Shown here in pieces: positions 1-64,000 of a stretch of DNA of 64,000 nucleotides. Every line of letters begins with the position of its first letter. The first letter of the stretch is position 1. The stretch comes from Bacteroidetes bacterium SW_9_63_38 (GTDB lineage: Bacteria; Bacteroidota; Rhodothermia; Rhodothermales; Salinibacteraceae). A program made the position numbers and the translations under genes. The notes under the pieces are model-generated. The model was not told the origin of the DNA, searched no databases, and saw only the letters and a program-made list of their open reading frames with translations. The stretch is from the NCBI GenBank assembly GCA_003022435.1, contig PXUA01000006.1, positions 62,001-126,000 of the forward strand, in the 5' to 3' direction.

Positions 1-307
1 GTGAGGGTAAGGCCCTCGGTCGTGGCCGCAATGGCGTCGACCGCAAAGTCGCAGAAGGGGCGACGGTCGACCGTATGCCGGTAGTTGAGTTCCGAGAGCC
101 GGTTCACCATCAGTGCCTCGCGGTCGCGCCCCTGGACCGTGAGGGGGTGTCCGTCTGCGCCCGTACGTCGCCGGGGTCGGTCAGGACGTGAAGCGTGCCC
201 GCGGCGGCCCGATCGAAGAGCTGTGTGAGCGTGTGGGCGGTGATCCGAAGGCCGACGTCGCCGGTGTGGTCGATCTCGTGGAGCCAGGGTGGGGGAGAGG
301 TGAGCAT
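1..307 (-). pseudogene. archease, frameshifted and cut by the window edge
   Basis: Archease is the small metal-binding cofactor that helps the RNA ligase RtcB become guanylylated. The start at 307 is preceded by a good AAGGAG site. The N-terminus reads HEIDHTGDVGLRI followed by a helix ending LHVLTDPGDVRAQ, typical of the family. Around position 150 the frame breaks: the initial frame stops about 40 codons later (at 110), while the family's C-terminal half (ALMVNRLSELNYRH, then RPFCDFAVDAI) continues in another frame through position 1. One base lost or gained near 150 explains this. It may be a true pseudogene or a sequencing error. The gene runs off the left edge. Confidence 0.75.
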
Positions 308-382
308 ATACGGGGATCTCCTTGCTCGGACGGGCTTCGGGTCGGTGATCGAAGGGAGCCAGCGCACGGGGCGCCGGGCCTG

Positions 383-1285
383 CTACGGCGTCGACCCAGA
401 GGGTTCGAGGGCGGGCACTTCCACCGTGAGGCCGTCGTAGGCCAGCTGCACGTCGTCGGGGAGGTGGGCGTTGGCCTCGGCGTGGCGCACATTGTGGGTC
501 ATGTGCACGAAGTAGGTCCGCCGGGCCCCGATGCGGCGGGCGTTCGCGACGGCCTCATCGAACGAGAAGTGGGAGGGATGGGGCTCGGGGCGCAGGGCGT
601 CGAGCACAAGCACATCGATCCCGTCGAGTCCGTCAAAGCTGGCGGGCGGGATGGTGCTCACGTCGGTCAGGTAGGCAAAGCCGCCGATGCGGTAGCCGTA
701 GGCGGGCGTGGTGCCGTGATGGAGTAGGATGGGATCGACCGGGAGGGTTTCCGGATCGTCGTGGCGGCTCGTCACCGTAAAGGGGCCGTCGACCTCCTCC
801 AGTGCCACGTTGGCGGCTCCGGGATAGGGATCGCTCCCAAAGATGTAGTCGTAGCCGCGGCGGAGGACGGCGGCGGTATCGGGATGCGCGTAGCAGGGCA
901 TCACCGTTTTGTTCTGGAAAAAGAAGGGCCGCAGGTCGTCGAGTCCCACGACGTGGTCGAAGTGGTGGTGCGTGTAGCAGACCGCGTCGATGCGGTCGAT
1001 GTTTTCGCGGAAGGCCTGCTGGCGAAAGTCGGGCCCCGTGTCGATGAGGAGGCCGAGGGCCCCGGCGCGGATGTAGCAGGCACAGCGGGTGCGGGTGTCG
1101 CGCGGGTCGTCGGATGTGCAGACGTCACACCCGCAGCCGAGTACGGGCACGCCCGTCGATGTGCCGGTGCCGAGGAGGGTTACCGTCAGCGGCGGCGTGT
1201 CGGCGTGGCGGTGCCGGCCGGCCCCGTCGACGATGGACGCGGCATCCACGGCAGAATGGTTGGCGTTTCGGTTATTGCTCGGCAT
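383..1285 (-). CDS. MBL-fold phosphodiesterase, PhnP-like
   Basis: This is a metallo-beta-lactamase-fold hydrolase of the PhnP / phosphoribosyl cyclic phosphodiesterase group, 300 residues. The zinc-binding HxHxDH signature is seen as THHHFDH (residues 105-111), after GTGTSTGVP near residue 40 and the Cys-rich stretch CGCDVC (51-56) that PhnP relatives use for a structural metal. A distal His occurs in HPSHFSF and another in the C-terminal YFVHMTHN. About 30 residues of low-complexity N-terminus precede the domain, so the true start could be downstream. Its first bases overlap the end of the upstream gene by 14 bp, which suggests translational coupling. The exact substrate cannot be told from sequence. 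Confidence 0.85.
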   Translation of the reverse strand: MPSNNRNANHSAVDAASIVDGAGRHRHADTPPLTVTLLGTGTSTGVPVLGCGCDVCTSDDPRDTRTRCACYIRAGALGLLIDTGPDFRQQAFRENIDRIDAVCYTHHHFDHVVGLDDLRPFFFQNKTVMPCYAHPDTAAVLRRGYDYIFGSDPYPGAANVALEEVDGPFTVTSRHDDPETLPVDPILLHHGTTPAYGYRIGGFAYLTDVSTIPPASFDGLDGIDVLVLDALRPEPHPSHFSFDEAVANARRIGARRTYFVHMTHNVRHAEANAHLPDDVQLAYDGLTVEVPALEPSGSTP

Positions 1286-1565
1286 GGGAAGCCTCCTCCG
1301 GTTCGGCGTCTACCGCGGCCCAGGTTTCTTCGAGGGCCTCGCGCACCGCCGGTTTGAGATAAATGGTGTCGAGCGGAGCGTCTCGCAGGGCGTCGGCCAT
1401 CACGACGAGCTGGGTTTCAGGCTGGTGCCGCTTGTTGAGCATGATGAGCTCCTCACCACCCATGATGCACCGACCGCCTCGAAAGTTGCCCTTTTCGATG
1501 CGAACCTCGAACCCAAGCCGCTCGGCCACATTCTCAAGCTCTTCGATAATGGTCGTCGTGTCCAT
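1272..1565 (-). CDS. small conserved protein of unknown function
   Basis: A 97-residue acidic protein beginning MDTTTIIEELENVAERLG. Its core, EKGNFRGGRCIMGGEELIML, followed by KRHQPETQLVVMADALRD, is regular and folded-looking, with an amphipathic C-terminal helix ending in an Ala/Glu-rich tail. I do not recognise a named family. The frame stays open upstream to 1664, but the region before Met 1565 is basic and irregular, so I place the start at 1565; no Shine-Dalgarno sequence supports any choice. The 14-bp overlap with the MBL-fold gene that follows on the same strand points to one transcript. Confidence 0.6.
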   Translation of the reverse strand: MDTTTIIEELENVAERLGFEVRIEKGNFRGGRCIMGGEELIMLNKRHQPETQLVVMADALRDAPLDTIYLKPAVREALEETWAAVDAEPEEASHAEQ

Positions 1566-1727
1566 GCGCAGGAAGAGAACGAGTCCAAAGGCGCTACAAC
1601 TCTCGTCAGAACGCTGTGCTAACATACTTCGCACAACAGCCCTGCGTGCTGACTTCCTCCTCATTCCGCTACGTCCGGTCGGTTGTTCCCGATCCCGAGG
1701 AGGTTGAATGCGGGGGACGGCTGTGCC

Positions 1728-2876
1728 CTATGGCTGTGTGCATGCGGCTGGATTGTCGGCAGTGTGTTCGTCGAGCCAGCTCGTCATGACGTCGAGGGCC
1801 AGCCCCAGATTGCCGACCTGACAGTGCTGGTTGGCCTGTTCGTCCTCGGTGAAGACACGCGTCGTCACGGAGCGTGCCTGGGTGAGGGCGTCTGCCTGGA
1901 GCCGCAGCAGGGCGGGCGGCTGGAACGCGTCGTTCTCGCCGACCGTCAAGAGCACGTCCTGGGTGACCCGGTCGGAGTGGAGGTGGCCGTCGTTCATGGC
2001 CAGCACCCACTCGGCCGCCTCATACGGAGAGGTGCGGTTGGTCGTGAAGAGAATGTGCTGCATGTAGAAATTTGCGACCGTCGACAGTTTCATCTGGAGC
2101 CGAATGGCGGCGTTCATCAGTCGCTCGGACCGCATCATCAGTCGGGCCAGCCACTGGCTGAACGCGCTCTCGGATTTCAGAAGGTCGAACAGGGGCGGAG
2201 CGGCAATGACGCGGTCGATGCGATTCTCGAAGGCGGCGGCGCGCAGATACCAGTATCCTCCGAACGAAAAGCCCAGCAGGGACACGCCCCTCAGATCAAA
2301 GAAATCGAGGATCGCACCGGTAGGGTTCTCCCAGTCGTGCTCGAAGGGCAACCCGTGGGTGCGGTGCGCGGTGCCCTGGCCGGGGCCCTCGAAGGCATAG
2401 ACCTCGTAGCCGTGATCGGCAAAGTGATGCCACAGCCCGTACCAGCATTCGACGAACGAATCGAGGCCTCCGTGGGCAATGATCGTTCCCTGGGCGGGGC
2501 CCCCCGGCTCGACGTGCAGGACCGGAAGCTGGCCGTCGGCGTACGGGACCGTATATCGATCGTAAGCGTCCGCCGGAAACGCTCGCTCGAAGGTCCGCCG
2601 AAACGACGTGTACAGCGTCTGTTTCCGGTCGTCGTTCGGCAGCGTCAGGAACTCGGCCGCCCGGCAGTAGAAGGCCGCATGTTTCAGCCGCCCCTCCCCT
2701 TCAGCCTCTTCCGCGAGTTCTGTGAAGACGCCAGTGTGGTCCTCGAAGTCGTCAATGGCCTCGCCGGCCCGCTTCAGGTCCGCCTCGCGACAATATCCGA
2801 GGGAGTACCAGCGGTTGATTTGGAAATTGATGAGGTCGTCGGGGTGAAAATCGCGGTAGCCGACGGGAAAATCCAT
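1728..2876 (-). CDS. alpha/beta hydrolase (FrsA-like esterase)
   Basis: A 382-residue serine hydrolase. An N-terminal helical cap of about 100 residues precedes the hydrolase core, where an oxyanion-type HGG occurs (TIIAHGGLDS, about 131-140) and the nucleophile elbow is GFSFGG with Ser204. A likely acid lies in TVGENDAF and the catalytic His in EQANQHCQVGN near the C-terminus. The cap-plus-core layout resembles FrsA and 2,6-dihydroxypseudooxynicotine hydrolase relatives, which act on small esters or C-C bonds. The substrate is unknown. It stands alone on the minus strand with about 160 bp on its 3' side. Confidence 0.8.
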   Translation of the reverse strand: MDFPVGYRDFHPDDLINFQINRWYSLGYCREADLKRAGEAIDDFEDHTGVFTELAEEAEGEGRLKHAAFYCRAAEFLTLPNDDRKQTLYTSFRRTFERAFPADAYDRYTVPYADGQLPVLHVEPGGPAQGTIIAHGGLDSFVECWYGLWHHFADHGYEVYAFEGPGQGTAHRTHGLPFEHDWENPTGAILDFFDLRGVSLLGFSFGGYWYLRAAAFENRIDRVIAAPPLFDLLKSESAFSQWLARLMMRSERLMNAAIRLQMKLSTVANFYMQHILFTTNRTSPYEAAEWVLAMNDGHLHSDRVTQDVLLTVGENDAFQPPALLRLQADALTQARSVTTRVFTEDEQANQHCQVGNLGLALDVMTSWLDEHTADNPAACTQP

Positions 2877-3006
2877 GACGAGTGCCGGACCATCCTCAGG
2901 GAACGGGTCTCGACTGTAGGAGACAGAATCCAGAAGGGGCCGGGTCGTCTTCGTTATCGGGGCTCCCGACTGGGCTATGCCCCGGGGGCATAGTGAAGGA
3001 GGCGCT

Positions 3007-4809
3007 TCATGACGATTCGGTCAGCACCTCGCCCTGCTCATTGACGACGCGAAAGGCCAGCGGCTCGAGCTCGTCGTCGGGCTCCAGGTGCACGCGGACG
3101 AGATGGTCCATGAACCAGCGGGTCGGGTAGGTCGGCACGGGACGCTGTAGGAAGGCCGCCGTAAAGGGATGCAGCCGGAGCGTAATGGACCGGTGTTGGT
3201 CCTTGTGGTCAACGATCCACTGCTCCACCGTTTCGACGAATTCGTTCGACGAGGGGACATCCCCCGATGCTTGTACTGGGGGCGAGGAGGTCGACACCTC
3301 ACCGTCGCCGGAGGGGGGCGGGGTCTGTTCGTCCTGGCGCGCCTGGTCGCGAGCCTGCTCCACCTCTTGCTCCAGCGAGCGAATCTTGTCGCGCAGCCGC
3401 TGGATCTGCTTCTGGGCGTCGCCGTCGTCGTCCTTCTTTTTGAGCCGCTTCACCTCCTGCTCGCGTTTCTCCACCTTTTGCTCCAGGCGCTGGATCCTGC
3501 GCTCCGCCTTCTGGAGCTTCTGCGGCGTCTCGCCGTCGTCGGACGACCCGCTGGCCGACGAGAAGGTCGTCGTGATGCTTGGGCGCAGGCGCTGACGCGT
3601 GATCTCGACCAGGCCGAAGTCGCTCATCGGCAGCACCTTCGTGATGGCCCGGTCGTCGTCGAAGCCCTTCTCGAGTTCATCGTAGACCTTCTTCTTGTCT
3701 TTGTCGCTGCGTAGGTCGATGAAGTCGACCACGATGATGCCGCCGAGGTCGCGCAGCCGGATCTGGCGGGCGATCACGCGGGCGGCCTCCAGGTTGACGC
3801 TGAGCGAGTTTTCCGCCTGCGACTTGCCCTTTCCCGAGCGGCCCGAGTTGACGTCGACGACGTGCATCGCCTCGGTCTGCTCGATGAAGAGGTAGCCGCC
3901 GGACGGCAGCTCCACGCGATCCTTGAACGCACGGTCGGCCCCCTGCTGGATGCCGGCGACCTCGAAGACCGGTTCGTCGCCCTCGTGCAGGTCCACATGG
4001 CTGATCATGCCCGGCGCCACGGCCTTCACGTAGCTACGGATACTGTGGTAAAGCGACTCGTGATCGACGAGCAGGCGGTCGTACTCCGCCGAAAACTGAT
4101 CCCGGATGATGGAGGAGGCCATGTCCACGTCCTCGTGCACGAGGGCCGGGGCGTCGGGCTGATCCTGAAGCCGGTTTTCGACGCGGCGCCAGCGCTCCAT
4201 AAGGAGCTTCAGGTCCTTGTCCAGGGACTTGGCGTCGCGGTCCTCGGCCACCGTGCGCACGATGACGCCGAAGTTGTCGGGCACTAGGCTCCCGGCGAGG
4301 GCCTTGAGGCGGCGGCGTTCCTGCTCGTCGGTAATCTTGCGCGAGACCGCCACGTAGTTTTGTAGCGGCACCAACACCAGGAAGCGACCGGCGAGGGACA
4401 AGTCCGTAGAGATGCGGCTGCCCTTATTCGAGATGGGTTCCTTCGTGATCTGGACGAGAATCTCCTGACCGCGGTTAAGGAGGTCAGAGGGCCGTTTGTC
4501 CCAATCTTTGCCGCCGGGCGGCACGTCGATCGCCTCGACCTTCGGGGTGTTGAGGTCGAGGTACTTGATGAGGTAGGGCAGGTTGTCGGCGAGGTCCGAG
4601 AAGTGAAGGAAGGCATCCTGCTCCTGGCCGATATCGACGAACGCGGCCTGGATGCTGGGCATCACCTTGCGGATGCGCCCGAGGTACAGGTTGCCGATTG
4701 TACGCTTGTTCTCGGCGTCTTCAATGTAGAGTTCGGCGAGCTTTCCATCCTCGACGATAGCAATCCGAGTCTGGGTTTCGCCGACGTTAACGACAATTTC
4801 TTTGGACAT
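3007..4809 (-). CDS. rng: ribonuclease E/G family endoribonuclease
   Basis: A 600-residue RNase E/G. It starts MSKEIVVNVGETQTRIAIVE as the family does; the frame is open further upstream, but that part is not family-like. An S1-type segment lies at about 40-130 (GNLYLGRIRKVMPSIQAAFV). The catalytic aspartates are D319 in VVDVNSG and D362 in VVDFIDLRSD. After RQRLRPS (about 405-411), where relatives carry the CPxCxG zinc-link, this protein has a Ser/Thr linker and then a charged coiled coil (about 430-490), and I see no Cys in the protein. The C-terminal piece LRLHPFTAAFLQ resembles the small domain of Bacteroidota RNase G. Role: RNA processing and decay in the cytoplasm. Confidence 0.9.
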   Translation of the reverse strand: MSKEIVVNVGETQTRIAIVEDGKLAELYIEDAENKRTIGNLYLGRIRKVMPSIQAAFVDIGQEQDAFLHFSDLADNLPYLIKYLDLNTPKVEAIDVPPGGKDWDKRPSDLLNRGQEILVQITKEPISNKGSRISTDLSLAGRFLVLVPLQNYVAVSRKITDEQERRRLKALAGSLVPDNFGVIVRTVAEDRDAKSLDKDLKLLMERWRRVENRLQDQPDAPALVHEDVDMASSIIRDQFSAEYDRLLVDHESLYHSIRSYVKAVAPGMISHVDLHEGDEPVFEVAGIQQGADRAFKDRVELPSGGYLFIEQTEAMHVVDVNSGRSGKGKSQAENSLSVNLEAARVIARQIRLRDLGGIIVVDFIDLRSDKDKKKVYDELEKGFDDDRAITKVLPMSDFGLVEITRQRLRPSITTTFSSASGSSDDGETPQKLQKAERRIQRLEQKVEKREQEVKRLKKKDDDGDAQKQIQRLRDKIRSLEQEVEQARDQARQDEQTPPPSGDGEVSTSSPPVQASGDVPSSNEFVETVEQWIVDHKDQHRSITLRLHPFTAAFLQRPVPTYPTRWFMDHLVRVHLEPDDELEPLAFRVVNEQGEVLTESS

Positions 4810-5712
4810 ATGTGGAGGTAAGGGCGTGCCTGAACGGACACCAGGCGCCGCAGGGCGAACCGGACCGACGATGCATGAAGAGAACGCAGTCGGGGGCGGA
4901 GGACGGATCGTTCGCCCGCCGCTGAACGGGACGGCAAGGAAAAGAAGAACCGTATCGGAGAGCCGTCGGGTCGCGGTCCCGCAGTACGGGACCCCGGGGT
5001 GCAGCCTGGGGGATGCCGGTGGGTGCAGGCACAGGTTGACTCGTGAGCGTTGAGTTCGAGGGAGGCGCTGCCTCAAGGAGGCAGCATGCGGGATGCCGGG
5101 GGAACGGCCGATCGGGTGTCGAGCATCGAAGACAAGAAGGGGACCGCGCGGCTGCAGTGCAGTGCGATCGGTCCCGGAGGCCGTCGGGGAATGTCCCTTC
5201 CGGCCGGGCTTCGCGCCGTGCTCGGGGCCGGGCAGCGAGGCACAGTCCTTTGCCCCACTTCCCTCAATCGATCGTTCAGGACAGCATCCCAACCACGGAA
5301 TGTGGAGTACAGTGTCACGTAAGGTATTGCCATCCCGTTGCAAATGATCCCGAGCCGGAACATCTGCTGTGCAGACGCGCCCGAAGCGGGCCGCCCGAGC
5401 GGAGGAGGGCGTGCGTCGGGGGACGTGAGGCGCCGCCGTTCGCACTGCTTCTTCGGCGTTTTGAGGAAACCCGTGCCAGAATAAGGCTTTTGGCAAACAG
5501 ACCACACACGAAAAGCTCGGCGAGCGTCCGCCACAGAGGTCGTTCCGTGTTTCCTCATGAGGGAGGCGCGGTCTTGCGCAAGCAACGGCACCCCGTTAAT
5601 TTGTGTGAAGGACGAAGGAGTGAGGCGTCGTCGCTCCCAGGACGCACTCCGCGTTCGCCGGACCGGCACGCATTCTCTACACGCAGTTCTGACATCGACT
5701 GGACCGATACTC
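4810..5712. other. 900-bp divergent intergenic region between rng and gltA
   Basis: No convincing gene is visible here. Frames are open on both strands only because the DNA is GC-rich; their translations are Arg/Pro/Ser-rich and irregular. The region must hold the divergent promoters of the RNase gene and citrate synthase, and both may have long leaders. I see no riboswitch, tRNA or clear repeat. Confidence 0.5.
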
Positions 5713-6876
5713 ATGGCTGACAACAACGTGAAAGAATTGACAACTAGCGACGCGCCTGTGAAGGCGCGGGGGCTCGAAGGGGTCGTCGCCCTTGAGTCTG
5801 CGCTTTCCTCGATCGATGGCCAGAAGGGAGAGCTCATTTATCGCGGGTACAACATCAACGACCTGGCAGAGGAGGCTTCGTTCGAGGAGGTCGTCCACCT
5901 GTTGTGGAACGGGACGCTCCCGACGCAGGACGAGTTCGAGACGCTCCGATCGGAGCTACAGAGCGAGCGAGCACTGCCGGCGCCCGTCATGGACATTCTG
6001 CGCAACGTGCCGGACGACGCGCACCCGATGGCCGTGCTCCGGACAGCGGTCTCGTCCCTGGCTCTCTACGACGAGGAGGCGGACACGATGGAACCGGACG
6101 CCAACCGGCGCAAGGCCGTCCGTATTCTTGCCCAAATCCCGACCGTCATCGCGGCGTTCGACCGGCTGCGGAAAGGGAAGACCCCGGTCTCGCCGCTCGA
6201 CCACGAGTCGATGGCCCATAATTTCCTGTACATGCTCAACGGCGAGAAGCCGGGGAAGGCCGCCGCAGACATCTTCGACATCTGTCTGGTTCTTCACGCC
6301 GATCACGGGCTCAATGCCTCGACGTTTACCAGTCGGGTCATCGGCTCCACGCTCTCGGACATGTATTCGGCCGTTGCTGGCGCCACTGGGGCCCTCAAGG
6401 GCAAGCTCCACGGCGGCGCCAACCGCGAGGTCATGCGCATGCTCCTGGACATCGACGAGAAGGGGGCCGATCCCGCCGCGTACCTCCGCGAGCGTCTGGA
6501 GGCCGGCGAGAAAGTGATGGGCTTCGGCCACCGGGTTTACAAGACGATGGATCCCCGCGCCGCCATTCTCCGCGACATGGTGGAGGAGCTCAGCGAAGAA
6601 GAGGGCGAGATGAAGTGGTACGAGTACAGCATGGCCGTAATGGACACGATGAAGCAAGAGACGGGCATCGACCCGAACGTGGACTTCTTCAGCGCGTCCA
6701 CCTACTACCAACTCGGGCTCGACCCCGACCTCTTCACGCCGATCTTCGTGCTGAGCCGCACGGCCGGCTGGACCGCGCACCTGATCGAGCAGTGGGCCGA
6801 CAACCGTCTCATTCGCCCACGCGCGCAATACGTGGGGGATCGAGACCGCACGTTCGTCCCCATTGAGGGGCGGTAA
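5713..6876 (+). CDS. gltA: citrate synthase
   Basis: Citrate synthase condenses acetyl-CoA and oxaloacetate in the first step of the TCA cycle. The start at 5713 gives MADNNVKELT and a protein of 387 residues, the short type common in Gram-positives, archaea and many Bacteroidota. The three catalytic residues are visible: His in HADHGLN (about 198), His in GFGHRVYKTMDPR (about 273) and Asp in PNVDFFSAS (about 324). The C-terminus FILSRTAGWTAHLIEQ with RPRAQYVG is standard (here FVLSRTAGW). It lies upstream of the sdh operon, but 331 bp separates them, so it may be transcribed independently. A second, atypical citrate synthase-like gene is at 57166-58374. Confidence 0.95.
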   Translation: MADNNVKELTTSDAPVKARGLEGVVALESALSSIDGQKGELIYRGYNINDLAEEASFEEVVHLLWNGTLPTQDEFETLRSELQSERALPAPVMDILRNVPDDAHPMAVLRTAVSSLALYDEEADTMEPDANRRKAVRILAQIPTVIAAFDRLRKGKTPVSPLDHESMAHNFLYMLNGEKPGKAAADIFDICLVLHADHGLNASTFTSRVIGSTLSDMYSAVAGATGALKGKLHGGANREVMRMLLDIDEKGADPAAYLRERLEAGEKVMGFGHRVYKTMDPRAAILRDMVEELSEEEGEMKWYEYSMAVMDTMKQETGIDPNVDFFSASTYYQLGLDPDLFTPIFVLSRTAGWTAHLIEQWADNRLIRPRAQYVGDRDRTFVPIEGR

Positions 6877-7207
6877 CGCCCTCGGCAGTTGCCCACTGGG
6901 CCGGTCCGCGCGCTCAAGGCAACGTCCCGCCCGGGCTGGGAGAGCGGGTCCGCTTCAAAAATCCGACCCGCACGGCGTTCGGGAGCCAGCGGGTACACTG
7001 CGTACGTGAGATGCCGAAGATTTTGATGGTTTAATCGCACAGTGCCCGGTCCCAGGAACCCGCCTGCGGGCTGTTCAATACGCGCAGAACCCGTAACGAG
7101 AGTGTTCTCTCGGCCCGGATTGATGGAACGGACGGCCCGGTCTCGCGTGCGTTCACATGCTCTGCGGCTGTCCCCTTTTGTGCTACAACGTCATTCCCGC
7201 TTTTACC
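6877..7207. other. intergenic region between gltA and sdhC
   Basis: About 330 bp with no credible reading frame. It probably contains the end of the citrate synthase transcript and the promoter of the succinate dehydrogenase operon. I cannot point to a specific terminator or promoter. Confidence 0.4.
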
Positions 7208-7672
7208 ATGGCAGTTGATACGCAGGATCGCCCCACGGCTACCGCTTCGGAAAGCAGCACCACCGCCCGGCAGGAAAGTCGTTTCCAGCGGTATCGCGTG
7301 CGGACGGGCATGTTTGCCTGGCTCATGCACCGCCTCACCGGCGTGGGGCTGGTGGTGTACCTCATCATCCACATCTGGGGCCTTACGTCCTTGACGGACC
7401 CGGAGACATTCAATGCGCTAATCGCGAAGTATCACAGTCCCATCTTCAAGGTGGGCGAGTTCGCATTGCTTGTGGCGGTGGCCTACCACGCTATGAATGG
7501 CCTGCGGATCGTGCTGATCGACTTCCTGGGCTGGAGCCCGAAGCAGAAGCGGCTCTTCGTAACGCTCGGGGCAGTCACGGCGATCATCATTCTCGTGGGG
7601 GGGTGGCCCTCGATTTACTCGCTGGGCGAGTGGATTTTCGGGCCCGGCTCAATGCCGTCGCTGTTTCTGTAG
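7208..7672 (+). CDS. sdhC: succinate dehydrogenase cytochrome b subunit
   Basis: A 154-residue membrane anchor of respiratory complex II. After a hydrophilic N-terminus, three membrane segments follow: MFAWLMHRLTGVGLVVYLII (with the His and Arg typical of heme/quinone-binding SdhC), FALLVAVAYHAMNGLRIVLI (with a second His) and LGAVTAIIILVGGWPS. It is the first gene of an sdhC-sdhD-sdhA-sdhB cluster. The start is placed at ATG 7208 (MAVDTQDRP); the frame upstream is not family-like. A 180-bp gap separates it from sdhD. Confidence 0.9.
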   Translation: MAVDTQDRPTATASESSTTARQESRFQRYRVRTGMFAWLMHRLTGVGLVVYLIIHIWGLTSLTDPETFNALIAKYHSPIFKVGEFALLVAVAYHAMNGLRIVLIDFLGWSPKQKRLFVTLGAVTAIIILVGGWPSIYSLGEWIFGPGSMPSLFL

Positions 7673-7854
7673 GGGGCAGCAATGCCGGCCGGCGACCTCG
7701 CGTGCTGAGTCCGGCTGGGGGACAGGACGTCTCCAACGACTTGACTGCCGCGCACCGATCCGCCGCGTGTCGCGCAACCGGGGCTCCGAGACGCCCCGCG
7801 ACGTCGGATTGCCCAGCGCTTCCGTTTGAGATCACTGTTTAGGCCTCGTACGAC

Positions 7855-8313
7855 ATGGCTGCTTCGAAGTCCAACGCACTGAACTGGTTCCTGCACCGCA
7901 TCACAGGGACATTTCTTATCTTTATGCTCATCACCCACTTTTGGGTGCAGCACTACGACCATCAGGTCGCCTCGGTGACCCACGAGGTCGTCACGGAGAA
8001 GGGCCAGATGCCGGAGTACCCGGAAGCGGCGAAGGAGGGCGTGAAAGCCCGCTTCGGTCCCGACGCGGAGGTGACGCCCTACCAGGTGGTGATGCAGCGC
8101 CTAGCCGATCCGGTGTACGCGGTGCTCTGGAAGGGATTCAACATCCTCTTCCTGATCGTGGCGCTCCACCACGGCTTCTACGGGCTCAACAACGTGATGA
8201 CCGACTACATCCGAAATCCGATGGGACGGCTTGTGGCACGGTCACTGTCCTGGACGGTGGCTCTTGGACTGTTCATCATCGGACTGTACTCGGTGATCAC
8301 GGCCGGATGGTGA
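7855..8313 (+). CDS. sdhD: succinate dehydrogenase second membrane anchor
   Basis: A 152-residue hydrophobic protein starting MAASKSNALNWFLHRITGTF. Three membrane segments can be seen, at about 14-30, 90-110 and 125-148. They contain His residues in WFLHRIT, HFWVQHYDHQ and ALHHGFYGLNN, the last in the position used for heme b or quinone binding in complex II anchors. An acidic loop of about 50 residues sits between the first two segments. With SdhC it anchors the SdhAB catalytic pair on the inner membrane. It is followed by the repeat-rich spacer at 8371-8490 before sdhA. Confidence 0.88.
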   Translation: MAASKSNALNWFLHRITGTFLIFMLITHFWVQHYDHQVASVTHEVVTEKGQMPEYPEAAKEGVKARFGPDAEVTPYQVVMQRLADPVYAVLWKGFNILFLIVALHHGFYGLNNVMTDYIRNPMGRLVARSLSWTVALGLFIIGLYSVITAGW

Positions 8314-8370
8314 CCAGCGTCGTCGGACGACGGAGGACGATTGTTGTGCGCTGCCGGTGTTATTTTGGAC

Positions 8371-8490
8371 TGCACGCGTGACGCGTGATCCGTGAGACGT
8401 GAGGAGAGGGAGACCGGTACTCGGCGCTTTCTCTTCACGTGTCACTCGTCACGCATCACGAATCACGCAATACGCATTACGCAATACACG
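8371..8490. repeat. intercistronic word-repeat hairpin, sdhD-sdhA
   Basis: The left arm (8371-8410) is a tandem of variants of CGTGACGCGTGATCCGTGAG. The right arm (8430-8490) is made of the complementary words TCACTCGTCACGCATCACG and further variants ending in GCAATACGCATTACGC. The arms can pair into a long imperfect hairpin around a short loop containing GGCGCTTT. The same word theme recurs at 15596, 25504 and 59096. Confidence 0.75.
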
Positions 8491-8492
8491 CT

Positions 8493-10235
8493 ATGACTTT
8501 TGAGCATGATGTCGTTGTCATCGGGGCGGGCGGATCGGGCCTGATGGCGGCGCTGTACGCCCGCGAGGGCGGGGCCGATGTAGGGGTCGTCTCGAAGTTG
8601 CATCCACTTCGCTCGCACACCGGCGCCGCGCAGGGCGGGATCGCCGCGGCCCTCGGCAACGAGGAAGAAGACCACTGGCTCTGGCACGCCTTCGACACGG
8701 TCAAGGGCAGCGACTACGTCGGCGACCAGGACGCGATTGAGGCGCTCTGCAAGGACGCGCCCCGTACCATCGTGGAGCTGGAGCACTACGGCGTGCCCTT
8801 TAGCCGCAATGAGGAAGGCAAGATTTCGCAGCGACGCTTCGGCGGGCACACGCGCAACTTCGGCGAGGCCCCCGTGAAGCGCTCCTGCCACGCGGCCGAC
8901 CGCACCGGCCACACGATCCTGCACACCCTCTACGACCAGTGCACCAGGCAGGGCGTCCGCTTCTACGACGAGTTCCAGGTGCTGGACCTCATCATGACCG
9001 ACGACGGCGAGTGTGCCGGCGTGGTGGCCTACGAGCTGCTGACCGGCGAAATCCACACCTTCCACGCCAAGCAGGTCTGCTTTGCGACCGGCGGGTACGG
9101 CCGCGCCTTCGAGACGACCTCCAACGCCCACGCCGGTACCGGCGACGGGATGGGCATCATGCTGCGCAACGGCATTCCGCTGGAGGACATGGAATTTGTG
9201 CAGTTCCACCCGACGGGCCTCTACAAGCTTGGGATTCTCATCACCGAGGGCGCCCGCGGGGAGGGCGGCATCCTGCGCAACTCGGAGGGCGAGCGCTTTA
9301 TGGAGCGCTACGCGCCGACGGTGAAGGACCTGGCGCCCCGCGATATGGTGAGCCAGTGCATCTACAAGGAGATTCGAGAAGGCCGCGGCGTGCAGGACAA
9401 AAGTTACGTCCACCTTGACCTTACCCATCTCGACGACGAGGTGCTCGACGAGAAGCTGCCGGAGGTGACGGAGTTTTCGCGCACCTACATGGCGGTGGAC
9501 CCGAAGGAGGAGCCGATCCCAGTGGTGCCGACGTGCCACTACGCGATGGGTGGCATCCCAACCGATGAGAAGGGACATGTGGAGAAGGGCGAGCGGGGCA
9601 CCTCGGTGCCGGGCCTCTATGCGGTTGGAGAGTGCGCCTGCGTGAGCATCCACGGCGCCAATCGCCTCGGCACCAACGCGCTGCTGGAGCTCGTCGTCTT
9701 TGGGCGCCGAGCCGGTATGCAGATGGCAAAAGAGGTAAAACAGGGGAAAGGCTATGCTCCGCTCCCGGAGAGCCCTGAGCAGGACACACGCGACATGCTC
9801 GACAACCTGCTGTCGAACACGCGGGACGAGGGCGAGCCGATCGTGAAGGCCCGCTCGGAGCTCCAGAAGACGATGATGGATAACGTCAGCGTCTTCCGCA
9901 CCGACGACACGTTGAGCACAGCCCTCGATGACATCGCACAGCTCCGCTCCCGCGCGAAGAACGTGGTTGTGGAAGACAAAGGCACCCGGTTCAACACCGA
10001 CCTCATGGATGCCGTGGAGCTCGGCTACATGGTGGACTACGCCGAGGCCATCGCCGCCTGTGCCCGGAACCGTACGGAGAGCCGGGGCGCCCACTCGCGG
10101 GAGGACCATCAGAACCGCAACGATGACGAGTGGCTCAGGCACACGCTCTTCCGCAGCGACTGCGACGGTGAGTACGAGTTCGACGACAAGGAGGTCGTCA
10201 TCACCCGCTTCGAGCCGAAGGAACGCAAGTACTAA
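8493..10235 (+). CDS. sdhA: succinate dehydrogenase flavoprotein subunit
   Basis: The 580-residue catalytic subunit of complex II, which oxidises succinate to fumarate. The FAD-binding dinucleotide fold is at the N-terminus ([17 protein letters not shown]), followed by the flavinylation signature [12 protein letters not shown]. Substrate-site motifs QFHPTG, GARGEGG, HYAMGG and the C-terminal [10 protein letters not shown] are all present. The start at 8493 ([10 protein letters not shown]) removes an upstream stretch that is translated intergenic repeat. It is preceded and followed by repeat-rich hairpins, so expression of the operon's halves may be set post-transcriptionally. Confidence 0.96.
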
Positions 10236-10238
10236 CAC

Positions 10239-10325
10239 AATGTCGAATGGCGAATGTCGAGTGTCGAATGAAAAGTGTTCGGCGCTTGCTCGCCGTTCCG
10301 CACATTCGAAATTCGACATTCGAAA
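10239..10325. repeat. intercistronic word-repeat hairpin, sdhA-sdhB
   Basis: The left arm (10239-10275) repeats variants of ATGTCGAATGGCGAATGTCG. The right arm (10299-10325) carries the complement, ACATTCGAAATTCGACATTC. The loop contains GGCGCTTGCTCGCC, similar to the loop of the hairpin before sdhA. The words differ from that hairpin, but the architecture is the same. Confidence 0.75.
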
Positions 10326-10340
10326 CCCGAACCTGCTGGT

Positions 10341-11063
10341 ATGAACCTGAACGTTGAGATCAAGCGCTACAACCCGGAGGAGGATGAGGAGCCGCATTGG
10401 GAGTCGTATGAGGTGCCGGCCGATCCGCTCGATAGCGCCCTCTCGCTGCTACTGCACGTCAAATGGCATGAGGATGGGACGCTCTCCTTCCGCAAGAGCT
10501 GCGCGCACGGCATCTGTGGGTCGGACGCGATGCAGATCAACGGCGAGAACAAGCTGGCCTGCTCCGTGCTGGTGCAGGACATTGCGGACGGGGAGGGAGA
10601 TACGGTCACCTTTGCTCCCCTGCCCTCCGCTCCGGTCATCAAGGACCTCGTCATCGACCAGAGCCGCTTCTTTGAAAAGTATCGCGACGTAAAGCCGTGG
10701 CTCATTACCGATGGACCGGCCCCGGAGCGCGAGCGCGAGCAGAGCCCGGAGGAGCACGCCATGATCGAGGAGGCGTCGAAGTGCATCATGTGCGGGGCCT
10801 GCACACACGCCTGTCCCTCGACCTGGGCCGATCCGGACTACCTGGGCCCAGCGGCGATGCTCAAGGCGTATCGCTACACGTTTGACACCCGCGACGACGG
10901 GGCCGAGGAGCGCCTCGATGTGGTGGACTCGCCGGACGGACTCTGGAAGTGCTACACCATCTTCAACTGCAACGAGGCCTGCCCCAAGGACATCGACATC
11001 ACGCGGTGGCTTTCGGCCCTCAAGCGCCGGGCGGCGACCTCGCAGGCGTCGACGAACGCGTAA
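10341..11063 (+). CDS. sdhB: succinate dehydrogenase iron-sulfur subunit
   Basis: A 240-residue subunit carrying the three Fe-S clusters between SdhA and the membrane quinone. The [2Fe-2S] ligands are C54, C59, D62 and C74 (SCAHGICGSDAM, then KLAC). An Asp at the third position is also found in E. coli SdhB, so it is not a defect. The [4Fe-4S]/[3Fe-4S] motifs are CIMCGACTHACPS and CNEACPKDI. Met 10341 is the family start. This is the last gene of the operon; a strong terminator lies about 20 bp downstream. Confidence 0.95.
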   Translation: MNLNVEIKRYNPEEDEEPHWESYEVPADPLDSALSLLLHVKWHEDGTLSFRKSCAHGICGSDAMQINGENKLACSVLVQDIADGEGDTVTFAPLPSAPVIKDLVIDQSRFFEKYRDVKPWLITDGPAPEREREQSPEEHAMIEEASKCIMCGACTHACPSTWADPDYLGPAAMLKAYRYTFDTRDDGAEERLDVVDSPDGLWKCYTIFNCNEACPKDIDITRWLSALKRRAATSQASTNA

Positions 11064-11081
11064 CGCGGACCCGCGGACGCT

Positions 11082-11142
11082 GCCTCAAAACTCAACGCCC
11101 TGCCCGGATGGTCTCGGGGAGGGCGTTTTTGTTTTTGAGGCG
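11082..11142 (+). terminator. rho-independent terminator after sdhB
   Basis: The stem AACGCCCTGCCC pairs with GGGGAGGGCGTT and is followed by T-rich sequence. An outer CCTCAAAA / TTTTTGAGG pair extends the hairpin, so it could work in both directions. Confidence 0.8.
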
Positions 11143-11172
11143 ATACATGGAAGTTTCCCACCGGAGCCGAGT

Positions 11173-11215
11173 CGTGCGCGGCACTGTGTCGTGCGCGACA
11201 CTGTGCCGTGCGAGG
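11173..11215. repeat. near-palindromic GTGCGCG/CACTGTG repeat
   Basis: The words GGCACTGTGTCG and CGACACTGTGCC flank TGCG and form a near-perfect inverted repeat, embedded in further copies of the CGTGCG word. It is one of the many short-word repeat blocks in this window. Confidence 0.6.
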
Positions 11216-11242
11216 CAGGGGGCGAGACAGAATCGGCGGCTT

Positions 11243-11404
11243 AGAGACTGTTTTGATGTCACCCGATGGGAGTCCAAGCAGAACGTGACGATTGCAGACC
11301 GGTGATTCCCGCCCGACTGATTCCGGTTCCGAACGGCTCACAAGCAACCGAGCTAGACTGATCGACTCTCGATTTCAAGACGCTCAAAAATCAAAACAGT
11401 CTCT
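11243..11404. mobile_element. 162-bp element with 15-bp perfect terminal inverted repeats
   Basis: AGAGACTGTTTTGAT at 11243-11257 is matched exactly by its inverse complement at 11390-11404. The 162-bp interval has no reading frame, as expected for a MITE or the shell of a deleted IS. The flanks (TTA outside the left GAGAC, TCA outside the right GTCTC) resemble but do not match a 3-bp TNA duplication. The right end overlaps the stop codon of the small membrane protein gene at 11404. Confidence 0.55.
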
Positions 11405-11565
11405 CAGCTCCCGACGATGAGGAGAATGCCGGTTACAAGGGCCAGCACGGTGAGGACGAGGCTCTGATACTGAAAAGACAACCGGAAGAGGTCAATAAGA
11501 CCGTGCAGCAGGAGCCAGAGGCCAAGCAGGCGGAGTCCGAGACTACGGATGGAGGAATTTGCCAT
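11404..11565 (-). CDS. small two-helix membrane protein
   Basis: A 53-residue, almost entirely hydrophobic protein, MANSSIRSLGLRLLGLWLL followed by a second segment SLVLTVLALVTGILLIVGS, predicted to cross the membrane twice. I do not know its function. The frame is open upstream to 11613, but the start at 11565 leaves a compact membrane protein. The stop codon overlaps the inverted repeat of the adjacent 162-bp element, so that insertion may have set or changed the C-terminus. Confidence 0.55.
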   Translation of the reverse strand: MANSSIRSLGLRLLGLWLLLHGLIDLFRLSFQYQSLVLTVLALVTGILLIVGS

Positions 11566-11698
11566 GGGTGAGAGGGCGGAATTGTGGTTGGGAGCAGTAC
11601 GTACGTCCGCCAAGATATGGATACGGCAGCAAGCATCTCAAGATGCGATTGCCGTGATGATCCTGCCCGGTGGGACGCGAGAGGGACCTGATAGGGGC

Positions 11699-13330
11699 CT
11701 ACCGTGCAGGGCGGGAGGACGACGAGAGGGTGGCCGTGACGCGTCCGTCGGAGGGATCGCTGCCGATAGGACGAACGGTGCGGCTCCCGTAGCGGACACG
11801 GATTGGGGCACGGTCGGCGCCGTCGGCAACGCGAGCGTTGCCTTCGTAGGTTTTTTCCGGAATGGTGAGGCGCTCGCCGACACTCATCTGCGCGGGATAC
11901 CCGTCGCCGTTGGTCGATAAGAGGACAGAGCGCTTCACGTGGTAGCGCCGGGCGATTCGTCCGGCGGTCTCCCCCGCCTGGACCACATGCTGGAGCTTGG
12001 GAGAGGACTGCTCTCGGGGACGGGCATCAAGATTCTCTGCGAATGTCTTGTAGGTGCCGTAGGGCAGTCGTACGTAGTACGGCTTCTTGGAGGGCGGTAG
12101 GCGATCGCTTCGCAGTTCGGGATTGAGGACGCGAATCTGAGAGGGCGGCACGTCTGCGAGGGTGGCGACCTGGTCGATGGGGAGCGGGCGGTCCACCGGC
12201 ACGTAGTCGAAGGCGTACTGGGGGCCGGCCTGCACGCGCTTGAGGTCGAAGGCCGCCGGGTTCGAGATAATGACGGCTGTGGCCGTGAAGAGGGGGACGT
12301 AGTTGCGCGTCTCTTCGGGGAGGTCCTCGTAGATGTCCCAGAACGACGGCCGTTGGCCGGTGCGGTCCCGGTATTCCTGCACGTGATACTGCACGACGCC
12401 GGGATCGCAGTTGTACCCGGCGAGGGCGAGCTGCCAGTCGCCGAACTTCCGGTGCAGGTCCTTGAGGAGGCGGGCGGCGGCGCGCGTCGACTTTTCCGGG
12501 TCGAGACGCTCGTCGACCCACGGGTCGATCGATAGGCCGTACCGGCGGCCCGTCTTGGCGACGAACTGCCAGATGCCCGCAGCTTGCGCGCGACTCTGGG
12601 CATGCGGGTCGAGGCCGCTTTCCGCAATGGCAAGGTATTTCAATTCGTCGGGCACATTTTCTTCCGCGAAGATCTGTTCGATCATGGGGAAGTACGTGGA
12701 GGCCCGGCGGAGCCAGGGATAGAGGTACCGCTTTTTATTCCGAAGCAGAAACGCGATGGTCGTTCGCGTCGGCCGATTCATCGTGAGGGGCACCGCCGAG
12801 TGCTGAGTGCGCAGATCGGCGGGCAGAGCATCGACGACTGAGGCTGGCGCGCGCCGATTCACAGACGCAACGAGGTCGTCGCGGAGGTTCGAGACGGGAC
12901 TGTTCGGAAGGCGCAACGTGTCGGGGACACCGTACCTGTGCTCGTACTCGCGGGTCAGCGCCCGGAAGACGCGTCGAAAGCGCGGCCGCTCTACGAGGTT
13001 GGGGAACTGGAGCGAGGCGTGCAGGGTGCGGACCGTCGTGTGGAGGATCGCCTCAATCCGAGCATCGTCGTTTCGCGACTGCGCCCTCATGAGATCGGCC
13101 TGCAAGCGGTAGAGGCGATCAAGCCGACGCAGGGCCTCGCGGTCGGAGAGCGTATCCGACGAGGTGGGGGGACGGGCCGCGGGGATGGACTGAGCGGCGG
13201 ACAGGAATTGAGCCCACGTCGCCTGATGCTGGGTTGAGGAGGGGGGATGAGCGGTCTCGCGCCAGAGGATGGCGAGCCCGATGGCGCCGAGCGCGACTAC
13301 GAGCAGTAGCGTTCGGTTCTGCATGGGCAT
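11699..13330 (-). CDS. mltD: membrane-bound lytic murein transglycosylase, MltD-like
   Basis: A 543-residue peptidoglycan lytic transglycosylase. It starts with a membrane anchor or signal (LLLVVALGAIGLAILW), then a low-complexity spacer, then the SLT domain at about 200-330. There the catalytic Glu lies in YLAIAESGLDPHAQS, followed by AAGIWQFVAKTGRRYGL and ALAGYNCDPG. A degenerate LysM-like repeat (about 385-435) and a clearer LysM (LQHVVQAGETAGRIARRYHV) follow for glycan binding. The C-terminal 50 residues are basic and Ser-rich. The role is periplasmic cell-wall turnover. Confidence 0.9.
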   Translation of the reverse strand: MPMQNRTLLLVVALGAIGLAILWRETAHPPSSTQHQATWAQFLSAAQSIPAARPPTSSDTLSDREALRRLDRLYRLQADLMRAQSRNDDARIEAILHTTVRTLHASLQFPNLVERPRFRRVFRALTREYEHRYGVPDTLRLPNSPVSNLRDDLVASVNRRAPASVVDALPADLRTQHSAVPLTMNRPTRTTIAFLLRNKKRYLYPWLRRASTYFPMIEQIFAEENVPDELKYLAIAESGLDPHAQSRAQAAGIWQFVAKTGRRYGLSIDPWVDERLDPEKSTRAAARLLKDLHRKFGDWQLALAGYNCDPGVVQYHVQEYRDRTGQRPSFWDIYEDLPEETRNYVPLFTATAVIISNPAAFDLKRVQAGPQYAFDYVPVDRPLPIDQVATLADVPPSQIRVLNPELRSDRLPPSKKPYYVRLPYGTYKTFAENLDARPREQSSPKLQHVVQAGETAGRIARRYHVKRSVLLSTNGDGYPAQMSVGERLTIPEKTYEGNARVADGADRAPIRVRYGSRTVRPIGSDPSDGRVTATLSSSSRPAR

Positions 13331-13943
13331 TGTCCGCTCCGCAGGGAGCGTTTGTGATGAAGAGCGAGTCCGGCGGCACGGGGGGAAGCGCCAGAGAGGG
13401 GGGTAGCATCGGCTGCGCGGACCCGAGCCGCACCCGGATCAGGCGGAAGACATCAAAAAAGCCCCACCCTGTACAGATACCCAACAGCTTTCCTTCACGC
13501 GGAACACGCACTTTCGATCCAGGAGCGGCGGAGGGCTGCGGGGAGTTCCCGGGATTTTGGGACAGTGTTAACACCGGCGCGGCGCGGTCGGGCGGGGCGG
13601 TCAGGACGCAGCGGATGTTCGCTTGCCGATGCAGCCTTGCCATTGGCGCTGCAACCGTGGTCGATGTGTGTGAATACGGCTCCTCGAACCATCCCAGGCG
13701 GATCCCGCGGTCCCGAGCATCGGAAACGCAGTGTTCGATGTCTGTCCGACTTCACTGACCCCGGATCCAGACCCATGACGCTGCCCCCAACAGAAATCTG
13801 ATCGCGCGCCTTTTCCCGTGTTCTGCGCGGGCTTGAGCCCGAAGCGGTGAACGAATTCCTGGAGGCCGTGGTCGGGCGTTCCCGGTCGGACGGGGACACG
13901 GCTGCCCGGCAGTTCGACCGGACTCGGGGGAAAGAGGTAGGGC
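13331..13943. other. 600-bp intergenic region without a clear gene
   Basis: Open frames here are short and rich in Arg/Pro/Ser, so I do not call a gene. It should hold the promoter of the transglycosylase gene. A run AAAAAAGCCCC occurs near 13455, but no clean hairpin accompanies it. Confidence 0.4.
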
Positions 13944-15524
13944 CTACAGCGGGATGTTGCCGTGCTTCTTCGGCGGGCTGTTCACGACCTTGTTCTCCAG
14001 CATGTCAAATCCGCGGATGAGGCGCTCGCGGGTCTCGCTGGGTTTGATGACATCGTCGACGTATCCGTACTCGGCGGCCACGTAGGGGGTGGCGAAGGCA
14101 TCGCGGTACTGTTCTACGAAGTTGTCCTTGGCGGCCTCGCGGTCGTCGGCGTCCTCCAGCTCGTCGCGGTAGATGATGTCGACGGCGCTCTCCGGTCCCA
14201 TCACCGCCACCTCGGCGGTGGACCACGCGAAGTTGAGGTCGCCGCCGATGTGGGTGGAGTTCATCACGTCGTAGGCCCCGCCGTAGGCCTTGCGGGTGAT
14301 GACGGTGATGCGGGGCACGGTGGCCTCGCAGAACGCGTAGAGCAGCTTCGCGCCCTCCTTGATGATCCCGTTCCACTCCTGGTCGGTGCCGGGGAGGAAG
14401 CCGGGCACGTCTTCGAGGACGAGGAGGGGCACGTTGAAGGCGTCGCAGAAGCGGACGAAGCGGGCGCCTTTGACGGACGCGTCGATGTCGAGCACACCGG
14501 CCAGCACAGCAGGTTGGTTGGCGACGATGCCCACGGGACGGCCGCCCATCCGCGAGAAGCCGGTAATGAGATTTTCTCCGAAGTCGGGCTGGATCTCGAA
14601 GAAGTCCTCCGCGTCGGTGATCTGTGTGATCACGTCGTGCATGTCGTAGGGCTTGTTCGGGGCCTCGGGGACCAGGGCATCGAGCGCGTCGGGGTCGAGG
14701 GCGCTGTCGACTTCCTCGCACGGCACGCGGGGCGGGTCCTCCTCACAGTTCTGGGGGAGGTAGCGCAGCAGCGTCCGGATGCGGCGCAGGCAATCGACAT
14801 CGTTTTTACAGGTCACGTGGCTCACGCCGCTCTTGGTGGCGTGGGTGGTAGCGCCCCCCAGCTCGCCCGCCGTCACGTCCTCCTGGGTCACCGTCTTGAC
14901 CACGTGCGGGCCCGTGACAAACATGTAGCTCGTTTCCTCCACCATGAACGTCACGTCGGTAATGGCCGGGCTGTAGACTGCGCCCCCGGCACAGGGACCC
15001 ATGACGGCGGAGATCTGCGGAATGACGCCGGACGCGTCCGTGTTAAGCTTGAAGATGTCGGCGTAGCCCCCGAGCGACTTGACGCCCTCCTGGATGCGGG
15101 CGCCGCCGCTGTCGTTGAGGCCGATGAGCGGGGCGCCGTTTTCGAGCGCCTTCTCCATGATGTTTACGATCTTGTCGGCGTGGGCCCGGCCCAGCGAGCC
15201 GCCGTAGACGGTAAAGTCCTGGCTGAAGACGTAGACGAGCCGTCCGTGGACGGTGCCGTAGCCGGTGACCACGCCGTCGCCGTACGGGCGGTTCTCGTCG
15301 AGGCCGAAGTTGGACTCCTGATGTCGCACGAACGTCCCCAGTTCCTCGAACGAGCCGTCGTCGAGCAGGATGTCAAGGCGCTCACGTGCGGTGAGCTTGT
15401 CCTTCTCGTGCTGTCGCTCGATGCGTTCCTCGCCGCCGCCCTTGGCGGCCTCCTCCCGGCGCTGTTGCAGCTCATCGTAGAGTTGGCGGTGGGCGGAGGC
15501 GGGCGCGTCGTCGGCGTCGCTCAT
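13944..15524 (-). CDS. pccB: acyl-CoA (propionyl-CoA) carboxylase carboxyltransferase subunit
   Basis: A 526-residue carboxyltransferase beta subunit, which moves CO2 from carboxybiotin to propionyl-CoA or a related acyl-CoA. Family hallmarks are ERIERQHEKDKLTARERLD near the N-terminus, the oxyanion-forming stretches LNDSGGARIQEGV and MGPCAGGAVYSPA, VTGPHVVKTVT, the second-half core VLEDVPGFLPGTDQEWNGII, and RKAYGGAYDVMNS. The C-terminus PPKKHGNIPL is the usual ending. The biotin carboxylase partner is not in the window. A role in propionate or odd-chain catabolism is inferred from the family. Confidence 0.92.
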   Translation of the reverse strand: MSDADDAPASAHRQLYDELQQRREEAAKGGGEERIERQHEKDKLTARERLDILLDDGSFEELGTFVRHQESNFGLDENRPYGDGVVTGYGTVHGRLVYVFSQDFTVYGGSLGRAHADKIVNIMEKALENGAPLIGLNDSGGARIQEGVKSLGGYADIFKLNTDASGVIPQISAVMGPCAGGAVYSPAITDVTFMVEETSYMFVTGPHVVKTVTQEDVTAGELGGATTHATKSGVSHVTCKNDVDCLRRIRTLLRYLPQNCEEDPPRVPCEEVDSALDPDALDALVPEAPNKPYDMHDVITQITDAEDFFEIQPDFGENLITGFSRMGGRPVGIVANQPAVLAGVLDIDASVKGARFVRFCDAFNVPLLVLEDVPGFLPGTDQEWNGIIKEGAKLLYAFCEATVPRITVITRKAYGGAYDVMNSTHIGGDLNFAWSTAEVAVMGPESAVDIIYRDELEDADDREAAKDNFVEQYRDAFATPYVAAEYGYVDDVIKPSETRERLIRGFDMLENKVVNSPPKKHGNIPL

Positions 15525-15595
15525 GGGGCGGGGCGGTCAACGGAAGGGACGGGTGTGCCCATGAACGTAGGGGGCAGGGGCGCGGTCGTCAATCG

Positions 15596-15637
15596 GTTGC
15601 GTCACGCGTTATGCGTTGGGCGTTTCGCGTTGCAGGT
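15596..15637. repeat. GCGTT/ACGCG word-repeat block
   Basis: Successive variants of the word GCGTTATGCGTTGGGCGTTT follow GCGTCACGC. It shares the CACGCGTTATGCG theme with the spacer before sdhA and lies upstream of the carboxylase gene. Confidence 0.6.
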
Positions 15638-15707
15638 TAGCGATCGTACGACGGATTTGTTCATGACCGGGGGATCGTGTCTGCTCACATCGAGTCTCCA
15701 CGTCTCA

Positions 15708-15736
15708 AAACGTTCAACGTTAAACGTTTAACGTTT
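15708..15736. repeat. AACGTT repeat with a perfect 20-bp palindrome
   Basis: Four AACGTT hexamers occur at about 7-bp spacing. AACGTTAAACGTTTAACGTT at 15716-15735 is a perfect palindrome. Related AACGTT blocks are at 20479 and 26148. Confidence 0.8.
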
Positions 15737-16082
15737 GCGCTGAGGGGGGCCAAACAGGTCTCCCCAAGAAAATAACCACTTCTTTTTGCCCTTCCGGTTC
15801 GGATGATGCCCAACAACCACAAACGCCGCTACGAAATTTCCATTTGTCAGTACGTCTAGTGCAGGTTTAACCGGTCTTTTCGGGCTGACGTAGATCCCGG
15901 TCTCGCCGCTGCCCTCCTGAAGCCGGTTTCTCCCGGCCTCGAAGACTCGGGCGCCCGGACGGAGGCGGACGCGGAGCGGCCGAAATCAATCGTGTTTGAG
16001 GGAGCGAAGCGACCGAGTTTGATCGATTTTAGCAGAGCGGAAGCCGAAGTCAGCCCGGGTCTTCGCAGCCGTGATCTCTTTG

Positions 16083-16113
16083 GTTCATTTTTACATCTAG
16101 GTAAAAAATGAAC
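16083..16113. repeat. AT-rich inverted repeat
   Basis: GTTCATTTTTAC (16083-16094) pairs with GTAAAAAATGAAC (16101-16113), giving 12 pairs with one bulged A around the loop ATCTAG. It stands out in this GC-rich DNA. It could be a terminator or the scar of a mobile element. Confidence 0.6.
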
Positions 16114-16251
16114 GCCCGTCTCAGAAAAGGATGTGGACCGAAGAAATTGGCTTCTTTCTGTCGATCGAAAGGAAAGTGTTTCATCCGCCCGATCCGAAGG
16201 AGACCAATTGAAACCGCACCAGGGGGTGCGTTTCGCGTTTTGCGTGTGTGG

Positions 16252-17091
16252 CTATGCCGGTTCGAGGGCGCGGAAGGCGGCCTGCAGGTCGCGCGTGATG
16301 GGGCCGGGGGTGCCGTCGGCCACCGTCCAGTCGTCGACCTGCACGACCGGCATGACGCCGGTGGTGGTGCCCAGGACCATCAGCTCGTCGGCGTCGGGGA
16401 GGTCGGCCTCGGGGATCGGGATTTCTTCCACCGGGATGTCGTGGGCGCCGCAGAGGTCGAGGAGCAGGGCCCGCGTGGTGCTGGGCAGGATGTGGTTCGT
16501 GAGGGGATGCGTGACGACGGTGTCGTCGAATACGCCGACGACGGTCGAGTGGGACGCTTCCGTCACGAAGCCGTCGCGCACCAGAATGGCCTCGTAGGCG
16601 TCCGCCCGGCGCGCGGCGGTGGTAGCCCTCACGTTGGGCAGCAGGGAGATGGACTTGATGTCGCACCGCGCCCAGCGCTGGTCGGGGTGGAGGATGGCCT
16701 TTACGCCCTGCTCCCACTTGTCCAGGGGCGGGGTGTGGGGGGCGACGGTGGCGTACACGGTGGGGTCGGGCGGCGGGGTGGGAACGGCATGCTGGCGGGG
16801 CGCGGCGCCGCGGGTGACCTGGATGTAGATTTTGGCGAGGCGATCCTGCAGGTCGTTGTGGTACAGGAGCGAGTGGATGGCCTCGCGCACCGCCGCCACG
16901 TCCACACTGGTCAGGTCGATCTCATTCAGGCTTCGCGCCATGCGTTCGAAATGGAGATCTTCCTGGAAGAAGGCGCCGTTCTCGGCCCGAAGCACTTCGT
17001 AGATCCCGTCCGCAAATACGAACCCGCGGTCGTCGGGAGAGATGGACACGTCGTCTTTGTCGACGAAATTGCCGTTGAAATAGACCGTCAT
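16252..17091 (-). CDS. class IV aminotransferase, D-amino acid transaminase type
   Basis: A 279-residue PLP enzyme of fold type IV. The start MTVYFNGNFVDKDDV and the segment ISPDDRGFVFADGIYEV are characteristic. The PLP-binding Lys is in CDIKSISLLPNVRA and the Glu contacting the pyridine nitrogen is in VTEASHSTVVGVF. The phosphate loop is LGTTTGVMPV. Length and motifs fit D-alanine/D-amino acid aminotransferase better than branched-chain aminotransferase, but substrate cannot be fixed from sequence. The frame extends upstream to 17325, but Met 17091 matches the family. A G-rich word-repeat block lies upstream. Confidence 0.85.
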   Translation of the reverse strand: MTVYFNGNFVDKDDVSISPDDRGFVFADGIYEVLRAENGAFFQEDLHFERMARSLNEIDLTSVDVAAVREAIHSLLYHNDLQDRLAKIYIQVTRGAAPRQHAVPTPPPDPTVYATVAPHTPPLDKWEQGVKAILHPDQRWARCDIKSISLLPNVRATTAARRADAYEAILVRDGFVTEASHSTVVGVFDDTVVTHPLTNHILPSTTRALLLDLCGAHDIPVEEIPIPEADLPDADELMVLGTTTGVMPVVQVDDWTVADGTPGPITRDLQAAFRALEPA

Positions 17092-17199
17092 GAGAGCGCG
17101 GCATTGAGCACGAAAGGAGCGTACGCAGGCGGCGGGAGTTCCGCGCGACCGTGCCCTGTTCAATGGAATCGCCGAGGGGAAGATTCGGCGGGACGGGTG

Positions 17200-17246
17200 A
17201 AGGGGCGTGGGAGCGTGGGCGAATGGGAGAGCGGGGGAGTGGGACG
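17200..17246. repeat. GCGTGGGAGCGTGGG word-repeat block
   Basis: Variants of GGGGCGTGGGAGCGTGGG run in tandem between the aminotransferase and OsmC genes. The same theme appears at 39417 and, inverted, at 44449. Confidence 0.6.
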
Positions 17247-17323
17247 GTTCGGAAACGATGGCGGGGACGCCGGTAGGGCATGTCGCTTTGTTCGTCCATA
17301 CTTTCAGCAATCCTGCTTCATTC

Positions 17324-17858
17324 ATGGTTCAGATCGACGCAACGTACGAAGGCGATCTCAACTGCACGGCCGAGCACGTGCCATCCGGCGTGACGCTCAC
17401 CACCGATGCGCCTGAGGACAACCACGGTCGCGGCGAGTCCTTTTCGCCCACGGACCTTGTGGCCACGGCCCTAGTGCAGCTTCAACTGGTCCGTTGTGCA
17501 ATCGGGCTTTGGACGGACCTCGTCCGTCCATACCTCAAGCTGGAGCTTGGAGCAATAGCAAACTGCTTTCCCCAAAAGATCGTTTGAAGCTGCACTAGGC
17601 ACGTGCGTCGCCACCATCATGGGCATCCAGGCCGATCAGCACGATCTCGACCTAGCGGGTATGGAGATCCGGGTCGAGAAGGAGATGGCCTCGAACCCCC
17701 GCCGCATCGACGCGCTGCGAACGGAGGTGTGGATGCCGACGGCGCTTGACGAGACGGTGCGAACCCGGCTGGAAAAAGGCGCACGGCACTGCCCGGTCCA
17801 CAACAGCATCGATGTGGACATCGACGCCCCGATCGTTTTTCATTGGCCGGAGCCGTAG
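17324..17858 (+). pseudogene. OsmC-family peroxiredoxin-like gene split by a MITE
   Basis: The N-terminal half (MVQIDATYEGDLNCTAEHVP up to SPTDLVATAL) and the C-terminal half (GTCVATIMGI through CPVHNSIDVDI and FHWPEP) form one OsmC/YhfA-like protein of about 136 residues. OsmC proteins reduce organic peroxides using two Cys, here in GTCVATIM and HCPVHNS. A 120-bp element plus a 4-bp duplication sits exactly between Leu and Gly of ATALGTC, just before the first Cys. The first half reads into the element and stops at 17585. Removing 124 bp restores the frame perfectly, so this is a recent loss of function. Confidence 0.9.
17471..17598. mobile_element. MITE-like element, copy 1 (120 bp) with CTAG duplication
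   Basis: The element spans 17475-17594 and begins TGCAGCTTCAA and ends TTGAAGCTGCA, an 11-bp perfect inverted repeat. CTAG flanks both ends (17471-17474 and 17595-17598). Compared with copies 2 and 3 (97 bp) it has about 23 extra bases forming a perfect 9-bp hairpin, TGGACGGAC-CTC-GTCCGTCCA. No protein is encoded. Confidence 0.92.
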
Positions 17859-18118
17859 AGGCTCGAAGGGCGCGGGGCGAGTGGGAGCGAGGGGGCGGCG
17901 CCATTTTTCTATCCCGTGAGGATTCGATCCGGGGCCGAAGCGCGACGCGTTTCGAAAACTCCCACCGGAAACGGGGGTATAGAGTGGGGACATTCAGTCG
18001 AGCCCGCCCGTTGTCGTCGTGGGCGAGTGTGCCCTTCGGAACGGCGTCCTCGAGGTGCGGGAGCTGCATTCTGGAGCTGCGAGGCGGGATCGCTTTTTGA
18101 ACTCACTCCCGTATCCGT

Positions 18119-18499
18119 ATGCCTCCTGTCGTGTTTGTCGCTCTCGGTGGTGCCTGCGGGGCCATGGCCCGCTACGGGACTGGTCGCCTCGTGGCGTCGC
18201 TCGTCGAGCACCCGTTTCCGTGGGGCACCTGGACCGTCAATCTACTCGGGTGTTTTCTGATCGGGATGACGGTGCCCCTTTTCGCGCAGTTTAGCGGCGC
18301 CAAGCGCACGCGCTTCTTCCTCGTCGTGGGCTTTGTGGGGTCATTTACGACGTTCTCCACCTTCAGTCTCGACACGGTTGCCCTCTGGGACGACGGGCAC
18401 GGCTGGCTGGGCCTGCTCAATACCGTCGGTAGTCTCGCCTGCGGGCTCGTGCTCGTGGCGGCAGGCCGGGAGGTGAGTGCGTGGCTGCTCGGGGGGTGA
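18119..18499 (+). CDS. crcB: fluoride ion channel FluC/CrcB
   Basis: A 126-residue, four-helix membrane protein that forms dual-topology dimers exporting toxic fluoride. Signatures are GGACGAMARYGTGR at the N-terminus, the polar-track Asn in WTVNLLGCFLIG, and the fluoride-selective GFVGSFTTFSTFSLD. Length is normal for the family. I looked for a fluoride riboswitch in the 260 bp upstream and did not find a convincing one. It is a single gene facing the decayed Lon-like gene, with a palindrome array in between. Confidence 0.92.
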   Translation: MPPVVFVALGGACGAMARYGTGRLVASLVEHPFPWGTWTVNLLGCFLIGMTVPLFAQFSGAKRTRFFLVVGFVGSFTTFSTFSLDTVALWDDGHGWLGLLNTVGSLACGLVLVAAGREVSAWLLGG

Positions 18500-18545
18500 G
18501 CGTCTGGGCGTCTGCAGTATGGGAGGGTGGAAGTATGTGGGCAAT

Positions 18546-18563
18546 GTCCCGACTACTGTCGGG
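18546..18563. repeat. dispersed TCCCGAC/GTCGGGA palindrome
   Basis: TCCCGACTACTGTCGGGA has 7-bp arms around TACT. A fully palindromic relative lies inside the transposase remnant at 62645-62662. Confidence 0.6.
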
Positions 18564-18617
18564 AGATGTGAGTGGGGCTCAGGTGCTTGCACCCACACCT
18601 TCATACCCGAACGGAGC

Positions 18618-18685
18618 TGTCTCACTCGTGAGACTGTCTCACCCGTGAGACTGTCCCACCGGTGGGACTATCCCACCGGTGGGAC
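18618..18685. repeat. array of four tandem 17-bp palindromes
   Basis: Units at 18618, 18635, 18652 and 18669 have exactly 17-bp period: two GTCTCAC-NN-GTGAGAC units followed by two (G/A)TCCCACCGGTGGGAC units. Each unit is self-complementary, and the change between the first and second pair alters both arms together (TC to CC, GA to GG). It lies between two convergent genes and may work as a terminator or a protein-binding array. Confidence 0.9.
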
Positions 18686-18734
18686 TCGAACGAGTTCGGC
18701 TGCGGAGTTGGTATTACAGCCGTGTTTGGTATTA

Positions 18735-20088
18735 CTACGAGGCGTCGTCGGGGTGCGCGAACGCGCGTCGCTGTTCGGCGAAGGTGCGCAGCCGGGCCTC
18801 GACCCATCCGTTGACGGTGTCGTCCGGGAAGGCCTCCTGTTCGTCGCGCGTGCCGGCCTCGATCCCGGTCATCAATTCGAGGCCCTGGTCGATGGTCTCG
18901 ACGGGGTAGACGTGAAACTCTCCGGCCTCGGCGGCGGCGACCACGCCGGGCCGCAGCATCAGGTGATCGGTGTTGGCGGCGGGGATGAGCACGCCCTGGT
19001 CGCCCGTGAGGCCGCGATCGCGACAGACGTCGAAGAAGCCCTCGGTTTTTCGTTGACGCCCCCGATGGGCTGGACCACGCCGTGCTGGTTCACCGACCCG
19101 GTGACGGCCAAGTCCTGCCGCAGCGGCACGTCGGCCAGCGCCGAGAGCAGCACGTAGAGCTCGACGGAGGAGGCACTGTCCCCGTCGATGCCGCCGTAGG
19201 CCTGTTCGAAGACGGGGCTGCCCGAGAGGGACAACGGATAATCCTGTGCGTAGCGGCCCTGCAGGAAGCCCGAGAGAATGAACACGCCCTTCGAGTGAAT
19301 GGGGCCGCTGGGGGCCGCCTCGCGGTCGATGTTCACAATCTCGCCCTCGTCGAGCCGCACGCGGGCGGTGATGCGGTTGGGCTTGCCGAAGCTGAAGCCC
19401 CCGAGCTCGAGGTACGAGAGGCCGTTGATCTGGCCGACCGGCGCGCCGTCCGTGTCACTGTGGTCGACGATGAGGTTGACCTGATAGCGGCGCCAGAAGG
19501 TCCCGTCCAGCTGCGGCTGCGCACCGCCCTGTTGGCCTTGCTGCTGGAGCACGGGCGTCTGCGACTGCTGCTGTTCTCCGTTCTGGACGGCCTGGGCGAA
19601 CACGTCGGCGTTGTCGACGAGGTCCTCCCGCACGTCTTCCTCCACCATCTCGCGGCACGACTGGTACTCCTCGCTTTCGAACGCGGCCGGGAGCGCGGTC
19701 TTGAGCGTTTCAATCAGGGCGTCTACATCGTCCTTGAGCGCCTGTCCGCGGCCGGCCGGAAGGCGAAGCACGGTCGGCGACCGCCCCTCGTCGAAGTTGT
19801 TGACGTAGCACCAGTCGGGCGGCGTCTCCTCGTCGGCGGCCTGCTCCTCCAGTAGGTGCGTCACGGGCTCGCGGCGGCCGTGCCCGGCGGCCCGAGGGCA
19901 AACACGTTGTAGCCGTCGCTTTCCATGGTCATGCCGAACTCCAGGGCCTCGACGGCCCGGTCCTGGCCCACCACCTGCGTCTCGGCGGGCAGGTCGTCGG
20001 TCGTGTTGAAGTCGAAGTGCGAGGGGTCGAACCGGGTGCGAAGGGCGTCGGGCGAGAGGGCGTCGGTCATCGAGTCGTGCGGAGACAT
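18735..20088 (-). pseudogene. Lon-like ATP-dependent protease (S16), frameshifted and internally deleted
   Basis: Pieces of a LonB-type protease lie in three frames. The N-terminus ([27 protein letters not shown]) shifts frame just after the P-loop start, where GGC replaces the expected GGGC. The middle continues to [14 protein letters not shown] and then joins directly to [14 protein letters not shown], so the rest of the ATPase and linker, several hundred residues in relatives, is missing. The protease domain is intact, including the catalytic Ser in [11 protein letters not shown], until GGVNEK, where one A lost from an A-run shifts the frame again before [12 protein letters not shown]. It cannot make a working Lon. 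Confidence 0.85.
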
Positions 20089-20136
20089 TCGTTGGGGGCA
20101 GGAGTAGACGGAACGGTCGGAGACCGCGGGGGACTG

Positions 20137-20430
20137 TTAGTCCCGCCCGACAAAGAAGTATAGGAGGGCGCCGAGGAGGGGAAAGAAGACGATGAAGAGG
20201 CTCCACAGCACCTTGCCGCCGACTTCGTAGTCGTCGCCGCCCAGCAGATCGAGGAGGGCCACGATGTCGAGCACGATGACGACCGTGCCGCAGATGCCCC
20301 ATTGCGGCTGCTGGAGGCGTTCGATGAGGTCGGGGCCGCCGCAGCCGGTGAGCAGCACGGCGAGCGGGGCGAGCACGAGAGGAAGGAAGCGAGAAGGGAC
20401 GGGTGAGGGGCGAGACGGGGAATCCATCAT
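20137..20430 (-). CDS. small lipoprotein with PLD-nuclease N-terminal-like membrane segment
   Basis: A 97-residue protein with a signal peptide and lipobox-like VLLTGCGG near residue 30, then [20 protein letters not shown] and [22 protein letters not shown], two hydrophobic segments. The second resembles the PLDc_N domain (short membrane region with a W-x-F-P-x-G-x-x-Y-x-x-x-G pattern). Function is unknown; such proteins are presumed envelope components. Translation could start at either of two adjacent Met codons. Confidence 0.7.
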
Positions 20431-20478
20431 AGCGCAACGGGCGGGGGATGAAGGAGGCAGCCGATACGGGCAACTGAT

Positions 20479-20514
20479 GACGTTAAACGGGCGAACGTCT
20501 GAACGTTCAACGAA
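20479..20514. repeat. AACGTT word-repeat block
   Basis: GACGTTAAACG, GCGAACGTCTG and GAACGTTCAACG follow one another. It shares its word with the blocks at 15708 and 26148 and sits in the divergent space before dusB. Confidence 0.65.
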
Positions 20515-20595
20515 TCCGCAGGAACCACCGCCGCCCCTCGATTCGTTTTCACCCCTCCGCTATTCGATGACCGCCGATCCCCCATTCGTTCGACC

Positions 20596-21735
20596 ATGCA
20601 GATTGGGCACCTCGACTTCGACGACCGGCCGCTCTTCCTCGCCCCGATGGAGGACGTGAGCGACCCGCCGTTTCGCATCCTCTGCAAGCGGTACGGGGCC
20701 GACATGATGTACACCGAGTTCGTGTCGTCGGCGGGCCTGCTGCGCGAGCAAGAGCATGAGCACCAGAAGCTGGAGATTTTCGACGAGGAGCGGCCCATCG
20801 GCATCCAGGTATGGGGCGGCGGCATCGACGAGGTTCGGAACGCCACGCCGATGGTGGACGCTGCGGGGCCGGATGTGATCGATATCAACTTTGGGTGTCC
20901 GGTACACAAGATTGTGCAGAAGGACGGCGGGGCCGGGGTGCTGCGCAACCTCGACAAGATGAAGCGCATCACAGCGGCGGTGATGGAGGAGGCCACCCGC
21001 CCGGTCACCGTCAAGACGCGCCTCGGCTGGGACGACGACTCGATCCACATCGTGGACGTGGCGAAGATGTTCGAGGACATGGGTGTGGCGGCCCTCACGG
21101 TGCACGCCCGGACCCGCGAGCAGAAGTACAAGGGCGACGCGCGCTGGGAGTGGCTCCGCAAAATCAAACAGGAGGGCGTGCGCGACATGCCGTTCATTGG
21201 CAACGGCGACGCGCTGGACCCGGAGGCCATCGAGGCGATGTTCGAGGAGACCGGCGTGGACGGCGTCATGATGGGCCGCGGGGCGCTGGGCAACCCGTGG
21301 ATTTTTAACCGGGCCAAGAAATACATGGAGACCGGCGAGCTGCCGCCGCCGCCCGACTGGGAGGAGCGCGTGCAGGTGGTCGCCGAGCACCTGTCGCTCA
21401 AGTGCGAGTGGCTGGGCGAGCGCAACGGCGTGCTAGAGATGCGCAAGAACTACAGCAGCTACTTCAAGGGCTTCCGCAACGCGTCGACCCTGCGGCACAA
21501 GCTCATGCAGCCGGAGACGAAGAACGGGGTGCTGGAGGTCCTGCTCAACTTTAAGCCCGACGCCCCCGACATCCAGCTTCCGTCGGCGTCGCTGCCGGAG
21601 CAGACCGCCAACCCGGGCGCGGTCGACACCAAGAAGCCCGACGTGCCGGACACCCTGCCGTCGCCGGGGGGAGACGGGGCCGAGGCAGATGGAGGGGAAA
21701 CAGCCCCGGCCGATCCGCCGCCGTCGATCGCATAA
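20596..21735 (+). CDS. dusB: tRNA-dihydrouridine synthase DusB
   Basis: A flavoenzyme that reduces uridine to dihydrouridine in tRNA D-loops, 379 residues. The TIM-barrel start is FLAPMEDVSDPPFR, with FMN and tRNA-site motifs DINFGCPVHKIVQKDGGAGVLR, the catalytic Cys being in FGCPVHK. The segments VTVKTRLGWD, TVHARTREQKYKGDARW, FIGNGDAL and VDGVMMGRGALGNPWIF are classic. The last 60 residues after PDAPDIQ are Pro/Asp-rich and probably disordered, an addition to the core family. The start is at 20596. Confidence 0.93.
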   Translation: MQIGHLDFDDRPLFLAPMEDVSDPPFRILCKRYGADMMYTEFVSSAGLLREQEHEHQKLEIFDEERPIGIQVWGGGIDEVRNATPMVDAAGPDVIDINFGCPVHKIVQKDGGAGVLRNLDKMKRITAAVMEEATRPVTVKTRLGWDDDSIHIVDVAKMFEDMGVAALTVHARTREQKYKGDARWEWLRKIKQEGVRDMPFIGNGDALDPEAIEAMFEETGVDGVMMGRGALGNPWIFNRAKKYMETGELPPPPDWEERVQVVAEHLSLKCEWLGERNGVLEMRKNYSSYFKGFRNASTLRHKLMQPETKNGVLEVLLNFKPDAPDIQLPSASLPEQTANPGAVDTKKPDVPDTLPSPGGDGAEADGGETAPADPPPSIA

Positions 21736-22629
21736 GGCAGGAAAGATCCGGGGCATTACCGTGGAGACGGCCGCATCTTTCAGGCTTCCACGCCTTCAAG
21801 CGTACATGCGTGCCTCCCGCTCGGGCACGATACGATCACGTTCCGTTTCCCACACGGAGACTTCAGCGCCCTCCCACCAGTCTTTACCTCTTCGTGCTGG
21901 TACGGCAGTCCAACAAAATCTGGGATTTCCGCAGCCGCGACGAAAAGTGGGCTACGCACGTTCTCACGGATCGGCAAGACCAACGTGTGAAATCCAATCA
22001 ATCTCTTGGCCGATTTCTTCCCCGCCGGGAGCTTCCTTTTTGCATCCGCGACAACTGTCGGGATACACATCGGTCCGGGCGGCGGCGTCGGTGCGGAGTG
22101 TTTTGGAGGAGGACACCGAGGGACCGGTGTGCCAGCAGTTTGGCAAGACGTAGAAGAAGTGAGGACAAGTATGCAGTGGTGTAGAGAGAATACTGCTTCT
22201 GTTCCAAGCGAGCAGAGCTGCTCCAGCGATACCCGACGCTGGTGTGAAGACACGTGAACATAATGAGCTGTGACTGATTCATTGAACCTATTTTCAAAGG
22301 AAAGCGGGAATCAGCACAGAGGCTGTAGTACGACGCCGGATTAGGAAACGTTAGAACAGAGACGCAAACACCCCCGAAGTGTCCCAGGAATTCATTAACA
22401 CTAAAGTCACCATAAGTCAAAAAGTCACAGGAACTCGTTCTGGAGGCACCTCTACCGTGTAACCGGTTCCGATCCCGATAAGCACCTTTTGCATCGGGCT
22501 CTTGTGGCTTCTTTGCTGCAGGCATTTCCCTGCGAGCAAAGAAAAGGGCTCGGACGAGAGCAGGAAACGAACCGGCGTGTGTGTCCGACTCACCTCCATT
22601 TTCACTCTCTCACAAGAGGCAATCCAGTT
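21736..22629. other. 890-bp intergenic region after dusB
   Basis: It contains a word-repeat block (21781-21844) and otherwise no convincing gene. A minus-strand frame from 22253 to 21780 is open, but its translation is compositionally irregular. Base composition is less GC-rich than the surroundings, as in the module that follows. Transcription signals for the Roadblock gene should be in the last 150 bp. Confidence 0.45.
21781..21844. repeat. GCTTCCACGCC word block with conserved flank, copy 1
   Basis: GGCTTCCACGCCTTCAAGCG and related words are followed by CCGCTCGGG and then ACGATACGATCACGTTC. The same combination recurs at 24946-25034, with about 23 of 27 bases shared in the flank. Confidence 0.6.
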
Positions 22630-23010
22630 ATGGCTACTCAGACGAACGACGTACAGGACTCCCTCGACGCTCTTATGGACATTCAAGGAGCCCTCGGGGG
22701 CGCCATCGTTGATTACCAAAGCGGCATGACACTCGGCACCATTGGGGGAGGCGACCTCGATATGGAACTGGCCGGGGCCGGCAATACCGAGGTGGTGCGA
22801 GCGAAGAGGAATGTGGCTCACGATCTTGGTCTTGAGGGTTCAATTCAGGACATCCTAATCACGCTTGAAGGTCAGTACCACCTCATTCGACTGTGCGAGA
22901 AACATGAGGATGTCTTTATCTACCTCGCAATCGACCAGGACCAGGGCAATCTGGGATTGGCGCGGCGGTCAGTCGACAAGATCGACGAGAAGCTTGACCT
23001 TGACTTATAG
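22630..23010 (+). CDS. Roadblock/LC7-like protein
   Basis: A 126-residue protein resembling the Roadblock/LC7 fold: an N-terminal helix (DSLDALMDIQGALGG), a strand with AIVDYQSGMTLGTIG where the family has a substrate- or partner-facing loop, a central helix, then LILITL-like strands (ILITLEGQYHLIRLC, VFIYLAIDQD) and a last helix. These proteins usually regulate small GTPases or partner P-loop ATPases. It is followed after 247 bp by a ParA-type ATPase, which supports a polarity or positioning role. AAGAGG lies about 12 bases before ATG 22630. Confidence 0.7.
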   Translation: MATQTNDVQDSLDALMDIQGALGGAIVDYQSGMTLGTIGGGDLDMELAGAGNTEVVRAKRNVAHDLGLEGSIQDILITLEGQYHLIRLCEKHEDVFIYLAIDQDQGNLGLARRSVDKIDEKLDLDL

Positions 23011-23257
23011 CGGCTGAGGACTCTTGCATCGGAGGCCTCCCAGTCGATAGGTCTTCCGAAGCTGGCGTTGCGGAGGTAGGCCCCCCTCCCCGATAGTGCC
23101 GTGAAGGTGTCCCTTGCGGTGCGATGAGGGACGGCTGGAGGTCACGTCGTGGGGGGCGCCTCGCAATTTCTGTAGGGAGTGAGTAAGGACAGGTGTATGC
23201 AAAACTGGAGCAACGCCGTTTTCTCTTCATGGTCGCCCGTGCCGTATCTGTTTGGTT

Positions 23258-24073
23258 ATGATCAAGACGATTCCGGTTATCAACAACAAAGGCGGAGTGG
23301 GGAAAACCACGACTACCGTCAGCCTTGCCGCTGGGCTCGGAAAGGTTGGCAACCAAGTGCTGGTTGTGGATCTGGACAGTCAAGGGTCGGCCTCCTTCGC
23401 GTTGGGCTTGGATCGCGACGACCTGGATCCCTCCACTGCCGACGTGCTATTTGAGGAGAAGCACCCGTCGGAGGTAATTCAATCCACCGCCACGGAGAAT
23501 GTCGACATACTCACCGGCTCTCTGCGCCTAGCGGACATGGGTACCGTTTTGTCCTCCGTGGAGGGACGGGAAAAACGGCTCGCCCGGGCACTCTCGACCA
23601 TCGAGGGTCAGTACGATGCGATTTTGATCGATTGTGCCCCTTCCACTTCCCTCCTGACCGTGAACGCACTGGTGGCGGCGGATGCCTTCGTCATCCCTGT
23701 TTCTCCCTCCTATCTTTCCCTTGAAGGCGTAGTGAGTCTCGGGGAGGTGGTGAAGAACGTACGCATGAGTCTTGGTGAGGCCGCTCCGGTGTTGGGCGTG
23801 CTTCTTACCATGGTACAGCGAGACGATGAGGAGACGCGTGCCATCATCGAAGAGGTGCGACATCACTACGGCGGGAAGGTCTTCGACACGGAGGTGCAGT
23901 ACGATCCGGCCCTTGAAGAAGCCCCGACGCGCGGCGCCTCGGTGTTCGACTACGCTCCCGATTCGCAGGGGGCGGTGCAGTACCGGGAGGTCGTTGGCGA
24001 GATGCTGGACCGAATGGAACGATACGGGTCCGTATACAGCACCGTTCGGGAGAAAAAGTCGGAGCGGACGTAG
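23258..24073 (+). CDS. ParA/MinD-type ATPase
   Basis: A 271-residue deviant-Walker ATPase. The P-loop is NNKGGVGKTT (residues 9-18) with both signature Lys; switch I is VVDLDSQGSASFALG and Walker B is AILIDCAPSTSLL. ParA proteins form dynamic dimers on DNA or membrane and move plasmids, chromosomes or protein clusters. No ParB gene or parS-like site is visible nearby; instead a Roadblock protein precedes it and an acidic protein follows after 60 bp. This suggests positioning of a protein cargo rather than DNA, which is inference. Confidence 0.88.
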   Translation: MIKTIPVINNKGGVGKTTTTVSLAAGLGKVGNQVLVVDLDSQGSASFALGLDRDDLDPSTADVLFEEKHPSEVIQSTATENVDILTGSLRLADMGTVLSSVEGREKRLARALSTIEGQYDAILIDCAPSTSLLTVNALVAADAFVIPVSPSYLSLEGVVSLGEVVKNVRMSLGEAAPVLGVLLTMVQRDDEETRAIIEEVRHHYGGKVFDTEVQYDPALEEAPTRGASVFDYAPDSQGAVQYREVVGEMLDRMERYGSVYSTVREKKSERT

Positions 24074-24133
24074 ATCCGCTTGAGCTTCGCTTCATCTGTA
24101 CGCCGTCATCTCCAAAAAACCTAGCGCATTGCT

Positions 24134-24538
24134 ATGGCCGACGACAATGGCATGTTTTTCAGTAGCGTATTCGATGAACCGGAAGACGATCCGCTTCTGG
24201 AGGATGAGGAGCCTTCTTCCGACGCGTCCTCGGAGCCTACTCAGCAGCACGAAATGCCATCGTGGCTGGACGAGGAAGAACGTACGGCCTCTTCGGAGAC
24301 CGAAGAGGACCCCGATCCCGCCCAGAAGACAATTATTGTGGATCAGCGGTCGGGAAAGCGCAAAGGGCTCGACGAGTTGAATCGGTGCATCGAAGAAGGA
24401 TGGGAGTTGGTTGGGCTTGCTCTCCATCAGCCCGACAACCAGTCCGGCTCCGCGGCTGCTCCTGTCAATCGTCAGTTCGTTGCCGAGTTGTCACAGGAGG
24501 GACCGTCATCTCTCTTCGACTTCGGCACCGAGGCATAG
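24134..24538 (+). CDS. acidic protein downstream of ParA, function unknown
   Basis: A 134-residue protein. Its first 65 residues are strongly acidic and probably disordered (DEPEDDPLLEDEEPSSD). A small folded-looking part follows: TIIVDQRSGKRKGLDELNRC and IEEGWELVGLALHQP, reminiscent of short DUF4177-like domains. The C-terminus ends FDFGTEA. It begins 60 bp after the ParA stop and is probably cotranscribed, so it could be the adaptor linking ParA to its cargo. I do not recognise a named family. Confidence 0.65.
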   Translation: MADDNGMFFSSVFDEPEDDPLLEDEEPSSDASSEPTQQHEMPSWLDEEERTASSETEEDPDPAQKTIIVDQRSGKRKGLDELNRCIEEGWELVGLALHQPDNQSGSAAAPVNRQFVAELSQEGPSSLFDFGTEA

Positions 24539-24756
24539 TTCGTGGAAGAGAAAAGGAATCTCCTGCGGAGGGAACGAGCGATGATGACGAGGAGTCCGGA
24601 AAAGCGTTCAGCTCCAGAAGAGGATCATCGGACGTAGGCACGAGCAAGTCCGTCCTGCTCCTGTCGAGGGCAGAACTGCATAGAGGGTCCGAAGGCGTGG
24701 GGAATGGAGGCCCTGACGCATCGTGTTAAAAGAAACCCATCGTCAGCGAGTCCCGA

Positions 24757-24963
24757 TCATGTGTCGGAGGAGGTTGGCAGCTCCATCGTCTTCCGCCCTG
24801 CGAGGCGTTTGAGCACGAAGCGCGTGATTTTACGGCGTAGCTGGAGCGGAATATCGGCGCTCTTAGCAATGTTCTTGATGTTGACCTCGAAACGGCTGCG
24901 CGTGGAAACCGCCGACTGTCCACTTTCCCGAGGCAACTCCAGTTCCGCCTCCAAAGCTTCCAT
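24757..24963 (-). CDS. possible small basic protein
   Basis: A 68-residue candidate, MEALEAELELPRESG then FEVNIKNIAKSADIPLQLRR and KITRFVLKRLAGR, with a basic amphipathic C-terminal half. The start codon lies inside a word-repeat block (24946-24990), so the first residues are encoded by repeat words. No family is recognised, and it may be a chance frame. Confidence 0.25.
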   Translation of the reverse strand: MEALEAELELPRESGQSAVSTRSRFEVNIKNIAKSADIPLQLRRKITRFVLKRLAGRKTMELPTSSDT

Positions 24964-25034
24964 GCCTCCACGCCTGCCAACATACACGCTTGCCACCCTC
25001 CCCCCGCTCGGGTACACTACGATAACGTTCTGCT
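24946..25034. repeat. GCTTCCATGCCTCCACGCC word block with conserved flank, copy 2
   Basis: GCTTCCATGCCTCCACGCCT and related words precede CCGCTCGGG and ACTACGATAACGTTC. It is a second copy of the composite arrangement at 21781-21844. It ends 25 bp before the SCP2-like gene and may carry its promoter. Confidence 0.6.
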
Positions 25035-25059
25035 TTCGCAAACAACGTCTCGCTTTCCG

Positions 25060-25503
25060 ATGAGTGACGATGCCCCCCGCTACTGGACCCCGGAATTCGT
25101 CGAGGCCTTCGTCGAGTCCGTCAACAGCGACGAGGAGTTTCAGGACAAGGCCGGGTCCTTCTCCGAGACCGTCGAGCTGCGCTGCCTGGGCACGCCCGAC
25201 GACGAAGACGTATCGGCCACCTACGCGTTCGAAGACGGCCAGATCGTAGACGTGGACCTCTGGATCGACGATGCCCCGTCCGACCAGATGCGCGACGAAC
25301 CGGTGGATAAGAGCGAGGTCATGGTGCGCGCCACGGCGCCGTACGACGTGTGGGTCAAGATGGACAAGGGCGAGATGGGCTCCACTGAGGCCCTGGCGTC
25401 GCCGGACTATCAGATCGAAGGGGCGATGATGAAGATCATGTCCAACATGGGCGTCTTTCGCGGGTTGAACAAAGTCGCTGCCCATGTCGAGAAGACGTAC
25501 TAA
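25060..25503 (+). CDS. SCP2-like sterol/lipid-carrier domain protein
   Basis: A 147-residue single-domain protein with an SCP2-like pattern: a first helix (FVEAFVESVNSDEEFQDKA), beta strands around TYAFEDGQIVDVDLWI, and the C-terminal segment VMVRATAPYDVWVKMDKGE followed by EGAMMKIMSNMGVFRGL. SCP2 domains bind fatty acyl-CoA or other lipids. The neighbouring phasin and wax-ester/diacylglycerol acyltransferase genes make a lipid-storage role plausible. It is separated from the phasin gene by a repeat-rich spacer. Confidence 0.7.
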   Translation: MSDDAPRYWTPEFVEAFVESVNSDEEFQDKAGSFSETVELRCLGTPDDEDVSATYAFEDGQIVDVDLWIDDAPSDQMRDEPVDKSEVMVRATAPYDVWVKMDKGEMGSTEALASPDYQIEGAMMKIMSNMGVFRGLNKVAAHVEKTY

Positions 25504-25602
25504 CTCGTGAGGCGTGAGCCGTGATGCGTGATCCCGGCAGGGGGCATGACCGGTCGGCTCAATGTCTCATTCGCACTTCGCCACTCGAAAATCGACACTG
25601 CA
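25504..25602. repeat. two-theme word-repeat spacer, SCP2-phasin
   Basis: The left part (25504-25533) repeats CGTGAGGCGTGAGCCGTGAT-like words, as before sdhA. The right part (25561-25602) uses ATTCGCACTTCGCCACTCGA-like words, as before sdhB. Two word themes are therefore combined in one spacer. Confidence 0.65.
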
Positions 25603-25606
25603 CGCC

Positions 25607-26083
25607 ATGAGCGACGACGGCCCCAGCATCAACGTCACCCGCGGCAAGCGGGCGGACAAAGAGAAAAAAAGCAAACAGGCGCAGTCGGGCAGCGACCTGC
25701 CGGGCGCGATGGAGATGGCGTCGGGCCTGGCACAGCGGGCCCGTGAGATGTGGCTGGCGGGCCTCGGGGCGCTGTCGGTGGTCGAGGAGGCCGGCACGCA
25801 GGTGTTCGACGCGCTTGTGGAGGAGGGAAAGTCCTGGGAGGAGCAGCGCCGCAAGCAGCAGAAGCAGACCGCGGAGCAGGTGAAGAACATCACCGAGGAG
25901 GGGACCCAGGCGGTGGAGGCCGTGGAAGAGCGCGTGCGCAACGAGGTCAACAACGCCCTACGCCGCATCGGCGTGCCCCACCGCGACGACATTGACGAGC
26001 TGCGCCATCAGGTGGATGCCCTCTCCGAGAAGATGGAGCAGCTCGCCGACGCGATTGCCGAACAGCAGGACGGCGACGCGTAG
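25607..26083 (+). CDS. phasin family protein
   Basis: A 158-residue protein of the phasin/PhaI type that coats polyhydroxyalkanoate granules. After a polar, Lys-rich N-terminus, the conserved part is AREMWLAGLGALSVVEEAGT followed by VFDALVEEGKSWEEQRRKQ. A long amphipathic helix then ends in a coiled coil (DIDELRHQVDALSEKMEQL), which may mediate oligomerisation. Met 25607 is chosen because the upstream frame is translated spacer repeat. Its presence implies that the organism accumulates PHA. Confidence 0.82.
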   Translation: MSDDGPSINVTRGKRADKEKKSKQAQSGSDLPGAMEMASGLAQRAREMWLAGLGALSVVEEAGTQVFDALVEEGKSWEEQRRKQQKQTAEQVKNITEEGTQAVEAVEERVRNEVNNALRRIGVPHRDDIDELRHQVDALSEKMEQLADAIAEQQDGDA

Positions 26084-26147
26084 CGGAGGCGTTTCCAGGC
26101 GAAAATGTCTTGCGATGTACCGGTCCAACGAAATTTCCTCTTCCTAA

Positions 26148-26178
26148 GACGTTATAACGTTGAACGTTTCAACGTTTA
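26148..26178. repeat. AACGTT word-repeat block
   Basis: GACGTTATAACGTTGAACG continues into TTTCAACGTTTA, a near-palindromic series of AACGTT words between two convergent genes. Related blocks are at 15708 and 20479. Confidence 0.7.
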
Positions 26179-26220
26179 TCCGTTTGGGACCGGATTGGTT
26201 TTGGGCTAATGGCTCCGGTC

Positions 26221-26255
26221 GCACACACGCACAAACGCCCACACCCACACACGCA
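26221..26255. repeat. CA-rich track next to a stop codon
   Basis: Variants of CACACACGCACAAACGCCCA run directly downstream of the WS/DGAT stop codon, so that gene's mRNA ends in GTGTGGGTGTGGGCGTTTG-like sequence. A similar track follows ridA at 38863. Confidence 0.6.
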
Positions 26256-27632
26256 TCACCCGGACAGCAGCTCGTCGGCCAGCTTCTCGAACTCTCGCTC
26301 GAAGCCCTCGACGAGCGCGTCGGGGTCGGGCACGAGGTGGGCGTCGCAGGCAATGCCGAGCCGCACGTCGCCGTTGTAGCTGAAGACGCTGACACCCATC
26401 CCGATACCGCCGGCGCGCGGGACCCACGGCATCACGTTCTGGACGCGGCAGTCCTTCATGTGGAACTGCTCCTGCGGCCCGGGCACGTTGGTCATTACGA
26501 CGCTGGCCTTTCTGCTGAAGAGCTGCACCGCCTGGGCTTCCAGTTCCGCCGGGAAGCGGCCCAGCGTTTCGAGCACCCCGAACGCCGCTACCGCCTCCGA
26601 GGAGCACTTGATCTCGCCCATTTGTTCCTGGACGTTCAGCACGCGTTCGATCCGGTCGTTGATTCCGATCGGAAAGTCGAGGTATACGAGCCCGAAGCGG
26701 TTGCCCAGCTCGAAGGCCTTTTCCATCGGGCGCAGGTTGACTGGGAGCAGGGCCCGCACCATGACGCCCTCCGTCGGCTCGTCGTGGCGCTGCAGGTAGT
26801 GCCGGAGCGCCCCCGCCACCGCCGCCAGAAGGATGTCGTTCACCTTCGCGTCGAGGGGCTCGGCCATGCGCTTGATGGTGGCGAGGTCGACCGGGTCCGA
26901 CCACGTCGCCTTCTGCGCCACCTTGAGGTCGCCCTTGAACACCGTGTCGGAGTCGGAGCCAAGGAGGGCCAGCCTTGAGAGGGCCGCGCCCAGGCTCATG
27001 CCCTGCTTGGCCCGGTGAAAGGCGTGGGACGGATTGACGAGGGATTCGGTGCCTTCGGCCAGAAGGCGTTGGCCGGTCGAGACCGTGTCTTTGACTGTAT
27101 TCCATGCCCCTCGAAGCGCGCCGGGGAGAAACGAATCCGAGTCCGTCGAGTCGCCCGGAATCCGGTCCGGGTCGAAGTGCTCGTCGGTCAGCGACAGCAG
27201 CACCTGCACCAGCGCGATGCCGTCGCCGATGCAGTGGTGAATGCGGGCGATGATGGCGCTGCCGCCCTGGTAGTCCTCAATCAGCTCCATGTCCCAGAGC
27301 GGCTTGGCGCGGTCGAGGGGCCGGCTCATCAGCGCACTGACCCGCTCTTTGAGTTCCGCCCGTCCAGCCTCGCCCGGCAGGGCCGACCGGCGCACGTGCT
27401 GGTCGAGGTCGAAGTTGGGGTCGACCTCCCAGTGGGGCGTGCCGTTCGTGTCGCGCACCCGCTGCCGGAACCGCAGGAAGCCCAGCAGCCGCTCCGCAAT
27501 CAGTTCCCTGAACGTCGCGAGCTCCATCCGGTCCTCCAGCACCAGCACCGACGTGATGGTCATCAGATTCGTCGGGTCGTCCATGCGCAGCCAGGCGGCG
27601 TCGATGCCGGACAGCGGTTCGTGGGCCTTCAT
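26256..27632 (-). CDS. wax ester synthase/diacylglycerol acyltransferase
   Basis: A 458-residue WS/DGAT enzyme, which esterifies fatty acyl-CoA to a fatty alcohol or diacylglycerol to make storage lipid. The start MKAHEPLSGIDAAWLRMDD is typical. The catalytic HHxxxDG motif is HHCIGDG (H132, H133, D137, G138). Further family motifs are PLDRAKPLWDMELIE, the central NLRPMEKAFELGNRFG and VVMTNVPGPQEQF near the C-terminus. The frame is open upstream to 27704, but that part is hydrophobic and not family-like. The enzyme probably acts at the membrane-oil body interface. Confidence 0.9.
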   Translation of the reverse strand: MKAHEPLSGIDAAWLRMDDPTNLMTITSVLVLEDRMELATFRELIAERLLGFLRFRQRVRDTNGTPHWEVDPNFDLDQHVRRSALPGEAGRAELKERVSALMSRPLDRAKPLWDMELIEDYQGGSAIIARIHHCIGDGIALVQVLLSLTDEHFDPDRIPGDSTDSDSFLPGALRGAWNTVKDTVSTGQRLLAEGTESLVNPSHAFHRAKQGMSLGAALSRLALLGSDSDTVFKGDLKVAQKATWSDPVDLATIKRMAEPLDAKVNDILLAAVAGALRHYLQRHDEPTEGVMVRALLPVNLRPMEKAFELGNRFGLVYLDFPIGINDRIERVLNVQEQMGEIKCSSEAVAAFGVLETLGRFPAELEAQAVQLFSRKASVVMTNVPGPQEQFHMKDCRVQNVMPWVPRAGGIGMGVSVFSYNGDVRLGIACDAHLVPDPDALVEGFEREFEKLADELLSG

Positions 27633-27922
27633 AACGGGGACAGGACGGGCAAAAGGCAGGACGACGGGGAACAAGAAGGTCCGGGCCGGGGCGGACAGAG
27701 TCAAGAAATGGGCTGTTCAAGCAGGGCGATCGCATGTTGGAACGCGTTCGGAAAAGCAGGAGGCACTGTTGCCGTTCATTGACCCATCGGCCCGAGATGA
27801 ATGGACGCCTGGAGGCAAGAACGCTTTGCGCTACCGCCTTCCTGTACTCATCATAGAGCAAGAAGGAATTGCCCTGGCTGTTCGGGCTCGGGCAATGTGT
27901 GATCGGTGGTGCCAGGCTGGGA

Positions 27923-29059
27923 CTACGGGCTGGAGGAAGCAGACTGGACGCGGAAGAGCAGTTCGTCGATCCCGTACACGAGGAGTCCCGCGGTGGTGAC
28001 CACCGTGAGGGTCGGGGCGGGCGCCCGGATGATGAGGCCGCCGATGATGCCGAGGACGGCCCCCAGGTACTTGATGTAATTGAGCTGCTCGTTGGTGGTG
28101 CGGCGGAGCAGCATTTCGAGTTGTTGCTCGTCGTAGGCCCGCACGTTCTCGAAAATGATCCGCTCCACGTCGAGCGTGCCGACAAGGCGGAGGATGAGCC
28201 GGCTCAGCAGGTCCTCGATGGCGTCGCCGTGGCGGTCGAGGTGGGCGGGCAGGCGGTCGAGCATCGGGCCGACGGTCTGGGGCAGGCGGCGCGTGGCTTG
28301 ACGGAGGCGGGCCTGGAAGTCCGCTTCGCTGAAGAGGCGATAGGCGCTGAGGGCCACGCCCGGGAGGCCCTCGGCGTTCTGTTCCATCTGCTCGGCGGTA
28401 AAGTCGGCGATGCGGTCCTGGACCGCAGGCGTCGAGAGCACGTCCCGGAGCACGGTGCGGAGGAGGGTCTTGAGCTCGGCTCGCACCTCGTCGTCGGTCA
28501 CCACGTCGCCCATCATGGCCACCAGCAGGTCGCGGTACTGCGCCGCAAGGCCGCTCTCCCGGATTTTCTGGATGATGATGCGCTTGTTGATAAGCTCCTC
28601 GCTCACGGCCTGGGCGAGGCGGTAGGCCACCCGTTCTCGCTGGGAGGGCACGAGGCCCTGGCCCACGATGGGGCGCTCCTGGCGCGGCCGGAAGAGCATC
28701 GTGATCGCGAGCCAGTTGGTCCCGAACCCGATGAGGCCGCTCACGGTGGTGTAGCGCAATAGATTCTCTAATCCAATCGCGTACCCGGCCACGGAGACAG
28801 TGACGCCGGGAAAATCCCAGGCGAACGACACAGCGAAGGTGACGGCCAGAATCCACGGCGTTACGCGGAGCAGCGGCAACCAGCGGGCGTAGCTCCCGGT
28901 CCGCTTGGGGGGCTCCTCGATGGCCGGGCCCCCGTCGCTGCCTTCCGGCAGGTGGTGGGACACCGTCGCAACAATTCGGTCGCGGAGACGAGCAAAGGGC
29001 GAGGGCGATGCCTCCGACGAAGAAGGGGAGGACGCGTTCGAAGACGGATCGTCGGGCAT
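27923..29059 (-). CDS. DUF445 family membrane protein
   Basis: A 378-residue protein with a Ser/Pro-rich N-terminus, two membrane segments (about 65-85 and 95-115), the DUF445 signature VSGLIGFGTNWLAITMLFRP with QGLVPSQRERVA, a long helical periplasmic or cytoplasmic part, and a final pair of membrane segments (YLGAVLGIIGGLII, and LTVVTTAGLLVYGIDELLF). The family is widespread but has no settled function. It starts 23 bp after the mlaD stop and is probably the last gene of that operon, hinting at a role in envelope lipid homeostasis. Confidence 0.85.
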   Translation of the reverse strand: MPDDPSSNASSPSSSEASPSPFARLRDRIVATVSHHLPEGSDGGPAIEEPPKRTGSYARWLPLLRVTPWILAVTFAVSFAWDFPGVTVSVAGYAIGLENLLRYTTVSGLIGFGTNWLAITMLFRPRQERPIVGQGLVPSQRERVAYRLAQAVSEELINKRIIIQKIRESGLAAQYRDLLVAMMGDVVTDDEVRAELKTLLRTVLRDVLSTPAVQDRIADFTAEQMEQNAEGLPGVALSAYRLFSEADFQARLRQATRRLPQTVGPMLDRLPAHLDRHGDAIEDLLSRLILRLVGTLDVERIIFENVRAYDEQQLEMLLRRTTNEQLNYIKYLGAVLGIIGGLIIRAPAPTLTVVTTAGLLVYGIDELLFRVQSASSSP

Positions 29060-29082
29060 GACGGATCAGGCGCGGGATGGGA

Positions 29083-30015
29083 CTAAAACACCTTGACGAG
29101 CGTCATGTCTTCCAGGTATCGGGCGGGGTCGTCCTGGAAGTCGAGGAGCAGGCGATTGGTCTGGGTGGCGGCCGAGTCCAGCTTCATGTAGAGGCTGGGG
29201 TCGTTGATGAGGCGGCCGGCGGTGCCCTCTCCCTGATTGAGCTTGGTGGCGATTCGGTCGAGCTTCGCCGACGTGTTCTGGAACGAGGCCAGGCTCTTGT
29301 TGAGGCGATCCAGCGACGAATTGAGGCGCCGGACCGCCAGGTCGAGCGAGTCGCTGTTCTCACCGGTAAAGGTCTCCAGGTCGCTTGAAACGCCCTCCAG
29401 GTTCCGGATGAGCGTGCGAAGGGTGGACTTCTCGCTCCCGGTGAGGTCGGACAGGTCGCCGCTCATCTTGCGCAGCGAGGACAGCGTGCGACGCAGGTCG
29501 CTGTCGGGATCCTGGAGCAGCCGATTGAGGACGGCGATCGTCGTATTGGCACCGGCGAGCACGCTGTCGGCCTTGCCCGCCAGCGCAGGCGCCCGGGATT
29601 TGAGTTGGCTGATGGCGGAGGTCGATTCCGGCGATTGGAGGGTTGCCCCGGACGCCAGCTGGGGGTTGCCCGTGGGCCCCGGCAAGATGTTGACGTAGAC
29701 GCCGCCGAGGGCGCTGATGCCGGATACCGTGGCCTGGGAGCCCTTCGGCACGTGCGGCCCGCGCTCCAGCGTCATCCGCACGCGCACCGTCTGAGTCTCC
29801 GGATTCAGGCGCACCCCTTCGACTGAGCCGACCTTCACGCCCTTCATGCGCACCGGATTGCCCGAGACGAGGCCGTTGGCGTTGTCGAACTCAGCGTAGA
29901 GCGTGTACGAGCTGCCGAACAGGGGAACGTCCTGAAAGAACCGAATGCCGGCGAAGGCAACGAAGACCGCAATCACGATGGCGGCCCCGACCTTCAGTTC
30001 GTTGCTGTATTGCAT
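29083..30015 (-). CDS. mlaD: MlaD-family (MCE) lipid-transport protein
   Basis: A 310-residue protein with one N-terminal membrane helix (LKVGAAIVIAVFVAFAGIRF) and an MCE domain: YTLYAEFDNANGLVSGNPVR, MKGVKVGSVEGVRL and ATVSGISALGGVYVNILPG. A long helical C-terminus (about 140-300) follows, with heptad-like repeats of the kind that form tunnels or needles in MCE proteins. It binds lipids between the membranes and works with the MlaF ATPase and MlaE permease encoded just upstream (43 bp to mlaF). Confidence 0.92.
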   Translation of the reverse strand: MQYSNELKVGAAIVIAVFVAFAGIRFFQDVPLFGSSYTLYAEFDNANGLVSGNPVRMKGVKVGSVEGVRLNPETQTVRVRMTLERGPHVPKGSQATVSGISALGGVYVNILPGPTGNPQLASGATLQSPESTSAISQLKSRAPALAGKADSVLAGANTTIAVLNRLLQDPDSDLRRTLSSLRKMSGDLSDLTGSEKSTLRTLIRNLEGVSSDLETFTGENSDSLDLAVRRLNSSLDRLNKSLASFQNTSAKLDRIATKLNQGEGTAGRLINDPSLYMKLDSAATQTNRLLLDFQDDPARYLEDMTLVKVF

Positions 30016-30057
30016 GTCGGAGGCGGAGGAGGCGAAGAGAACGCAGGAACGAGGGGG

Positions 30058-30819
30058 TTACGACGATTGCGCGGGTGAGGGGGACCCGATCGTATATTCG
30101 CTGGCTTTGACGAACGAGTTGAGGTGCTGATTCGCGCAGGTGTGGAGCTCTTGCACCGGCCCCACCCATTCGAGATCCTGACCGTGCAGGAATGCGACCC
30201 GGTCGGCCACGTCGAGCACCGAGTGCATGTCGTGCGTCACGAGGACGCTGGTGACGTTCAACTCGTCGGCGAGGTGGTTGATGAGGTCGTTGATGGTATT
30301 GGACGTTTCGGGGTCCAGCCCGCTCGTTGGTTCGTCGTAGAGAATGTACTTCGGTTCCATCGAGATGGAGCGGGCCAGGGCCACCCGCTTCCGCATGCCG
30401 CCGGACAGCTCCGACGGGCGCTTGGGCCCCACGTCCGAGAGACGCACGAGATCGAGGCACTCCTGCACGCGCTCGTTGATCTCGGCGTCGGTTATCGACG
30501 AGAAGTAGCGGAGCGGAAAGGCGATGTTCTCGAAGCTCGACATCGAGTCGAACAGGGCGCCGCCCTGAAACAGCACCCCGAACCGCTTGCGGAGAGCGCG
30601 CAGCTCCTCGTACGAGATACAGCAAAGGTCTTCCCCGTCCACGTAGACGTGGCCGTCGTCCGGCTTCAGCAGGCCCACGAGGTGCTTCATGAGCACGCTT
30701 TTCCCAGAGCCGGAGCGCCCAATGATGGCGAGCTTTTCGCCCCGATGAACGTCGAGCGAGACATCCTCGAGGACCTGAAGCGAGCCGAAGCTCTTCGAAA
30801 TGTTTTTGACTTCGATCAT
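30058..30819 (-). CDS. mlaF: ABC transporter ATPase of an Mla-type lipid system
   Basis: A 253-residue ABC ATPase. It has Walker A GRSGSGKS, Q-loop LFQGGALFDSM, signature ELSGGMRKRV, Walker B YILYDEPTSGLD and H-loop VTHDM. The LFQGGALFDSM stretch is typical of MlaF. Met 30819 (MIEVKNISKSFGS) is chosen as start because the frame upstream overlaps mlaE and reads as low-complexity Ser/Arg sequence. It powers retrograde or anterograde phospholipid movement between membranes with MlaE and MlaD. Confidence 0.93.
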   Translation of the reverse strand: MIEVKNISKSFGSLQVLEDVSLDVHRGEKLAIIGRSGSGKSVLMKHLVGLLKPDDGHVYVDGEDLCCISYEELRALRKRFGVLFQGGALFDSMSSFENIAFPLRYFSSITDAEINERVQECLDLVRLSDVGPKRPSELSGGMRKRVALARSISMEPKYILYDEPTSGLDPETSNTINDLINHLADELNVTSVLVTHDMHSVLDVADRVAFLHGQDLEWVGPVQELHTCANQHLNSFVKASEYTIGSPSPAQSS

Positions 30820-30943
30820 CGAGACGACCAGAGGGCGGATCGGGGGATCGACACGTGGAGGCACCGTCCATTCAGGGAACGCAACGAGCGTTCTATACGC
30901 CCGCGACACGAAACCTATCCGTCGCACCCACCGAGGCGGGCAG

Positions 30944-31792
30944 CTACAGGAGCGCCATGGCGACGAGGAGGTCGGCGACGAGGATGAAGACACAGCTCAG
31001 CACGGCGGCCTGCGTGGTGCTGTCACCCACCCCCACAGCGCCGCCGCCGGTGTAGTAGCCCTTGTAGCAGGCAATCGAGGTCACGATAAAGCCGAAGGCG
31101 ACCGACTTGACGAAGCCGATCAACGGGTCGAGCAACTGAAAAAACTGGCGGGCTCCATCCAAAAACTCGGTTGCACTCAGGAAGCCGCCGATGTGTCCAG
31201 TAAAGACGCCGGTGCCGATGCCGACGGTGCAGGAGACAACGTACAGTATTGGAAACATGACTATCCCTGCCAGGACGCGCGGAAGCACCAGAAAGCCGAC
31301 CGAGTTGAGCCCCATGACTTCCAGCGCGTCGATCTGCTCAGATACGCGCATCGTCCCGAGTTCCGCCGCGATTCGCGCGCCCACGCGCCCAGATAGAATG
31401 AAGCCGGCCACCACCACGCCCAGCTCCAGCATGATGGACGGGGCCACGATGGAGCCGATGATCGACTCTGGGATGAAGGGCGTCTCCAGCTGATAGGCCG
31501 TCTGCACGGTGAGCACAGCGCCGGAGAAGGCGGCGGCCAGCGCGACAATGGGGATCGAGTCGATGCCGATCCGGACCATCTGGATGAAAAGATTCTTCCA
31601 GTACATCCGGAACTCGTCGATCGACGCAAAGGCCCGGCCCATCAGAATGGCGTACCGGCCGAGGGCGCGGAGCGGGGATAGGAGGGAGTCGAGCAACGCG
31701 AACGCAGCAGTCTGATGAGCAAGGCCGGTGACGGGTCGGGACAACTGGCGTCCCACATGCGTATTCCATTCTGCACGGCGCGTAATGCACAT
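30944..31792 (-). CDS. mlaE: MlaE-family permease
   Basis: A 282-residue membrane permease. The MlaE core contains FIQMVRIGIDSIPIVALAAA, SGAVLTVQTAYQLE, the conserved PSIMLELGVVVAGFILSGRV, GARIAAELGTMRVSEQIDAL and the final membrane helix ending VALL-like LLVAMALL. The first 30 residues precede the family's usual beginning, so translation may start later. It lies first in a minus-strand mlaE-mlaF-mlaD-DUF445 operon and is divergent from radA, with 104 bp shared promoter space. Confidence 0.92.
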   Translation of the reverse strand: MCITRRAEWNTHVGRQLSRPVTGLAHQTAAFALLDSLLSPLRALGRYAILMGRAFASIDEFRMYWKNLFIQMVRIGIDSIPIVALAAAFSGAVLTVQTAYQLETPFIPESIIGSIVAPSIMLELGVVVAGFILSGRVGARIAAELGTMRVSEQIDALEVMGLNSVGFLVLPRVLAGIVMFPILYVVSCTVGIGTGVFTGHIGGFLSATEFLDGARQFFQLLDPLIGFVKSVAFGFIVTSIACYKGYYTGGGAVGVGDSTTQAAVLSCVFILVADLLVAMALL

Positions 31793-31896
31793 GCGGTCCG
31801 TTGGCCAAGTTCCTGGAATGAGCCGGCGGGGCGCGTGATGCCGGTGCAGGTCCGTCCGGTGGTGTTTTCCTGCGAATCTGTTTCCCCAATCGTTTC

Positions 31897-33279
31897 ATGG
31901 CGACTTCCGATCCCCGATACGTCTGTCAGGAATGTGGGCACGAGGCCCACAAGTGGATGGGCAAGTGCGCCGGGTGTGGCGCATGGAATACGCTGGTGCG
32001 GGAGGAGGCCCCCGAGGACGTGGAGGCGCAGGTGCCGGACCTTACCTCCAACGCCCAGAACAACAACGGCACGTCCGACTACGGCGCGCCCGAACGGCTC
32101 ACGGAGGTAACGATGGAGGGCGACGCTCGCCTCCACACCGGCATCGAGGAGCTCGACCGCGTCATGGGCGGGGGCATCATGCAGGGCTCCTTCAGCCTCA
32201 TCGCGGGGGACCCCGGCATCGGCAAGAGTACGCTCATGACCGAGCTGGCCGGCTACCTGCCCGCGAGTGACATCCTCTACGTGACCGGCGAGGAATCGAA
32301 GCGGCAGGTGAAGTTGCGCGCCCAGCGTCTGGGGATCGATTCCGAAAACCTGTACTTGCTGGCGGAAACGAACGTGCAGCAAATCGCCGACGCGGTCGAC
32401 GAGGTCGGTCCGGATCTGCTGGTGGTCGACTCGATCCAGAGCATTTACCGCCCCGACCTGTCGAGTGCACCCGGGTCGGTAAGCCAGGTCCGCGAGAGCA
32501 CCGCCTCGCTGCTCAAGCTCACGAAGGAGCAGGAGTTCTCGACGTTTCTGGTGGGACACGTCACCAAGAAGGGCACCATCGCCGGGCCGCGCGTGCTGGA
32601 GCACATGGTGGACACCGTCCTCTACTTCGAGGGCGACCAGCACCACGCCTATCGCATTCTGCGTAGCGTCAAGAACCGGTTCGGCGCCGCCAACGAGATC
32701 GGCGTCTTCCAGATGCGCGAAGACGGCCTCCACGAGGTGCCCAATCCCAGTGAGTTGTTTCTCTCGGAGCGCGGCTACGGCGTGAGCGGCTCAACGGTCG
32801 TCTGCTCGCTAGAAGGCACGCGGCCGATCCTCGTCGAAATCCAGGCACTGGTGACGCCCACCTCCTACAATACCCCGCAGCGCACCGTCACCGGCTTCCC
32901 GTCGCAGCGCCTACAGATGCTGCTGGCGGTGCTGGAAAAGCGCTCGGGCCTCGCCTTCAGCGACTACGACGTATTCGTAAATGTGGCCGGCGGCGTAACG
33001 CTCGACGAGCCCGCTGTGGACCTGGGCGTGGCGATGGCGGCGGCGTCTTCCTTCCGCGACATTCCCGCCGACACCGGCTCGGTGCTCATCGGCGAAGTGG
33101 GTCTGGGGGGCGAGATTCGCACCGTCAGCCAGATCGAGCCGCGCCTCAAGGAGGCGGCCAAGCTCGGGTTCGACCGCGCCGTGGTGCCGGAGAACAACCT
33201 CGACCGCATCGCGGGCGACTACGACCTCGACGTGACCGGCGTCGGCAAGCTGAAGGGCGTGGTCGACATGGTGCTGTAG
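31897..33279 (+). CDS. radA: DNA repair protein RadA
   Basis: A 460-residue RecA-like helicase that drives branch migration in recombination. The N-terminal zinc finger is YVCQECGHEAHKWMGKCAGC (four Cys), the Walker A is AGDPGIGKSTL, the RadA-specific motif is SVKNRFGAANEIG, and the C-terminal Lon-like P-domain contains VNVAGGVTLDEPAVDLGVA and IGEVGLGGEIRTV. All parts are intact and length is normal. It ends 7 bp from the convergent PIN-domain gene. Confidence 0.96.
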   Translation: MATSDPRYVCQECGHEAHKWMGKCAGCGAWNTLVREEAPEDVEAQVPDLTSNAQNNNGTSDYGAPERLTEVTMEGDARLHTGIEELDRVMGGGIMQGSFSLIAGDPGIGKSTLMTELAGYLPASDILYVTGEESKRQVKLRAQRLGIDSENLYLLAETNVQQIADAVDEVGPDLLVVDSIQSIYRPDLSSAPGSVSQVRESTASLLKLTKEQEFSTFLVGHVTKKGTIAGPRVLEHMVDTVLYFEGDQHHAYRILRSVKNRFGAANEIGVFQMREDGLHEVPNPSELFLSERGYGVSGSTVVCSLEGTRPILVEIQALVTPTSYNTPQRTVTGFPSQRLQMLLAVLEKRSGLAFSDYDVFVNVAGGVTLDEPAVDLGVAMAAASSFRDIPADTGSVLIGEVGLGGEIRTVSQIEPRLKEAAKLGFDRAVVPENNLDRIAGDYDLDVTGVGKLKGVVDMVL

Positions 33280-33285
33280 CCCCGA

Positions 33286-33732
33286 TCAAGGGGGAAGAAC
33301 GACCAGTTGAGTCGGCGCCTTCGGAGACATCCGTCGAAAATCCCGGACGTTGAATGTCGCCAGCTCGGCAGCGTCGACCCGCTCAGCTCCAGCCACGTGA
33401 AGCGCGTCGTATACGGCTCCACTCGAAAGGTCATGTTCAACCATCCGATTGATCGCGTTCTTGTAGTCTTCTACCCGGAGGTCTACGATCTGTAGGAGAT
33501 CAGAGATGCGATCCGTCAAGGCCGCTGCCTCCTTCGGTCCGTGTTGGGGGCGACTCGGAAGAGCTGTTATGGTCGCGAAAAACTCCGCCAAGGCGTGGGT
33601 CGCAATGGCGCCACGTGCACGGTCGTCCCGAACTGCCTCCAGGTACGATCGAGCTTCCTGATGAGACGGCAAATCTTCGATCACCGCCCGGACGAGAACC
33701 GACGTGTCGAGAAAGACATCGGGCACGCTCAT
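33286..33732 (-). CDS. PIN-domain toxin (VapC-like)
   Basis: A 148-residue PIN-domain ribonuclease. Acidic residues that bind the metal are in DVFLDTSVLV (first Asp), ALAEFFATI (Glu), AVYDALHVAGAE (Asp) and TFNVRDF. Such toxins cut tRNA or rRNA. Its start overlaps the stop of the AbrB-type gene by 4 bp (ATGA), the usual arrangement with the antitoxin first. Confidence 0.87.
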   Translation of the reverse strand: MSVPDVFLDTSVLVRAVIEDLPSHQEARSYLEAVRDDRARGAIATHALAEFFATITALPSRPQHGPKEAAALTDRISDLLQIVDLRVEDYKNAINRMVEHDLSSGAVYDALHVAGAERVDAAELATFNVRDFRRMSPKAPTQLVVLPP

Positions 33733-34019
33733 TCGTCCGAGTGATTGTCCGTGTCGGAGTCGAGGTCCGAGATTTTGCTCGTCCGAGCAGTCCGCACGTC
33801 GTCAATGACCGACTGTATGTCTACGTCGGCGGGAACCTCCGCCGTAGAGATGAGAAGTCCGTCGCGCTCCTCCAGAACGGCTTGCTCCCCAATCGGCTTC
33901 AGAACGAGCCGCCCGTCTTCCACCGCAATGGCGAGTTCGGTGCCGGCCCCGATGCCCAAACGGTCGCGCAGGGACTGCGGAACGGCGATCCGGCCGTGTT
34001 CGTCGAGCGTAACTTCCAT
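33729..34019 (-). CDS. AbrB/MazE-type antitoxin
   Basis: A 96-residue swapped-hairpin DNA-binding protein. The N-terminal AbrB-like part is MEVTLDEHGRIAVPQSLRD followed by RLGIGAGTELAIAVEDGRLV. The C-terminal 40 residues are acidic and likely wrap the PIN toxin. It probably also represses its own promoter. The 4-bp overlap with the toxin gene indicates a cotranscribed toxin-antitoxin operon. Confidence 0.87.
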   Translation of the reverse strand: MEVTLDEHGRIAVPQSLRDRLGIGAGTELAIAVEDGRLVLKPIGEQAVLEERDGLLISTAEVPADVDIQSVIDDVRTARTSKISDLDSDTDNHSDE

Positions 34020-34367
34020 GCCGAGAGACGACTGTTGATAAAAAATCTCGTCAACGTTCCTACGTCATCGCCGACAACGGAGGTTCCCGCACCGGGTCGG
34101 TAGGCCATTTTTGTCACTACCGACGCCGGACTGGTGACCGAGGTCGCTTGACTGGACCACAGGCCGACCGTTTTGCCTGGAATCGCACCCGCGCAGCCCT
34201 TGCCCCGAACGGATCGGGAGGCTGGACGTACCCCTTTTCTGATGAGAGTCCCAAACCGGAATGCATTCGAGCAGCGAACAGCGACATAATAATCGGGCAG
34301 GGGGGCTCGTTGTCTCCGTACCATGCTCGCTCACAAATTCGGCCGTGTTCACTGAGTAGGATCGCGC
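34020..34367. other. 350-bp divergent intergenic region
   Basis: No gene is seen. It separates the toxin-antitoxin operon (minus) and the sigma-factor operon (plus) and should contain both promoters. I cannot identify specific elements. Confidence 0.4.
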
Positions 34368-34967
34368 ATGCAGTCAACAGACGAGGAACTGGTGAGCTCC
34401 TACCTGGAGGAGGGCGACGATCACGCCTTCCGCCAACTGGTGGAGCGGCACCGGGACCGTATCTTCGGCTACCTCATGGGCATGGTGAAAGACCGCGCGG
34501 TGGCCAACGACATTTTTCAGGACACGTTCGTCCGCGTCATCGACGCAATGCAGGACGGCTCGTACTCCCAGCAGGGGAAGTGGCTGAGCTGGGTCATGAG
34601 CATCGCCCGAAACGCGGCCATCGACCACATCCGCAAGCAGAAAAAGTGGGCCGACATGCCGCACGAGCCGGACGAGGGCCGTTCCTTCTGGGAAACGCTG
34701 GAGGACGAGGCGCCCTCCGCCGACGAGGAGCTGCACCGGGCGGAGCAGCGAGAGTGGCTCGACAAACACATTGAGCAGCTCTCGCCGGAGCAGCGTGAGG
34801 TGTTGCTCTTGAGGCAGGAGACGGACCTCACGTTTCGGGAGATTGCCGAGCTTCAGGACGTGTCCATCAACACCGCCCTGGGCCGCATGCGCTACGCCCT
34901 CAAGAACCTGCGCGAGATGATGAAGAAGTCCGACAAGACCTCCCTGGCCGGAACGCCCGACGCCTGA
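34368..34967 (+). CDS. ECF-type RNA polymerase sigma factor
   Basis: A 199-residue sigma-70 family factor with only regions 2 and 4. Region 2 contains FRQLVERHRDRIFGYLMGMV and NDIFQDTFVRVID, with the promoter-melting part WVMSIARNAAIDHIRKQKKW. Region 4 is LSPEQREVLLLRQETDLTFR followed by EIAELQDVSINTALGRMRYA. The next gene, 48 bp downstream, encodes a single-pass protein that looks like its anti-sigma factor. The signal sensed is unknown. Confidence 0.92.
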   Translation: MQSTDEELVSSYLEEGDDHAFRQLVERHRDRIFGYLMGMVKDRAVANDIFQDTFVRVIDAMQDGSYSQQGKWLSWVMSIARNAAIDHIRKQKKWADMPHEPDEGRSFWETLEDEAPSADEELHRAEQREWLDKHIEQLSPEQREVLLLRQETDLTFREIAELQDVSINTALGRMRYALKNLREMMKKSDKTSLAGTPDA

Positions 34968-35014
34968 GGGGACACTCGGTTCGTCATTTCCTGGACGATT
35001 CAACTGTAGCATCT

Positions 35015-35638
35015 ATGGACGATACGCTACGCCTCATTCAGCACCTGTACGACGAAGACGTCGACCATCCGGACTTCGCCCGGCGCCTTCAGGAGGACGA
35101 GACGCTCCGCCGGAAGTACGAAGCGCTCCAGGGCACGAAAGCGGCGCTGGACCGGCGCTCCTCGCCCTCGCCCGACCCCGACGTGGTGAACGACATCGTG
35201 GACTACGCTTGCCGAGAAACCGACGCTTGCCAAGCAACCGACGCTCGCGAGGATGCACAATCGGCACAACGAGAGGAGACGTCCGCTCCGGCCCCCGACC
35301 GGGCGGCTCGTGAGTGGGACCGCTCCCGCCGCCGACGCCTGCAGGGCGTGAGCACGATTCTCGTCGTGCTCCTTGTGGCCGGGGTGGGTTGGTGGCAATT
35401 CCGCGTCCCCGAGTCCGCCCCCGCCGGTCCGACCGCAAACGCCCCTACCCCGCAGTCGACCGACGCTGCTTCCACCACGCCCCGTCCGGCCGCCGCGACG
35501 GACAACGACATGCCGGACTGGGACGACCAGGATGACGTGGTGCGCCTGCACCACCGCATCGAGATGCTGCACACGCAGAACCACTCGGACGGATGGGGCG
35601 GCGGATCGCTCCAGGCCACGGATCGAACGAGACCGTAG
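35015..35638 (+). CDS. probable membrane anti-sigma factor
   Basis: A 207-residue protein with a soluble N-terminal helical part (DDTLRLIQHLYDEDVDHPDF, then LRRKYEALQGTKAALDRR), a stretch rich in Asp/Ala/Glu, one membrane helix (GVSTILVVLLVAGVGWWQF, about 110-128) and a Pro/Thr-rich periplasmic tail. This topology and its place right after an ECF sigma gene suggest an anti-sigma factor, although no zinc-binding HxxxCxxC motif is visible. The assignment rests mainly on context. Confidence 0.65.
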   Translation: MDDTLRLIQHLYDEDVDHPDFARRLQEDETLRRKYEALQGTKAALDRRSSPSPDPDVVNDIVDYACRETDACQATDAREDAQSAQREETSAPAPDRAAREWDRSRRRRLQGVSTILVVLLVAGVGWWQFRVPESAPAGPTANAPTPQSTDAASTTPRPAAATDNDMPDWDDQDDVVRLHHRIEMLHTQNHSDGWGGGSLQATDRTRP

Positions 35639-35723
35639 GCCCCGACGAGCTCCGTCTCATCGCTCCCCCAACGTGCCCGTCCACTTCTTCTGCTCTATCG
35701 AACGCACGTGAGACGCTGATCCG

Positions 35724-36428
35724 ATGACGATCTTTCTTCGATCTCGATTGATCCCTCTGCTGGGCATGCTCTTTCTCTGGGGCACTCTTGCCCCGATGGG
35801 CCTGGCCCAGGACACCCGCACCCTCACCATTCGCGACGGCACCATCCACGTCGACGGACAGAAGCTGTCCGCCGACCAGGTGCCGTCCGACCTCGACCTC
35901 GACGGCGTGACGGCGCAGTACCAGTTCGTCGGCATTCAGCAGCCGGTGATCGAACTCAACGGCCGTCTCTTTGCGATCCGCAACGGACTGAAAAAAGTCT
36001 CCGAGGACGAGGTAGACGGACAGGAATCGTCCGTCATCCTTCAGGAAATCTCGGCACGCCCCTCCGCCAAGGCGAACACCGCCGGCGACCCTCAGCGGCA
36101 GTACCTGAACGAGGTCCAGAAGGCCAACCGGGCGCTCTACGAACGCCTCGTCCGTGAGCGAACCATGGAACAGAAGGCACAGCACCTCGGGCGCACCATC
36201 CGCATAATGCCGGAACACAGCGGGGAACGCCAGGCCAAGATCGATACCCTCCGGGCCCTGCTCAATGAGATCTTCGAGCTCAAGCAGGAAAACCGTCGGC
36301 GCGAGATCGACCGGCTGGAGCGGGAAATTCAGAAGCTCCAGCGCAGCCTGCAGAAGCGGCAGCAGATGCGGGAGCGCATGATCCAGTATCGCCTCAACGA
36401 ACTCATCGGCGCCACGGCGAAACAGTAG
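35724..36428 (+). CDS. secreted coiled-coil protein of the sigma-factor operon
   Basis: A 234-residue protein with a clear signal peptide (LIPLLGMLFLWGTLAPMGLA, cut before QDTRTL). A small beta-rich part (TLTIRDGTIHVDGQKLSADQ) precedes a long helical C-terminus (about 125-230) with strongly charged heptads such as ENRRREIDRLEREIQKLQRS. I recognise no family. It starts 85 bp after the anti-sigma-like gene and may be the output or sensor component of this envelope-stress module. Confidence 0.65.
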   Translation: MTIFLRSRLIPLLGMLFLWGTLAPMGLAQDTRTLTIRDGTIHVDGQKLSADQVPSDLDLDGVTAQYQFVGIQQPVIELNGRLFAIRNGLKKVSEDEVDGQESSVILQEISARPSAKANTAGDPQRQYLNEVQKANRALYERLVRERTMEQKAQHLGRTIRIMPEHSGERQAKIDTLRALLNEIFELKQENRRREIDRLEREIQKLQRSLQKRQQMRERMIQYRLNELIGATAKQ

Positions 36429-36608
36429 ACGACCGCTCAACGGTCGATCGGCACTTCGAGCTTTACTTTAAGTGCAGTGGTCCGCATCATGTACCCATGT
36501 TTCGGACTGCGAATTGCTCTTGTTGTGCTGATGGGTGTCATGCAAAATCGGATCGGTTCTTCTTGTGGGAAAACGTTGCGAGAACACTGTGATCGGTGCC
36601 GCCGGCGT

Positions 36609-37826
36609 GTGACCTGGGGAATGATCCTCGGGCTGCTTCTCCTGTGGGCTGGAGGGAGTGTTCCGGCGGCGTCGGCGCAAGTGGAAAACGTGCTGTTCAC
36701 CGAACGGTCCGACGGGCAGGGATACGTCGTGCGCGTCCAGACGGCGCAGCAGATTGAGGCCTACGGCATGCCGCGCACCGTCGGCTCGAACACGGTGGAG
36801 TGGGTGCTTTACAACGCGGACCTACACGCCGGCTACCAGAAGACATCGCCGCAGGGGCCGATTGACGGCTACACGGCGACGACGAAGAACAGCCATCTGG
36901 TCCTGCGGTTCGAGTTGGACCCGGACCGGTCGGTGACGATCGATGCCTACCGCGACGGGGCGTCTACCGACCTGCTGCTCAATCTGGGGTATGAGGAGAG
37001 CGGCGGGGCGCCCGCCACGGCCGACGCGCAGGGGACATCGCAGAAAGAAGCGTCGTCCGGAGTTATGCAGCAGGTGTCTTCGGGAGAGGAAGGAGAGGGG
37101 GCTTCACGGGAAGAGCGCGAACGATGGCAAATGGATACGATCGTCATCGACGCCGGGCACGGGGGCAAGGACCCCGGGGCCACCGCCAACGGCCTCTACG
37201 AGAAAGACATCGTGCTGGACGTGGCGCACAAGTTGGGCGACTACGTCGAGAACCGGCTCGATGTCGATGTCGTTTACACCCGCAAGGATGACCGCTTCAT
37301 TCCGCTGGAGGAGCGAGGGCACGTGGCCAACGAGGCCGGCGCCAAGCTCTTCATCTCGCTACACGTAAATGCGGCGCGCGCCCACGCCGCCCACGGCACA
37401 GAAGCGTACTTCCTCGGCCCCTCCAAGACGGAGGCCGCCGAGAAGGTGATGGAGCGCGAGAACAGCGTGATCAAGTACGAGGACAACACCAAACGGTACG
37501 AGGACTACGACGAGCAGGCGCTGGTGCGGCAGACCCTCACCCAGAGCGCCTACATGCGCCAGAGCGAGAAGCTGGCCTCCCTCGTGCAGAACCAGTTCGA
37601 GGAACGCGTGGGGCGGCACAACCGCGGCGTCCACCAGGCCGGATTCTATGTGCTGTGGAGCGCGTCGATGCCGTCGGTGCTCGTGGAACTGGGCTTTCTC
37701 ACCAATCCGCGCGAGGCGAAATTTCTGAACAGCGACAAGGGGCAAACCTACCTCGCCAGCGCCCTCTTCCGCGCCGTGCGGGCCTACAAGAAGGACTACG
37801 AGAAGGGCATCTATCGGAGCAAGTAG
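36609..37826 (+). CDS. N-acetylmuramoyl-L-alanine amidase (Amidase_3)
   Basis: A cell-wall amidase that cleaves the bond between MurNAc and the stem peptide. Zinc ligands are in IVIDAGHGGKDPGA (His), GLYEKDIVLDVA (Glu) and LFISLHVNAARA (His); the catalytic Glu is in SVLVELGFLTNPREAKFL. An AMIN-like beta domain occupies the first 150 residues after the signal peptide (MILGLLLLWAGGSVPAASA). I use the GTG at 36609, just before this signal; the frame is open back to 36477 and an earlier start is possible. It follows the sigma-factor operon on the same strand. Confidence 0.85.
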   Translation: MTWGMILGLLLLWAGGSVPAASAQVENVLFTERSDGQGYVVRVQTAQQIEAYGMPRTVGSNTVEWVLYNADLHAGYQKTSPQGPIDGYTATTKNSHLVLRFELDPDRSVTIDAYRDGASTDLLLNLGYEESGGAPATADAQGTSQKEASSGVMQQVSSGEEGEGASREERERWQMDTIVIDAGHGGKDPGATANGLYEKDIVLDVAHKLGDYVENRLDVDVVYTRKDDRFIPLEERGHVANEAGAKLFISLHVNAARAHAAHGTEAYFLGPSKTEAAEKVMERENSVIKYEDNTKRYEDYDEQALVRQTLTQSAYMRQSEKLASLVQNQFEERVGRHNRGVHQAGFYVLWSASMPSVLVELGFLTNPREAKFLNSDKGQTYLASALFRAVRAYKKDYEKGIYRSK

Positions 37827-38131
37827 GCCTCGTTCTGCGCGTGGAGGCATGGACGCGTGGGGGCGTAGAAGCCTGGACGAGAGACGGATCGGATCGCTCG
37901 TCCGTTACGCGGACGTCGGGGCGGGCGGCTACCGTGTCGGAGCAGGGACTCCTTGCCCGGCTCTCAAATCGCTTTCCCGCCATGCAGATGGACAGATCGG
38001 CGGCTCTACCGATCCGTAAGAAAGTACGTAAACGATCCTCTGCTGCAGCTGAAGACCGTGCACAACCGCAAGCAAAGAACGGTCCTTAGAGACTTATTCA
38101 CGTATCGGTATTTCCCAATGCCTACGGACTG
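37827..38131. other. intergenic region between amidase and lipoprotein genes
   Basis: About 300 bp. The first part holds a word-repeat block (37838-37880). The AT-richer final 80 bp before 38132 should contain the lipoprotein promoter. No gene is seen. Confidence 0.4.
37838..37880. repeat. GCGTGGAGGCATGGACGCGTGG word-repeat block
   Basis: Variants of GCGTGGAGGCATGGACGCG and GGCGTAGAAGCCTGGACG are in tandem just after the amidase stop. The same theme appears at 21781, 24946 and 45721. Confidence 0.65.
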
Positions 38132-38713
38132 ATGATCTCGACTCGGCTTTCCCTTCTGTGTGCAGCGCTCCTGTTCCCGCTCGTTCTCGCCGGGTGTGAC
38201 GCGGCGGGTGGGGATACGGCGACGTTCAATGCAAACACCTCTCCCGCGCCGGTAGCTGAATATCTTTTCGAGTATGATTCGGACGACCAGGTTGATGGGC
38301 AAGGTTTGGTTAAGGTGACCTCCGGATCGAGCGACAATCTCGGAGATGTTCTGCAGACGCTCGGATTCAGCCGTAGCTCTATCGTTTCTGCAAAAATCGA
38401 CAGTGTAGAGTTCATTCAGGTATCCAACCCGAAAGAGGAGACGTCTACTCAGAAATTCGTATTCGATAATCTTCTGAAAGCAGACGTTTTCCTGGGAACG
38501 AGTGAGAGCGGCTTGCAAATCGCCAGTGGCAGCTTCGATCCTGATGATGAGTCGGAAGAGGTTCTCCTCGGGATTACTAATAAAGACGCAACGCAGGTCG
38601 TGCAGAACGGAGCTACGAAGGCATTCCTCCGTCTCGGAACGAACGGGGATATCACCCGGACGGATCGTGTGAGGGCAAAGGTGTACTACGAAATTACAGT
38701 AAGCGGAGTGTAA
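38132..38713 (+). CDS. lipoprotein of unknown function
   Basis: A 193-residue exported lipoprotein: signal peptide with lipobox LVLAGCDAAGG near residue 21. The mature part is acidic and beta-rich (YLFEYDSDDQVDGQGLVKV, and then SIVSAKIDSVEFIQVSNPKE), ending with VRAKVYYEITVSGV, like a beta sandwich. No family is recognised. Its DNA is visibly less GC-rich than its neighbours, which may mean recent acquisition or relaxed codon use. Confidence 0.7.
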   Translation: MISTRLSLLCAALLFPLVLAGCDAAGGDTATFNANTSPAPVAEYLFEYDSDDQVDGQGLVKVTSGSSDNLGDVLQTLGFSRSSIVSAKIDSVEFIQVSNPKEETSTQKFVFDNLLKADVFLGTSESGLQIASGSFDPDDESEEVLLGITNKDATQVVQNGATKAFLRLGTNGDITRTDRVRAKVYYEITVSGV

Positions 38714-38862
38714 CCCCTTATCACAGCGAGTGGAGGCTGTGGTCTCGTTTCTTGGAAATGATCTCCCTTATCGAAAAGCAGGTCGTTGCCATCGACGCAG
38801 CGCTATGAGGAACCGTCTGCAGTTGGAGAGGGGCTGGAAGTACAGACGCAAGTGCAGGAAGG

Positions 38863-38900
38863 CCACTCACAAACCCACACACTCACACACCCACATACTA
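38863..38900. repeat. CA-rich track next to the ridA stop codon
   Basis: Variants of CACTCACAAACCCACACACT run up to the stop codon of the ridA gene on the minus strand, and the pattern continues into its last codons. It parallels the track after the WS/DGAT gene at 26221. Confidence 0.6.
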
Positions 38901-39299
38901 CTACCGCACAGCCACACAGCAGATCTCGACCCGGGCGTTGCGGGGGAGGCCGTCGACCTGCACGGCCTGGCGGGCGGGCGGCTGCTCGTTGAAGTAGCGG
39001 CCGTACACGTCGTTGATCTGGGCGTAGTCGTTGACGTCGGTCATCACGACCTCGCACTTCACAACGTTCTCGAAGCTCATGCTCGCGGCCTTGAGGATGG
39101 CGCCGACATTGTCGAGCACGCGCTCGGTCTCCTTCTCGATCGTCCCGTCGACCATGCTGCCCGTCTCCGGATCGATCGCGATCTGGCCGGACACGTACAG
39201 TTGGTCGCCCACGAGGATGCCCTGGCTGTAGGGGCCGATGGCGGCCGGGGCCAGCGGTGTTGTCACGGTGCTGCGGGACGTGGAGGTTGAGGTAGACAT
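38901..39299 (-). CDS. ridA: RidA family reactive-intermediate deaminase
   Basis: A 132-residue enamine/imine deaminase that removes toxic 2-aminoacrylate and related products of PLP enzymes. Family motifs are AIGPYSQGILVGDQLYVSGQ, IAIDPETGSM, VVKCEVVMTDVNDYAQIND, YGRYFNEQPPARQAVQVDGL and the substrate-binding Arg in PRNARVEICCVA. The first 12 residues are Ser/Thr-rich and not conserved. It is probably active as a trimer in the cytoplasm. The last codons are built from the CA-rich repeat track. Confidence 0.9.
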   Translation of the reverse strand: MSTSTSTSRSTVTTPLAPAAIGPYSQGILVGDQLYVSGQIAIDPETGSMVDGTIEKETERVLDNVGAILKAASMSFENVVKCEVVMTDVNDYAQINDVYGRYFNEQPPARQAVQVDGLPRNARVEICCVAVR

Positions 39300-39416
39300 A
39301 GGTGGGAGACAATGCTCATAGAAGGAGTGTTAGACTGTGTAAGGAAGATCACCGTCCCGCGGGCGCGGTACAAGCAAATATTGACTGAAGACACGCGAAG
39401 ATTAGCTGAAGGAGGA

Positions 39417-39475
39417 GCGTGGGTGCATGGGGGCGTGGGAGGGTGGGGGCGTGAGAGCATGGGCGTGGGAGTAGG
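39417..39475. repeat. GCGTGGGTGCATGGGGGCGTGG word-repeat block
   Basis: Tandem variants of GGGGGCGTGGGAGGGTGG lie upstream of mnmA. It belongs to the same theme as 17200 and the inverted 44449 block. Confidence 0.6.
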
Positions 39476-39625
39476 TTGCCAATGCCGGGCGGAAGCGGGC
39501 CAGGAGACGATTGCTGGTGGGGAGAACGGGGTGCGGAACGCCGCGCCGTACACACGAGTTTTCACCGTCTCCGCAGACGTTTCTCGAACGGCGGAGTTCT
39601 ATCACTTCGAAGCAGCGAATCGGTT

Positions 39626-40774
39626 ATGAGCAAGAAGGGACGCGTACTGGTCGCCATGAGCGGCGGGGTCGACTCGTCGGTGACCGCTGTGCTCCTGAAG
39701 GAGCGCGGCTACGACGTCGTGGGCCTCACCATGAAGACGTGGGACTACTCGACCAGCGGGGGGCGCGACGGCAAAGAGGTGGGCTGTTGCTCCATCGAGT
39801 CCATGAACGATGCCCGCGTGGTGGCCAACGAGCACGGCTTTCCGCACTTCGTCGTCGACATCCGCGAGGAGTTCGGCGACTGGGTGATCGAGCGGTTCAC
39901 CAACGACTACCTCTCGGGCCGCACGCCGAACCCCTGTGTGCTCTGCAACACGCATATCAAATGGGCCGCCCTTCTGGAGCGAGCCGACGACCTGGGGTGC
40001 GAGCACATTGCCACCGGCCACTACGCCAACGTCCGCTACGAGGAGGACATTGACCGCTACGTGCTCAGCCGCGGGCAGGACCGAAACAAGGACCAGAGCT
40101 ACGCGCTCTGGGGCCTGCCGCAGGAGCACCTGGCCCGGTCTATCTTTCCGCTGGGCGAGTACGAGAAGCCCGAGATCCGGGAGATGGCGGCCGACTTCGG
40201 CCTCAGCGTGGCCGATAAGCCGGACTCCTACGAGATCTGCTTTATTCCGGACAATGACTACGGACGCTTCCTCAAGGACCGGGTGGACGGGCTCGAAGAG
40301 GAAGTGAGTGGCGGCAAGTTCGTGTTGAGCGACGGCACCGTCGTGGGTGAGCACGACGGCTATCCCTTCTACACCATCGGCCAGCGGCGTGGGCTGGGCC
40401 TGGCGCTCGGGGAGCGCGTGTACGTCACTGATATCGACCCTGAGACGAACACCATTACCGTGGGACCGAAGGAGGAGCTCATGGAGCAGACCCTGACGGC
40501 CCACGAGATCAACCTCGTCAAGTACCCTGAGATTGAAGAGGAGCGCCCGGCCTGGGGCACGATTCGCTACAACGACGACGGGGCGGGCTGTCTGGCATGG
40601 CAGCCGGACGGGGACACCCTCAAGGTGGCCTTTGCGGAGCCGAAGCGGGCCATCACGCCGGGGCAGAGCCTCGTGCTGTACGAGGACGAGGACGTGCTGG
40701 GCGGCGGCTGGATTCATGAAGTCGGGAGCGAGGCGGACGAGTGCACCGAGGCGGCGAGCGAGATGGCCACGTAG
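39626..40774 (+). CDS. mnmA: tRNA-specific 2-thiouridylase MnmA
   Basis: A 382-residue enzyme that puts sulfur on U34 of tRNA-Lys, -Glu and -Gln. The PP-loop is VLVAMSGGVDSSV. The two catalytic Cys are in TPNPCVLCNTHIKW and in SYEICFIPDNDYG. ATGHYANVRYEE and GRDNKDQSY-like RGQDRNKDQSYALWGL are typical. The C-terminal beta-barrel begins around YTIGQRRGLGLA. Met 39626 is the family start; the upstream frame is repeat-rich. All functional residues are present. Confidence 0.95.
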   Translation: MSKKGRVLVAMSGGVDSSVTAVLLKERGYDVVGLTMKTWDYSTSGGRDGKEVGCCSIESMNDARVVANEHGFPHFVVDIREEFGDWVIERFTNDYLSGRTPNPCVLCNTHIKWAALLERADDLGCEHIATGHYANVRYEEDIDRYVLSRGQDRNKDQSYALWGLPQEHLARSIFPLGEYEKPEIREMAADFGLSVADKPDSYEICFIPDNDYGRFLKDRVDGLEEEVSGGKFVLSDGTVVGEHDGYPFYTIGQRRGLGLALGERVYVTDIDPETNTITVGPKEELMEQTLTAHEINLVKYPEIEEERPAWGTIRYNDDGAGCLAWQPDGDTLKVAFAEPKRAITPGQSLVLYEDEDVLGGGWIHEVGSEADECTEAASEMAT

Positions 40775-40823
40775 CGCCGGCGCCGAGGGACGGTCGGCGG
40801 TGCGATCGGGGCGCGTCCCTCCG

Positions 40824-42413
40824 ATGAACCTGAAGTCATCTCCGGGTGTGGGGGGAACACTGAAATTCCCCGCCGGGTTCAACATCACCTACGTTGCCGC
40901 TCCCCAGAACAAATCAAGACGTTACGCCAAGGACTGCGGAATTGGTCCGTTCGCGGACGTCGCGCATGAATACATGGAACGCACGGATTTGACACGGATC
41001 GACGAATTCACGTGGGAAATCCCGGAGTCGTTCCGAGAGCCGATGCGCGTTCCGGTGCGCATTATCGCGAATGAGGGCCTAATCGAGGACATCATTCGGG
41101 ACGAAGCCATCGAGCAGGCCATCCAGACAGCCATGCTGTCAGGGCTGGTGGGGCATCTCGTCGTGATGCCCGATGTGTACAGCGGACAGGGAGCGCCGGT
41201 TGGCATCGTAGCGGTGTCGAAGTGGCCGGTGGGCACCATCGCGCCGGGGGCCATTGGGCACGACATCAACACCGGCGTGCGGCTGCTGGGGTCCGACATC
41301 AGCCTGAACGAGGCGAAGGGAAACTTCGACGCACTCGCCGACGCCCTGAAGGCTCACATCCAGAGCGGGACTGAAGCGGAAGGCTCCTTACAGATGAACA
41401 AGAGCGAGGTCGACCATGTGGCGCAGTCCGGCGCGCAGTGGGCCCTGCGGAAGGACATGGCGCAGCAGGACGACCTGGTACGGGCCGAGGAGGGGGGGCG
41501 GCTCAATGACGCCGATCCCGCGAAGGTGAGCGAGGCGGCCCGGACACTCGGGTCCCAACAGCTTGGCACGCTCGGCGGCGGGGAGCACTTCATCGAAATT
41601 CTTGCGGTCGAGGAGGTTTTCGACCGCGCCGCGGCCGTCACGATGGGCCTGCAGGAAGACACGCTCGTCGCGCAAATTCACTGTGGGTCCCGCGGGTATG
41701 GCCAGCAGGTGTGTGCCGATTACATCGATCGGTTTCAGGAGGCAGCGTCCTCCTATGACATCACACCGCCGAATCCGAATCTGGCCTCCGTCCCGCTCGA
41801 CTCCAGTGAGGCGGAGGACTACATGGGCGCCATGAAGGCGGCGGCCAACTACGCCTACGCCAACCGACAGGTGCTGGCCCATCGCGTCCGTGAGGTATTC
41901 GATGAGACGCTCGACGGGGCGGGGCAGCGCCTCAAGACGGTCTACGACGTGGCGCACAACCTCGGTCAGGTCGAGATGCACCAGGTGGAAGGCAAGCACA
42001 TGCGCTGCTACGTCCACAGAAAGGGGGCCGCCCGCGCATTCGGCCCCGGCACGCCCGGCATCTCGCTGCCCTACCGGGCCCTCGGCCAGCCGGTGCTCGT
42101 GCCCGGCAGCATGGGCGAGACCTCGTGGGTCATGCTCGCCACGCGTGAGAGCATGCAGAAGAGCTTCGGGTCGGCCTGCCACGGGGCGGGCCGCACCATG
42201 AGCCGGCACGAAGCCAATCATCACGCCGAGCCGGTCGCCCTCGACGAAGAACTTGAGGACGAAGGGGTGCACGTCCGATCCAGTGGCGGCTCGTCCCCGG
42301 CCGGCGGCGTCAAGCTCAAGGAAAGCATCGAAGCCGTTGTGGGCACAGTGGCTGGGGCCCGGCTCGCCAGCAAGGTGGCCCGCCTCAGGCCAGTGGCGGT
42401 GGTACACGGATAG
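40824..42413 (+). CDS. rtcB: RtcB family protein with altered metal site
   Basis: RtcB ligates RNA 3'-phosphate (or 2',3'-cyclic phosphate) and 5'-OH ends using GTP and Mn2+. This 529-residue protein keeps most family motifs: D147 in GHDINTGVRLL, H255 in GGGEHFIEI, H286 in QIHCGSRGYGQQV, H378 in YDVAHN and the guanylylated His, H398, in HRKGAARAF. It differs where RtcB is normally invariant: the metal-binding Cys of DINCGVR is T150, the Asn of GNHF is E254, and the His of PDVHxGYG is Y119. It could be a divergent subgroup with another activity. Start at 40824 is the first Met after mnmA (50 bp gap). Confidence 0.85.
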   Translation: MNLKSSPGVGGTLKFPAGFNITYVAAPQNKSRRYAKDCGIGPFADVAHEYMERTDLTRIDEFTWEIPESFREPMRVPVRIIANEGLIEDIIRDEAIEQAIQTAMLSGLVGHLVVMPDVYSGQGAPVGIVAVSKWPVGTIAPGAIGHDINTGVRLLGSDISLNEAKGNFDALADALKAHIQSGTEAEGSLQMNKSEVDHVAQSGAQWALRKDMAQQDDLVRAEEGGRLNDADPAKVSEAARTLGSQQLGTLGGGEHFIEILAVEEVFDRAAAVTMGLQEDTLVAQIHCGSRGYGQQVCADYIDRFQEAASSYDITPPNPNLASVPLDSSEAEDYMGAMKAAANYAYANRQVLAHRVREVFDETLDGAGQRLKTVYDVAHNLGQVEMHQVEGKHMRCYVHRKGAARAFGPGTPGISLPYRALGQPVLVPGSMGETSWVMLATRESMQKSFGSACHGAGRTMSRHEANHHAEPVALDEELEDEGVHVRSSGGSSPAGGVKLKESIEAVVGTVAGARLASKVARLRPVAVVHG

Positions 42414-42574
42414 ATACGTATTGGCCCGCGGGACGATGGACGGAATATTGCCTCTTCACGGCCTGAACTGTGGCCGGCGGACACATACATACGTCCGGCG
42501 CGTTCCGCGCGTGCAAAATTGGGCACTGATGGATCCACTATCCCTCTTCCAACGACACCTCTCGATTCAGCGCT

Positions 42575-43315
42575 ATGTCCGACAATTCCCAGCACGGACC
42601 CCATCTCCTCCTCGTTGAAGACGACAGCGAACTCAGCACGAGTCTCGTCCTCTACCTCGAGTCGGAAGGATACGAGGTGACGTTGGCCGAGAACGGCACG
42701 GACGCCGAAGACGAGGCGACGCGGCTGCCCGGCTACGACCTCATCATCCTCGATGTCAAGCTCCCCGACAAAAATGGGTTCGAGGTCTTGCGGCAGGCCC
42801 GCGAAGAGGGAGTGCACACGCCCGTGGTTATGCTCACCGGGCTCGGCGACCACGAGGAAAAGATGCGTGGCTTCCAGGTCGGGGCCGACGACTATCTCAC
42901 CAAGCCTTTCGAGACTGAGGAGCTGCTGGCGCGCATCGATGCCCTGCTGCGCCGCGAGGCCCAGGTCAGTGAGGAAGGAGGCGTGTTTGAGGTCGGCGAT
43001 CTCCGGGTGGACCTTGACGCTGAAGAGGTTACCCACGACGACGAGCCGGTGGACCTCACGGGGTTAGAGTACAAGCTGCTCGCGTACCTCCTGCGACGAC
43101 GTGGGCGCACGGCCACTCGTGAGCAGATTCTCCGTGACGTGTGGGACCTGCCCTCCGAGGTCGAAACCCGCACCATCGACCGGCACGTCAATGCCCTGCG
43201 GGATGTCATGTCGGGCACCGGAGAGGACGAGTGGGCCATTCAGAGCGTATACGGCATCGGGTACAAGCTCGAAGGGGCTACGCGCGTCGAGGGAACGTCC
43301 CGAACGACGACGTAA
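42575..43315 (+). CDS. OmpR/PhoB-type response regulator
   Basis: A 246-residue two-component regulator. The receiver has acidic pocket LLLVEDDSE, phospho-Asp in LIILDVKLPDKNGF, Thr in VVMLTGLGD and Lys in DYLTKPFETEEL. The winged-helix output domain ends with TIDRHVNALRDVM and SVYGIGYKL. No histidine kinase gene is adjacent, so it is an orphan here. The neighbouring regulator at 43464-44174 is convergent. Confidence 0.92.
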   Translation: MSDNSQHGPHLLLVEDDSELSTSLVLYLESEGYEVTLAENGTDAEDEATRLPGYDLIILDVKLPDKNGFEVLRQAREEGVHTPVVMLTGLGDHEEKMRGFQVGADDYLTKPFETEELLARIDALLRREAQVSEEGGVFEVGDLRVDLDAEEVTHDDEPVDLTGLEYKLLAYLLRRRGRTATREQILRDVWDLPSEVETRTIDRHVNALRDVMSGTGEDEWAIQSVYGIGYKLEGATRVEGTSRTTT

Positions 43316-43463
43316 GTTTGTGTCTGGGAGCGGGGGGCGGAGGTTCTCACGCACTGAGCGCTTTCTCACCACCAGTGCCGAAGAGGTTGGATTGTTCAAC
43401 GGCGCGGGATGGAGCAAGCAACATCCGTCCACATACCCGCAGACGCCCGTACTCGCAGACGGC

Positions 43464-44174
43464 TTATTCGTCGTCGAAGCGGTAGCCGATGCCGTAGACG
43501 GTTTCGATGTAGGTGGGTGCCGACGGGTCCGGCTCAATCTTCTTGCGGACCGAGGCCATATGGCGGTCAATGGTGCGCGTGACGATGTTTTCGTCGATGC
43601 CCCACACATCGCGAAGGAGTTGTTTCCGCGTGACGGTGCGTCCCTTGTGCTGGATGAGGTAGCGTAAAATGTCAAACTCCAGGGCTGTAAACTCGACTTC
43701 TTCGTCGTCGCGGTAGGCCTCGTGGGTTGTGAAGTTGATCTCCACGTCCCCGATCTCGTATACGTCCATCGGCGCCTCAGACGGCGGCATCGTGCGCTGC
43801 AGGATGGCCTTGACGCGAGCCGCCAGTTCCTCCACGTTGAACGGCTTCGTGATGTAGTCGTCCGCCCCCAGGCCGAAGCCTTTGAGCTTCGATTCTTGCT
43901 CCCCGCGGGCCGTGATCATGAGGATTGGGGCGCTGAAGCCCATTTCCTGCGATTCGCGCAGTACCTCGAAGCCGTCCTTCTCCGGCAGCATCACGTCGAG
44001 CAGGACGACATCGCACTTGTCCATGTCCTGCATTTTTTCGAGGGCGGTCTCTCCGTCCTCTGCCGTCTCGATCTCGTACTCCTCCAGCTCAAAGTACTCC
44101 GTGAGTCCCATGAGGATGTCGGGATCATCCTCGACGATGAGCATGTGATAGGTGCGGTCTGTCGTCTTCGACAT
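43464..44174 (-). CDS. OmpR/PhoB-type response regulator
   Basis: A 236-residue regulator. Phospho-Asp lies in DVVLLDVMLPEKDGF, preceded by MLIVEDDPDIL; the Lys is in DDYITKPFNVEELAAR. The DNA-binding domain has LIQHKGRTVTRKQLLRDVWG, TIDRHMASVRKKIEPDP and YIETVYGIGYRF. Start at 44174 gives MSKTTDRTYHMLIVEDD; the frame upstream to 44474 is not conserved-looking. No partner kinase adjoins it. Confidence 0.92.
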   Translation of the reverse strand: MSKTTDRTYHMLIVEDDPDILMGLTEYFELEEYEIETAEDGETALEKMQDMDKCDVVLLDVMLPEKDGFEVLRESQEMGFSAPILMITARGEQESKLKGFGLGADDYITKPFNVEELAARVKAILQRTMPPSEAPMDVYEIGDVEINFTTHEAYRDDEEVEFTALEFDILRYLIQHKGRTVTRKQLLRDVWGIDENIVTRTIDRHMASVRKKIEPDPSAPTYIETVYGIGYRFDDE

Positions 44175-44448
44175 GGCAGCTGTGGCACTACGTGAATACA
44201 ATGGCGGGCCCAGAAAAATCTCTTCAAAAACTGTGCCTTGGATCCGCTGCAATATACAGAAGAAACCGTCTGTTCCAAAGGGCTGAGCCGTAACACCTTT
44301 GTTGGAGGATGCATTCCCCTGATCCACGGCGTCCTTGACTGGACGCGAGGATTTGTGGGGGATCCTATTTCGCCCCTGTGACCTCTCTCCTTTACTCCCC
44401 CGGATGAACCAGCGGGATCGACGTGAGATCGTGACGCCGGCTGCTGAG

Positions 44449-44494
44449 CCGCTCCCACGCTCCCGTTCTCCCACGCTCCCGTTCTCCCACGCAC
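44449..44494. repeat. exact 16-bp tandem repeat, CCCACGCTCCCGTTCT
   Basis: CCCACGCTCCCGTTCT occurs at 44454-44469 and 44470-44485, followed by a partial third unit CCCACGC. It is the inverse of the GCGTGGGAG theme at 17200 and 39417. Confidence 0.8.
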
Positions 44495-44648
44495 GTCTGG
44501 TCGCATCGGGCTGGAAGAAGCAGACGGGCCCTCCTGTTCAGCAATACACGGGTCTCCGGCACGATCCGATTGGACACCACGGCGCCTCGGTTCGTATCAT
44601 GAGGCAAGATCCGACATCCGTTTGTTCGATTGATCCAACTGTAGCTGC

Positions 44649-45719
44649 ATGACCGACGACGCAAAATCCTTCCTCTTCGACCTTCTCGACACCCCCAGTC
44701 CCACCGGCTTCGAGACGCCAGGGCAGCGCGTGTGGGCCGACTACGTGCGCCCCCACGTCGATGCGCTGGAGACGGACGACTACGGCACGGCCTGGGCCAC
44801 CCTCAGCGGGTCTGCCGGCGACGGGCCGAGCCTCATGTTCGACGCCCACGTCGACGAGATTGGCTTCATGGTGCGCCACATTACCGACGATGGATTTATC
44901 TACGTCAACCGCATCGGCGGGTCCGACCGCGCCATTGCCCGCGGCCTGCGGGTGCGCGTACTAGGGGACAACGGGCCGGTGACCGGTGTGGTGGGCAATA
45001 CGGCCATCCACATTCGTGACACGAGCAACGAGAAGGTGCCGAAGGTGCACGAACTGTTTGTAGACGTGGGGGCGGAGGACGAGGACGGCGTCCACGACCT
45101 CGGCATTCGGGTGGGGCATCCCATGGTGTTCGACGTGGGGCCGACGGAGCTGTCGGGCCCGCGCATCACGGCCCGCGCCATCGACAACCGCCTCGGCGGC
45201 TTCATCATCGCGCAGGTGCTGGAGCGCCTGTCCGACGACCCGCCCGCGTGGACGGTGCAGGGGGCCAACTCGGTCCAGGAAGAGATTGGGGGGCATGGGG
45301 CGCAGATGATCACGCACCGTCTCAATCCGGACGCGGCGGTGGCCTTCGACGTCACGCACGCCACCGACTCGCCCGGCATCAGCAGCGCGGAGCACGGCGA
45401 GGTGAGGATGGGCGAGGGACCGGCCGTCACGCACGGCACGTCCACCCATCCGCAGGTTGTGCAGCGCCTCATGCAGGTGGCCGAGGAGAACGACATTCCC
45501 CTCCAGCACGAGCCCAGCGGGCGCCGCACCGGCACCGACACCGACTCCATCTTCAAGACGCGAAGCGGCGTGCCGAGCGGCCTCGTTTCCGTTCCGCTCC
45601 GCTACATGCACTCGACCGTCGAGGTCGTCGACACGGAGGACATCGAGCAGTGCGTGCAGTTGCTGACCGCGTTCGCCCGCTCGCTTGACGCGGACGATGC
45701 GTTCGGCGTGTCGCTATAA
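44649..45719 (+). CDS. M42 family metallopeptidase
   Basis: A 356-residue aminopeptidase of the M42 (glutamyl aminopeptidase / endoglucanase-like) family. Metal ligands are in LMFDAHVDEIGFMV (His), TARAIDNRLGG (Asp), ANSVQEEIGGHGAQ (Glu, with catalytic Glu adjacent), AVAFDVTHATD (Asp) and PLRYMHSTVEVVD (His). These enzymes form dodecameric tetrahedral shells and finish the breakdown of peptides in the cytoplasm. The gene stands alone, followed by a strong repeat hairpin. Confidence 0.92.
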   Translation: MTDDAKSFLFDLLDTPSPTGFETPGQRVWADYVRPHVDALETDDYGTAWATLSGSAGDGPSLMFDAHVDEIGFMVRHITDDGFIYVNRIGGSDRAIARGLRVRVLGDNGPVTGVVGNTAIHIRDTSNEKVPKVHELFVDVGAEDEDGVHDLGIRVGHPMVFDVGPTELSGPRITARAIDNRLGGFIIAQVLERLSDDPPAWTVQGANSVQEEIGGHGAQMITHRLNPDAAVAFDVTHATDSPGISSAEHGEVRMGEGPAVTHGTSTHPQVVQRLMQVAEENDIPLQHEPSGRRTGTDTDSIFKTRSGVPSGLVSVPLRYMHSTVEVVDTEDIEQCVQLLTAFARSLDADDAFGVSL

Positions 45720-45720
45720 G

Positions 45721-45789
45721 CATAGAAGCGTGGAGGCTTTGGATGCGGAGGCACGCCTGTCCTGCCTCCACGCATCCATGCTTCCACGT
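45721..45789. repeat. GCGTGGAGGC/GCCTCCACGC hairpin repeat
   Basis: The left arm, GCGTGGAGGCTTTGGATGCG and then GAGGCA, pairs with the right arm, TGCCTCCACGCATCCATGC and TTCCACG, over about 26 positions. It follows the M42 gene and precedes the convergent DAHP synthase gene, so it may act as a bidirectional terminator. It shares the theme of 21781, 24946 and 37838. Confidence 0.8.
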
Positions 45790-45860
45790 ATCGAGGGCAC
45801 CGCTGACATCGGAGCGCACGTCGCCAGAACGGGGCACTATAATCGGACGCCGCTCACCCT

Positions 45861-47222
45861 CTACCCGTGCAGGGCGCGGTACTTCCGGACGATGCTGAAC
45901 GCCATCTCCAGCGACTGATCGTAGTTGAGACGCGGGTCGACGAGCGACTCGTACGCCTCGCCGAGGTCCGACTCGGCGATGCCGCGCGCCCCGCCGATGC
46001 ACTCCGTCACGTTCCGGCCGGTGAGCTCGAAGTGCACGCCGCCGAGGTGCGAGTCCTCCGCCGCGTGGATATCGAGGGCCTGTTCCAGCTCGCCGAGAAT
46101 GTTGTCGAAGCGACGCGTCTTGGTGCCGTCGTCGGTCTTCTCCGTGTTTCCGTGCATCGGGTCGCAGATCCAGAGCACCGACTGGCCGGTGTCGCGAACC
46201 GCCTCGATGAGGCCGGGGAGCCGGTCACCGATCGTGTCGCTGCCGAAGCGGGTGATGAGCGTGAGCTCGCCGGGCTCATCGTCCGGGTCGAGCGTCTGAA
46301 CGAGCCGCTTCAGGATGGTCGGTGTCATGTCGGGGCCCACCTTTAGGCCGATCGGATTTTCGAGGCCGCGGGCGTACTCGACGTGTGCGTTCTCAGGCTG
46401 GTTGGTGCGTTTGCCCACCCAGGGCAGGTGCGTGCCGAGGTTGTAGATGCCGTCCTTGTGCGGCACCGAGCGGGAGAGCGCCTCCTCGTAGGGCAGCAGC
46501 AACGCCTCGTGGCTCGTATAGAACTGGACGCTTTCGACGGAGTCGAGCTCCCTGGCGGTGACCACTTCGAGGAAGTCGAGCGTGTCCTCGATGGAGTCGA
46601 CCATGGCGTGGTATTCCTCCGCCAGGGGCGAGTGTTGCATGAAGTCGAGATCCCAGTACTCCGGGTGATGGAGGTCGGCAAAGCCGCCCTCCGAGAGCGA
46701 CCGCACGAGGTTGAGCGTGAGGGCGGAACTAGAGCAGGCCTCGACCATGCGCTGGGGATCCGGCACACGCGCCTCTTCCGTAAAGGCGGCGTCGTTGACG
46801 ATGTCGCCCCGATAGCTGGGGAGCGTGGTCCCGTTGCGCGTTTCGGTGTCCGAAGAGCGCGGCTTGGCGTACTGCCCGGCGAAGCGTCCCACGCGCACGA
46901 CGCTCGTGTTGAGCCCGTAGGTGAGCACGAGGCTCATCTGCATCAGGATCTTGAGCCGGCTCGTGATGACGTCGGCTGTGCAATCGGCGAACGACTCCGC
47001 GCACTCGCCGCCCTGGAGGAGGAAGCGCTCGCCTCGGGCCGCTCGGGCCAGTTCGTCCTTCAGGTTGTCCACCTCCCAGGAGGTGACGAGAGGGGGCAGG
47101 CTGGACACGTGGTCCAACGCCTCTTCCAGCTCCACCTCGTCGGTGTACGTAGGTTGCTGGAGGGCCTCTTTCTCCTGCCACGAGCTCGGGGACCAGTCTT
47201 TCGTTGCTACGTCGTGCGCCAT
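45861..47222 (-). CDS. class II DAHP synthase (shikimate pathway)
   Basis: A 453-residue 3-deoxy-D-arabino-heptulosonate 7-phosphate synthase of the class II (plant-like) type, the first step of aromatic amino acid synthesis. Family markers are WSPSSWQEKEALQQPTY at the N-terminus, FLLQGGECAESFADC with the metal Cys, VVRVGRFAGQYAKPRSSD, WVGKRTNQPENAHVEY, GLKVGPDM, LITRFGSD, LWICDPMHGNT with the metal His, and GGVHFELTGRNVTEC (metal Glu). Length and motifs are complete. Confidence 0.94.
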   Translation of the reverse strand: MAHDVATKDWSPSSWQEKEALQQPTYTDEVELEEALDHVSSLPPLVTSWEVDNLKDELARAARGERFLLQGGECAESFADCTADVITSRLKILMQMSLVLTYGLNTSVVRVGRFAGQYAKPRSSDTETRNGTTLPSYRGDIVNDAAFTEEARVPDPQRMVEACSSSALTLNLVRSLSEGGFADLHHPEYWDLDFMQHSPLAEEYHAMVDSIEDTLDFLEVVTARELDSVESVQFYTSHEALLLPYEEALSRSVPHKDGIYNLGTHLPWVGKRTNQPENAHVEYARGLENPIGLKVGPDMTPTILKRLVQTLDPDDEPGELTLITRFGSDTIGDRLPGLIEAVRDTGQSVLWICDPMHGNTEKTDDGTKTRRFDNILGELEQALDIHAAEDSHLGGVHFELTGRNVTECIGGARGIAESDLGEAYESLVDPRLNYDQSLEMAFSIVRKYRALHG

Positions 47223-47457
47223 TATACAGAGAAACCGTTGACCAAAGTTACAGACATGTCCATTCTATCCGTGGACGGTCCGCTCAACGAGTCGGGGAGG
47301 CACACGTTTCGGCAAGCTGGTGCAGTGCGGAGGTCCTCGGAGAACATAATATCCGGAATACATTACGGACCGAGGCCTGCGCGCCGTAACGTCGGCCCCG
47401 GCAGACTCGACAATACCTCGTACGCATTTTCCTCACACACCCTTTCGCCCCCCATCC

Positions 47458-48198
47458 GTGACGACCGACGCCGGGAAGCACATTCTGCTCGTGGAGGACG
47501 ACTCCGACATCGCCGACCTCCTGGAGCTGCACCTCACCGATGAGGGGCACGAGGTCGACGCGGTGGACGATGGCGACGAGGGCCTGGAGCGGGCGCTTGC
47601 GGAGAACTACGACCTCATCGTCCTCGACATCATGCTGCCAGGGACCGACGGCTTCGACATCTGCCGGCGCCTGCGGCAGGAAAAGTGCCACACGCCTATC
47701 CTTATGATTACGGCCAAGACCGAGGAGGTGGACAAGGTGCTGGGGCTGGAACTCGGCGCCGACGACTACATCACCAAGCCGTTCAGCATCCGCGAGGTAC
47801 TGGCACGGGTAAAGGCCATTTTTCGGCGGGTCGAGGTGGACCAGCAGGTCCAGGACGATTCGGACGAGGCCGAGCCCATCGAGCGGGGCCGGCTCACAAT
47901 CGATCCGCCCAAGCGGAAGGTCACCGTCGACGGAGAGACGCTGGACCTGACGAGCAAGGAGTACGAGCTGTTGCTGCTCTTCGCACGGAACCCGGGACGG
48001 GCCTACAGCCGGCAGGAACTGCTCGACGAGGTGTGGGGCTACCAGTACGACGGCTACAGCCACACCGTTAATACCCATATCAACCGCCTGCGCAACAAGA
48101 TCGAGCCCGACCCGTCGTCCCCGACGTACGTCAAGACCGTGTGGGGCGTCGGCTATCGGTTTGCCGAGCGGGAAGAGCTCGCGACGAATGATGCGTAG
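47458..48198 (+). CDS. OmpR/PhoB-type response regulator paired with a kinase
   Basis: A 246-residue regulator, starting with GTG at 47458. The receiver has HILLVEDDSDI, phospho-Asp in LIVLDIMLPGTDGF, and Lys in DDYITKPFSIREVL. The winged-helix domain includes LDLTSKEYELLLLFARNPGR, QELLDEVWGYQYDGYSHTVN and TVWGVGYRF. The sensor kinase gene begins 131 bp downstream, so these two form a standard two-component system. Confidence 0.93.
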   Translation: MTTDAGKHILLVEDDSDIADLLELHLTDEGHEVDAVDDGDEGLERALAENYDLIVLDIMLPGTDGFDICRRLRQEKCHTPILMITAKTEEVDKVLGLELGADDYITKPFSIREVLARVKAIFRRVEVDQQVQDDSDEAEPIERGRLTIDPPKRKVTVDGETLDLTSKEYELLLLFARNPGRAYSRQELLDEVWGYQYDGYSHTVNTHINRLRNKIEPDPSSPTYVKTVWGVGYRFAEREELATNDA

Positions 48199-48244
48199 TT
48201 CGTACTGCGTAGAGCGGAGCCGATGTCGAAATACGGAATACGAA

Positions 48245-48276
48245 ATATCCCACGAACGAGATATCCCACGAACGAG
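48245..48276. repeat. exact 16-bp direct repeat, ATATCCCACGAACGAG
   Basis: Two identical adjacent copies (48245-48260 and 48261-48276) lie between the response regulator and the kinase gene. Nearby GGAATACGAAAT words form the left edge of the block. Confidence 0.85.
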
Positions 48277-48329
48277 GTGGGCACGACGGTACCCTTCATG
48301 CCTCCCGTGAACGTTTTGGACTCTCCTCC

Positions 48330-49802
48330 ATGCTCAACAGCTTCTACGCCAAATTATCGGCTCTCTTCCTTGTCCTCATCGTCGGGCTCGGGGTGCTCCT
48401 CGCGGTGTTGGGCGGGCGCACGGCGCAGCGCTACGCCGACGAGGTGGAGCAGAAACTGAACCGCACGCTGGCACAGGAGATGGTCCCTCGGTTCGAACCG
48501 CTGCTGGAAGACAGCATCGACTACAAGGGCATTCGCGCGACGATCCGGGATATGACGGGCATCAACCGGCGGATTGAGATTTACATTCTGGACCGAACGG
48601 GCACCGTCAAGGCCTCGTTCGCTCCGCCGTCGGCCGCCATCCGACAGAAGAAGATCGACATGGCGCCGATTCGGCGTTTCATGAAGGGGGAGGGCCTGCC
48701 CATCCTGGGCGACGACCCGCGCCATGGAAATGCGGAGAAGCCCTTCTCGGCGGCGCGCATTGAGTTGATGGGCGAGGACAACTATTATCTCTACGTCATC
48801 CTCGGCAGCGAGCAGTACGCGTCGGTGGCCGGGATGATCGAGGACAGCTACATCATTCGGGGCGGGCTCGTGGGGCTTGGGCTCGTGGTTGTCGTCGTGG
48901 CCGGGCTGGGACTTTTGCTCTTCCGCCGGCTTACGCAGCGCCTGCGCCGGGTGCAGCACGCGGTGATGGCATTCGAGCAGGGCGACTACGAGCAGCGCAT
49001 CGACGCCCGATCTTCGGATGAGATCGGACAGCTGGCCACCTCCTTTAACCGAATGGCGGACACGCTCGTCGATACGATGGAGGAGCTGCGGCAGGCCGAT
49101 CGGATGCGCCGCGAGCTGGTGGCCAACGTCTCCCACGACCTGCGCAGCCCGCTTGCCTCCATCCAGGGCTACCTCGAAACGGTGCACATGAAAGACGGCG
49201 ACCTGGCGCCGGAGGAGCGGCAGCGCTACGTCAAGACGGCGCTCCGCAACACGCGGCGTTTGAATGACCTTGTGAGCGAACTTTTTGAGCTATCGAAGCT
49301 GGAAACCAAGCAGGTGGAGCCGACCCTGGAGCCGTTTCCGATTCCCGAGCTTGCGCAGGACGTGGTCATGCAGTACGAGCCGCAGGCCGACGAGCAGGGC
49401 ATCGATCTTCGAGCGGAGCTTCCTGAGCAGCACGCCCGCGTTCGGGCCGACATTGGACTCGTGGAACGGGCCCTTTCCAACCTCATCGACAACGCCATTC
49501 ACTACACGCCGGATGGGGGCACGGTGTGCGTCCGGCTCGTCAACGAAGACGAGAACGTGTGCGTGGAGGTGCGAGACACCGGGCCTGGCATCCCGGAGGA
49601 CGAGCTCCCGCACATCTTCGAACGCTTCTACCGCGTCGACAAAAGCCGCGACCGCGACAGCGGCGGGGCGGGGCTGGGCCTGGCCATCGCCAACACGATT
49701 CTCGACCTGCATGATCAGTCCCTGAAGGTGGAGAGCACCGTGGGGGAGGGCACGACGTTTCGGTTCCGGCTGCCCGTCGCGGCAGACGGCGCGGGTCGCT
49801 AA
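48330..49802 (+). CDS. sensor histidine kinase
   Basis: A 490-residue membrane sensor. Two membrane helices (about 6-28 and 173-195) bracket a periplasmic sensing part; then HAMP, a dimerisation domain with the phospho-accepting His in VANVSHDLRSPLAS (about 269), and an ATPase domain with N-box NLIDNAIHY, G1 DTGPGIPE, F-box HIFERFYRVD and G2 GGAGLGLAI. It is encoded directly after its probable partner regulator. The ligand is unknown. Confidence 0.94.
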   Translation: MLNSFYAKLSALFLVLIVGLGVLLAVLGGRTAQRYADEVEQKLNRTLAQEMVPRFEPLLEDSIDYKGIRATIRDMTGINRRIEIYILDRTGTVKASFAPPSAAIRQKKIDMAPIRRFMKGEGLPILGDDPRHGNAEKPFSAARIELMGEDNYYLYVILGSEQYASVAGMIEDSYIIRGGLVGLGLVVVVVAGLGLLLFRRLTQRLRRVQHAVMAFEQGDYEQRIDARSSDEIGQLATSFNRMADTLVDTMEELRQADRMRRELVANVSHDLRSPLASIQGYLETVHMKDGDLAPEERQRYVKTALRNTRRLNDLVSELFELSKLETKQVEPTLEPFPIPELAQDVVMQYEPQADEQGIDLRAELPEQHARVRADIGLVERALSNLIDNAIHYTPDGGTVCVRLVNEDENVCVEVRDTGPGIPEDELPHIFERFYRVDKSRDRDSGGAGLGLAIANTILDLHDQSLKVESTVGEGTTFRFRLPVAADGAGR

Positions 49803-49840
49803 CGGCATCCGGGCTCGGGGATGAAAGCGGTTTATACATC

Positions 49841-49878
49841 TGTGAGGTTTCGTGATGGATGTGAGGTTTCGTGATGGA
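49841..49878. repeat. exact 19-bp tandem repeat, TGTGAGGTTTCGTGATGGA
   Basis: Two perfect adjacent copies occur at 49841-49859 and 49860-49878, followed by the looser words GACGTGAGGAG and TGTGAGGAAG. It is in the spacer after the histidine kinase gene. Confidence 0.88.
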
Positions 49879-50012
49879 GACGTGAGGAGATCTTCGGCTT
49901 CTGTGAGGAAGTTGGAGGCGGTGTCAGTGAGAATGGGAACGCATGATGGCGAGGAAGCGGCTGACACCGTTCCTCGCTTGCGTTTCTTTTCTCGCAATGA
50001 TGTCCAACCACC

Positions 50013-51497
50013 ATGGAATTCCGCTCACGTGTTCTCACTCGTTCACTAATCGCGGCCCTATGGATGGCCTGTCTCGGGTTCATCCTTTCGGGGTGCGACA
50101 GCGGTGGAAACAGCGACTCCACCGACGACGGCCCCTTCGAGGTCACGGTCGAGAATACCGGGGCCGCCACGCCGCTGCTGAAGGGCGGCGCCTTCACCCC
50201 TGACGACGTGATCAACGACAACAACAACGTTCCGCCGCTGGAGCCCGGTGAGTCCTTCCAGTTTTCGTTCACGGCCGGCCCCAACGAGCTGCCGGGGACC
50301 GGCGCTGCGTTTTCGTTTGCGGCGATGTTCGTCCAATCGAACGATGTGTACTATGCCACCGAGCCGGAGGGCGTCAAGCTCTTCGATGGAAATGGCGATC
50401 CCATTGGGTTGAGCAGTCCCGCCAACATCACCAGCAGCGTGGATCTTTACGACGCCGGCACCGAGGGGGACCAAGAGCCGGGCACCGGCGTCGATCAGGC
50501 ACCGCGCCAGAGTGGCGCCGATACGGGAGCCGACGAAAATGGAACGGTTACAGACATTCAGGAAAACAACAGCGGCAATCTTGAGGACGACGGATTCGTG
50601 TATCCGGACGTGTCCAATGGAATTGACGCGAGAGTAGAAAGCGAATCTCATCAAGACGGCGGCTACAAGTTCACCGTCACCATCGAAAACGTAGGAAACG
50701 GCAGTCAGGTCAATGGCGCCCCACTGGTGGTCTCGCCGGGCACCTACGCGGTGCACTTCGATCAGACGCCGGGGGGCAATGAGGTAACGTTCCCGGGGCA
50801 CGCGCCGGGGCAGGCCGCCACCAACGGCATCGAACGCATTGCGGAAGATGGCGCCCCGATAGGCAGTGGACCGGGCGTACCCGGCAACCACCTCGCGGAA
50901 CTCGATCCGAAAACCGGTGTGACAGTTCCGATTTCGCCGGGCGCCGTCGCTGTGCACTCCGACGCCGTCTCTCTGTTCTCGACCGGGGAGTCGGCTCGTG
51001 CCGGCATCGAAGCCATTGCCGAAGATGGACGGCCGAATGGTGCACTTGACAGCGATAACAGTGACCCGGCCGGCAATCTCGTGGCGTCGCTGACCGGTAC
51101 GGATGGCGTCAAGAGCATCGATGCGTTCGGAAGCGGCCCGCTTACTCCGGGGAACAGCGTCACGTTCAGCGTTGATGCGGAGGAGGGCGATCGACTGTCC
51201 CTCGCGGCCATGTTCGCACAGTCGAACGACATCTTCTATGCCCTTCCGTCGGAAGGCATCGCGCTCTACGACGACAGCGGCAATCCGATCAGCGGCGACA
51301 TCACTGATCAGGTCCGTCTCTACGACGCCGGCACCGAGGCCGACCAGGAGATTGGGGCCGGTCTCAATCAGGCGCCGCGACAGTCCGGGCTCAACACCGG
51401 TCCGAGCGGAGAAGGCAGTGTCGAGCAGATCACGGGCTCGAAAACAGGATTTAGTTACTCCGCTGCTGAAAACATCAAGGTGACGATTACGCCGTAG
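50013..51497 (+). CDS. lipoprotein with two spondin-N-like domains
   Basis: A 494-residue exported protein: signal peptide and lipobox FILSGCDSGG near residue 28. It holds two related domains, each with an AAMFVQSNDVYYAT or AAMFAQSNDIFYAL strand and then LYDAGTEGDQEPGTGVDQAP or LYDAGTEADQEIGAGLNQAP, the calcium-binding spondin_N pattern. Between them lies a third, divergent stretch with ENVGNGSQVNGAPLVVSPG. The protein is very acidic, probably a calcium-stabilised cell-surface protein. A strong hairpin follows the gene. Confidence 0.85.
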   Translation: MEFRSRVLTRSLIAALWMACLGFILSGCDSGGNSDSTDDGPFEVTVENTGAATPLLKGGAFTPDDVINDNNNVPPLEPGESFQFSFTAGPNELPGTGAAFSFAAMFVQSNDVYYATEPEGVKLFDGNGDPIGLSSPANITSSVDLYDAGTEGDQEPGTGVDQAPRQSGADTGADENGTVTDIQENNSGNLEDDGFVYPDVSNGIDARVESESHQDGGYKFTVTIENVGNGSQVNGAPLVVSPGTYAVHFDQTPGGNEVTFPGHAPGQAATNGIERIAEDGAPIGSGPGVPGNHLAELDPKTGVTVPISPGAVAVHSDAVSLFSTGESARAGIEAIAEDGRPNGALDSDNSDPAGNLVASLTGTDGVKSIDAFGSGPLTPGNSVTFSVDAEEGDRLSLAAMFAQSNDIFYALPSEGIALYDDSGNPISGDITDQVRLYDAGTEADQEIGAGLNQAPRQSGLNTGPSGEGSVEQITGSKTGFSYSAAENIKVTITP

Positions 51498-51530
51498 TCC
51501 GGGCGTTTTCCTCTCGTTCAACGTTGGATG

Positions 51531-51564
51531 ACTGCCCGACGGGCCGACCGGCTCGTCGGGCAGT
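51531..51564. terminator. bidirectional hairpin, 11-bp perfect stem
   Basis: ACTGCCCGACG (51531-51541) pairs with CGTCGGGCAGT (51554-51564). It lies between the convergent spondin lipoprotein and M32 genes. There is no T-run, so termination by this hairpin alone is inferred. Confidence 0.7.
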
Positions 51565-51593
51565 GGTACGTGAGAGCGAGACGGACAGAGAAA

Positions 51594-53096
51594 TCAGTTC
51601 AGGTTGTACAGCGCGCCGAACTTGTTCTCGGCGTACCGGAGCCACGCGTCGGCCGACAGTTCCTGTCCGGTCACGCGCTCTAGCAGTTGGGGCGCGGTGA
51701 GCTTACGGCCGTGCCGATGGACGTGGGTGCGGAGCCAGTCGAGAATCGGGGCGAAGTCGCCGTCGGCCAGCCGCGCGTCGAGGTCCATGTCGTCGCGGAG
51801 CGCCTCCGTAAGCTGGGCGGCCGTGAGGGTGCCGAGCGTGTAGGTGGGAAAGTAGCCGAACGAGGCCATTGACCAGTGCACGTCCTGTAGCACGCCGTCG
51901 GCGTCGGTGTTGGGCACGACGCCGAGGTAGTCGTCCATCGCCGCGTTCCAGCGCTCAGGCAGGTCGTTGACGCTCACCGTGCCGTCGATGAGGCCGCGCT
52001 CCAGCTCGAAGCGGAGCATGACGTGGAGGTTGTAGGTGGCCTCGTCGGCCTCCACGCGGATGAGGGACGGTTCCACGCGGTTGATGGCCCGGTAGAAGGC
52101 GTCGAGGGATGCGTCGCCCAGGGCGTTCGGGAACGCCTCCTGCAGCTGCGGAAAGTGGTGGTGCCAGAAGGGACGGCTGCGACCGACGTGGTTTTCCCAG
52201 AACCGCGACTGCGACTCGTGCATGCCCAGCGACGCGCCGCCGGCCAGCGGGGTGCGGGCCAGCGCCGGGTCGATGCCCTGTTCGTAGAGCGCGTGCCCGC
52301 CCTCGTGGATCATCGAGAAAAAGGCCGTCGGCAGGAACTCCTCGTCGTAGCGCGTGGTGATGCGCACGTCGCTGTGCGCGAAGGAGGTGGTGAACGGGTG
52401 GGCCGACACGTCCTGCCGCCCGCGATCAAAGTCGTAGCCGAGGTCGGCCAGCACCTGCTCGCCGAACGCCTTCTGCGTGGACTGCGGATAGGAGCGACGA
52501 AGCAGGTCGTCGTCGAGTTGCGGGGCGTCGGCGATGGCATCGACGAGCGGGACCAGGGGTTCCCGAAGGCTCTCGAACGTCGACGCCACGTCGGCGGTCG
52601 TGAGGCCCGGCTCGAACTCCTCCAGCAGGGCGTCGTAGGGCTCGTCGTCGTACCCAATGGCCTCCGCTTTTTCGACGGAGAGGTCGACCAGTTCTTCGAG
52701 GTGGGGGGCAAAGATCGAGAAGTCGTCTTCGGTGCGCGCGCGTTTCCAGGCCTGCTTTGCCTCGGAGGTGGCCTGCGACAGCTCCGCCACGAGGGAGGAC
52801 GGCACCTTGCGGGCGCGTTCGTAGTCGCGGCGCGTGACGCGAACGAGGGCGGCCCCGTCGTCGAGCGGATCGGCATCGGCGGTGGCCTCGGCGGCACGGT
52901 CGAGCAGTTCGCCCGTCTCGTCGGTCACGAACTGCTCGTGAGCCTGCGACTGCAGGGTCGAGAGCTGCTGGGCGCGTGCCTCGGCGCCGCCGTCGGGCAT
53001 GAACGTTTCCTGATCCCAGGCCAGCACGGCCGCGGCGGCCTTCAGATCTTCAACGGGCGCAAGATGGTCGCGGAGGGCAGGCAGGGCATCGCTCAT
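51594..53096 (-). CDS. M32 family carboxypeptidase (Taq type)
   Basis: A 500-residue zinc carboxypeptidase. The HExxH motif is MIHEGGHALYEQG (near residue 262), followed by the family motifs GGASLGMHESQSRFWENHVGR (with the third ligand Glu) and NVMLRFELERGLIDG-like YNLHVMLRFELERGL. The N-terminus LAPVEDLKAAAAVLAWDQET has the family's DxxT-like start with WDQETFMP. Length is typical. It removes C-terminal residues from peptides in the cytoplasm. Confidence 0.93.
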   Translation of the reverse strand: MSDALPALRDHLAPVEDLKAAAAVLAWDQETFMPDGGAEARAQQLSTLQSQAHEQFVTDETGELLDRAAEATADADPLDDGAALVRVTRRDYERARKVPSSLVAELSQATSEAKQAWKRARTEDDFSIFAPHLEELVDLSVEKAEAIGYDDEPYDALLEEFEPGLTTADVASTFESLREPLVPLVDAIADAPQLDDDLLRRSYPQSTQKAFGEQVLADLGYDFDRGRQDVSAHPFTTSFAHSDVRITTRYDEEFLPTAFFSMIHEGGHALYEQGIDPALARTPLAGGASLGMHESQSRFWENHVGRSRPFWHHHFPQLQEAFPNALGDASLDAFYRAINRVEPSLIRVEADEATYNLHVMLRFELERGLIDGTVSVNDLPERWNAAMDDYLGVVPNTDADGVLQDVHWSMASFGYFPTYTLGTLTAAQLTEALRDDMDLDARLADGDFAPILDWLRTHVHRHGRKLTAPQLLERVTGQELSADAWLRYAENKFGALYNLN

Positions 53097-53419
53097 GATG
53101 CAGGGATACTCATGAAGGAGAAACAGAAGAAACCGGAGCGCATCTCAACGTAGAGCTGGGCCGATGTATTCAGACCCGTCCGCAAAATCGCATGGATTCG
53201 GAACAGCGGAGACGGGATTGTTGGAGCGGGGGGCTCCGAGAGTAGCTATGCGCAAAGCCGCAAAGCGGTGAAAGGGATGCGGGAACGACCTGATAGGTCT
53301 CGCAAACCAGCCCAGACGCACGAAAGTGACGGGGAACGGCATTTTGCCGTCATCTGAATGATCGTAGACCTGACAGGTCTCGTTCATATCCATCCCGAAG
53401 TCGCCGGAGGCGGGGGGAG

Positions 53420-54928
53420 CTACGATTGCATGGAACGGGGGAGCAGCGCGCGTTCCAGGCCCTCCAGCAGGCTGAGGGCGAGGAGAGTGAGCACGCCCGC
53501 CGGGACGGTGCCCTCCAGAATAAGGCCGAGGTTGGCCCGCCGGATGCCGGTGAGGATGGGCTGTCCGTAGCCGCCCGCGCCGATGAGGGCCCCCAGCGTG
53601 GCCGCGCCGATGTTGATGACGACGGCAATTTTGAGGCCGCCGAGGATCGAGCGCGCGGCCATCGGCAACTCGATGCGCCACAGCTTGGCCCCGGCGGGCA
53701 GGCCGAGGGCGTCCGCCGACTCCAGCAGGGGCGGTGAGAGATCCTTCAGGCCCGTGTACGTTGTCCATACGATGGGCAGCAGGCTGTAGAGTACGAGCGC
53801 CGTGACGGCGGGCACGCGGCCCAGACCCAGCGGCGGGACCATCATCGCCAGGAGGGCCAGGGCGGGGATGGTATAGATGACGCCTATGACCGTGAGGATG
53901 GTGGGACCGAGAAATCGCCGCTTCGCGGCCACGATGCCGAGCGGGATGCCGAGAAGAATGGCGAGGCCGAGCGAGAGGCCGACGAGCACGAGGTGGTCGG
54001 CGGTGTATCGCCGCAGTCGCTCCCAGCGCGTGTCCGGGTCGGCGGTGGTTGCGAGGCCGAACGTTCGGTTGACGAAGCGAGCGGCCACCTGGCTTCCGTC
54101 GGTCTGGTCGATTTTCGCGCGGGCGTTCAGGACCTGCATCGTATCTGCCGGGATCCGGTCCTCGAGACGTCTAAGGGTCGAAATTGCACCGGGGACGCGT
54201 GTTTGGAGGTCACGCCGGTACAAGAATACAGCCTTGTAGGTCGGAAAGTACTGTTTCGTGTCGCGCAATACGCGAAGGTCGTATCGCTTGATCTCGGCGT
54301 CGGTGGCGTAGAGGTCGATGACGTCGAGTTGACCGGTGGCGAGGCCGCGGTAGGCGAGATCGTGGTCCACGCCGCGGGCCGTGTGGGAAAGATTGTAGGT
54401 GCGCTTCAGGGACGGCCAGCCGTCGGCCCGGTCCATGAACTCGTTGGAGAAGCCGAGTCGGAGGTCCGGGTGGGCGCGCAGGTCCCGGATCGTTTCGATG
54501 TCCAGTGAGTCGGCGTGATCGGCCCGCATGCCCAGCGCGTAGGTGTTGTTGAAGCCGATGGGGGCGGTCATGCCCACGCCGATCTCGGCCAGCGCGGCAC
54601 GGAAGCTGTCCGGGTGCGGGGGAATGGAGCGGTCGGCCAGGATTTCCAGCCGGAGCGTACCGGTGTATTCGGGGTAGGCGTCGATATCGCCCCGCACGAG
54701 GGCCTCCCAGAGGAAGCGAGAGCCGCCCAGTTCTTCGCGGTGGGTGGCGGGGATGCTCTGTGCCTGCAACAGATGAGTGCCCATCCAGCCCAGGAGGACG
54801 TTCTCGGTGAACTTTTTGGAGCCGATTGTAAGCGTTGAGTCTTTGTCCTGACCCTGTGCTGGGGCTGTGAGCAGTGCCAGCACGATCAGGATCGAGAATC
54901 GAGGATCGAGAATCGAAGGTGTGTTCAT
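53420..54928 (-). CDS. osmoprotectant ABC importer, fused binding protein and permease
   Basis: A 502-residue fusion. After a signal peptide (FSILIVLALLTAPAQGQ) comes an OpuC-type solute-binding domain (LTIGSKKFTENVLLGWMGTH, then YPEYTGTL, DIDAYPEY and IDLYATDAEIKRYDL; about 28-290), then a BPD-type permease (about 300-495) with LVGLSLGLAILLGIPLGIVA, TIPALALLAMM and the EAA-like loop ESADALGLPAGAKLWRIELP. Many relatives carry the binding domain at the C-terminus, so this order is less common. It probably imports glycine betaine, choline or a similar compatible solute. The first 15 codons are made of repeat words. Confidence 0.88.
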   Translation of the reverse strand: MNTPSILDPRFSILIVLALLTAPAQGQDKDSTLTIGSKKFTENVLLGWMGTHLLQAQSIPATHREELGGSRFLWEALVRGDIDAYPEYTGTLRLEILADRSIPPHPDSFRAALAEIGVGMTAPIGFNNTYALGMRADHADSLDIETIRDLRAHPDLRLGFSNEFMDRADGWPSLKRTYNLSHTARGVDHDLAYRGLATGQLDVIDLYATDAEIKRYDLRVLRDTKQYFPTYKAVFLYRRDLQTRVPGAISTLRRLEDRIPADTMQVLNARAKIDQTDGSQVAARFVNRTFGLATTADPDTRWERLRRYTADHLVLVGLSLGLAILLGIPLGIVAAKRRFLGPTILTVIGVIYTIPALALLAMMVPPLGLGRVPAVTALVLYSLLPIVWTTYTGLKDLSPPLLESADALGLPAGAKLWRIELPMAARSILGGLKIAVVINIGAATLGALIGAGGYGQPILTGIRRANLGLILEGTVPAGVLTLLALSLLEGLERALLPRSMQS

Positions 54929-54975
54929 GAGATGGGAAAAGTAGAAGTACTTCGATTCTATTCTCGATTCTCGTC
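54884..54975. repeat. GATCGAGAATCGAGGATCGAG repeat spanning two gene ends
   Basis: Words of the form GGATCGAGAATCGA (54884-54919) are mirrored by TTCGATTCTATTCTCGATTC (54949-54975). The left part encodes SILDPRFSIL in the signal peptide of the permease fusion, and the right part overlaps the last codons of the ATPase gene. Confidence 0.75.
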
Positions 54976-55713
54976 GCCGAGGTGATCGAGCGGGGCGCGC
55001 TGGACATCGATAAAGTCGGTGACGAACGTGGAGGCGGGGTCGTGGACGAGGGCGGGCATCGGATCCTGTTGTTCGATGGCGCCGTCGCGGAGGAGCACCA
55101 AGTGGTCGCCGAAGAAGCCGGCTTCGCCGATGTCGTGAGTGACGAAGACGACTGTTTTACCGAGGCGGCGGAAGATGGTGCGGAGGTCGTCCTGAAGGTC
55201 GGCACGGACCATGGGGTCGAGAGCGCCGAGCGGCTCGTCGAGTAGAAGCACGTCGGGGTCGAGGAGAAGGGCGCGCATGAGGCTTACGCGCTGCCGCTGC
55301 CCGCCGGATAGCTCGCTCGGGGACTGCGAGAGCCGGTCCGGGTTCAGTTGCACCAGGTCCGTTAATTCGTTCAGACGAGCATCGATGCGGGCCTGCGACC
55401 AGCCGAAGTGGTGGGCCATGAGTGCGGCGTTGTCCCGGCCCGTGAGGTGCGGAAAGAGGCCGCCCTCCTGGATGACGTAGCCCATGCGGTGGCGGAGGGC
55501 CTGCACGTTTGCGTCGGAGAGGGGCTGCCCGTTGACGGTGACTGTGCCCGCGTCCGGCGTGATGAGGCCGATCATGAGTCGCAGTAGCGTGGACTTGCCG
55601 CTCCCAGACGGGCCGATGAGGACCGTTGTTTGTTGCGGCGGCACCTGCAGGGAGAGGGTCCGCACGGCGACCTCGTTTTCGTATTCCTTCCGAACCCCAT
55701 CGAGTGTAATCAT
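54958..55713 (-). CDS. osmoprotectant ABC importer ATPase
   Basis: A 251-residue ABC ATPase of the OpuA/OpuC group. It has Walker A GPSGSGKST, Q-loop VIQEGGLFPH, signature ELSGGQRQRV, Walker B VLLLDEPLGALD and H-loop VTHDIGEA. Start at Met 55713 (MITLDGVRKEYEN); the frame is open much further upstream, but only because it runs antisense through the tRNA gene. No CBS domains are present at the C-terminus. It pairs with the permease fusion that begins 29 bp downstream. Confidence 0.92.
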   Translation of the reverse strand: MITLDGVRKEYENEVAVRTLSLQVPPQQTTVLIGPSGSGKSTLLRLMIGLITPDAGTVTVNGQPLSDANVQALRHRMGYVIQEGGLFPHLTGRDNAALMAHHFGWSQARIDARLNELTDLVQLNPDRLSQSPSELSGGQRQRVSLMRALLLDPDVLLLDEPLGALDPMVRADLQDDLRTIFRRLGKTVVFVTHDIGEAGFFGDHLVLLRDGAIEQQDPMPALVHDPASTFVTDFIDVQRAPLDHLGDENRE

Positions 55714-55881
55714 AGCGTGGGTGGCGGAGACGGGCGGCGGAGCGACGATCCCGGGAGGCGCGGCCGCGGGTAGGCATTGCGTTAATCGGTCGTGAAAGCC
55801 CCCCGGGAGGGGATCTTTGGCCCGACAACAAACGTGAGGACGTTTCCGGAAAATAAGCTGGACAAAATGGCTCGCTTCCAG

Positions 55882-55954
55882 GCCAACGTAGCTCAGTTGG
55901 TAGAGCAGTCCCCTCGTAAGGGACAGGTCACCGGTTCGAGTCCGGTCGTTGGCT
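55882..55954 (+). tRNA. tRNA-Thr (anticodon CGU)
   Basis: A complete cloverleaf: acceptor GCCAACG / CGTTGGC, D-arm GCTC-AGTTGGTA-GAGC, anticodon arm GTCCC-CTCGTAA-GGGAC with anticodon CGT, T-arm ACCGG-TTCGAGT-CCGGT, discriminator T. The CCA end is not encoded. It reads ACG codons. Confidence 0.97.
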
Positions 55955-56106
55955 CTTCGCGTCCCGCACACGGCGCCTCCGATTGTGTCCTACCGTCGCC
56001 GGTGGGACGCTCTTTTCCTGGCCCTCTCGGAGATTTACTGGCCTTCTTGGAGACCGGAAGGCGCGCTGAGGGCCAGAACCGTATCAGGCGTTGCTCTTCA
56101 GGGGCG

Positions 56107-56361
56107 TTATGTGCGATTCTGCTCCGATGTGCGGTCCTGCTCCGCGCGAGCCACCTCTTCCCCGCTCGGCGTGCAGCAGACCTCGACCCCGTCCTCCACG
56201 ACGACGAGGTTCTTTTGGGAGAGGGACTGGACGGCTTCCTGGACCGCCCGCGGGCCCGTGCCGATGGCCCGAACGAGTGCGTAGAGATCGGCATTGCCTT
56301 CCGCGTGGACGGCTTGTAGAACGGCCGACTCCGTGTCGTCGAGAGACGGGGAATTGCTCAT
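56107..56361 (-). CDS. small winged-helix-like protein
   Basis: An 84-residue protein, MSNSPSLDDTESAVLQAVHA, with helices and a wing-like end (SLSQKNLVVVEDGVEVCCTP) that suggest a minimal winged helix such as those in MarR-like or DUF-type DNA-binding proteins. The C-terminus is charged. No named family is recognised. It precedes, on the same strand, nothing else in the window; the SpoIIAA-like gene lies upstream of it. Confidence 0.55.
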   Translation of the reverse strand: MSNSPSLDDTESAVLQAVHAEGNADLYALVRAIGTGPRAVQEAVQSLSQKNLVVVEDGVEVCCTPSGEEVARAEQDRTSEQNRT

Positions 56362-56410
56362 GCTGATACGGGAATGGATTCCTACCGATTTCGGATCGAG
56401 CCACTCTGGG

Positions 56411-56440
56411 ATTCCTAGGATCTCAGATCTCCAGGATCTT
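56411..56440. repeat. GGATCTCAGATCTCC word block
   Basis: TCCTAGGATCTCAGATCTCC followed by AGGATCTTG contains overlapping small palindromes and repeats of the GGATCT word, between two minus-strand genes. Confidence 0.5.
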
Positions 56441-56509
56441 GCCGGACGAGTCCGGCTGATCTCCTCACACGGAGAATGTTGTTGACCTCCCTGTGCACAG
56501 ATCAGCAAC

Positions 56510-56941
56510 CTACTCGTCGTCCCCGTCCTGGGCACCTGCCTGCGGATCCGACACGCTTCCGGGGCCGATGCCGGGCACGTCCATGTCGCCTCGAATCCAG
56601 TCTAGGGCCTCCTCGCGGTCCTCGTCGTCGTAGGCTTGAATCTGCGACATCGGGAACAGCAGCTCGATCTTGTCCATCAGTGGCTCCCAGACATCGGTGC
56701 CGATCAGGGCGACCTTATCTAGGTCCTGCAGGTAGCGGATGTCGAGGGACAGCTCCTCCCACGTTTCCTCGGGCTCCCAACCGTCGACGTCGTTGATCTC
56801 GAGGACGAGGCGAGTCGTCGTGTGGGCTTCCATCTCCTGGTGGAGGCGCGAGACGAACGTGTCAAAGTCCTCTTCAGTGAGGGTGTTTGAGAGCCGGAAG
56901 CCGATGATGTTGGTATCCGGAAGGTCCAGAAGTTCGTGCAT
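56510..56941 (-). CDS. SpoIIAA-like (STAS-type) protein
   Basis: A 143-residue protein with the STAS/SpoIIAA-like alternation: NIIGFRLSNTLTEEDFDTFV, TTRLVLEINDVDGWEPEETW, VALIGTDVWEPLMDKIELLF and the C-terminal DDEDREEALDWIRG. The last 25 residues are Gly/Asp-rich. Proteins of this type (DUF3478-like) may bind lipids or act as anti-anti-sigma-like switches, but no function is established. It is followed on the same strand by the small winged-helix-like gene. Confidence 0.75.
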   Translation of the reverse strand: MHELLDLPDTNIIGFRLSNTLTEEDFDTFVSRLHQEMEAHTTTRLVLEINDVDGWEPEETWEELSLDIRYLQDLDKVALIGTDVWEPLMDKIELLFPMSQIQAYDDEDREEALDWIRGDMDVPGIGPGSVSDPQAGAQDGDDE

Positions 56942-57072
56942 AGGCAGCAGATCGGGGGTTAAGGAGCGAACAGAACGAATACGGCAAGTTGAAACAGCAC
57001 CATGACATCGAGTACGAGGGCGGGGGCGGTCTGTTCGAGCGGCTTCGCGAAATCCGTTTGGGGACTGGGGGG

Positions 57073-57132
57073 GTTATGAGTTGATGAGTTGTGAGTTGGT
57101 GGGGGGGTGAGTTGTACGTTGGGGGGGAGGCA
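57073..57132. repeat. GAGTTGATGAGTTGTGAGTTGG word-repeat block
   Basis: Variants of ATGAGTTGATGAGTTGTGAG run into G-tracts (GGTGGGGGGGTGAGTTG, then GTTGGGGGGG). It lies on the 3' side of the HTH-citrate synthase gene and would appear C-rich in its mRNA. Confidence 0.6.
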
Positions 57133-57165
57133 GGGTACTCGCTCTAGATGGGGGCGTGAGGTGTG

Positions 57166-58374
57166 TTATTCCGAGGGGGGAGGGGCGGGGCCGGTGTACT
57201 GGGCGCGGGGGCGGAGGACGTCGCCGTCCTCGTACTGCTCGACCATGTGGCCGGTCCAGCCCACCGTGCGGCCCAGGATGAATAGGAGCAGTGGGGCCTC
57301 GGACGGCAGGGTGAGAGCCCGGCCGAGGGCGACGAGGGCAAAATCGACGGCAGGCGGGTGCCCGAGGATGTCGGGGCCGACCTCCTGTGCGGCCCGGGCG
57401 AACGCGGTCCCGTCCGCGTCCGGAGCGACCTCCTGCAATCGATCTATCAGCAGCGCCGCCCGCGGGTCGCCGTTCGGATACAGCTGGTGGCCAAAGCCGG
57501 GGACCGTGTCGCCCCGTTGCAGCCGGGCGGCCACGGTGGCGCGGAGCTGGTCCGGCGTGCCGGCCTCGCGGAGCAGGGCGTCGATGCGGGCCGTGTTGCC
57601 GGTGTGGCGTTGGCCGCGAGCGGCCGAGAGGCCCGCGTTGACGGCGCCGTAGGGCGACGCGGCGGCAGAGGCCACGCTCCGCACGGTGAGGGCGGTCACG
57701 TTCAGCCCGTGGTCGGCGCAGAGCGCGAGGGCGGCGTTGAGGAGTGACGCGGTGCCCGGCCCCGTGCCCCAGGCGGCGTGCAGGCGCTCGGCCACCGAGC
57801 CTGTGCGGCTCGTTCCGGCGCGGCGTTCGATGAGGCTCGTGAGCAAAGAAAGAATGCGGATGCCCGTGTTCGTTACGCCGCGCTTAGAGAGATCGTAGGC
57901 CCGGTCGTCGGCCGCCTGGACCTGGGGTAGAAGCGTCTGCACGCGGTCCAGGACGGAGGCAGATTCGGCCACGGAATCGGGGGGTGGGATCGGAAGGGTC
58001 GCGTCGGCGAGGTTTATCCGATCCGTGCCCCGGTCCCAGAGGAGCGGGGCGACGGCTTCCAGGTCGTGCGACGTGGCCAGCGAGCAGGCGTCGTGGCCGC
58101 GATAGTAGAACCGCCCGTCGTTGATCAGCGTGAGGGCCGATTCCAGTACAGGCAGGCCCCAGTCGAGGGCCGTCCGGGCTGCCGTCTTGGGATCCTGGGT
58201 AAGCTGCTTTTTGCGCTGCAGCTGTTGGATGTCGTCGGCCCGGTAGCGACGAGTCCGGCGGCTGTCGTCGCTCGGCTCGGAGCGGACCAGGCCGCGGCTC
58301 ACGTAGGCGTAGAGCGTGTTTTTTGTGACATCGAGTGCCTCGGCGGCCTCGTCGGCGGTCAGGTGCTGGGGCAT
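57166..58374 (-). CDS. HTH-domain citrate synthase family protein
   Basis: A 402-residue fusion. Residues 1-50 form a MerR-like helix-turn-helix (LTADEAAEALDVTKNTLYAY, then RRTRRYRADDIQQL). The rest is a divergent citrate synthase fold with ALCADHGLNVTA (His), GFGHQLYPNGDPRA (His, but Gln replaces the usual Arg of GHRVY) and VDFALVALGRAL (Asp). The C-terminus ILGRTVGWTGHMVEQ and RPRAQYTG is canonical. Such fusions occur in other bacteria, but their role is unsettled; this may be a 2-methylcitrate/citrate enzyme, or a metabolite-sensing regulator. A palindrome lies in its upstream region. Confidence 0.85.
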   Translation of the reverse strand: MPQHLTADEAAEALDVTKNTLYAYVSRGLVRSEPSDDSRRTRRYRADDIQQLQRKKQLTQDPKTAARTALDWGLPVLESALTLINDGRFYYRGHDACSLATSHDLEAVAPLLWDRGTDRINLADATLPIPPPDSVAESASVLDRVQTLLPQVQAADDRAYDLSKRGVTNTGIRILSLLTSLIERRAGTSRTGSVAERLHAAWGTGPGTASLLNAALALCADHGLNVTALTVRSVASAAASPYGAVNAGLSAARGQRHTGNTARIDALLREAGTPDQLRATVAARLQRGDTVPGFGHQLYPNGDPRAALLIDRLQEVAPDADGTAFARAAQEVGPDILGHPPAVDFALVALGRALTLPSEAPLLLFILGRTVGWTGHMVEQYEDGDVLRPRAQYTGPAPPPSE

Positions 58375-58444
58375 TGGGTTCCGTGTTGAGGGTTTTGGGT
58401 TGGGCGTTCGGTCAAGGTGTTATGTTGACGTACTCCTCAATACA

Positions 58445-58460
58445 TTGATTCAAAAATCAA
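58445..58460. promoter_or_regulatory. candidate operator between HTH-citrate synthase and dinB
   Basis: TTGATT-CAAA-AATCAA is a perfect 6-bp inverted repeat in the divergent promoter space, in a locally AT-rich stretch. It is the kind of site a MerR/HTH dimer could bind, so the fusion protein may autoregulate. This is inference. Confidence 0.4.
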
Positions 58461-58531
58461 GATTGATAAGTGATCGGTCGTCGGCAATTATGGGGATGAC
58501 ACTGATTTTGCACACCCGCCCTCGCCGCGCC

Positions 58532-59008
58532 ATGTCTCCTACTCGCACTCCCGACGACCTCCAGCGCCTGTTCGACTACAACCGGTGGGCCAGTACCCGT
58601 CTGCTTGATGCAATGCGAGCAGCCGACGGTGTGCCCGACCGGGCCGTGGAACTGTACAGTCACGTGCTGCGCGCCCAGGACCTGTGGTACGGGCGCGTGG
58701 CGGGGACCGACCACGCCGACCTCGACCTCTGGACGACCGAGCCGCTGCCGGACTGCGCCGACCGGCTGTCGGCCAGTACGGAGCGCTGGCAGACGGTGCT
58801 CGATGAGCGCGTTCGGGACGGGGGGCTCGATCAGACCATCGACTACACGAATTCCAAAGGCACCCGCTACGAAAACACGCTGCGGGATCTCTGCACACAC
58901 GTCGTGAATCACGGCACGCACCACCGCTCGCAGATTGCGCTTGTGCTGCGCCGGGTCGAGATCGCGCCGCCCGCGACGGACTACATTTTTTACCTGCGGG
59001 CGCAGTGA
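58532..59008 (+). CDS. DinB family metal-binding protein
   Basis: A 158-residue four-helix bundle. The three metal-binding His are in ELYSHVLRAQDLWYG and VVNHGTHHRSQIA, with LFDYNRWASTRLLDAM at the start, all typical of DinB/YfiT-like hydrolases and thiol transferases. Met 58532 (MSPTRTPDDLQ) fits the family. Its role is unknown. It is divergent from the HTH-citrate synthase gene. Confidence 0.87.
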   Translation: MSPTRTPDDLQRLFDYNRWASTRLLDAMRAADGVPDRAVELYSHVLRAQDLWYGRVAGTDHADLDLWTTEPLPDCADRLSASTERWQTVLDERVRDGGLDQTIDYTNSKGTRYENTLRDLCTHVVNHGTHHRSQIALVLRRVEIAPPATDYIFYLRAQ

Positions 59009-59396
59009 GGAATGGGTATGTGGGTATTGCAGCGTCAATCGTCAATGTGCACGTTGGCCCGTGCCGTACGTATCTCCCGGTCTAATTCGTGAAGACGTGA
59101 CTCGTGACTGCTGACCCGGGAGTCCGCGTAACGCACAAGCGGCCTCACGCAATACGGATTACGCAATAGAATCGTCCGTCGATCAGCACTCCCGGACGGT
59201 TTTCCTTCCTCCCTTCCGTATACAGAATTAGCGTTGACAGTGCAGTATGTGGGCGACGCACGAGTGCGTTGACGCACAAGTGCGTCCAGGCCCATATGCT
59301 TGCCTCCATCCCGTCGCATCTACATCCCGGAATTTTACTGCCGGATTCGATCTCACTTTGCATCTGCTCGCTCTTCTCCAATTTCAGGACGTACCA
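59009..59396. other. 390-bp intergenic region with repeats
   Basis: No gene is seen. It contains looser ACGTGACTCGTGACTGCTGA and CACGCAATACGGATTACGCA words (59096-59170), the theme of the sdhD-sdhA spacer, and a pair of tandem palindromes (59255-59286). Confidence 0.5.
59255..59286. repeat. two tandem 16-bp palindromes
   Basis: GACGCACGAGTGCGTT is followed directly by GACGCACAAGTGCGTC. Each half is GACGCAC-NN-GTGCGT(T/C). The layout resembles the four-unit array at 18618. Confidence 0.8.
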
Positions 59397-59957
59397 TGAC
59401 TGCTCGCTCCATCGCTATTTTCGCCGCTCTTCTCGTCATTCCGGGACTGGTGTGCACCCAGAAGCCTCCCGACGGGACCCCATCGATGCCTTGAGGCACC
59501 CCGAAAGTGTTGCGGCGTCGCCGGACGGCTCCTTCTTCTACACCACGAACATCGGTGATAACCTCGCGCCGTCGACAAAAGACGGCGATGGATTTATTAC
59601 CCGCCTTGCCGCCGACGGGTCTGTCGACACGCGTCGGTTTGTGCCGGCGCCTTCCAGCGACGCCCCCTCCACGTCCCAAAGGGCACCGTCATGCTCGACG
59701 GACACCTCTACACGGCCGACATTGATCGGATCGTGGGCTTTAACCGGTCGACCCGGGAGCAGAGCGCAGAGATTGACCTTGCGGCGCATGGCGTCACGTT
59801 CGTGAAAGACATCGCGGTCGGGGGCGAGCAGGCGCTGTTTGCGTCGGCCACCAAGCAGGGACGGGTCTACCGCATTGATCCGGCGTCGGGCACCGCGACG
59901 GCGCTCGACGTAGACGTGCCGGGCGTGAACGGCCTCGCGTGCGCCCGAGGCGACTAG
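59397..59957 (+). pseudogene. broken exported beta-propeller (SMP-30/NHL-like) protein
   Basis: The signal peptide MTARSIAIFAALLVIPGLVC opens the gene. The propeller part then continues in other frames: RHPESVAASPDGSFFYTTNI with GDGFITRLAADGSVD, and after another shift GTVMLDGHLYTADIDRIVGF with KDIAVGGEQALFASATKQGR and VYRIDPASGTATALDVDVPG, ending prematurely at NGLACARGD. At least two frameshifts and a 3' truncation are present. Intact relatives carry more propeller blades. The original function is unknown. Confidence 0.8.
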
Positions 59958-60037
59958 AAGCCGTATGCCGTCACGTTCGGGGGCCGAAGAAGGGCGGGCT
60001 CCGCACCGTCAGAAGCTGTAAGGTCCAAAATAGACGT

Positions 60038-60069
60038 GGGACTGTGGAACGCTATCGTTCCACAGTCCC
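60038..60069. terminator. 14-bp perfect inverted repeat
   Basis: GGGACTGTGGAACG (60038-60051) and CGTTCCACAGTCCC (60056-60069) flank the loop CTAT. It lies between two convergent genes. There is no T-run, so it may be a bidirectional terminator or a scar of mobile DNA. Confidence 0.7.
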
Positions 60070-60104
60070 GCTTGGCCTCTGCCCCTTTCGTCCCCGGACG
60101 CGTC

Positions 60105-60653
60105 CTACTCATCGTCCATCATGTCGAACATAGACGGATTCTGATTCTGCAGCATGGTCCGGCTCGGTGTCTTCGCGTCTTCCTCCTCGGCATCGGGCTG
60201 ATCGTCACCGGACGGAAGATCCATGTGAGCCTGGAGGCGCTCGAGCGTGTCGTGGAGGCCGGAGTTCTCTGTCTGGTTCTCCTCCTCTTTCTCCGTAAGG
60301 TCCTGGAGGCGCTCACTGGCGGACCGCAGGCTCTCCACAATGTTGGGCGCATCGGAGCGGTCGGACGCCTCGTCCTCGGGGTCGTCGGTCGATCTCGGCC
60401 CCTTGTCCGATACGTCCACGGAGGGCGACCGGGAGGCGCCACCGCCCGACTCCTCAGGAAGCGACGGCGTTTCGTCAACACCCCGCATCTGAGCCGTGAT
60501 GATCGATCGAAGGAGATGGCCGACGGACAGACCGCGGTCGGAAGCCGTCTGTTCGAGCCACTCAATTTGCTCCGGCGTCAGTTCCACCTGAAGCGAGTCG
60601 AACTCGTCAGTATGATCGAACGCGTCGGTAGCGGGAACCTGCATCTCGGACAT
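60105..60653 (-). CDS. ribbon-helix-helix-like protein with long acidic tail
   Basis: A 182-residue protein. Residues 15-55 (LQVELTPEQIEWLEQTASDR, then LSVGHLLRSIITAQ) look like a CopG-type ribbon-helix-helix. The rest is acidic and Ser/Pro-rich with a short helical, heptad-like piece (NIVESLRSASERLQDLTEKE), ending QNQNPSMFDMMDDE. I would expect a DNA-binding regulator, but no partner gene is visible. Start is set at Met 60653; an alternative Met lies 4 codons upstream. Confidence 0.65.
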   Translation of the reverse strand: MSEMQVPATDAFDHTDEFDSLQVELTPEQIEWLEQTASDRGLSVGHLLRSIITAQMRGVDETPSLPEESGGGASRSPSVDVSDKGPRSTDDPEDEASDRSDAPNIVESLRSASERLQDLTEKEEENQTENSGLHDTLERLQAHMDLPSGDDQPDAEEEDAKTPSRTMLQNQNPSMFDMMDDE

Positions 60654-60885
60654 AATAGGACGCAACAGTGGTAAAGGGGCTCCGGGGTATAGGGACCCGG
60701 ATCAATGCACTGCAGTAAATTCGGCAGTGCGGAGGTAGTTGTATCGAGGTATTGACGATTTTCGCGGTTTGTAACCGGAGCGTGAATGATGCTCGTGTCC
60801 CCCTGTATTTCCGCGAATTCGGGGGAATCGGCGTGTCCGGACTACCATCCGTTGCGCGTGCACGGGCGGAGAATGGTTTCCCGCT

Positions 60886-61281
60886 CTACTCATACACCAT
60901 CTCTTTCAGCAGCGACGGAGGCTGACGGTCGTCCACGAAGGCGCGGCCTTCCTCCTCGCCCTGCTCGCGGACCTCGACAAGGTCGGGCTCGCTCGTCACA
61001 GCCCCGTCGAAGACGATGCCCGTGGCGATGTCGGCCAGGCGTTGGCCGAGGTCGCCGTCACTGGGGAGGCCCTGTCGGCAGCCGCGCTCGATGGTGCGAA
61101 TCGTGTGGTTGCCTACGGAGTTGCCGAGGGCCCGGCTTACGCCCGCCGCAAAGCCCACCACGTAGGCACCGGGCTTGGTTTTGAGCAGCGTCGGGACGTG
61201 GTCGCCGGGCAGGTCGCCTACCTGGAGGCGGAGGCCGTCGGCGACCGTCTCGATGGCGTCGTCGGAGTGGTCGTTGGACAT
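60886..61281 (-). CDS. conserved-looking protein of unknown function
   Basis: A 131-residue protein, MSNDHSDDAIETVADGLRLQ, with a Gly-rich middle (GAYVVGFAAGVSRALGNSVG) and an acidic C-terminal half (GIVFDGAVTSEPDLVEVREQ). I recognise no family. Codon use and acidity are like the surrounding real genes, so I regard it as genuine. It is a single gene. Confidence 0.55.
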   Translation of the reverse strand: MSNDHSDDAIETVADGLRLQVGDLPGDHVPTLLKTKPGAYVVGFAAGVSRALGNSVGNHTIRTIERGCRQGLPSDGDLGQRLADIATGIVFDGAVTSEPDLVEVREQGEEEGRAFVDDRQPPSLLKEMVYE

Positions 61282-61459
61282 GTGGAGGCGGAGGGGGATG
61301 CGGAAGAACCGAAAGCGACTGCTCTACGGCTGCGGGCCGGGGGCGTTCGATAGAAACTGCGTGTAGATTACGCGATGACGGTTGTACAAGGAGGGAAAGA
61401 GGGCAGAGAGCGTTATTCCTTGCGCGTTCTATGAAGAATTTATGACAAGACATTTTCTA

Positions 61460-61500
61460 TTGACAGTATGTCAAAAACGTATCCGTTGACGCTGTGTCAG
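61460..61500. promoter_or_regulatory. direct-repeated TTGAC/TGTCA palindromes
   Basis: TTGACAGTATGTCAA (61460-61474) is a perfect 6-bp inverted repeat around GTA. A degenerate copy, TTGACGCTGTGTCAG, lies at 61486-61500, 26 bp later, about 2.5 helical turns. It could bind two dimers of a TetR- or MarR-like repressor, upstream of the NTF2-like pseudogene. Confidence 0.4.
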
Positions 61501-61599
61501 GAAGTGGGAAAAGACAGAGAGGGAGCCCCCGGATCTGGGGAGAGAAGAATCGCCTCGATGCCTTTGTGACAACGTCGAACGTACCTGCTTATCCGGACC

Positions 61600-62099
61600 A
61601 TGTATCATGCAATCGTTAAGCGAATTGCCCGAACCGCCTTCGAGGACCTGTCGGATCGCAGCCTGACGCCGTTGCTTGACCGGCGCGCGTCGGACCTCCG
61701 CCACACCTTTGCGGGGAATCACGCGCTCGGGGGTACTCGCCGTTCCCAAGAGGCCTTCCGGGCGTGGATGGAGCGCCTCTACCGGCTCTTTCCCGAACTT
61801 GAGTTCACCATTCACGACATTCTAGTGGCGGGCCCGCCCTAGTGCAGCTTCAAACGATCTTTTGGGGAAAGCAGTTTGCTATTGCTCCAAGCTCCAGCTT
61901 GAGGTATCTCGATTGTACAACGGACCAGTTGAAGCTGCACTAGAACACACGGGTCGCTGCTACCTGGACGGATCGGGGCGTGGCGGCCGACGGCGTGGCC
62001 TACGAGAACGAGGGCGTGCACGTCCTGCGCCTGAAGTGGGGACGGCTTGCGGAACTGACGGCTCGGCTCGACACGCAGCATCTAATATGTTTGGTGTAG
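61600..62099 (+). pseudogene. NTF2/SnoaL-like protein broken by a MITE and a stop codon
   Basis: The first half (DLSDRSLTPLLDRRASDLRH, then WMERLYRLFPELEFTIHDI and LVAGPP) and the second half (NTRVAATWTDRGVAADGVAY, then VHVLRLKWGRLAELTARLDT) belong to one SnoaL/NTF2-like protein of about 130 residues. Copy 2 of the small element sits between them. Between PP and NTR relatives have Trp; here the codon is TAG and is part of the duplicated target CTAG, so removing the element would still leave a stop. The ligand of the original protein is unknown. Confidence 0.8.
61839..61943. mobile_element. MITE-like element, copy 2 (97 bp, inverted) with CTAG duplication
   Basis: The element spans 61843-61939, begins TGCAGCTTCAA and ends TTGAAGCTGCA, and is in the opposite orientation to copies 1 and 3. 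CTAG flanks both ends (61839-61842 and 61940-61943). Internally it matches copy 3 over nearly its whole length. Confidence 0.93.
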
Positions 62100-62323
62100 T
62101 TCGAAACTGGTAGTTTGTAACTTGCTCCGAGGACGCTCGGAGCTGGAGGGCAGGGCCACCTGTGCGATGGTTCCGGCCTGGGAATTTTTCCCATGAGCCC
62201 GAGAAAAAGATCAGTCCCTGCCCTTCCTTCATTGCGTTCGAATCCGAGCAGCATCTAAGCGCCTTCGAGGTCTCTTGGTTGAGTCCAATCGTTGAGCCTG
62301 CATTCCTAGCTACCGGACAGTTT

Positions 62324-62860
62324 TCAGAAGTAGGGTTTGAGGCCAATATGGATCGGTTTTCCGTTGGTTATACATCGATTCGTGTAGCGCCGACCGATCT
62401 CCGGGTAGCTTCGGTCGCGGCGGTCGGTGCGACCTACAAGACGCCGAAATCCCCGTTTAACGGCCCACACCCCTACATGCATCAGCCACACGTACGTCCA
62501 TGCAAGCGCCACCCGCGAGGCGCGAGAGGCGATCGGGCTGATAAAGGCGGCTGCGGTTCAGTCGGACCCCTCCGTCTTCGAGATCGCCGAGTTGCTTCCA
62601 CTCCCCGTTCGAGAGCTGGATGTAGGTAGCCCGGTGCATCCGGATCCCGACAGCTGTCGGGACAGCCCTTGTCGGAGAGGTAATCCATCAGATCGGTGGA
62701 GTGGAAGGCCCCGTCGCCGACGACAATGACTTGGATATCGCCCGAAGCGCCGCAACTGGAATGCATCCGTTCGGAAAACGCCTCAAACAGGCTCCGTTGC
62801 TGCTCAGCGCTGGAGACACCCGTTCGGCGCCGCACCTGCTTACCCGTGGCGGCTGTACGG
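62324..62860 (-). pseudogene. IS4-family-like transposase remnant
   Basis: Fragments in different minus-strand frames form one DDE transposase. They are IQVIVVGDGAFHSTDLMDYL with SDKG (62860-62660), then MHRATYIQLSNGEWKQLGDL, then RLNRSRLYQPDRLSRL, and the C-terminus ALAWTYVWLMHVGVWAVKRG followed by DRRDRSYPEIGRRY and IHIGLKPYF. A middle section is deleted, at least two frameshifts are present, and a 16-bp palindrome replaces codons after SDKG. The N-terminal third is missing. The name rests on these motifs from memory. Confidence 0.75.
62645..62662. repeat. 18-bp perfect palindrome TCCCGACAGCTGTCGGGA inside the transposase remnant
   Basis: The palindrome replaces or interrupts the codons expected after SDKG of the transposase and shifts the frame. 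A close relative is at 18546-18563. This is direct evidence that the palindrome can arrive in a coding sequence. Confidence 0.75.
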
Positions 62861-62879
62861 CATCGTTCGATTCACAACG

Positions 62880-64000
62880 GGGACGACGAGGCCCAGCAAA
62901 ACGCCGTCGTGCGGCTTCTGATCGGGGGCTTCTTCTCGATCATGGTGATGATGTGGTACATTGTCTTCTTCTACCCGGCGTACGCGGGAAGCGGGGTGGT
63001 GGCGCTGGAGGGGGGTTGCGCGCTACGCGCACGGCAACACGTGGGTGGCTACGACCGTCGTGCTGGCGATCACCGGCTGGCCGCTGCTGCGCAGCGCCGG
63101 GGTGGGCCTGCGCGTGCTGCGGCCGAACATGGATCTGCCTATTGTGATTGCCGCCGGGAGCGCGCACCTCTACAGCACGGGGGCGGTGCTTCTGGGTGAG
63201 ATGGAGGTCTACTTCGACGTAGCGGTGGTGATCGTCTTTGTGGTGAGTCTGGTGCAGCTTCAACTGGTCCGTTGTGCAATCGAGATACCTCAAGCTGGAG
63301 CGTGGAGCAATAGCAAACTGCTTTCCCCAAAAGATCGTTTGAAGCTGCACTGGGCCGCTGGTGGGCGGATCGGATGAAGCGGCGCGCTGTGGGAACGCTG
63401 GCCGACCTCACCCGCGAGCAGGTGGAGACCGCCCAGCGGGTCAAGGGAAACGGCACGGAGGCGGTGAAGGTGGAGGCCCTGCGGTCGGGCGATGTTGTGC
63501 GCGTGCGCTAAGGGGAACGCGTTCCGGTGGACGGGACGGTGGCCGAGGGGACAGCAACGGTCGACGAATCCCTTGTGACCGGCGAGGCGCAGCCCGTCTC
63601 CAAGGCGGCCGGGGACGACGTGGTCGGCGGCAGCGCGGTGCAGACCAATGCCGCAGACGTGCGGGTGGGGGCGACGCTCGACCGCCTCGTGCGGCTCATG
63701 TGGGAGATTCAGGGGTCCACGCTCGGCGTGCAGCAGGTCGCCGACCGTCTGGCGTCGGTCTTCGTGCCGCTTGTGCTCGTACTCGGGATCGGGGCCGTCG
63801 TGGTCCAGGGGGCGCTGGGCACCGCGTGGTCGTACGCGCTCCTGAGCGGGCTCACCGTCCTCATTGTGTCGTGCCCGTGTGCGCCGGGCCTGGCGACGCC
63901 GCTGGCGGTGGCGGCGGGAACGCAAGCCGGGCTGTCGCAAGGCATCGTGGTCAAGCACGCGGGCGCCTTCGAGCAGGCGGCCGACCTCTCGGTTGTGGCG
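62880..64000 (+). pseudogene. CPC-type (P1B) heavy-metal ATPase, multiply broken, cut by window edge
   Basis: Recognisable parts are membrane segments LLIGGFFSIMVMMWYIVFFY and GNTWVATTVVLAITGWPLLR, with RPNMDLPIVIAAGSAHLYST, the actuator domain with VDESLVTGEAQPVSKAAGDD, and the ion-site helix LIVSCPCAPGLATPLAV. Lesions are a frameshift near 63010, copy 3 of the small element at 63253-63349 (between VVSL and GRW), and an in-frame TAA at 63509-63511 where relatives have Pro before GERVPVDGT. CPCALGLA has become CPCAPGLA. The gene runs off the right edge. Intact relatives export Cu+ or another soft metal. Confidence 0.88.
63249..63353. mobile_element. MITE-like element, copy 3 (97 bp) with CTGG duplication
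   Basis: The element spans 63253-63349, with the same TGCAGCTTCAA / TTGAAGCTGCA ends and the same orientation as copy 1. CTGG flanks both ends (63249-63252 and 63350-63353). Removing 101 bp restores VVSLGRWWADRM in the metal ATPase. Confidence 0.93.

Follow-up and report, generated by a model that had tools for sequence, protein, structure and literature searches.

About a quarter of the intergenic spacers in the stretch of DNA analysed here, a 64,000-nt window of the genome of Bacteroidetes bacterium SW_9_63_38 (the 'own' genome below; its relatives are labelled G001 to G018 and so on), carry tandem arrays of imperfectly repeated 7- or 8-nt words. We consider it probable, at just under 0.6, that these arrays are STRR-like degenerate heptad and octad repeats, which slippage lengthens and selection on the untranslated RNA then sifts. 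In cyanobacteria, STRRs consist of short 7-nt units, tandemly repeated and scattered among the spacers, and the arrays are likened to them by this general description and not at the level of sequence. They add to a class of bacterial repeat that is known but has received little study.

Gene edges and spacers were defined with a home-made gene caller, and within the window a spacer of at least 40 nt was counted when it held a four-unit run at period 7 or period 8. Arrays of this kind are present in 15 of 55 window spacers, whereas 60 dinucleotide-preserving shuffles gave 0.45 on average and never more than 3; this comparison, which the original prediction had itself proposed, rules out chance or base composition as their source. 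That prediction had placed a block of variant words in nearly every intergenic space, which overstates their frequency; the words themselves are real, and each of the 18 coordinates it named has them no more than 10 nt away. Two of the places named, 20479 and 24946, fall in spacers below the array threshold. The word at 15606, which had been given as CGTGATG, is GCGTTNN. The arrays are mapped in Table 1.

Table 1. Repeat blocks and associated stems, as positions in the 64,000-nt window
Positions	Strand	Words or feature	Setting
8374..8404	+	heptads CGTGANN, G/T-rich	sdhD-sdhA spacer, 5' arm
8435..8491	+	TCACGNN heptads grading into TACGCAN, A/C-rich	sdhD-sdhA spacer, 3' arm
10239..10270	+	heptads AATGTCG	sdhA-sdhB spacer, 5' arm
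10251-10270	+	5' side of 19-bp stem	sdhA-sdhB spacer
10280..10295	+	short central stem	sdhA-sdhB spacer, between arms
10302..10326	+	ATTCGAN heptads	sdhA-sdhB spacer, 3' arm
10303-10322	+	3' side of 19-bp stem	sdhA-sdhB spacer
15606..15638	+	heptads GCGTTNN	
15707..15737	+	heptads AAACGTT	
16228..16251	+	GCGTTTN words	right end of spacer holding 15606 and 15707 blocks
17202..17243	+	octads GCGTGGGA	
20479..20512	+	ACGTT words	spacer below array threshold
21785..21817	+	octads, CCACGCNT theme	
24953..24978	+	octad words CCATGCCT/CCACGCCT	spacer below array threshold
25504..25534	+	heptads GCGTGAN	immediately 3' of stop codon
25569..25606	+	ATTCGCA/ACTCGAA words	immediately 5' of start codon
26147..26176	+	AACGTT words	
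26220..26255	+	octads CGCACACA	
37839..37879	+	octads GCGTGGAN	
38864..38901	+	octads CACTCACA/CACCCACA	
39414..39471	+	octads GGAGCGTG, 7 units	
43429..43460	+	weak octads, 4 units with 7 deviations	
44449..44495	+	octads ACGCTCCC alternating with GTTCTCCC, 16-nt step	
45720..45755	+	octad block	opposite 45761-45792
45761..45792	+	octads CACGCATC	inverted relative to 45720..45755
48228..48248	+	residual ATACGNA words	
57074..57122	+	GAGTTGN words, mixed period 7-8	spacer below array threshold
58375..58409	+	heptads TGGGTTN	left end of divergent spacer
59088..59116	+	heptads CGTGACT	
59145..59169	+	TACGCAN/ACGCAAT block	same spacer as 59088..59116

The excess falls on two periods, 7 and 8, together with multiples of these. 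A sample of 319 spacers of the own genome yielded 25 arrays at period 7 and 26 at period 8 (0.3 expected for each), against 0, 0, 1, 1, 2 and 0 at periods 4, 5, 6, 9, 10 and 11 and 3, 1 and 12 at periods 12, 13 and 14. Across 17 genomes of the Salinibacter family (1831 spacers), observed and shuffled counts were 74 and 0 at period 7 and 42 and 1 at period 8, with no excess at periods 5, 6, 9 and 10 (3/2, 0/0, 1/1 and 4/3) or at period 11 (2/1, 1802 spacers); among periods 5 to 11 the excess is therefore confined to 7 and 8. Spacers longer than 700 nt were excluded from this 17-genome census and from the counts of unit variance, inverted arms, word sharing, arm order, gene orientation, edge proximity, polarity and Shine-Dalgarno motifs given below, which removes window spacers 15525-16251 and 21736-22629, both of which are included in the 15 of 55. 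At 80 named loci of other phyla, heptads numbered 23 against none in each of three shuffles (N runs excluded) and other periods 0 to 4 against none, and heptad arrays are also present in contigs titled Desulfobacterota and Ignavibacteria.

The composition of the units was examined in a relaxed catalogue of 114 heptad and 42 octad arrays, some of which are probably chance arrays and which, being pooled over species, takes in orthologous and non-independent ones. Positions within the unit vary unevenly (column variance 0.67 against 0.49 in the null for 105 heptad arrays, t = 4.3, and 0.80 against 0.59 for 42 octad arrays), which rules out uniform decay of a once-perfect array. The two most variable heptad positions were adjacent in 41.8 arrays against 35.6 +/- 5.0 with random tie-breaking, which is not significant. 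The original prediction held that sequence is not conserved between loci, only the rhyme and the fold; array words do recur, however, across loci and across genera, and the fraction of heptad array pairs within one mismatch is 0.142 against 0.041 for shuffled arrays. In the order Rhodothermales GCGTGAN heptads occur in 14 of 114 genomes, against 7 matched by a backward-read control, and on viral contigs in 48 stretches against 15 with a scrambled word. An exact match to the GCGTGAN-heptad query was absent from the own genome in the order-wide search, and an exact 21-mer of the TGCGTAT theme was found on none of the viral contigs. Slippage alone leaves words common to several genera unexplained.

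Uneven variation within units and a vocabulary common to loci both speak for operator arrays occupied by a DNA-binding protein, for example of the ribbon-helix-helix type, which can occupy adjoining 7-bp boxes, with the conserved part of the word as its recognition site. MetJ-like proteins bind 8-bp boxes. The CGTGATN word, moreover, includes ATCAC, the core of the WATCACW boxes bound by ParB of pSM19035 in the passages cited of PMC9499535, which describe parS as contiguous 7-bp boxes, direct or inverted; the heptads here resemble these in contiguity, in a 5-nt core and in either orientation. The pSM19035 system as portrayed there has one plasmid word and a dedicated protein, whereas here there are many unrelated words, the arrays occupy spacers of all four gene orientations at like rates (7.8-10.4% of spacers), and Omega_Repress, the single Omega/ParB ribbon-helix-helix family searched, exceeded the cut-off in 0 of 13 genomes, with one sub-threshold match in G004. 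On balance we regard operator arrays as highly improbable.

Comparison of units and of relatives supports slippage, which the original prediction had named as one possible process. Units two apart resemble each other more than neighbours do, to a degree that none of 500 order shuffles reached, and indels of 7 nt make up 6 of 54 in array spacers against 6 of 312 elsewhere (p = 0.0036). Indels of unit size behave similarly (15 of 54 against 31 of 312, p = 0.0012; within 5-30 nt only, 15 of 31 against 31 of 107, p = 0.053). Between G003 and G010 array spacers also diverge faster than others (median identity 0.84 against 0.937), and 6 of 23 heptad spacers could not be aligned, against 13 of 230 others. 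Substitutions in the arrays of this pair (0.104) are about as frequent as in the rest of the same spacers (0.097), and array words are thus not generally conserved. These rates come from alignable pairs, 19 of 255 having been dropped for G003/G010 (6 with heptads) and 1 of 42 for G001/G012, where alignable arrays show a single substitution in 102 aligned array bases.

The other process originally proposed was hairpin-templated copying, in which one arm would serve over and over as the template for the other. A second, inverted arm with the same word accompanies 46 of 113 heptad arrays, against 1 in shuffles and 11 in a same-vocabulary control, so that the claim that blocks are often followed by their inverted complement stands for heptads; for octads it does not (16 of 40 against 17 of 40 in the control), and octads as hairpins can be set aside. 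Common words in the two arms, the faster divergence of array spacers, and orthologous spacers whose themes differ in both arms at once all favour copying, although recombination of older allelic spacers can yield such theme differences as well. The order of variants, which a copied arm should mirror, is mirrored in heptads no better than a permuted order: over 60 arrays the true order fell at percentile 0.505 (s.e. 0.035) and was strictly best in 1. Octads give a weak opposite hint (0.668, s.e. 0.061, 12 arrays). Since, in addition, alignable G001/G012 arrays are almost unchanged and the arms between sdhA and sdhB are the same in the own genome and G009, we judge ongoing templated copying quite unlikely. 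The claim that spacers keep being rewritten is accordingly too strong in general, and holds insofar as whole-spacer replacement does occur, between G001 and G012 at sdhA-sdhB and between G003 and G010 at sdhD-sdhA.

Between sdhD and sdhA, a heptad array is present in 10 of 11 genus genomes compared, with either a CGTGA or a TGCGTAT theme; array position is kept while the word changes. The 3' arm in the own genome (8435..8491) stops 1 nt before the sdhA start, and the whole spacer has an RNA fold z of -2.8. In G002 and G004 the same spacer has arrays and a z of -0.2, and z is only modest across own heptad spacers of at most 350 nt (median -1.0 against -0.3 in 60 sampled array-free spacers; z below -3 on the + strand in 3 of 21 against 5 of 60), so the hairpin is not general and a fold cannot be taken as a property of arrays at large. 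Values of -2.8 or below are reached in several, not all, of the sdh spacers. Between sdhA and sdhB the hairpin itself persists: 18 of 19 stem pairs are kept across two genera, one of them through a compensatory change, and the aligned arms of the own genome and G009 show no difference although fourfold sites are only 48% identical. Synteny 3' of sdhB is broken in most relatives compared, for which reason a second anchor region was added.

A dispersed mobile palindrome of REP or MITE type, inserting as a unit, would fit words that are common to loci and families with a patchy distribution; 6 of 13 genomes of the genus have a Y1_Tnp match, and four further matches to the sdhA-sdhB hairpin (66-95 nt, 70-76% identity) lie elsewhere in G008 and G009. 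Yet the other 7 of the 13, among them the array-rich G010 and G011, gave no Y1_Tnp match, no fixed ends were seen, and among the matches listed from 31 genomes those of at least 78% over at least 89 nt, in the own genome, G009, G008 and G018, lie only at sdhA-sdhB spacers. A mobile origin is in our estimate very improbable indeed. Nor do the arrays show the single palindromic consensus in many copies that marks REP/BIME elements: the words are many, and the strong near-full-length matches listed are at orthologous places, in a whole-hairpin search that covered the sdhA-sdhB hairpin.

The arrays are placed and oriented with respect to genes. Of 156 arrays, 85 lie no more than 15 nt from a gene edge, against 44.5 +/- 4.6 expected. 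In the own genome all 15 start-edge arrays are A/C-rich in the sense strand and 14 of 16 stop-edge arrays G/T-rich; over the pooled genomes, orthologous arrays included, 41 of 47 start-edge arrays are A/C-rich (3 G/T-rich) and 41 of 59 stop-edge arrays G/T-rich (11 A/C-rich), while array-free spacers average an A+C of 0.54 at start edges and 0.49 at stop edges. Outside the own genome, exceptions at start edges number 3 of 32, and the polarity holds for co-directional genes; it is absent there from the stop edges of convergent spacers (4 G/T-rich, 4 A/C-rich) and the start edges of divergent ones (2 A/C-rich, 3 G/T-rich). Rho utilisation, with C-containing words at a spacing of 7-8 nt, would be one conceivable role. 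Motifs resembling Shine-Dalgarno sites precede 0 of 36 array starts and 139 of 1679 other starts; they are thus rare everywhere, and replacement of such sites by arrays gets no support. Sense-strand polarity at gene edges calls for selection, or a process aware of genes, besides slippage, and it predicts which spacers should influence expression.

The same polarity weighs on a simpler account, in which the arrays are a pure mutational product of some polymerase habit that favours slippage by 7 or 8 nt, with no selection. The heptad excess in other phyla would suit it, and where a heptad excess in bacterial genomes was noted before, the explanation offered in the passages cited is an earlier suggestion that 7 nt corresponds to a length of polymerase contact (PMC4679880, PMC4692102). 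However, polarity reverses between start and stop edges, with the exceptions outside the own genome just given, the sdhA-sdhB hairpin is conserved with a compensatory change, and the vocabulary is limited. We think mutation alone unlikely to suffice.

Under our preferred reading of slippage filtered by selection, replication slippage would grow and shrink the arrays in steps of 7 or 14 and 8 or 16 nt, and facing blocks of the same word, expanding independently, would form a hairpin able to pair in several registers. Selection perhaps retains an A/C-rich sense leader before the start and a G/U-rich trailer after the stop, and in some operon spacers, such as sdhA-sdhB, may keep the hairpin itself, with a probable role in mRNA stability or in the relative expression of the adjoining genes. 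Ordinary homologous recombination of spacers would carry words between strains.

The nearest relatives among described repeats are heterogeneous heptads, (GGGANTN)n in Xanthomonas and GGGGA(T/C)T in Nostoc (PMC4692102). As far as the cited passages of that paper describe them, they share with our arrays a unit of 7 nt in which some positions are fixed and others vary, a mostly intergenic location, variable copy number, frequent close pairs of arrays on opposite strands, and length and sequence that differ between related species; they have one G-rich word per genome, whereas here there are many words, two periods and a start/stop polarity. The 7-nt excess, fixed and variable positions, copy change in unit steps and an inverted partner are all found here. 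Octads are not 7-nt units, and are therefore a variant of the heptad class, not members of it. A stem built of heptads, with motifs TDNGATT or NNTGAGT, forms P6b of the Nostoc trnL group I intron (PMC4476775); in the portion cited, its arms consist of degenerate 7-nt repeats with unit-size indels, as here, and the word has been repeatedly swapped across lineages with a similar fold throughout. That is a single intron locus, whereas the present arrays occupy many spacers, and an Rfam search of the window matched a tRNA and no intron or other family. The TAACTGA heptamers of Beggiatoaceae, Cyanobacteria and some Bacteroidetes, in the sections cited of PMC4679880, likewise end a few nt before starts in a single orientation within one genome, are patchy across lineages and show 7-nt indels between strains; a single start-proximal orientation is also what the own genome shows. 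They are one exact word, unlike the degenerate words, complementary orientation after stops and hairpins described here, and TAACTGA itself appears in 0 of 156 arrays and nowhere in the window.

A bolder version, which we offer tentatively and consider rather unlikely as a whole, is that a small set of exchangeable 7- and 8-nt words serves Salinibacter and its relatives as a general untranslated-region code. A G/U-rich block would follow the stop and an A/C-rich block precede the next start, any word of the set would do, blocks of the same word would pair across the spacer, and an undescribed process working on two units at a time (14 or 16 nt) would make them. If so, the heptads of Desulfobacterota and Ignavibacteria contigs, cyanobacteria and Xanthomonas would belong to one widespread class defined by period, polarity and self-pairing rather than by sequence. 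The genus combines a large vocabulary, two periods and an orientation tendency at gene edges with a graded series of species pairs, so that slippage, templated copying and selection can be separated, and the order of variants in opposite arms was one such separating test.

The block at 25569..25606 has a theme unlike that of the block to its left at 25504..25534, and the spacer orthologous to the one with residual words at 48228..48248 contains TGCGTAT arrays in G002, G003 and G010.

The variant words in the spacers of this genome form a real set of degenerate heptad and octad repeats (tandem arrays of period 7 and 8), ordinary in kind and unusual in richness, and their polarity at gene edges, taken together with a conserved hairpin between succinate dehydrogenase genes, would point to a function in untranslated RNA. 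The window lies in a 2.84-Mb draft genome and was compared with 12 same-genus genomes, with genes called by a home-made codon-model caller; the succinate dehydrogenase subunits at window 7855-11060 are backed by Pfam, the small subunit scoring just below cut-off. Of the 55 window spacers that reach 40 nt, 15 hold a four-unit array of period 7 or 8; the 60 shuffles averaged 0.45 such spacers and never exceeded 3. The repeated variant words of the original prediction are thus genuine, at periods 7 and 8, and its statement that nearly every spacer carries such a block was too broad.

In a 464-kb sample of the source genome that includes the window (319 spacers, threshold at the 0.1% shuffle level), the spacers above threshold numbered 25 for period 7 and 26 for period 8 (expectation 0.3 apiece); periods 4, 5, 6, 9, 10, 11, 12, 13 and 14 gave 0, 0, 1, 1, 2, 0, 3, 1 and 12. 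Over 17 genomes (1831 spacers), period 7 gave 74 versus 0 shuffled and period 8 gave 42 versus 1, and periods 5, 6, 9, 10 and 11 stayed close to shuffled level. The source genome holds 26 of the 42 catalogued octad arrays while giving 313 of the 1831 spacers. One same-genus genome, G004, has 5 arrays in 323 spacers (512 kb) versus 23/338 and 27/340 in its near relatives G003 and G010; its lineage has lost most arrays, or never acquired them.

Arrays lie within 15 nt of a gene edge in 85 of 156 cases, against 44.5 ± 4.6 expected. Read in the sense strand, those at most 40 nt from a start codon are A/C-rich in 41 cases versus G/T-rich in 3 (n=47), and those at most 40 nt from a stop are G/T-rich in 41 versus A/C-rich in 11 (n=59); mean A+C at the corresponding edges of array-free spacers is 0.54 (start) and 0.49 (stop). 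The source genome by itself gives 15/15 A/C-rich start arrays and 14/16 G/T-rich stop arrays. In co-directional spacers of the other genomes all 27 starts fit the rule and stops divide into 26 G/T versus 8 A/C, with 1 even, and the rule is absent there from convergent stops (4 versus 4) and divergent starts (2 A/C versus 3 G/T). We invoke selection mainly because a transcription-linked strand bias would not be expected to flip between the two ends of a gene.

Between the source genome and the same-genus genome G009, sdhA fourfold sites are 48% identical (132/275); the sdhA-sdhB hairpin nevertheless has arms that are identical wherever they align, and differs in the segments linking the arms to the central stem. 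The hairpin recurs at this spacer in G008 and in G018, the latter from a different genus of the family, and one common stem, of 19 pairs in the source genome, folds in all four (z of -4.1, -4.2, -4.2 and -2.9). Eighteen of the 19 pairs are standard in all four hairpins, the nineteenth being broken in G018, and one of the kept pairs is compensatory, C-G having become U-A in G018 by change on both sides. We read this, from sequence comparison, as probable purifying selection on structure at one locus; the hairpin is not general, since the other genus genomes compared have other words or no array in that spacer. The sdhA-sdhB spacers of G001 and G012 are quite unlike each other, 71 nt in G001 and 314 nt with long inverted stretches and different words in G012, between flanking proteins 99% identical, which is a recent replacement or insertion.

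The inverted complements said often to follow the words stood for heptads and fell away for octads. An inverted same-word block (at least 15/21) is present within the spacer of 46/113 heptad arrays, versus 1/113 when the remainder of the spacer is shuffled and 11/113 when it is exchanged for that of another array spacer. Octads (at least 15/24) score 16/40 versus 8/40 and 17/40 in the same two controls, without a specific partner. Hairpin-templated copying, also proposed, finds no support in heptads, where the true unit order pairs with the opposite arm no better than permuted orders do (percentile 0.505, s.e. 0.035, 60 arrays with an inverted arm) and is strictly best in 1/60; octads give 0.668 (s.e. 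0.061, 12 arrays). Mismatches between the arms, scored in 23 full-length heptad cases, affect 0.43 of array-variable positions and 0.20 of invariant ones. What both heptad arms have in common is the word, not the copy. At G003.a 71135-71334, a G003 spacer, facing words occupy both gene edges more than 100 nt apart, so that arms need not make a tight hairpin; the stretch between, promoter-like by eye, is partly common with G010 and G004.

Slippage-like growth, by contrast with templated copying in heptads, is supported by the likeness of units two apart and by unit-size indels. Similarity two units apart versus between neighbours is 0.778 versus 0.731 in heptads and 0.724 versus 0.673 in octads, an excess matched by 0/500 order shuffles, suggesting that copying advances by 14 or 16 nt at a time; in alignable spacers, indels are of unit size in 15/54 cases in array spacers versus 31/312 elsewhere (p=0.0012; p=0.053 when only 5-30 nt indels are compared). 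Positions within the unit vary unevenly (column variance 0.67 versus 0.49 in 105 heptad arrays, 0.80 versus 0.59 in 42 octads), with no clear excess of adjacency among the most variable ones (41.8/105 versus 35.6 ± 5.0, ties broken at random).

Between G003 and G010, median identity is 0.84 for array spacers versus 0.937 for others, and alignment fails for 6/23 heptad spacers versus 13/230 others (p=0.0036). In alignable spacers the arrays take substitutions at an ordinary rate: 0.104 (arrays), 0.119 (arms), 0.097 (rest of array spacers) and 0.069 (array-free spacers). Where an ortholog exists, the counterpart of a G003 array spacer also has an array in 11/16 cases in G010 and 2/11 in G004, and that of a G010 array spacer in 11/21 cases in G003 and 2/18 in G004; alignable G001/G012 arrays differ at 1 of 102 bases. 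The sdhD-sdhA spacer has a heptad array, of two themes, in 10/11 genus genomes compared (fold z -4.8 to -0.2), the exception being G010, whose flanking proteins match their G003 counterparts at an identity that rounds to 100%.

The arrays draw on a limited vocabulary: 16.5% of the source genome's heptad-array pairs lie within one mismatch versus 4.2% for shuffled arrays, and 20.9% versus 3.5% for octads. Across the order (114 genomes), TKCGTRT heptads occur in 21 (backward control: 1), GCGTGAN heptads in 14 (backward control: 7) and a scrambled word in 3; an exact 21-mer of the TKCGTRT word is in 5/296 genomes sampled evenly over the phylum. A long near-perfect array of the 14-mer TGCGTATTTCGTAT lies at G010:C1:2453993-2454083, and this dimer occurs also in other families.

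A heptad excess extends to other phyla. Among 80 sdh loci of named genomes (runs of N left out), period 7 gave 23 arrays versus 0 in each of 3 shuffles, and periods 6, 8, 9, 10 and 11 gave 4, 2, 1, 0 and 2 versus 0. By record title the 23 are 14 desulfobacterial/deltaproteobacterial, 4 Ignavibacteria, 4 relatives of the source genus and 1 Fermentibacteria; at locus L059:8262-8340, GAGGTTN and CCTCAAN blocks face each other ahead of a start. Published reports describe repeats of the same kind: heterogeneous heptads with inverted partners in Xanthomonas and Nostoc (PMC4692102), a Nostoc trnL intron stem made up of degenerate heptads, the word having been exchanged for another in several lineages (PMC4476775), and a heptad adjoining start codons in a Beggiatoaceae genome (PMC4679880). 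Unlike the Xanthomonas, Nostoc and Beggiatoaceae heptads, the arrays here have many words per genome, an octad class and start/stop polarity. No report of such arrays in Salinibacter was found by title or abstract start, in a search covering subscription journals thinly.

The window also holds other repeats (table). The palindromic 17-bp units are a repeat type distinct from the heptads, and the 14-bp inverted repeat may be the mark of a small inserted element.

Other repeats in the window
Window position	Feature	Sequence	Setting
11162-11195	two tandem 17-bp units	GTCGTGCG core	then a similar third stretch by eye
11244-11257 and 11390-11403	perfect 14-bp inverted repeat		arms separated by 132 nt, close to right spacer end
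18617-18684	four tandem 17-bp units, each palindromic	CTGTCTCACNCGTGAGA / CTATCCCACCGGTGGGA	convergent spacer
48240-48271	16-bp direct repeat	ACGAAATATCCCACGA	within spacer that has TGCGTAT arrays in its G002, G003 and G010 orthologs
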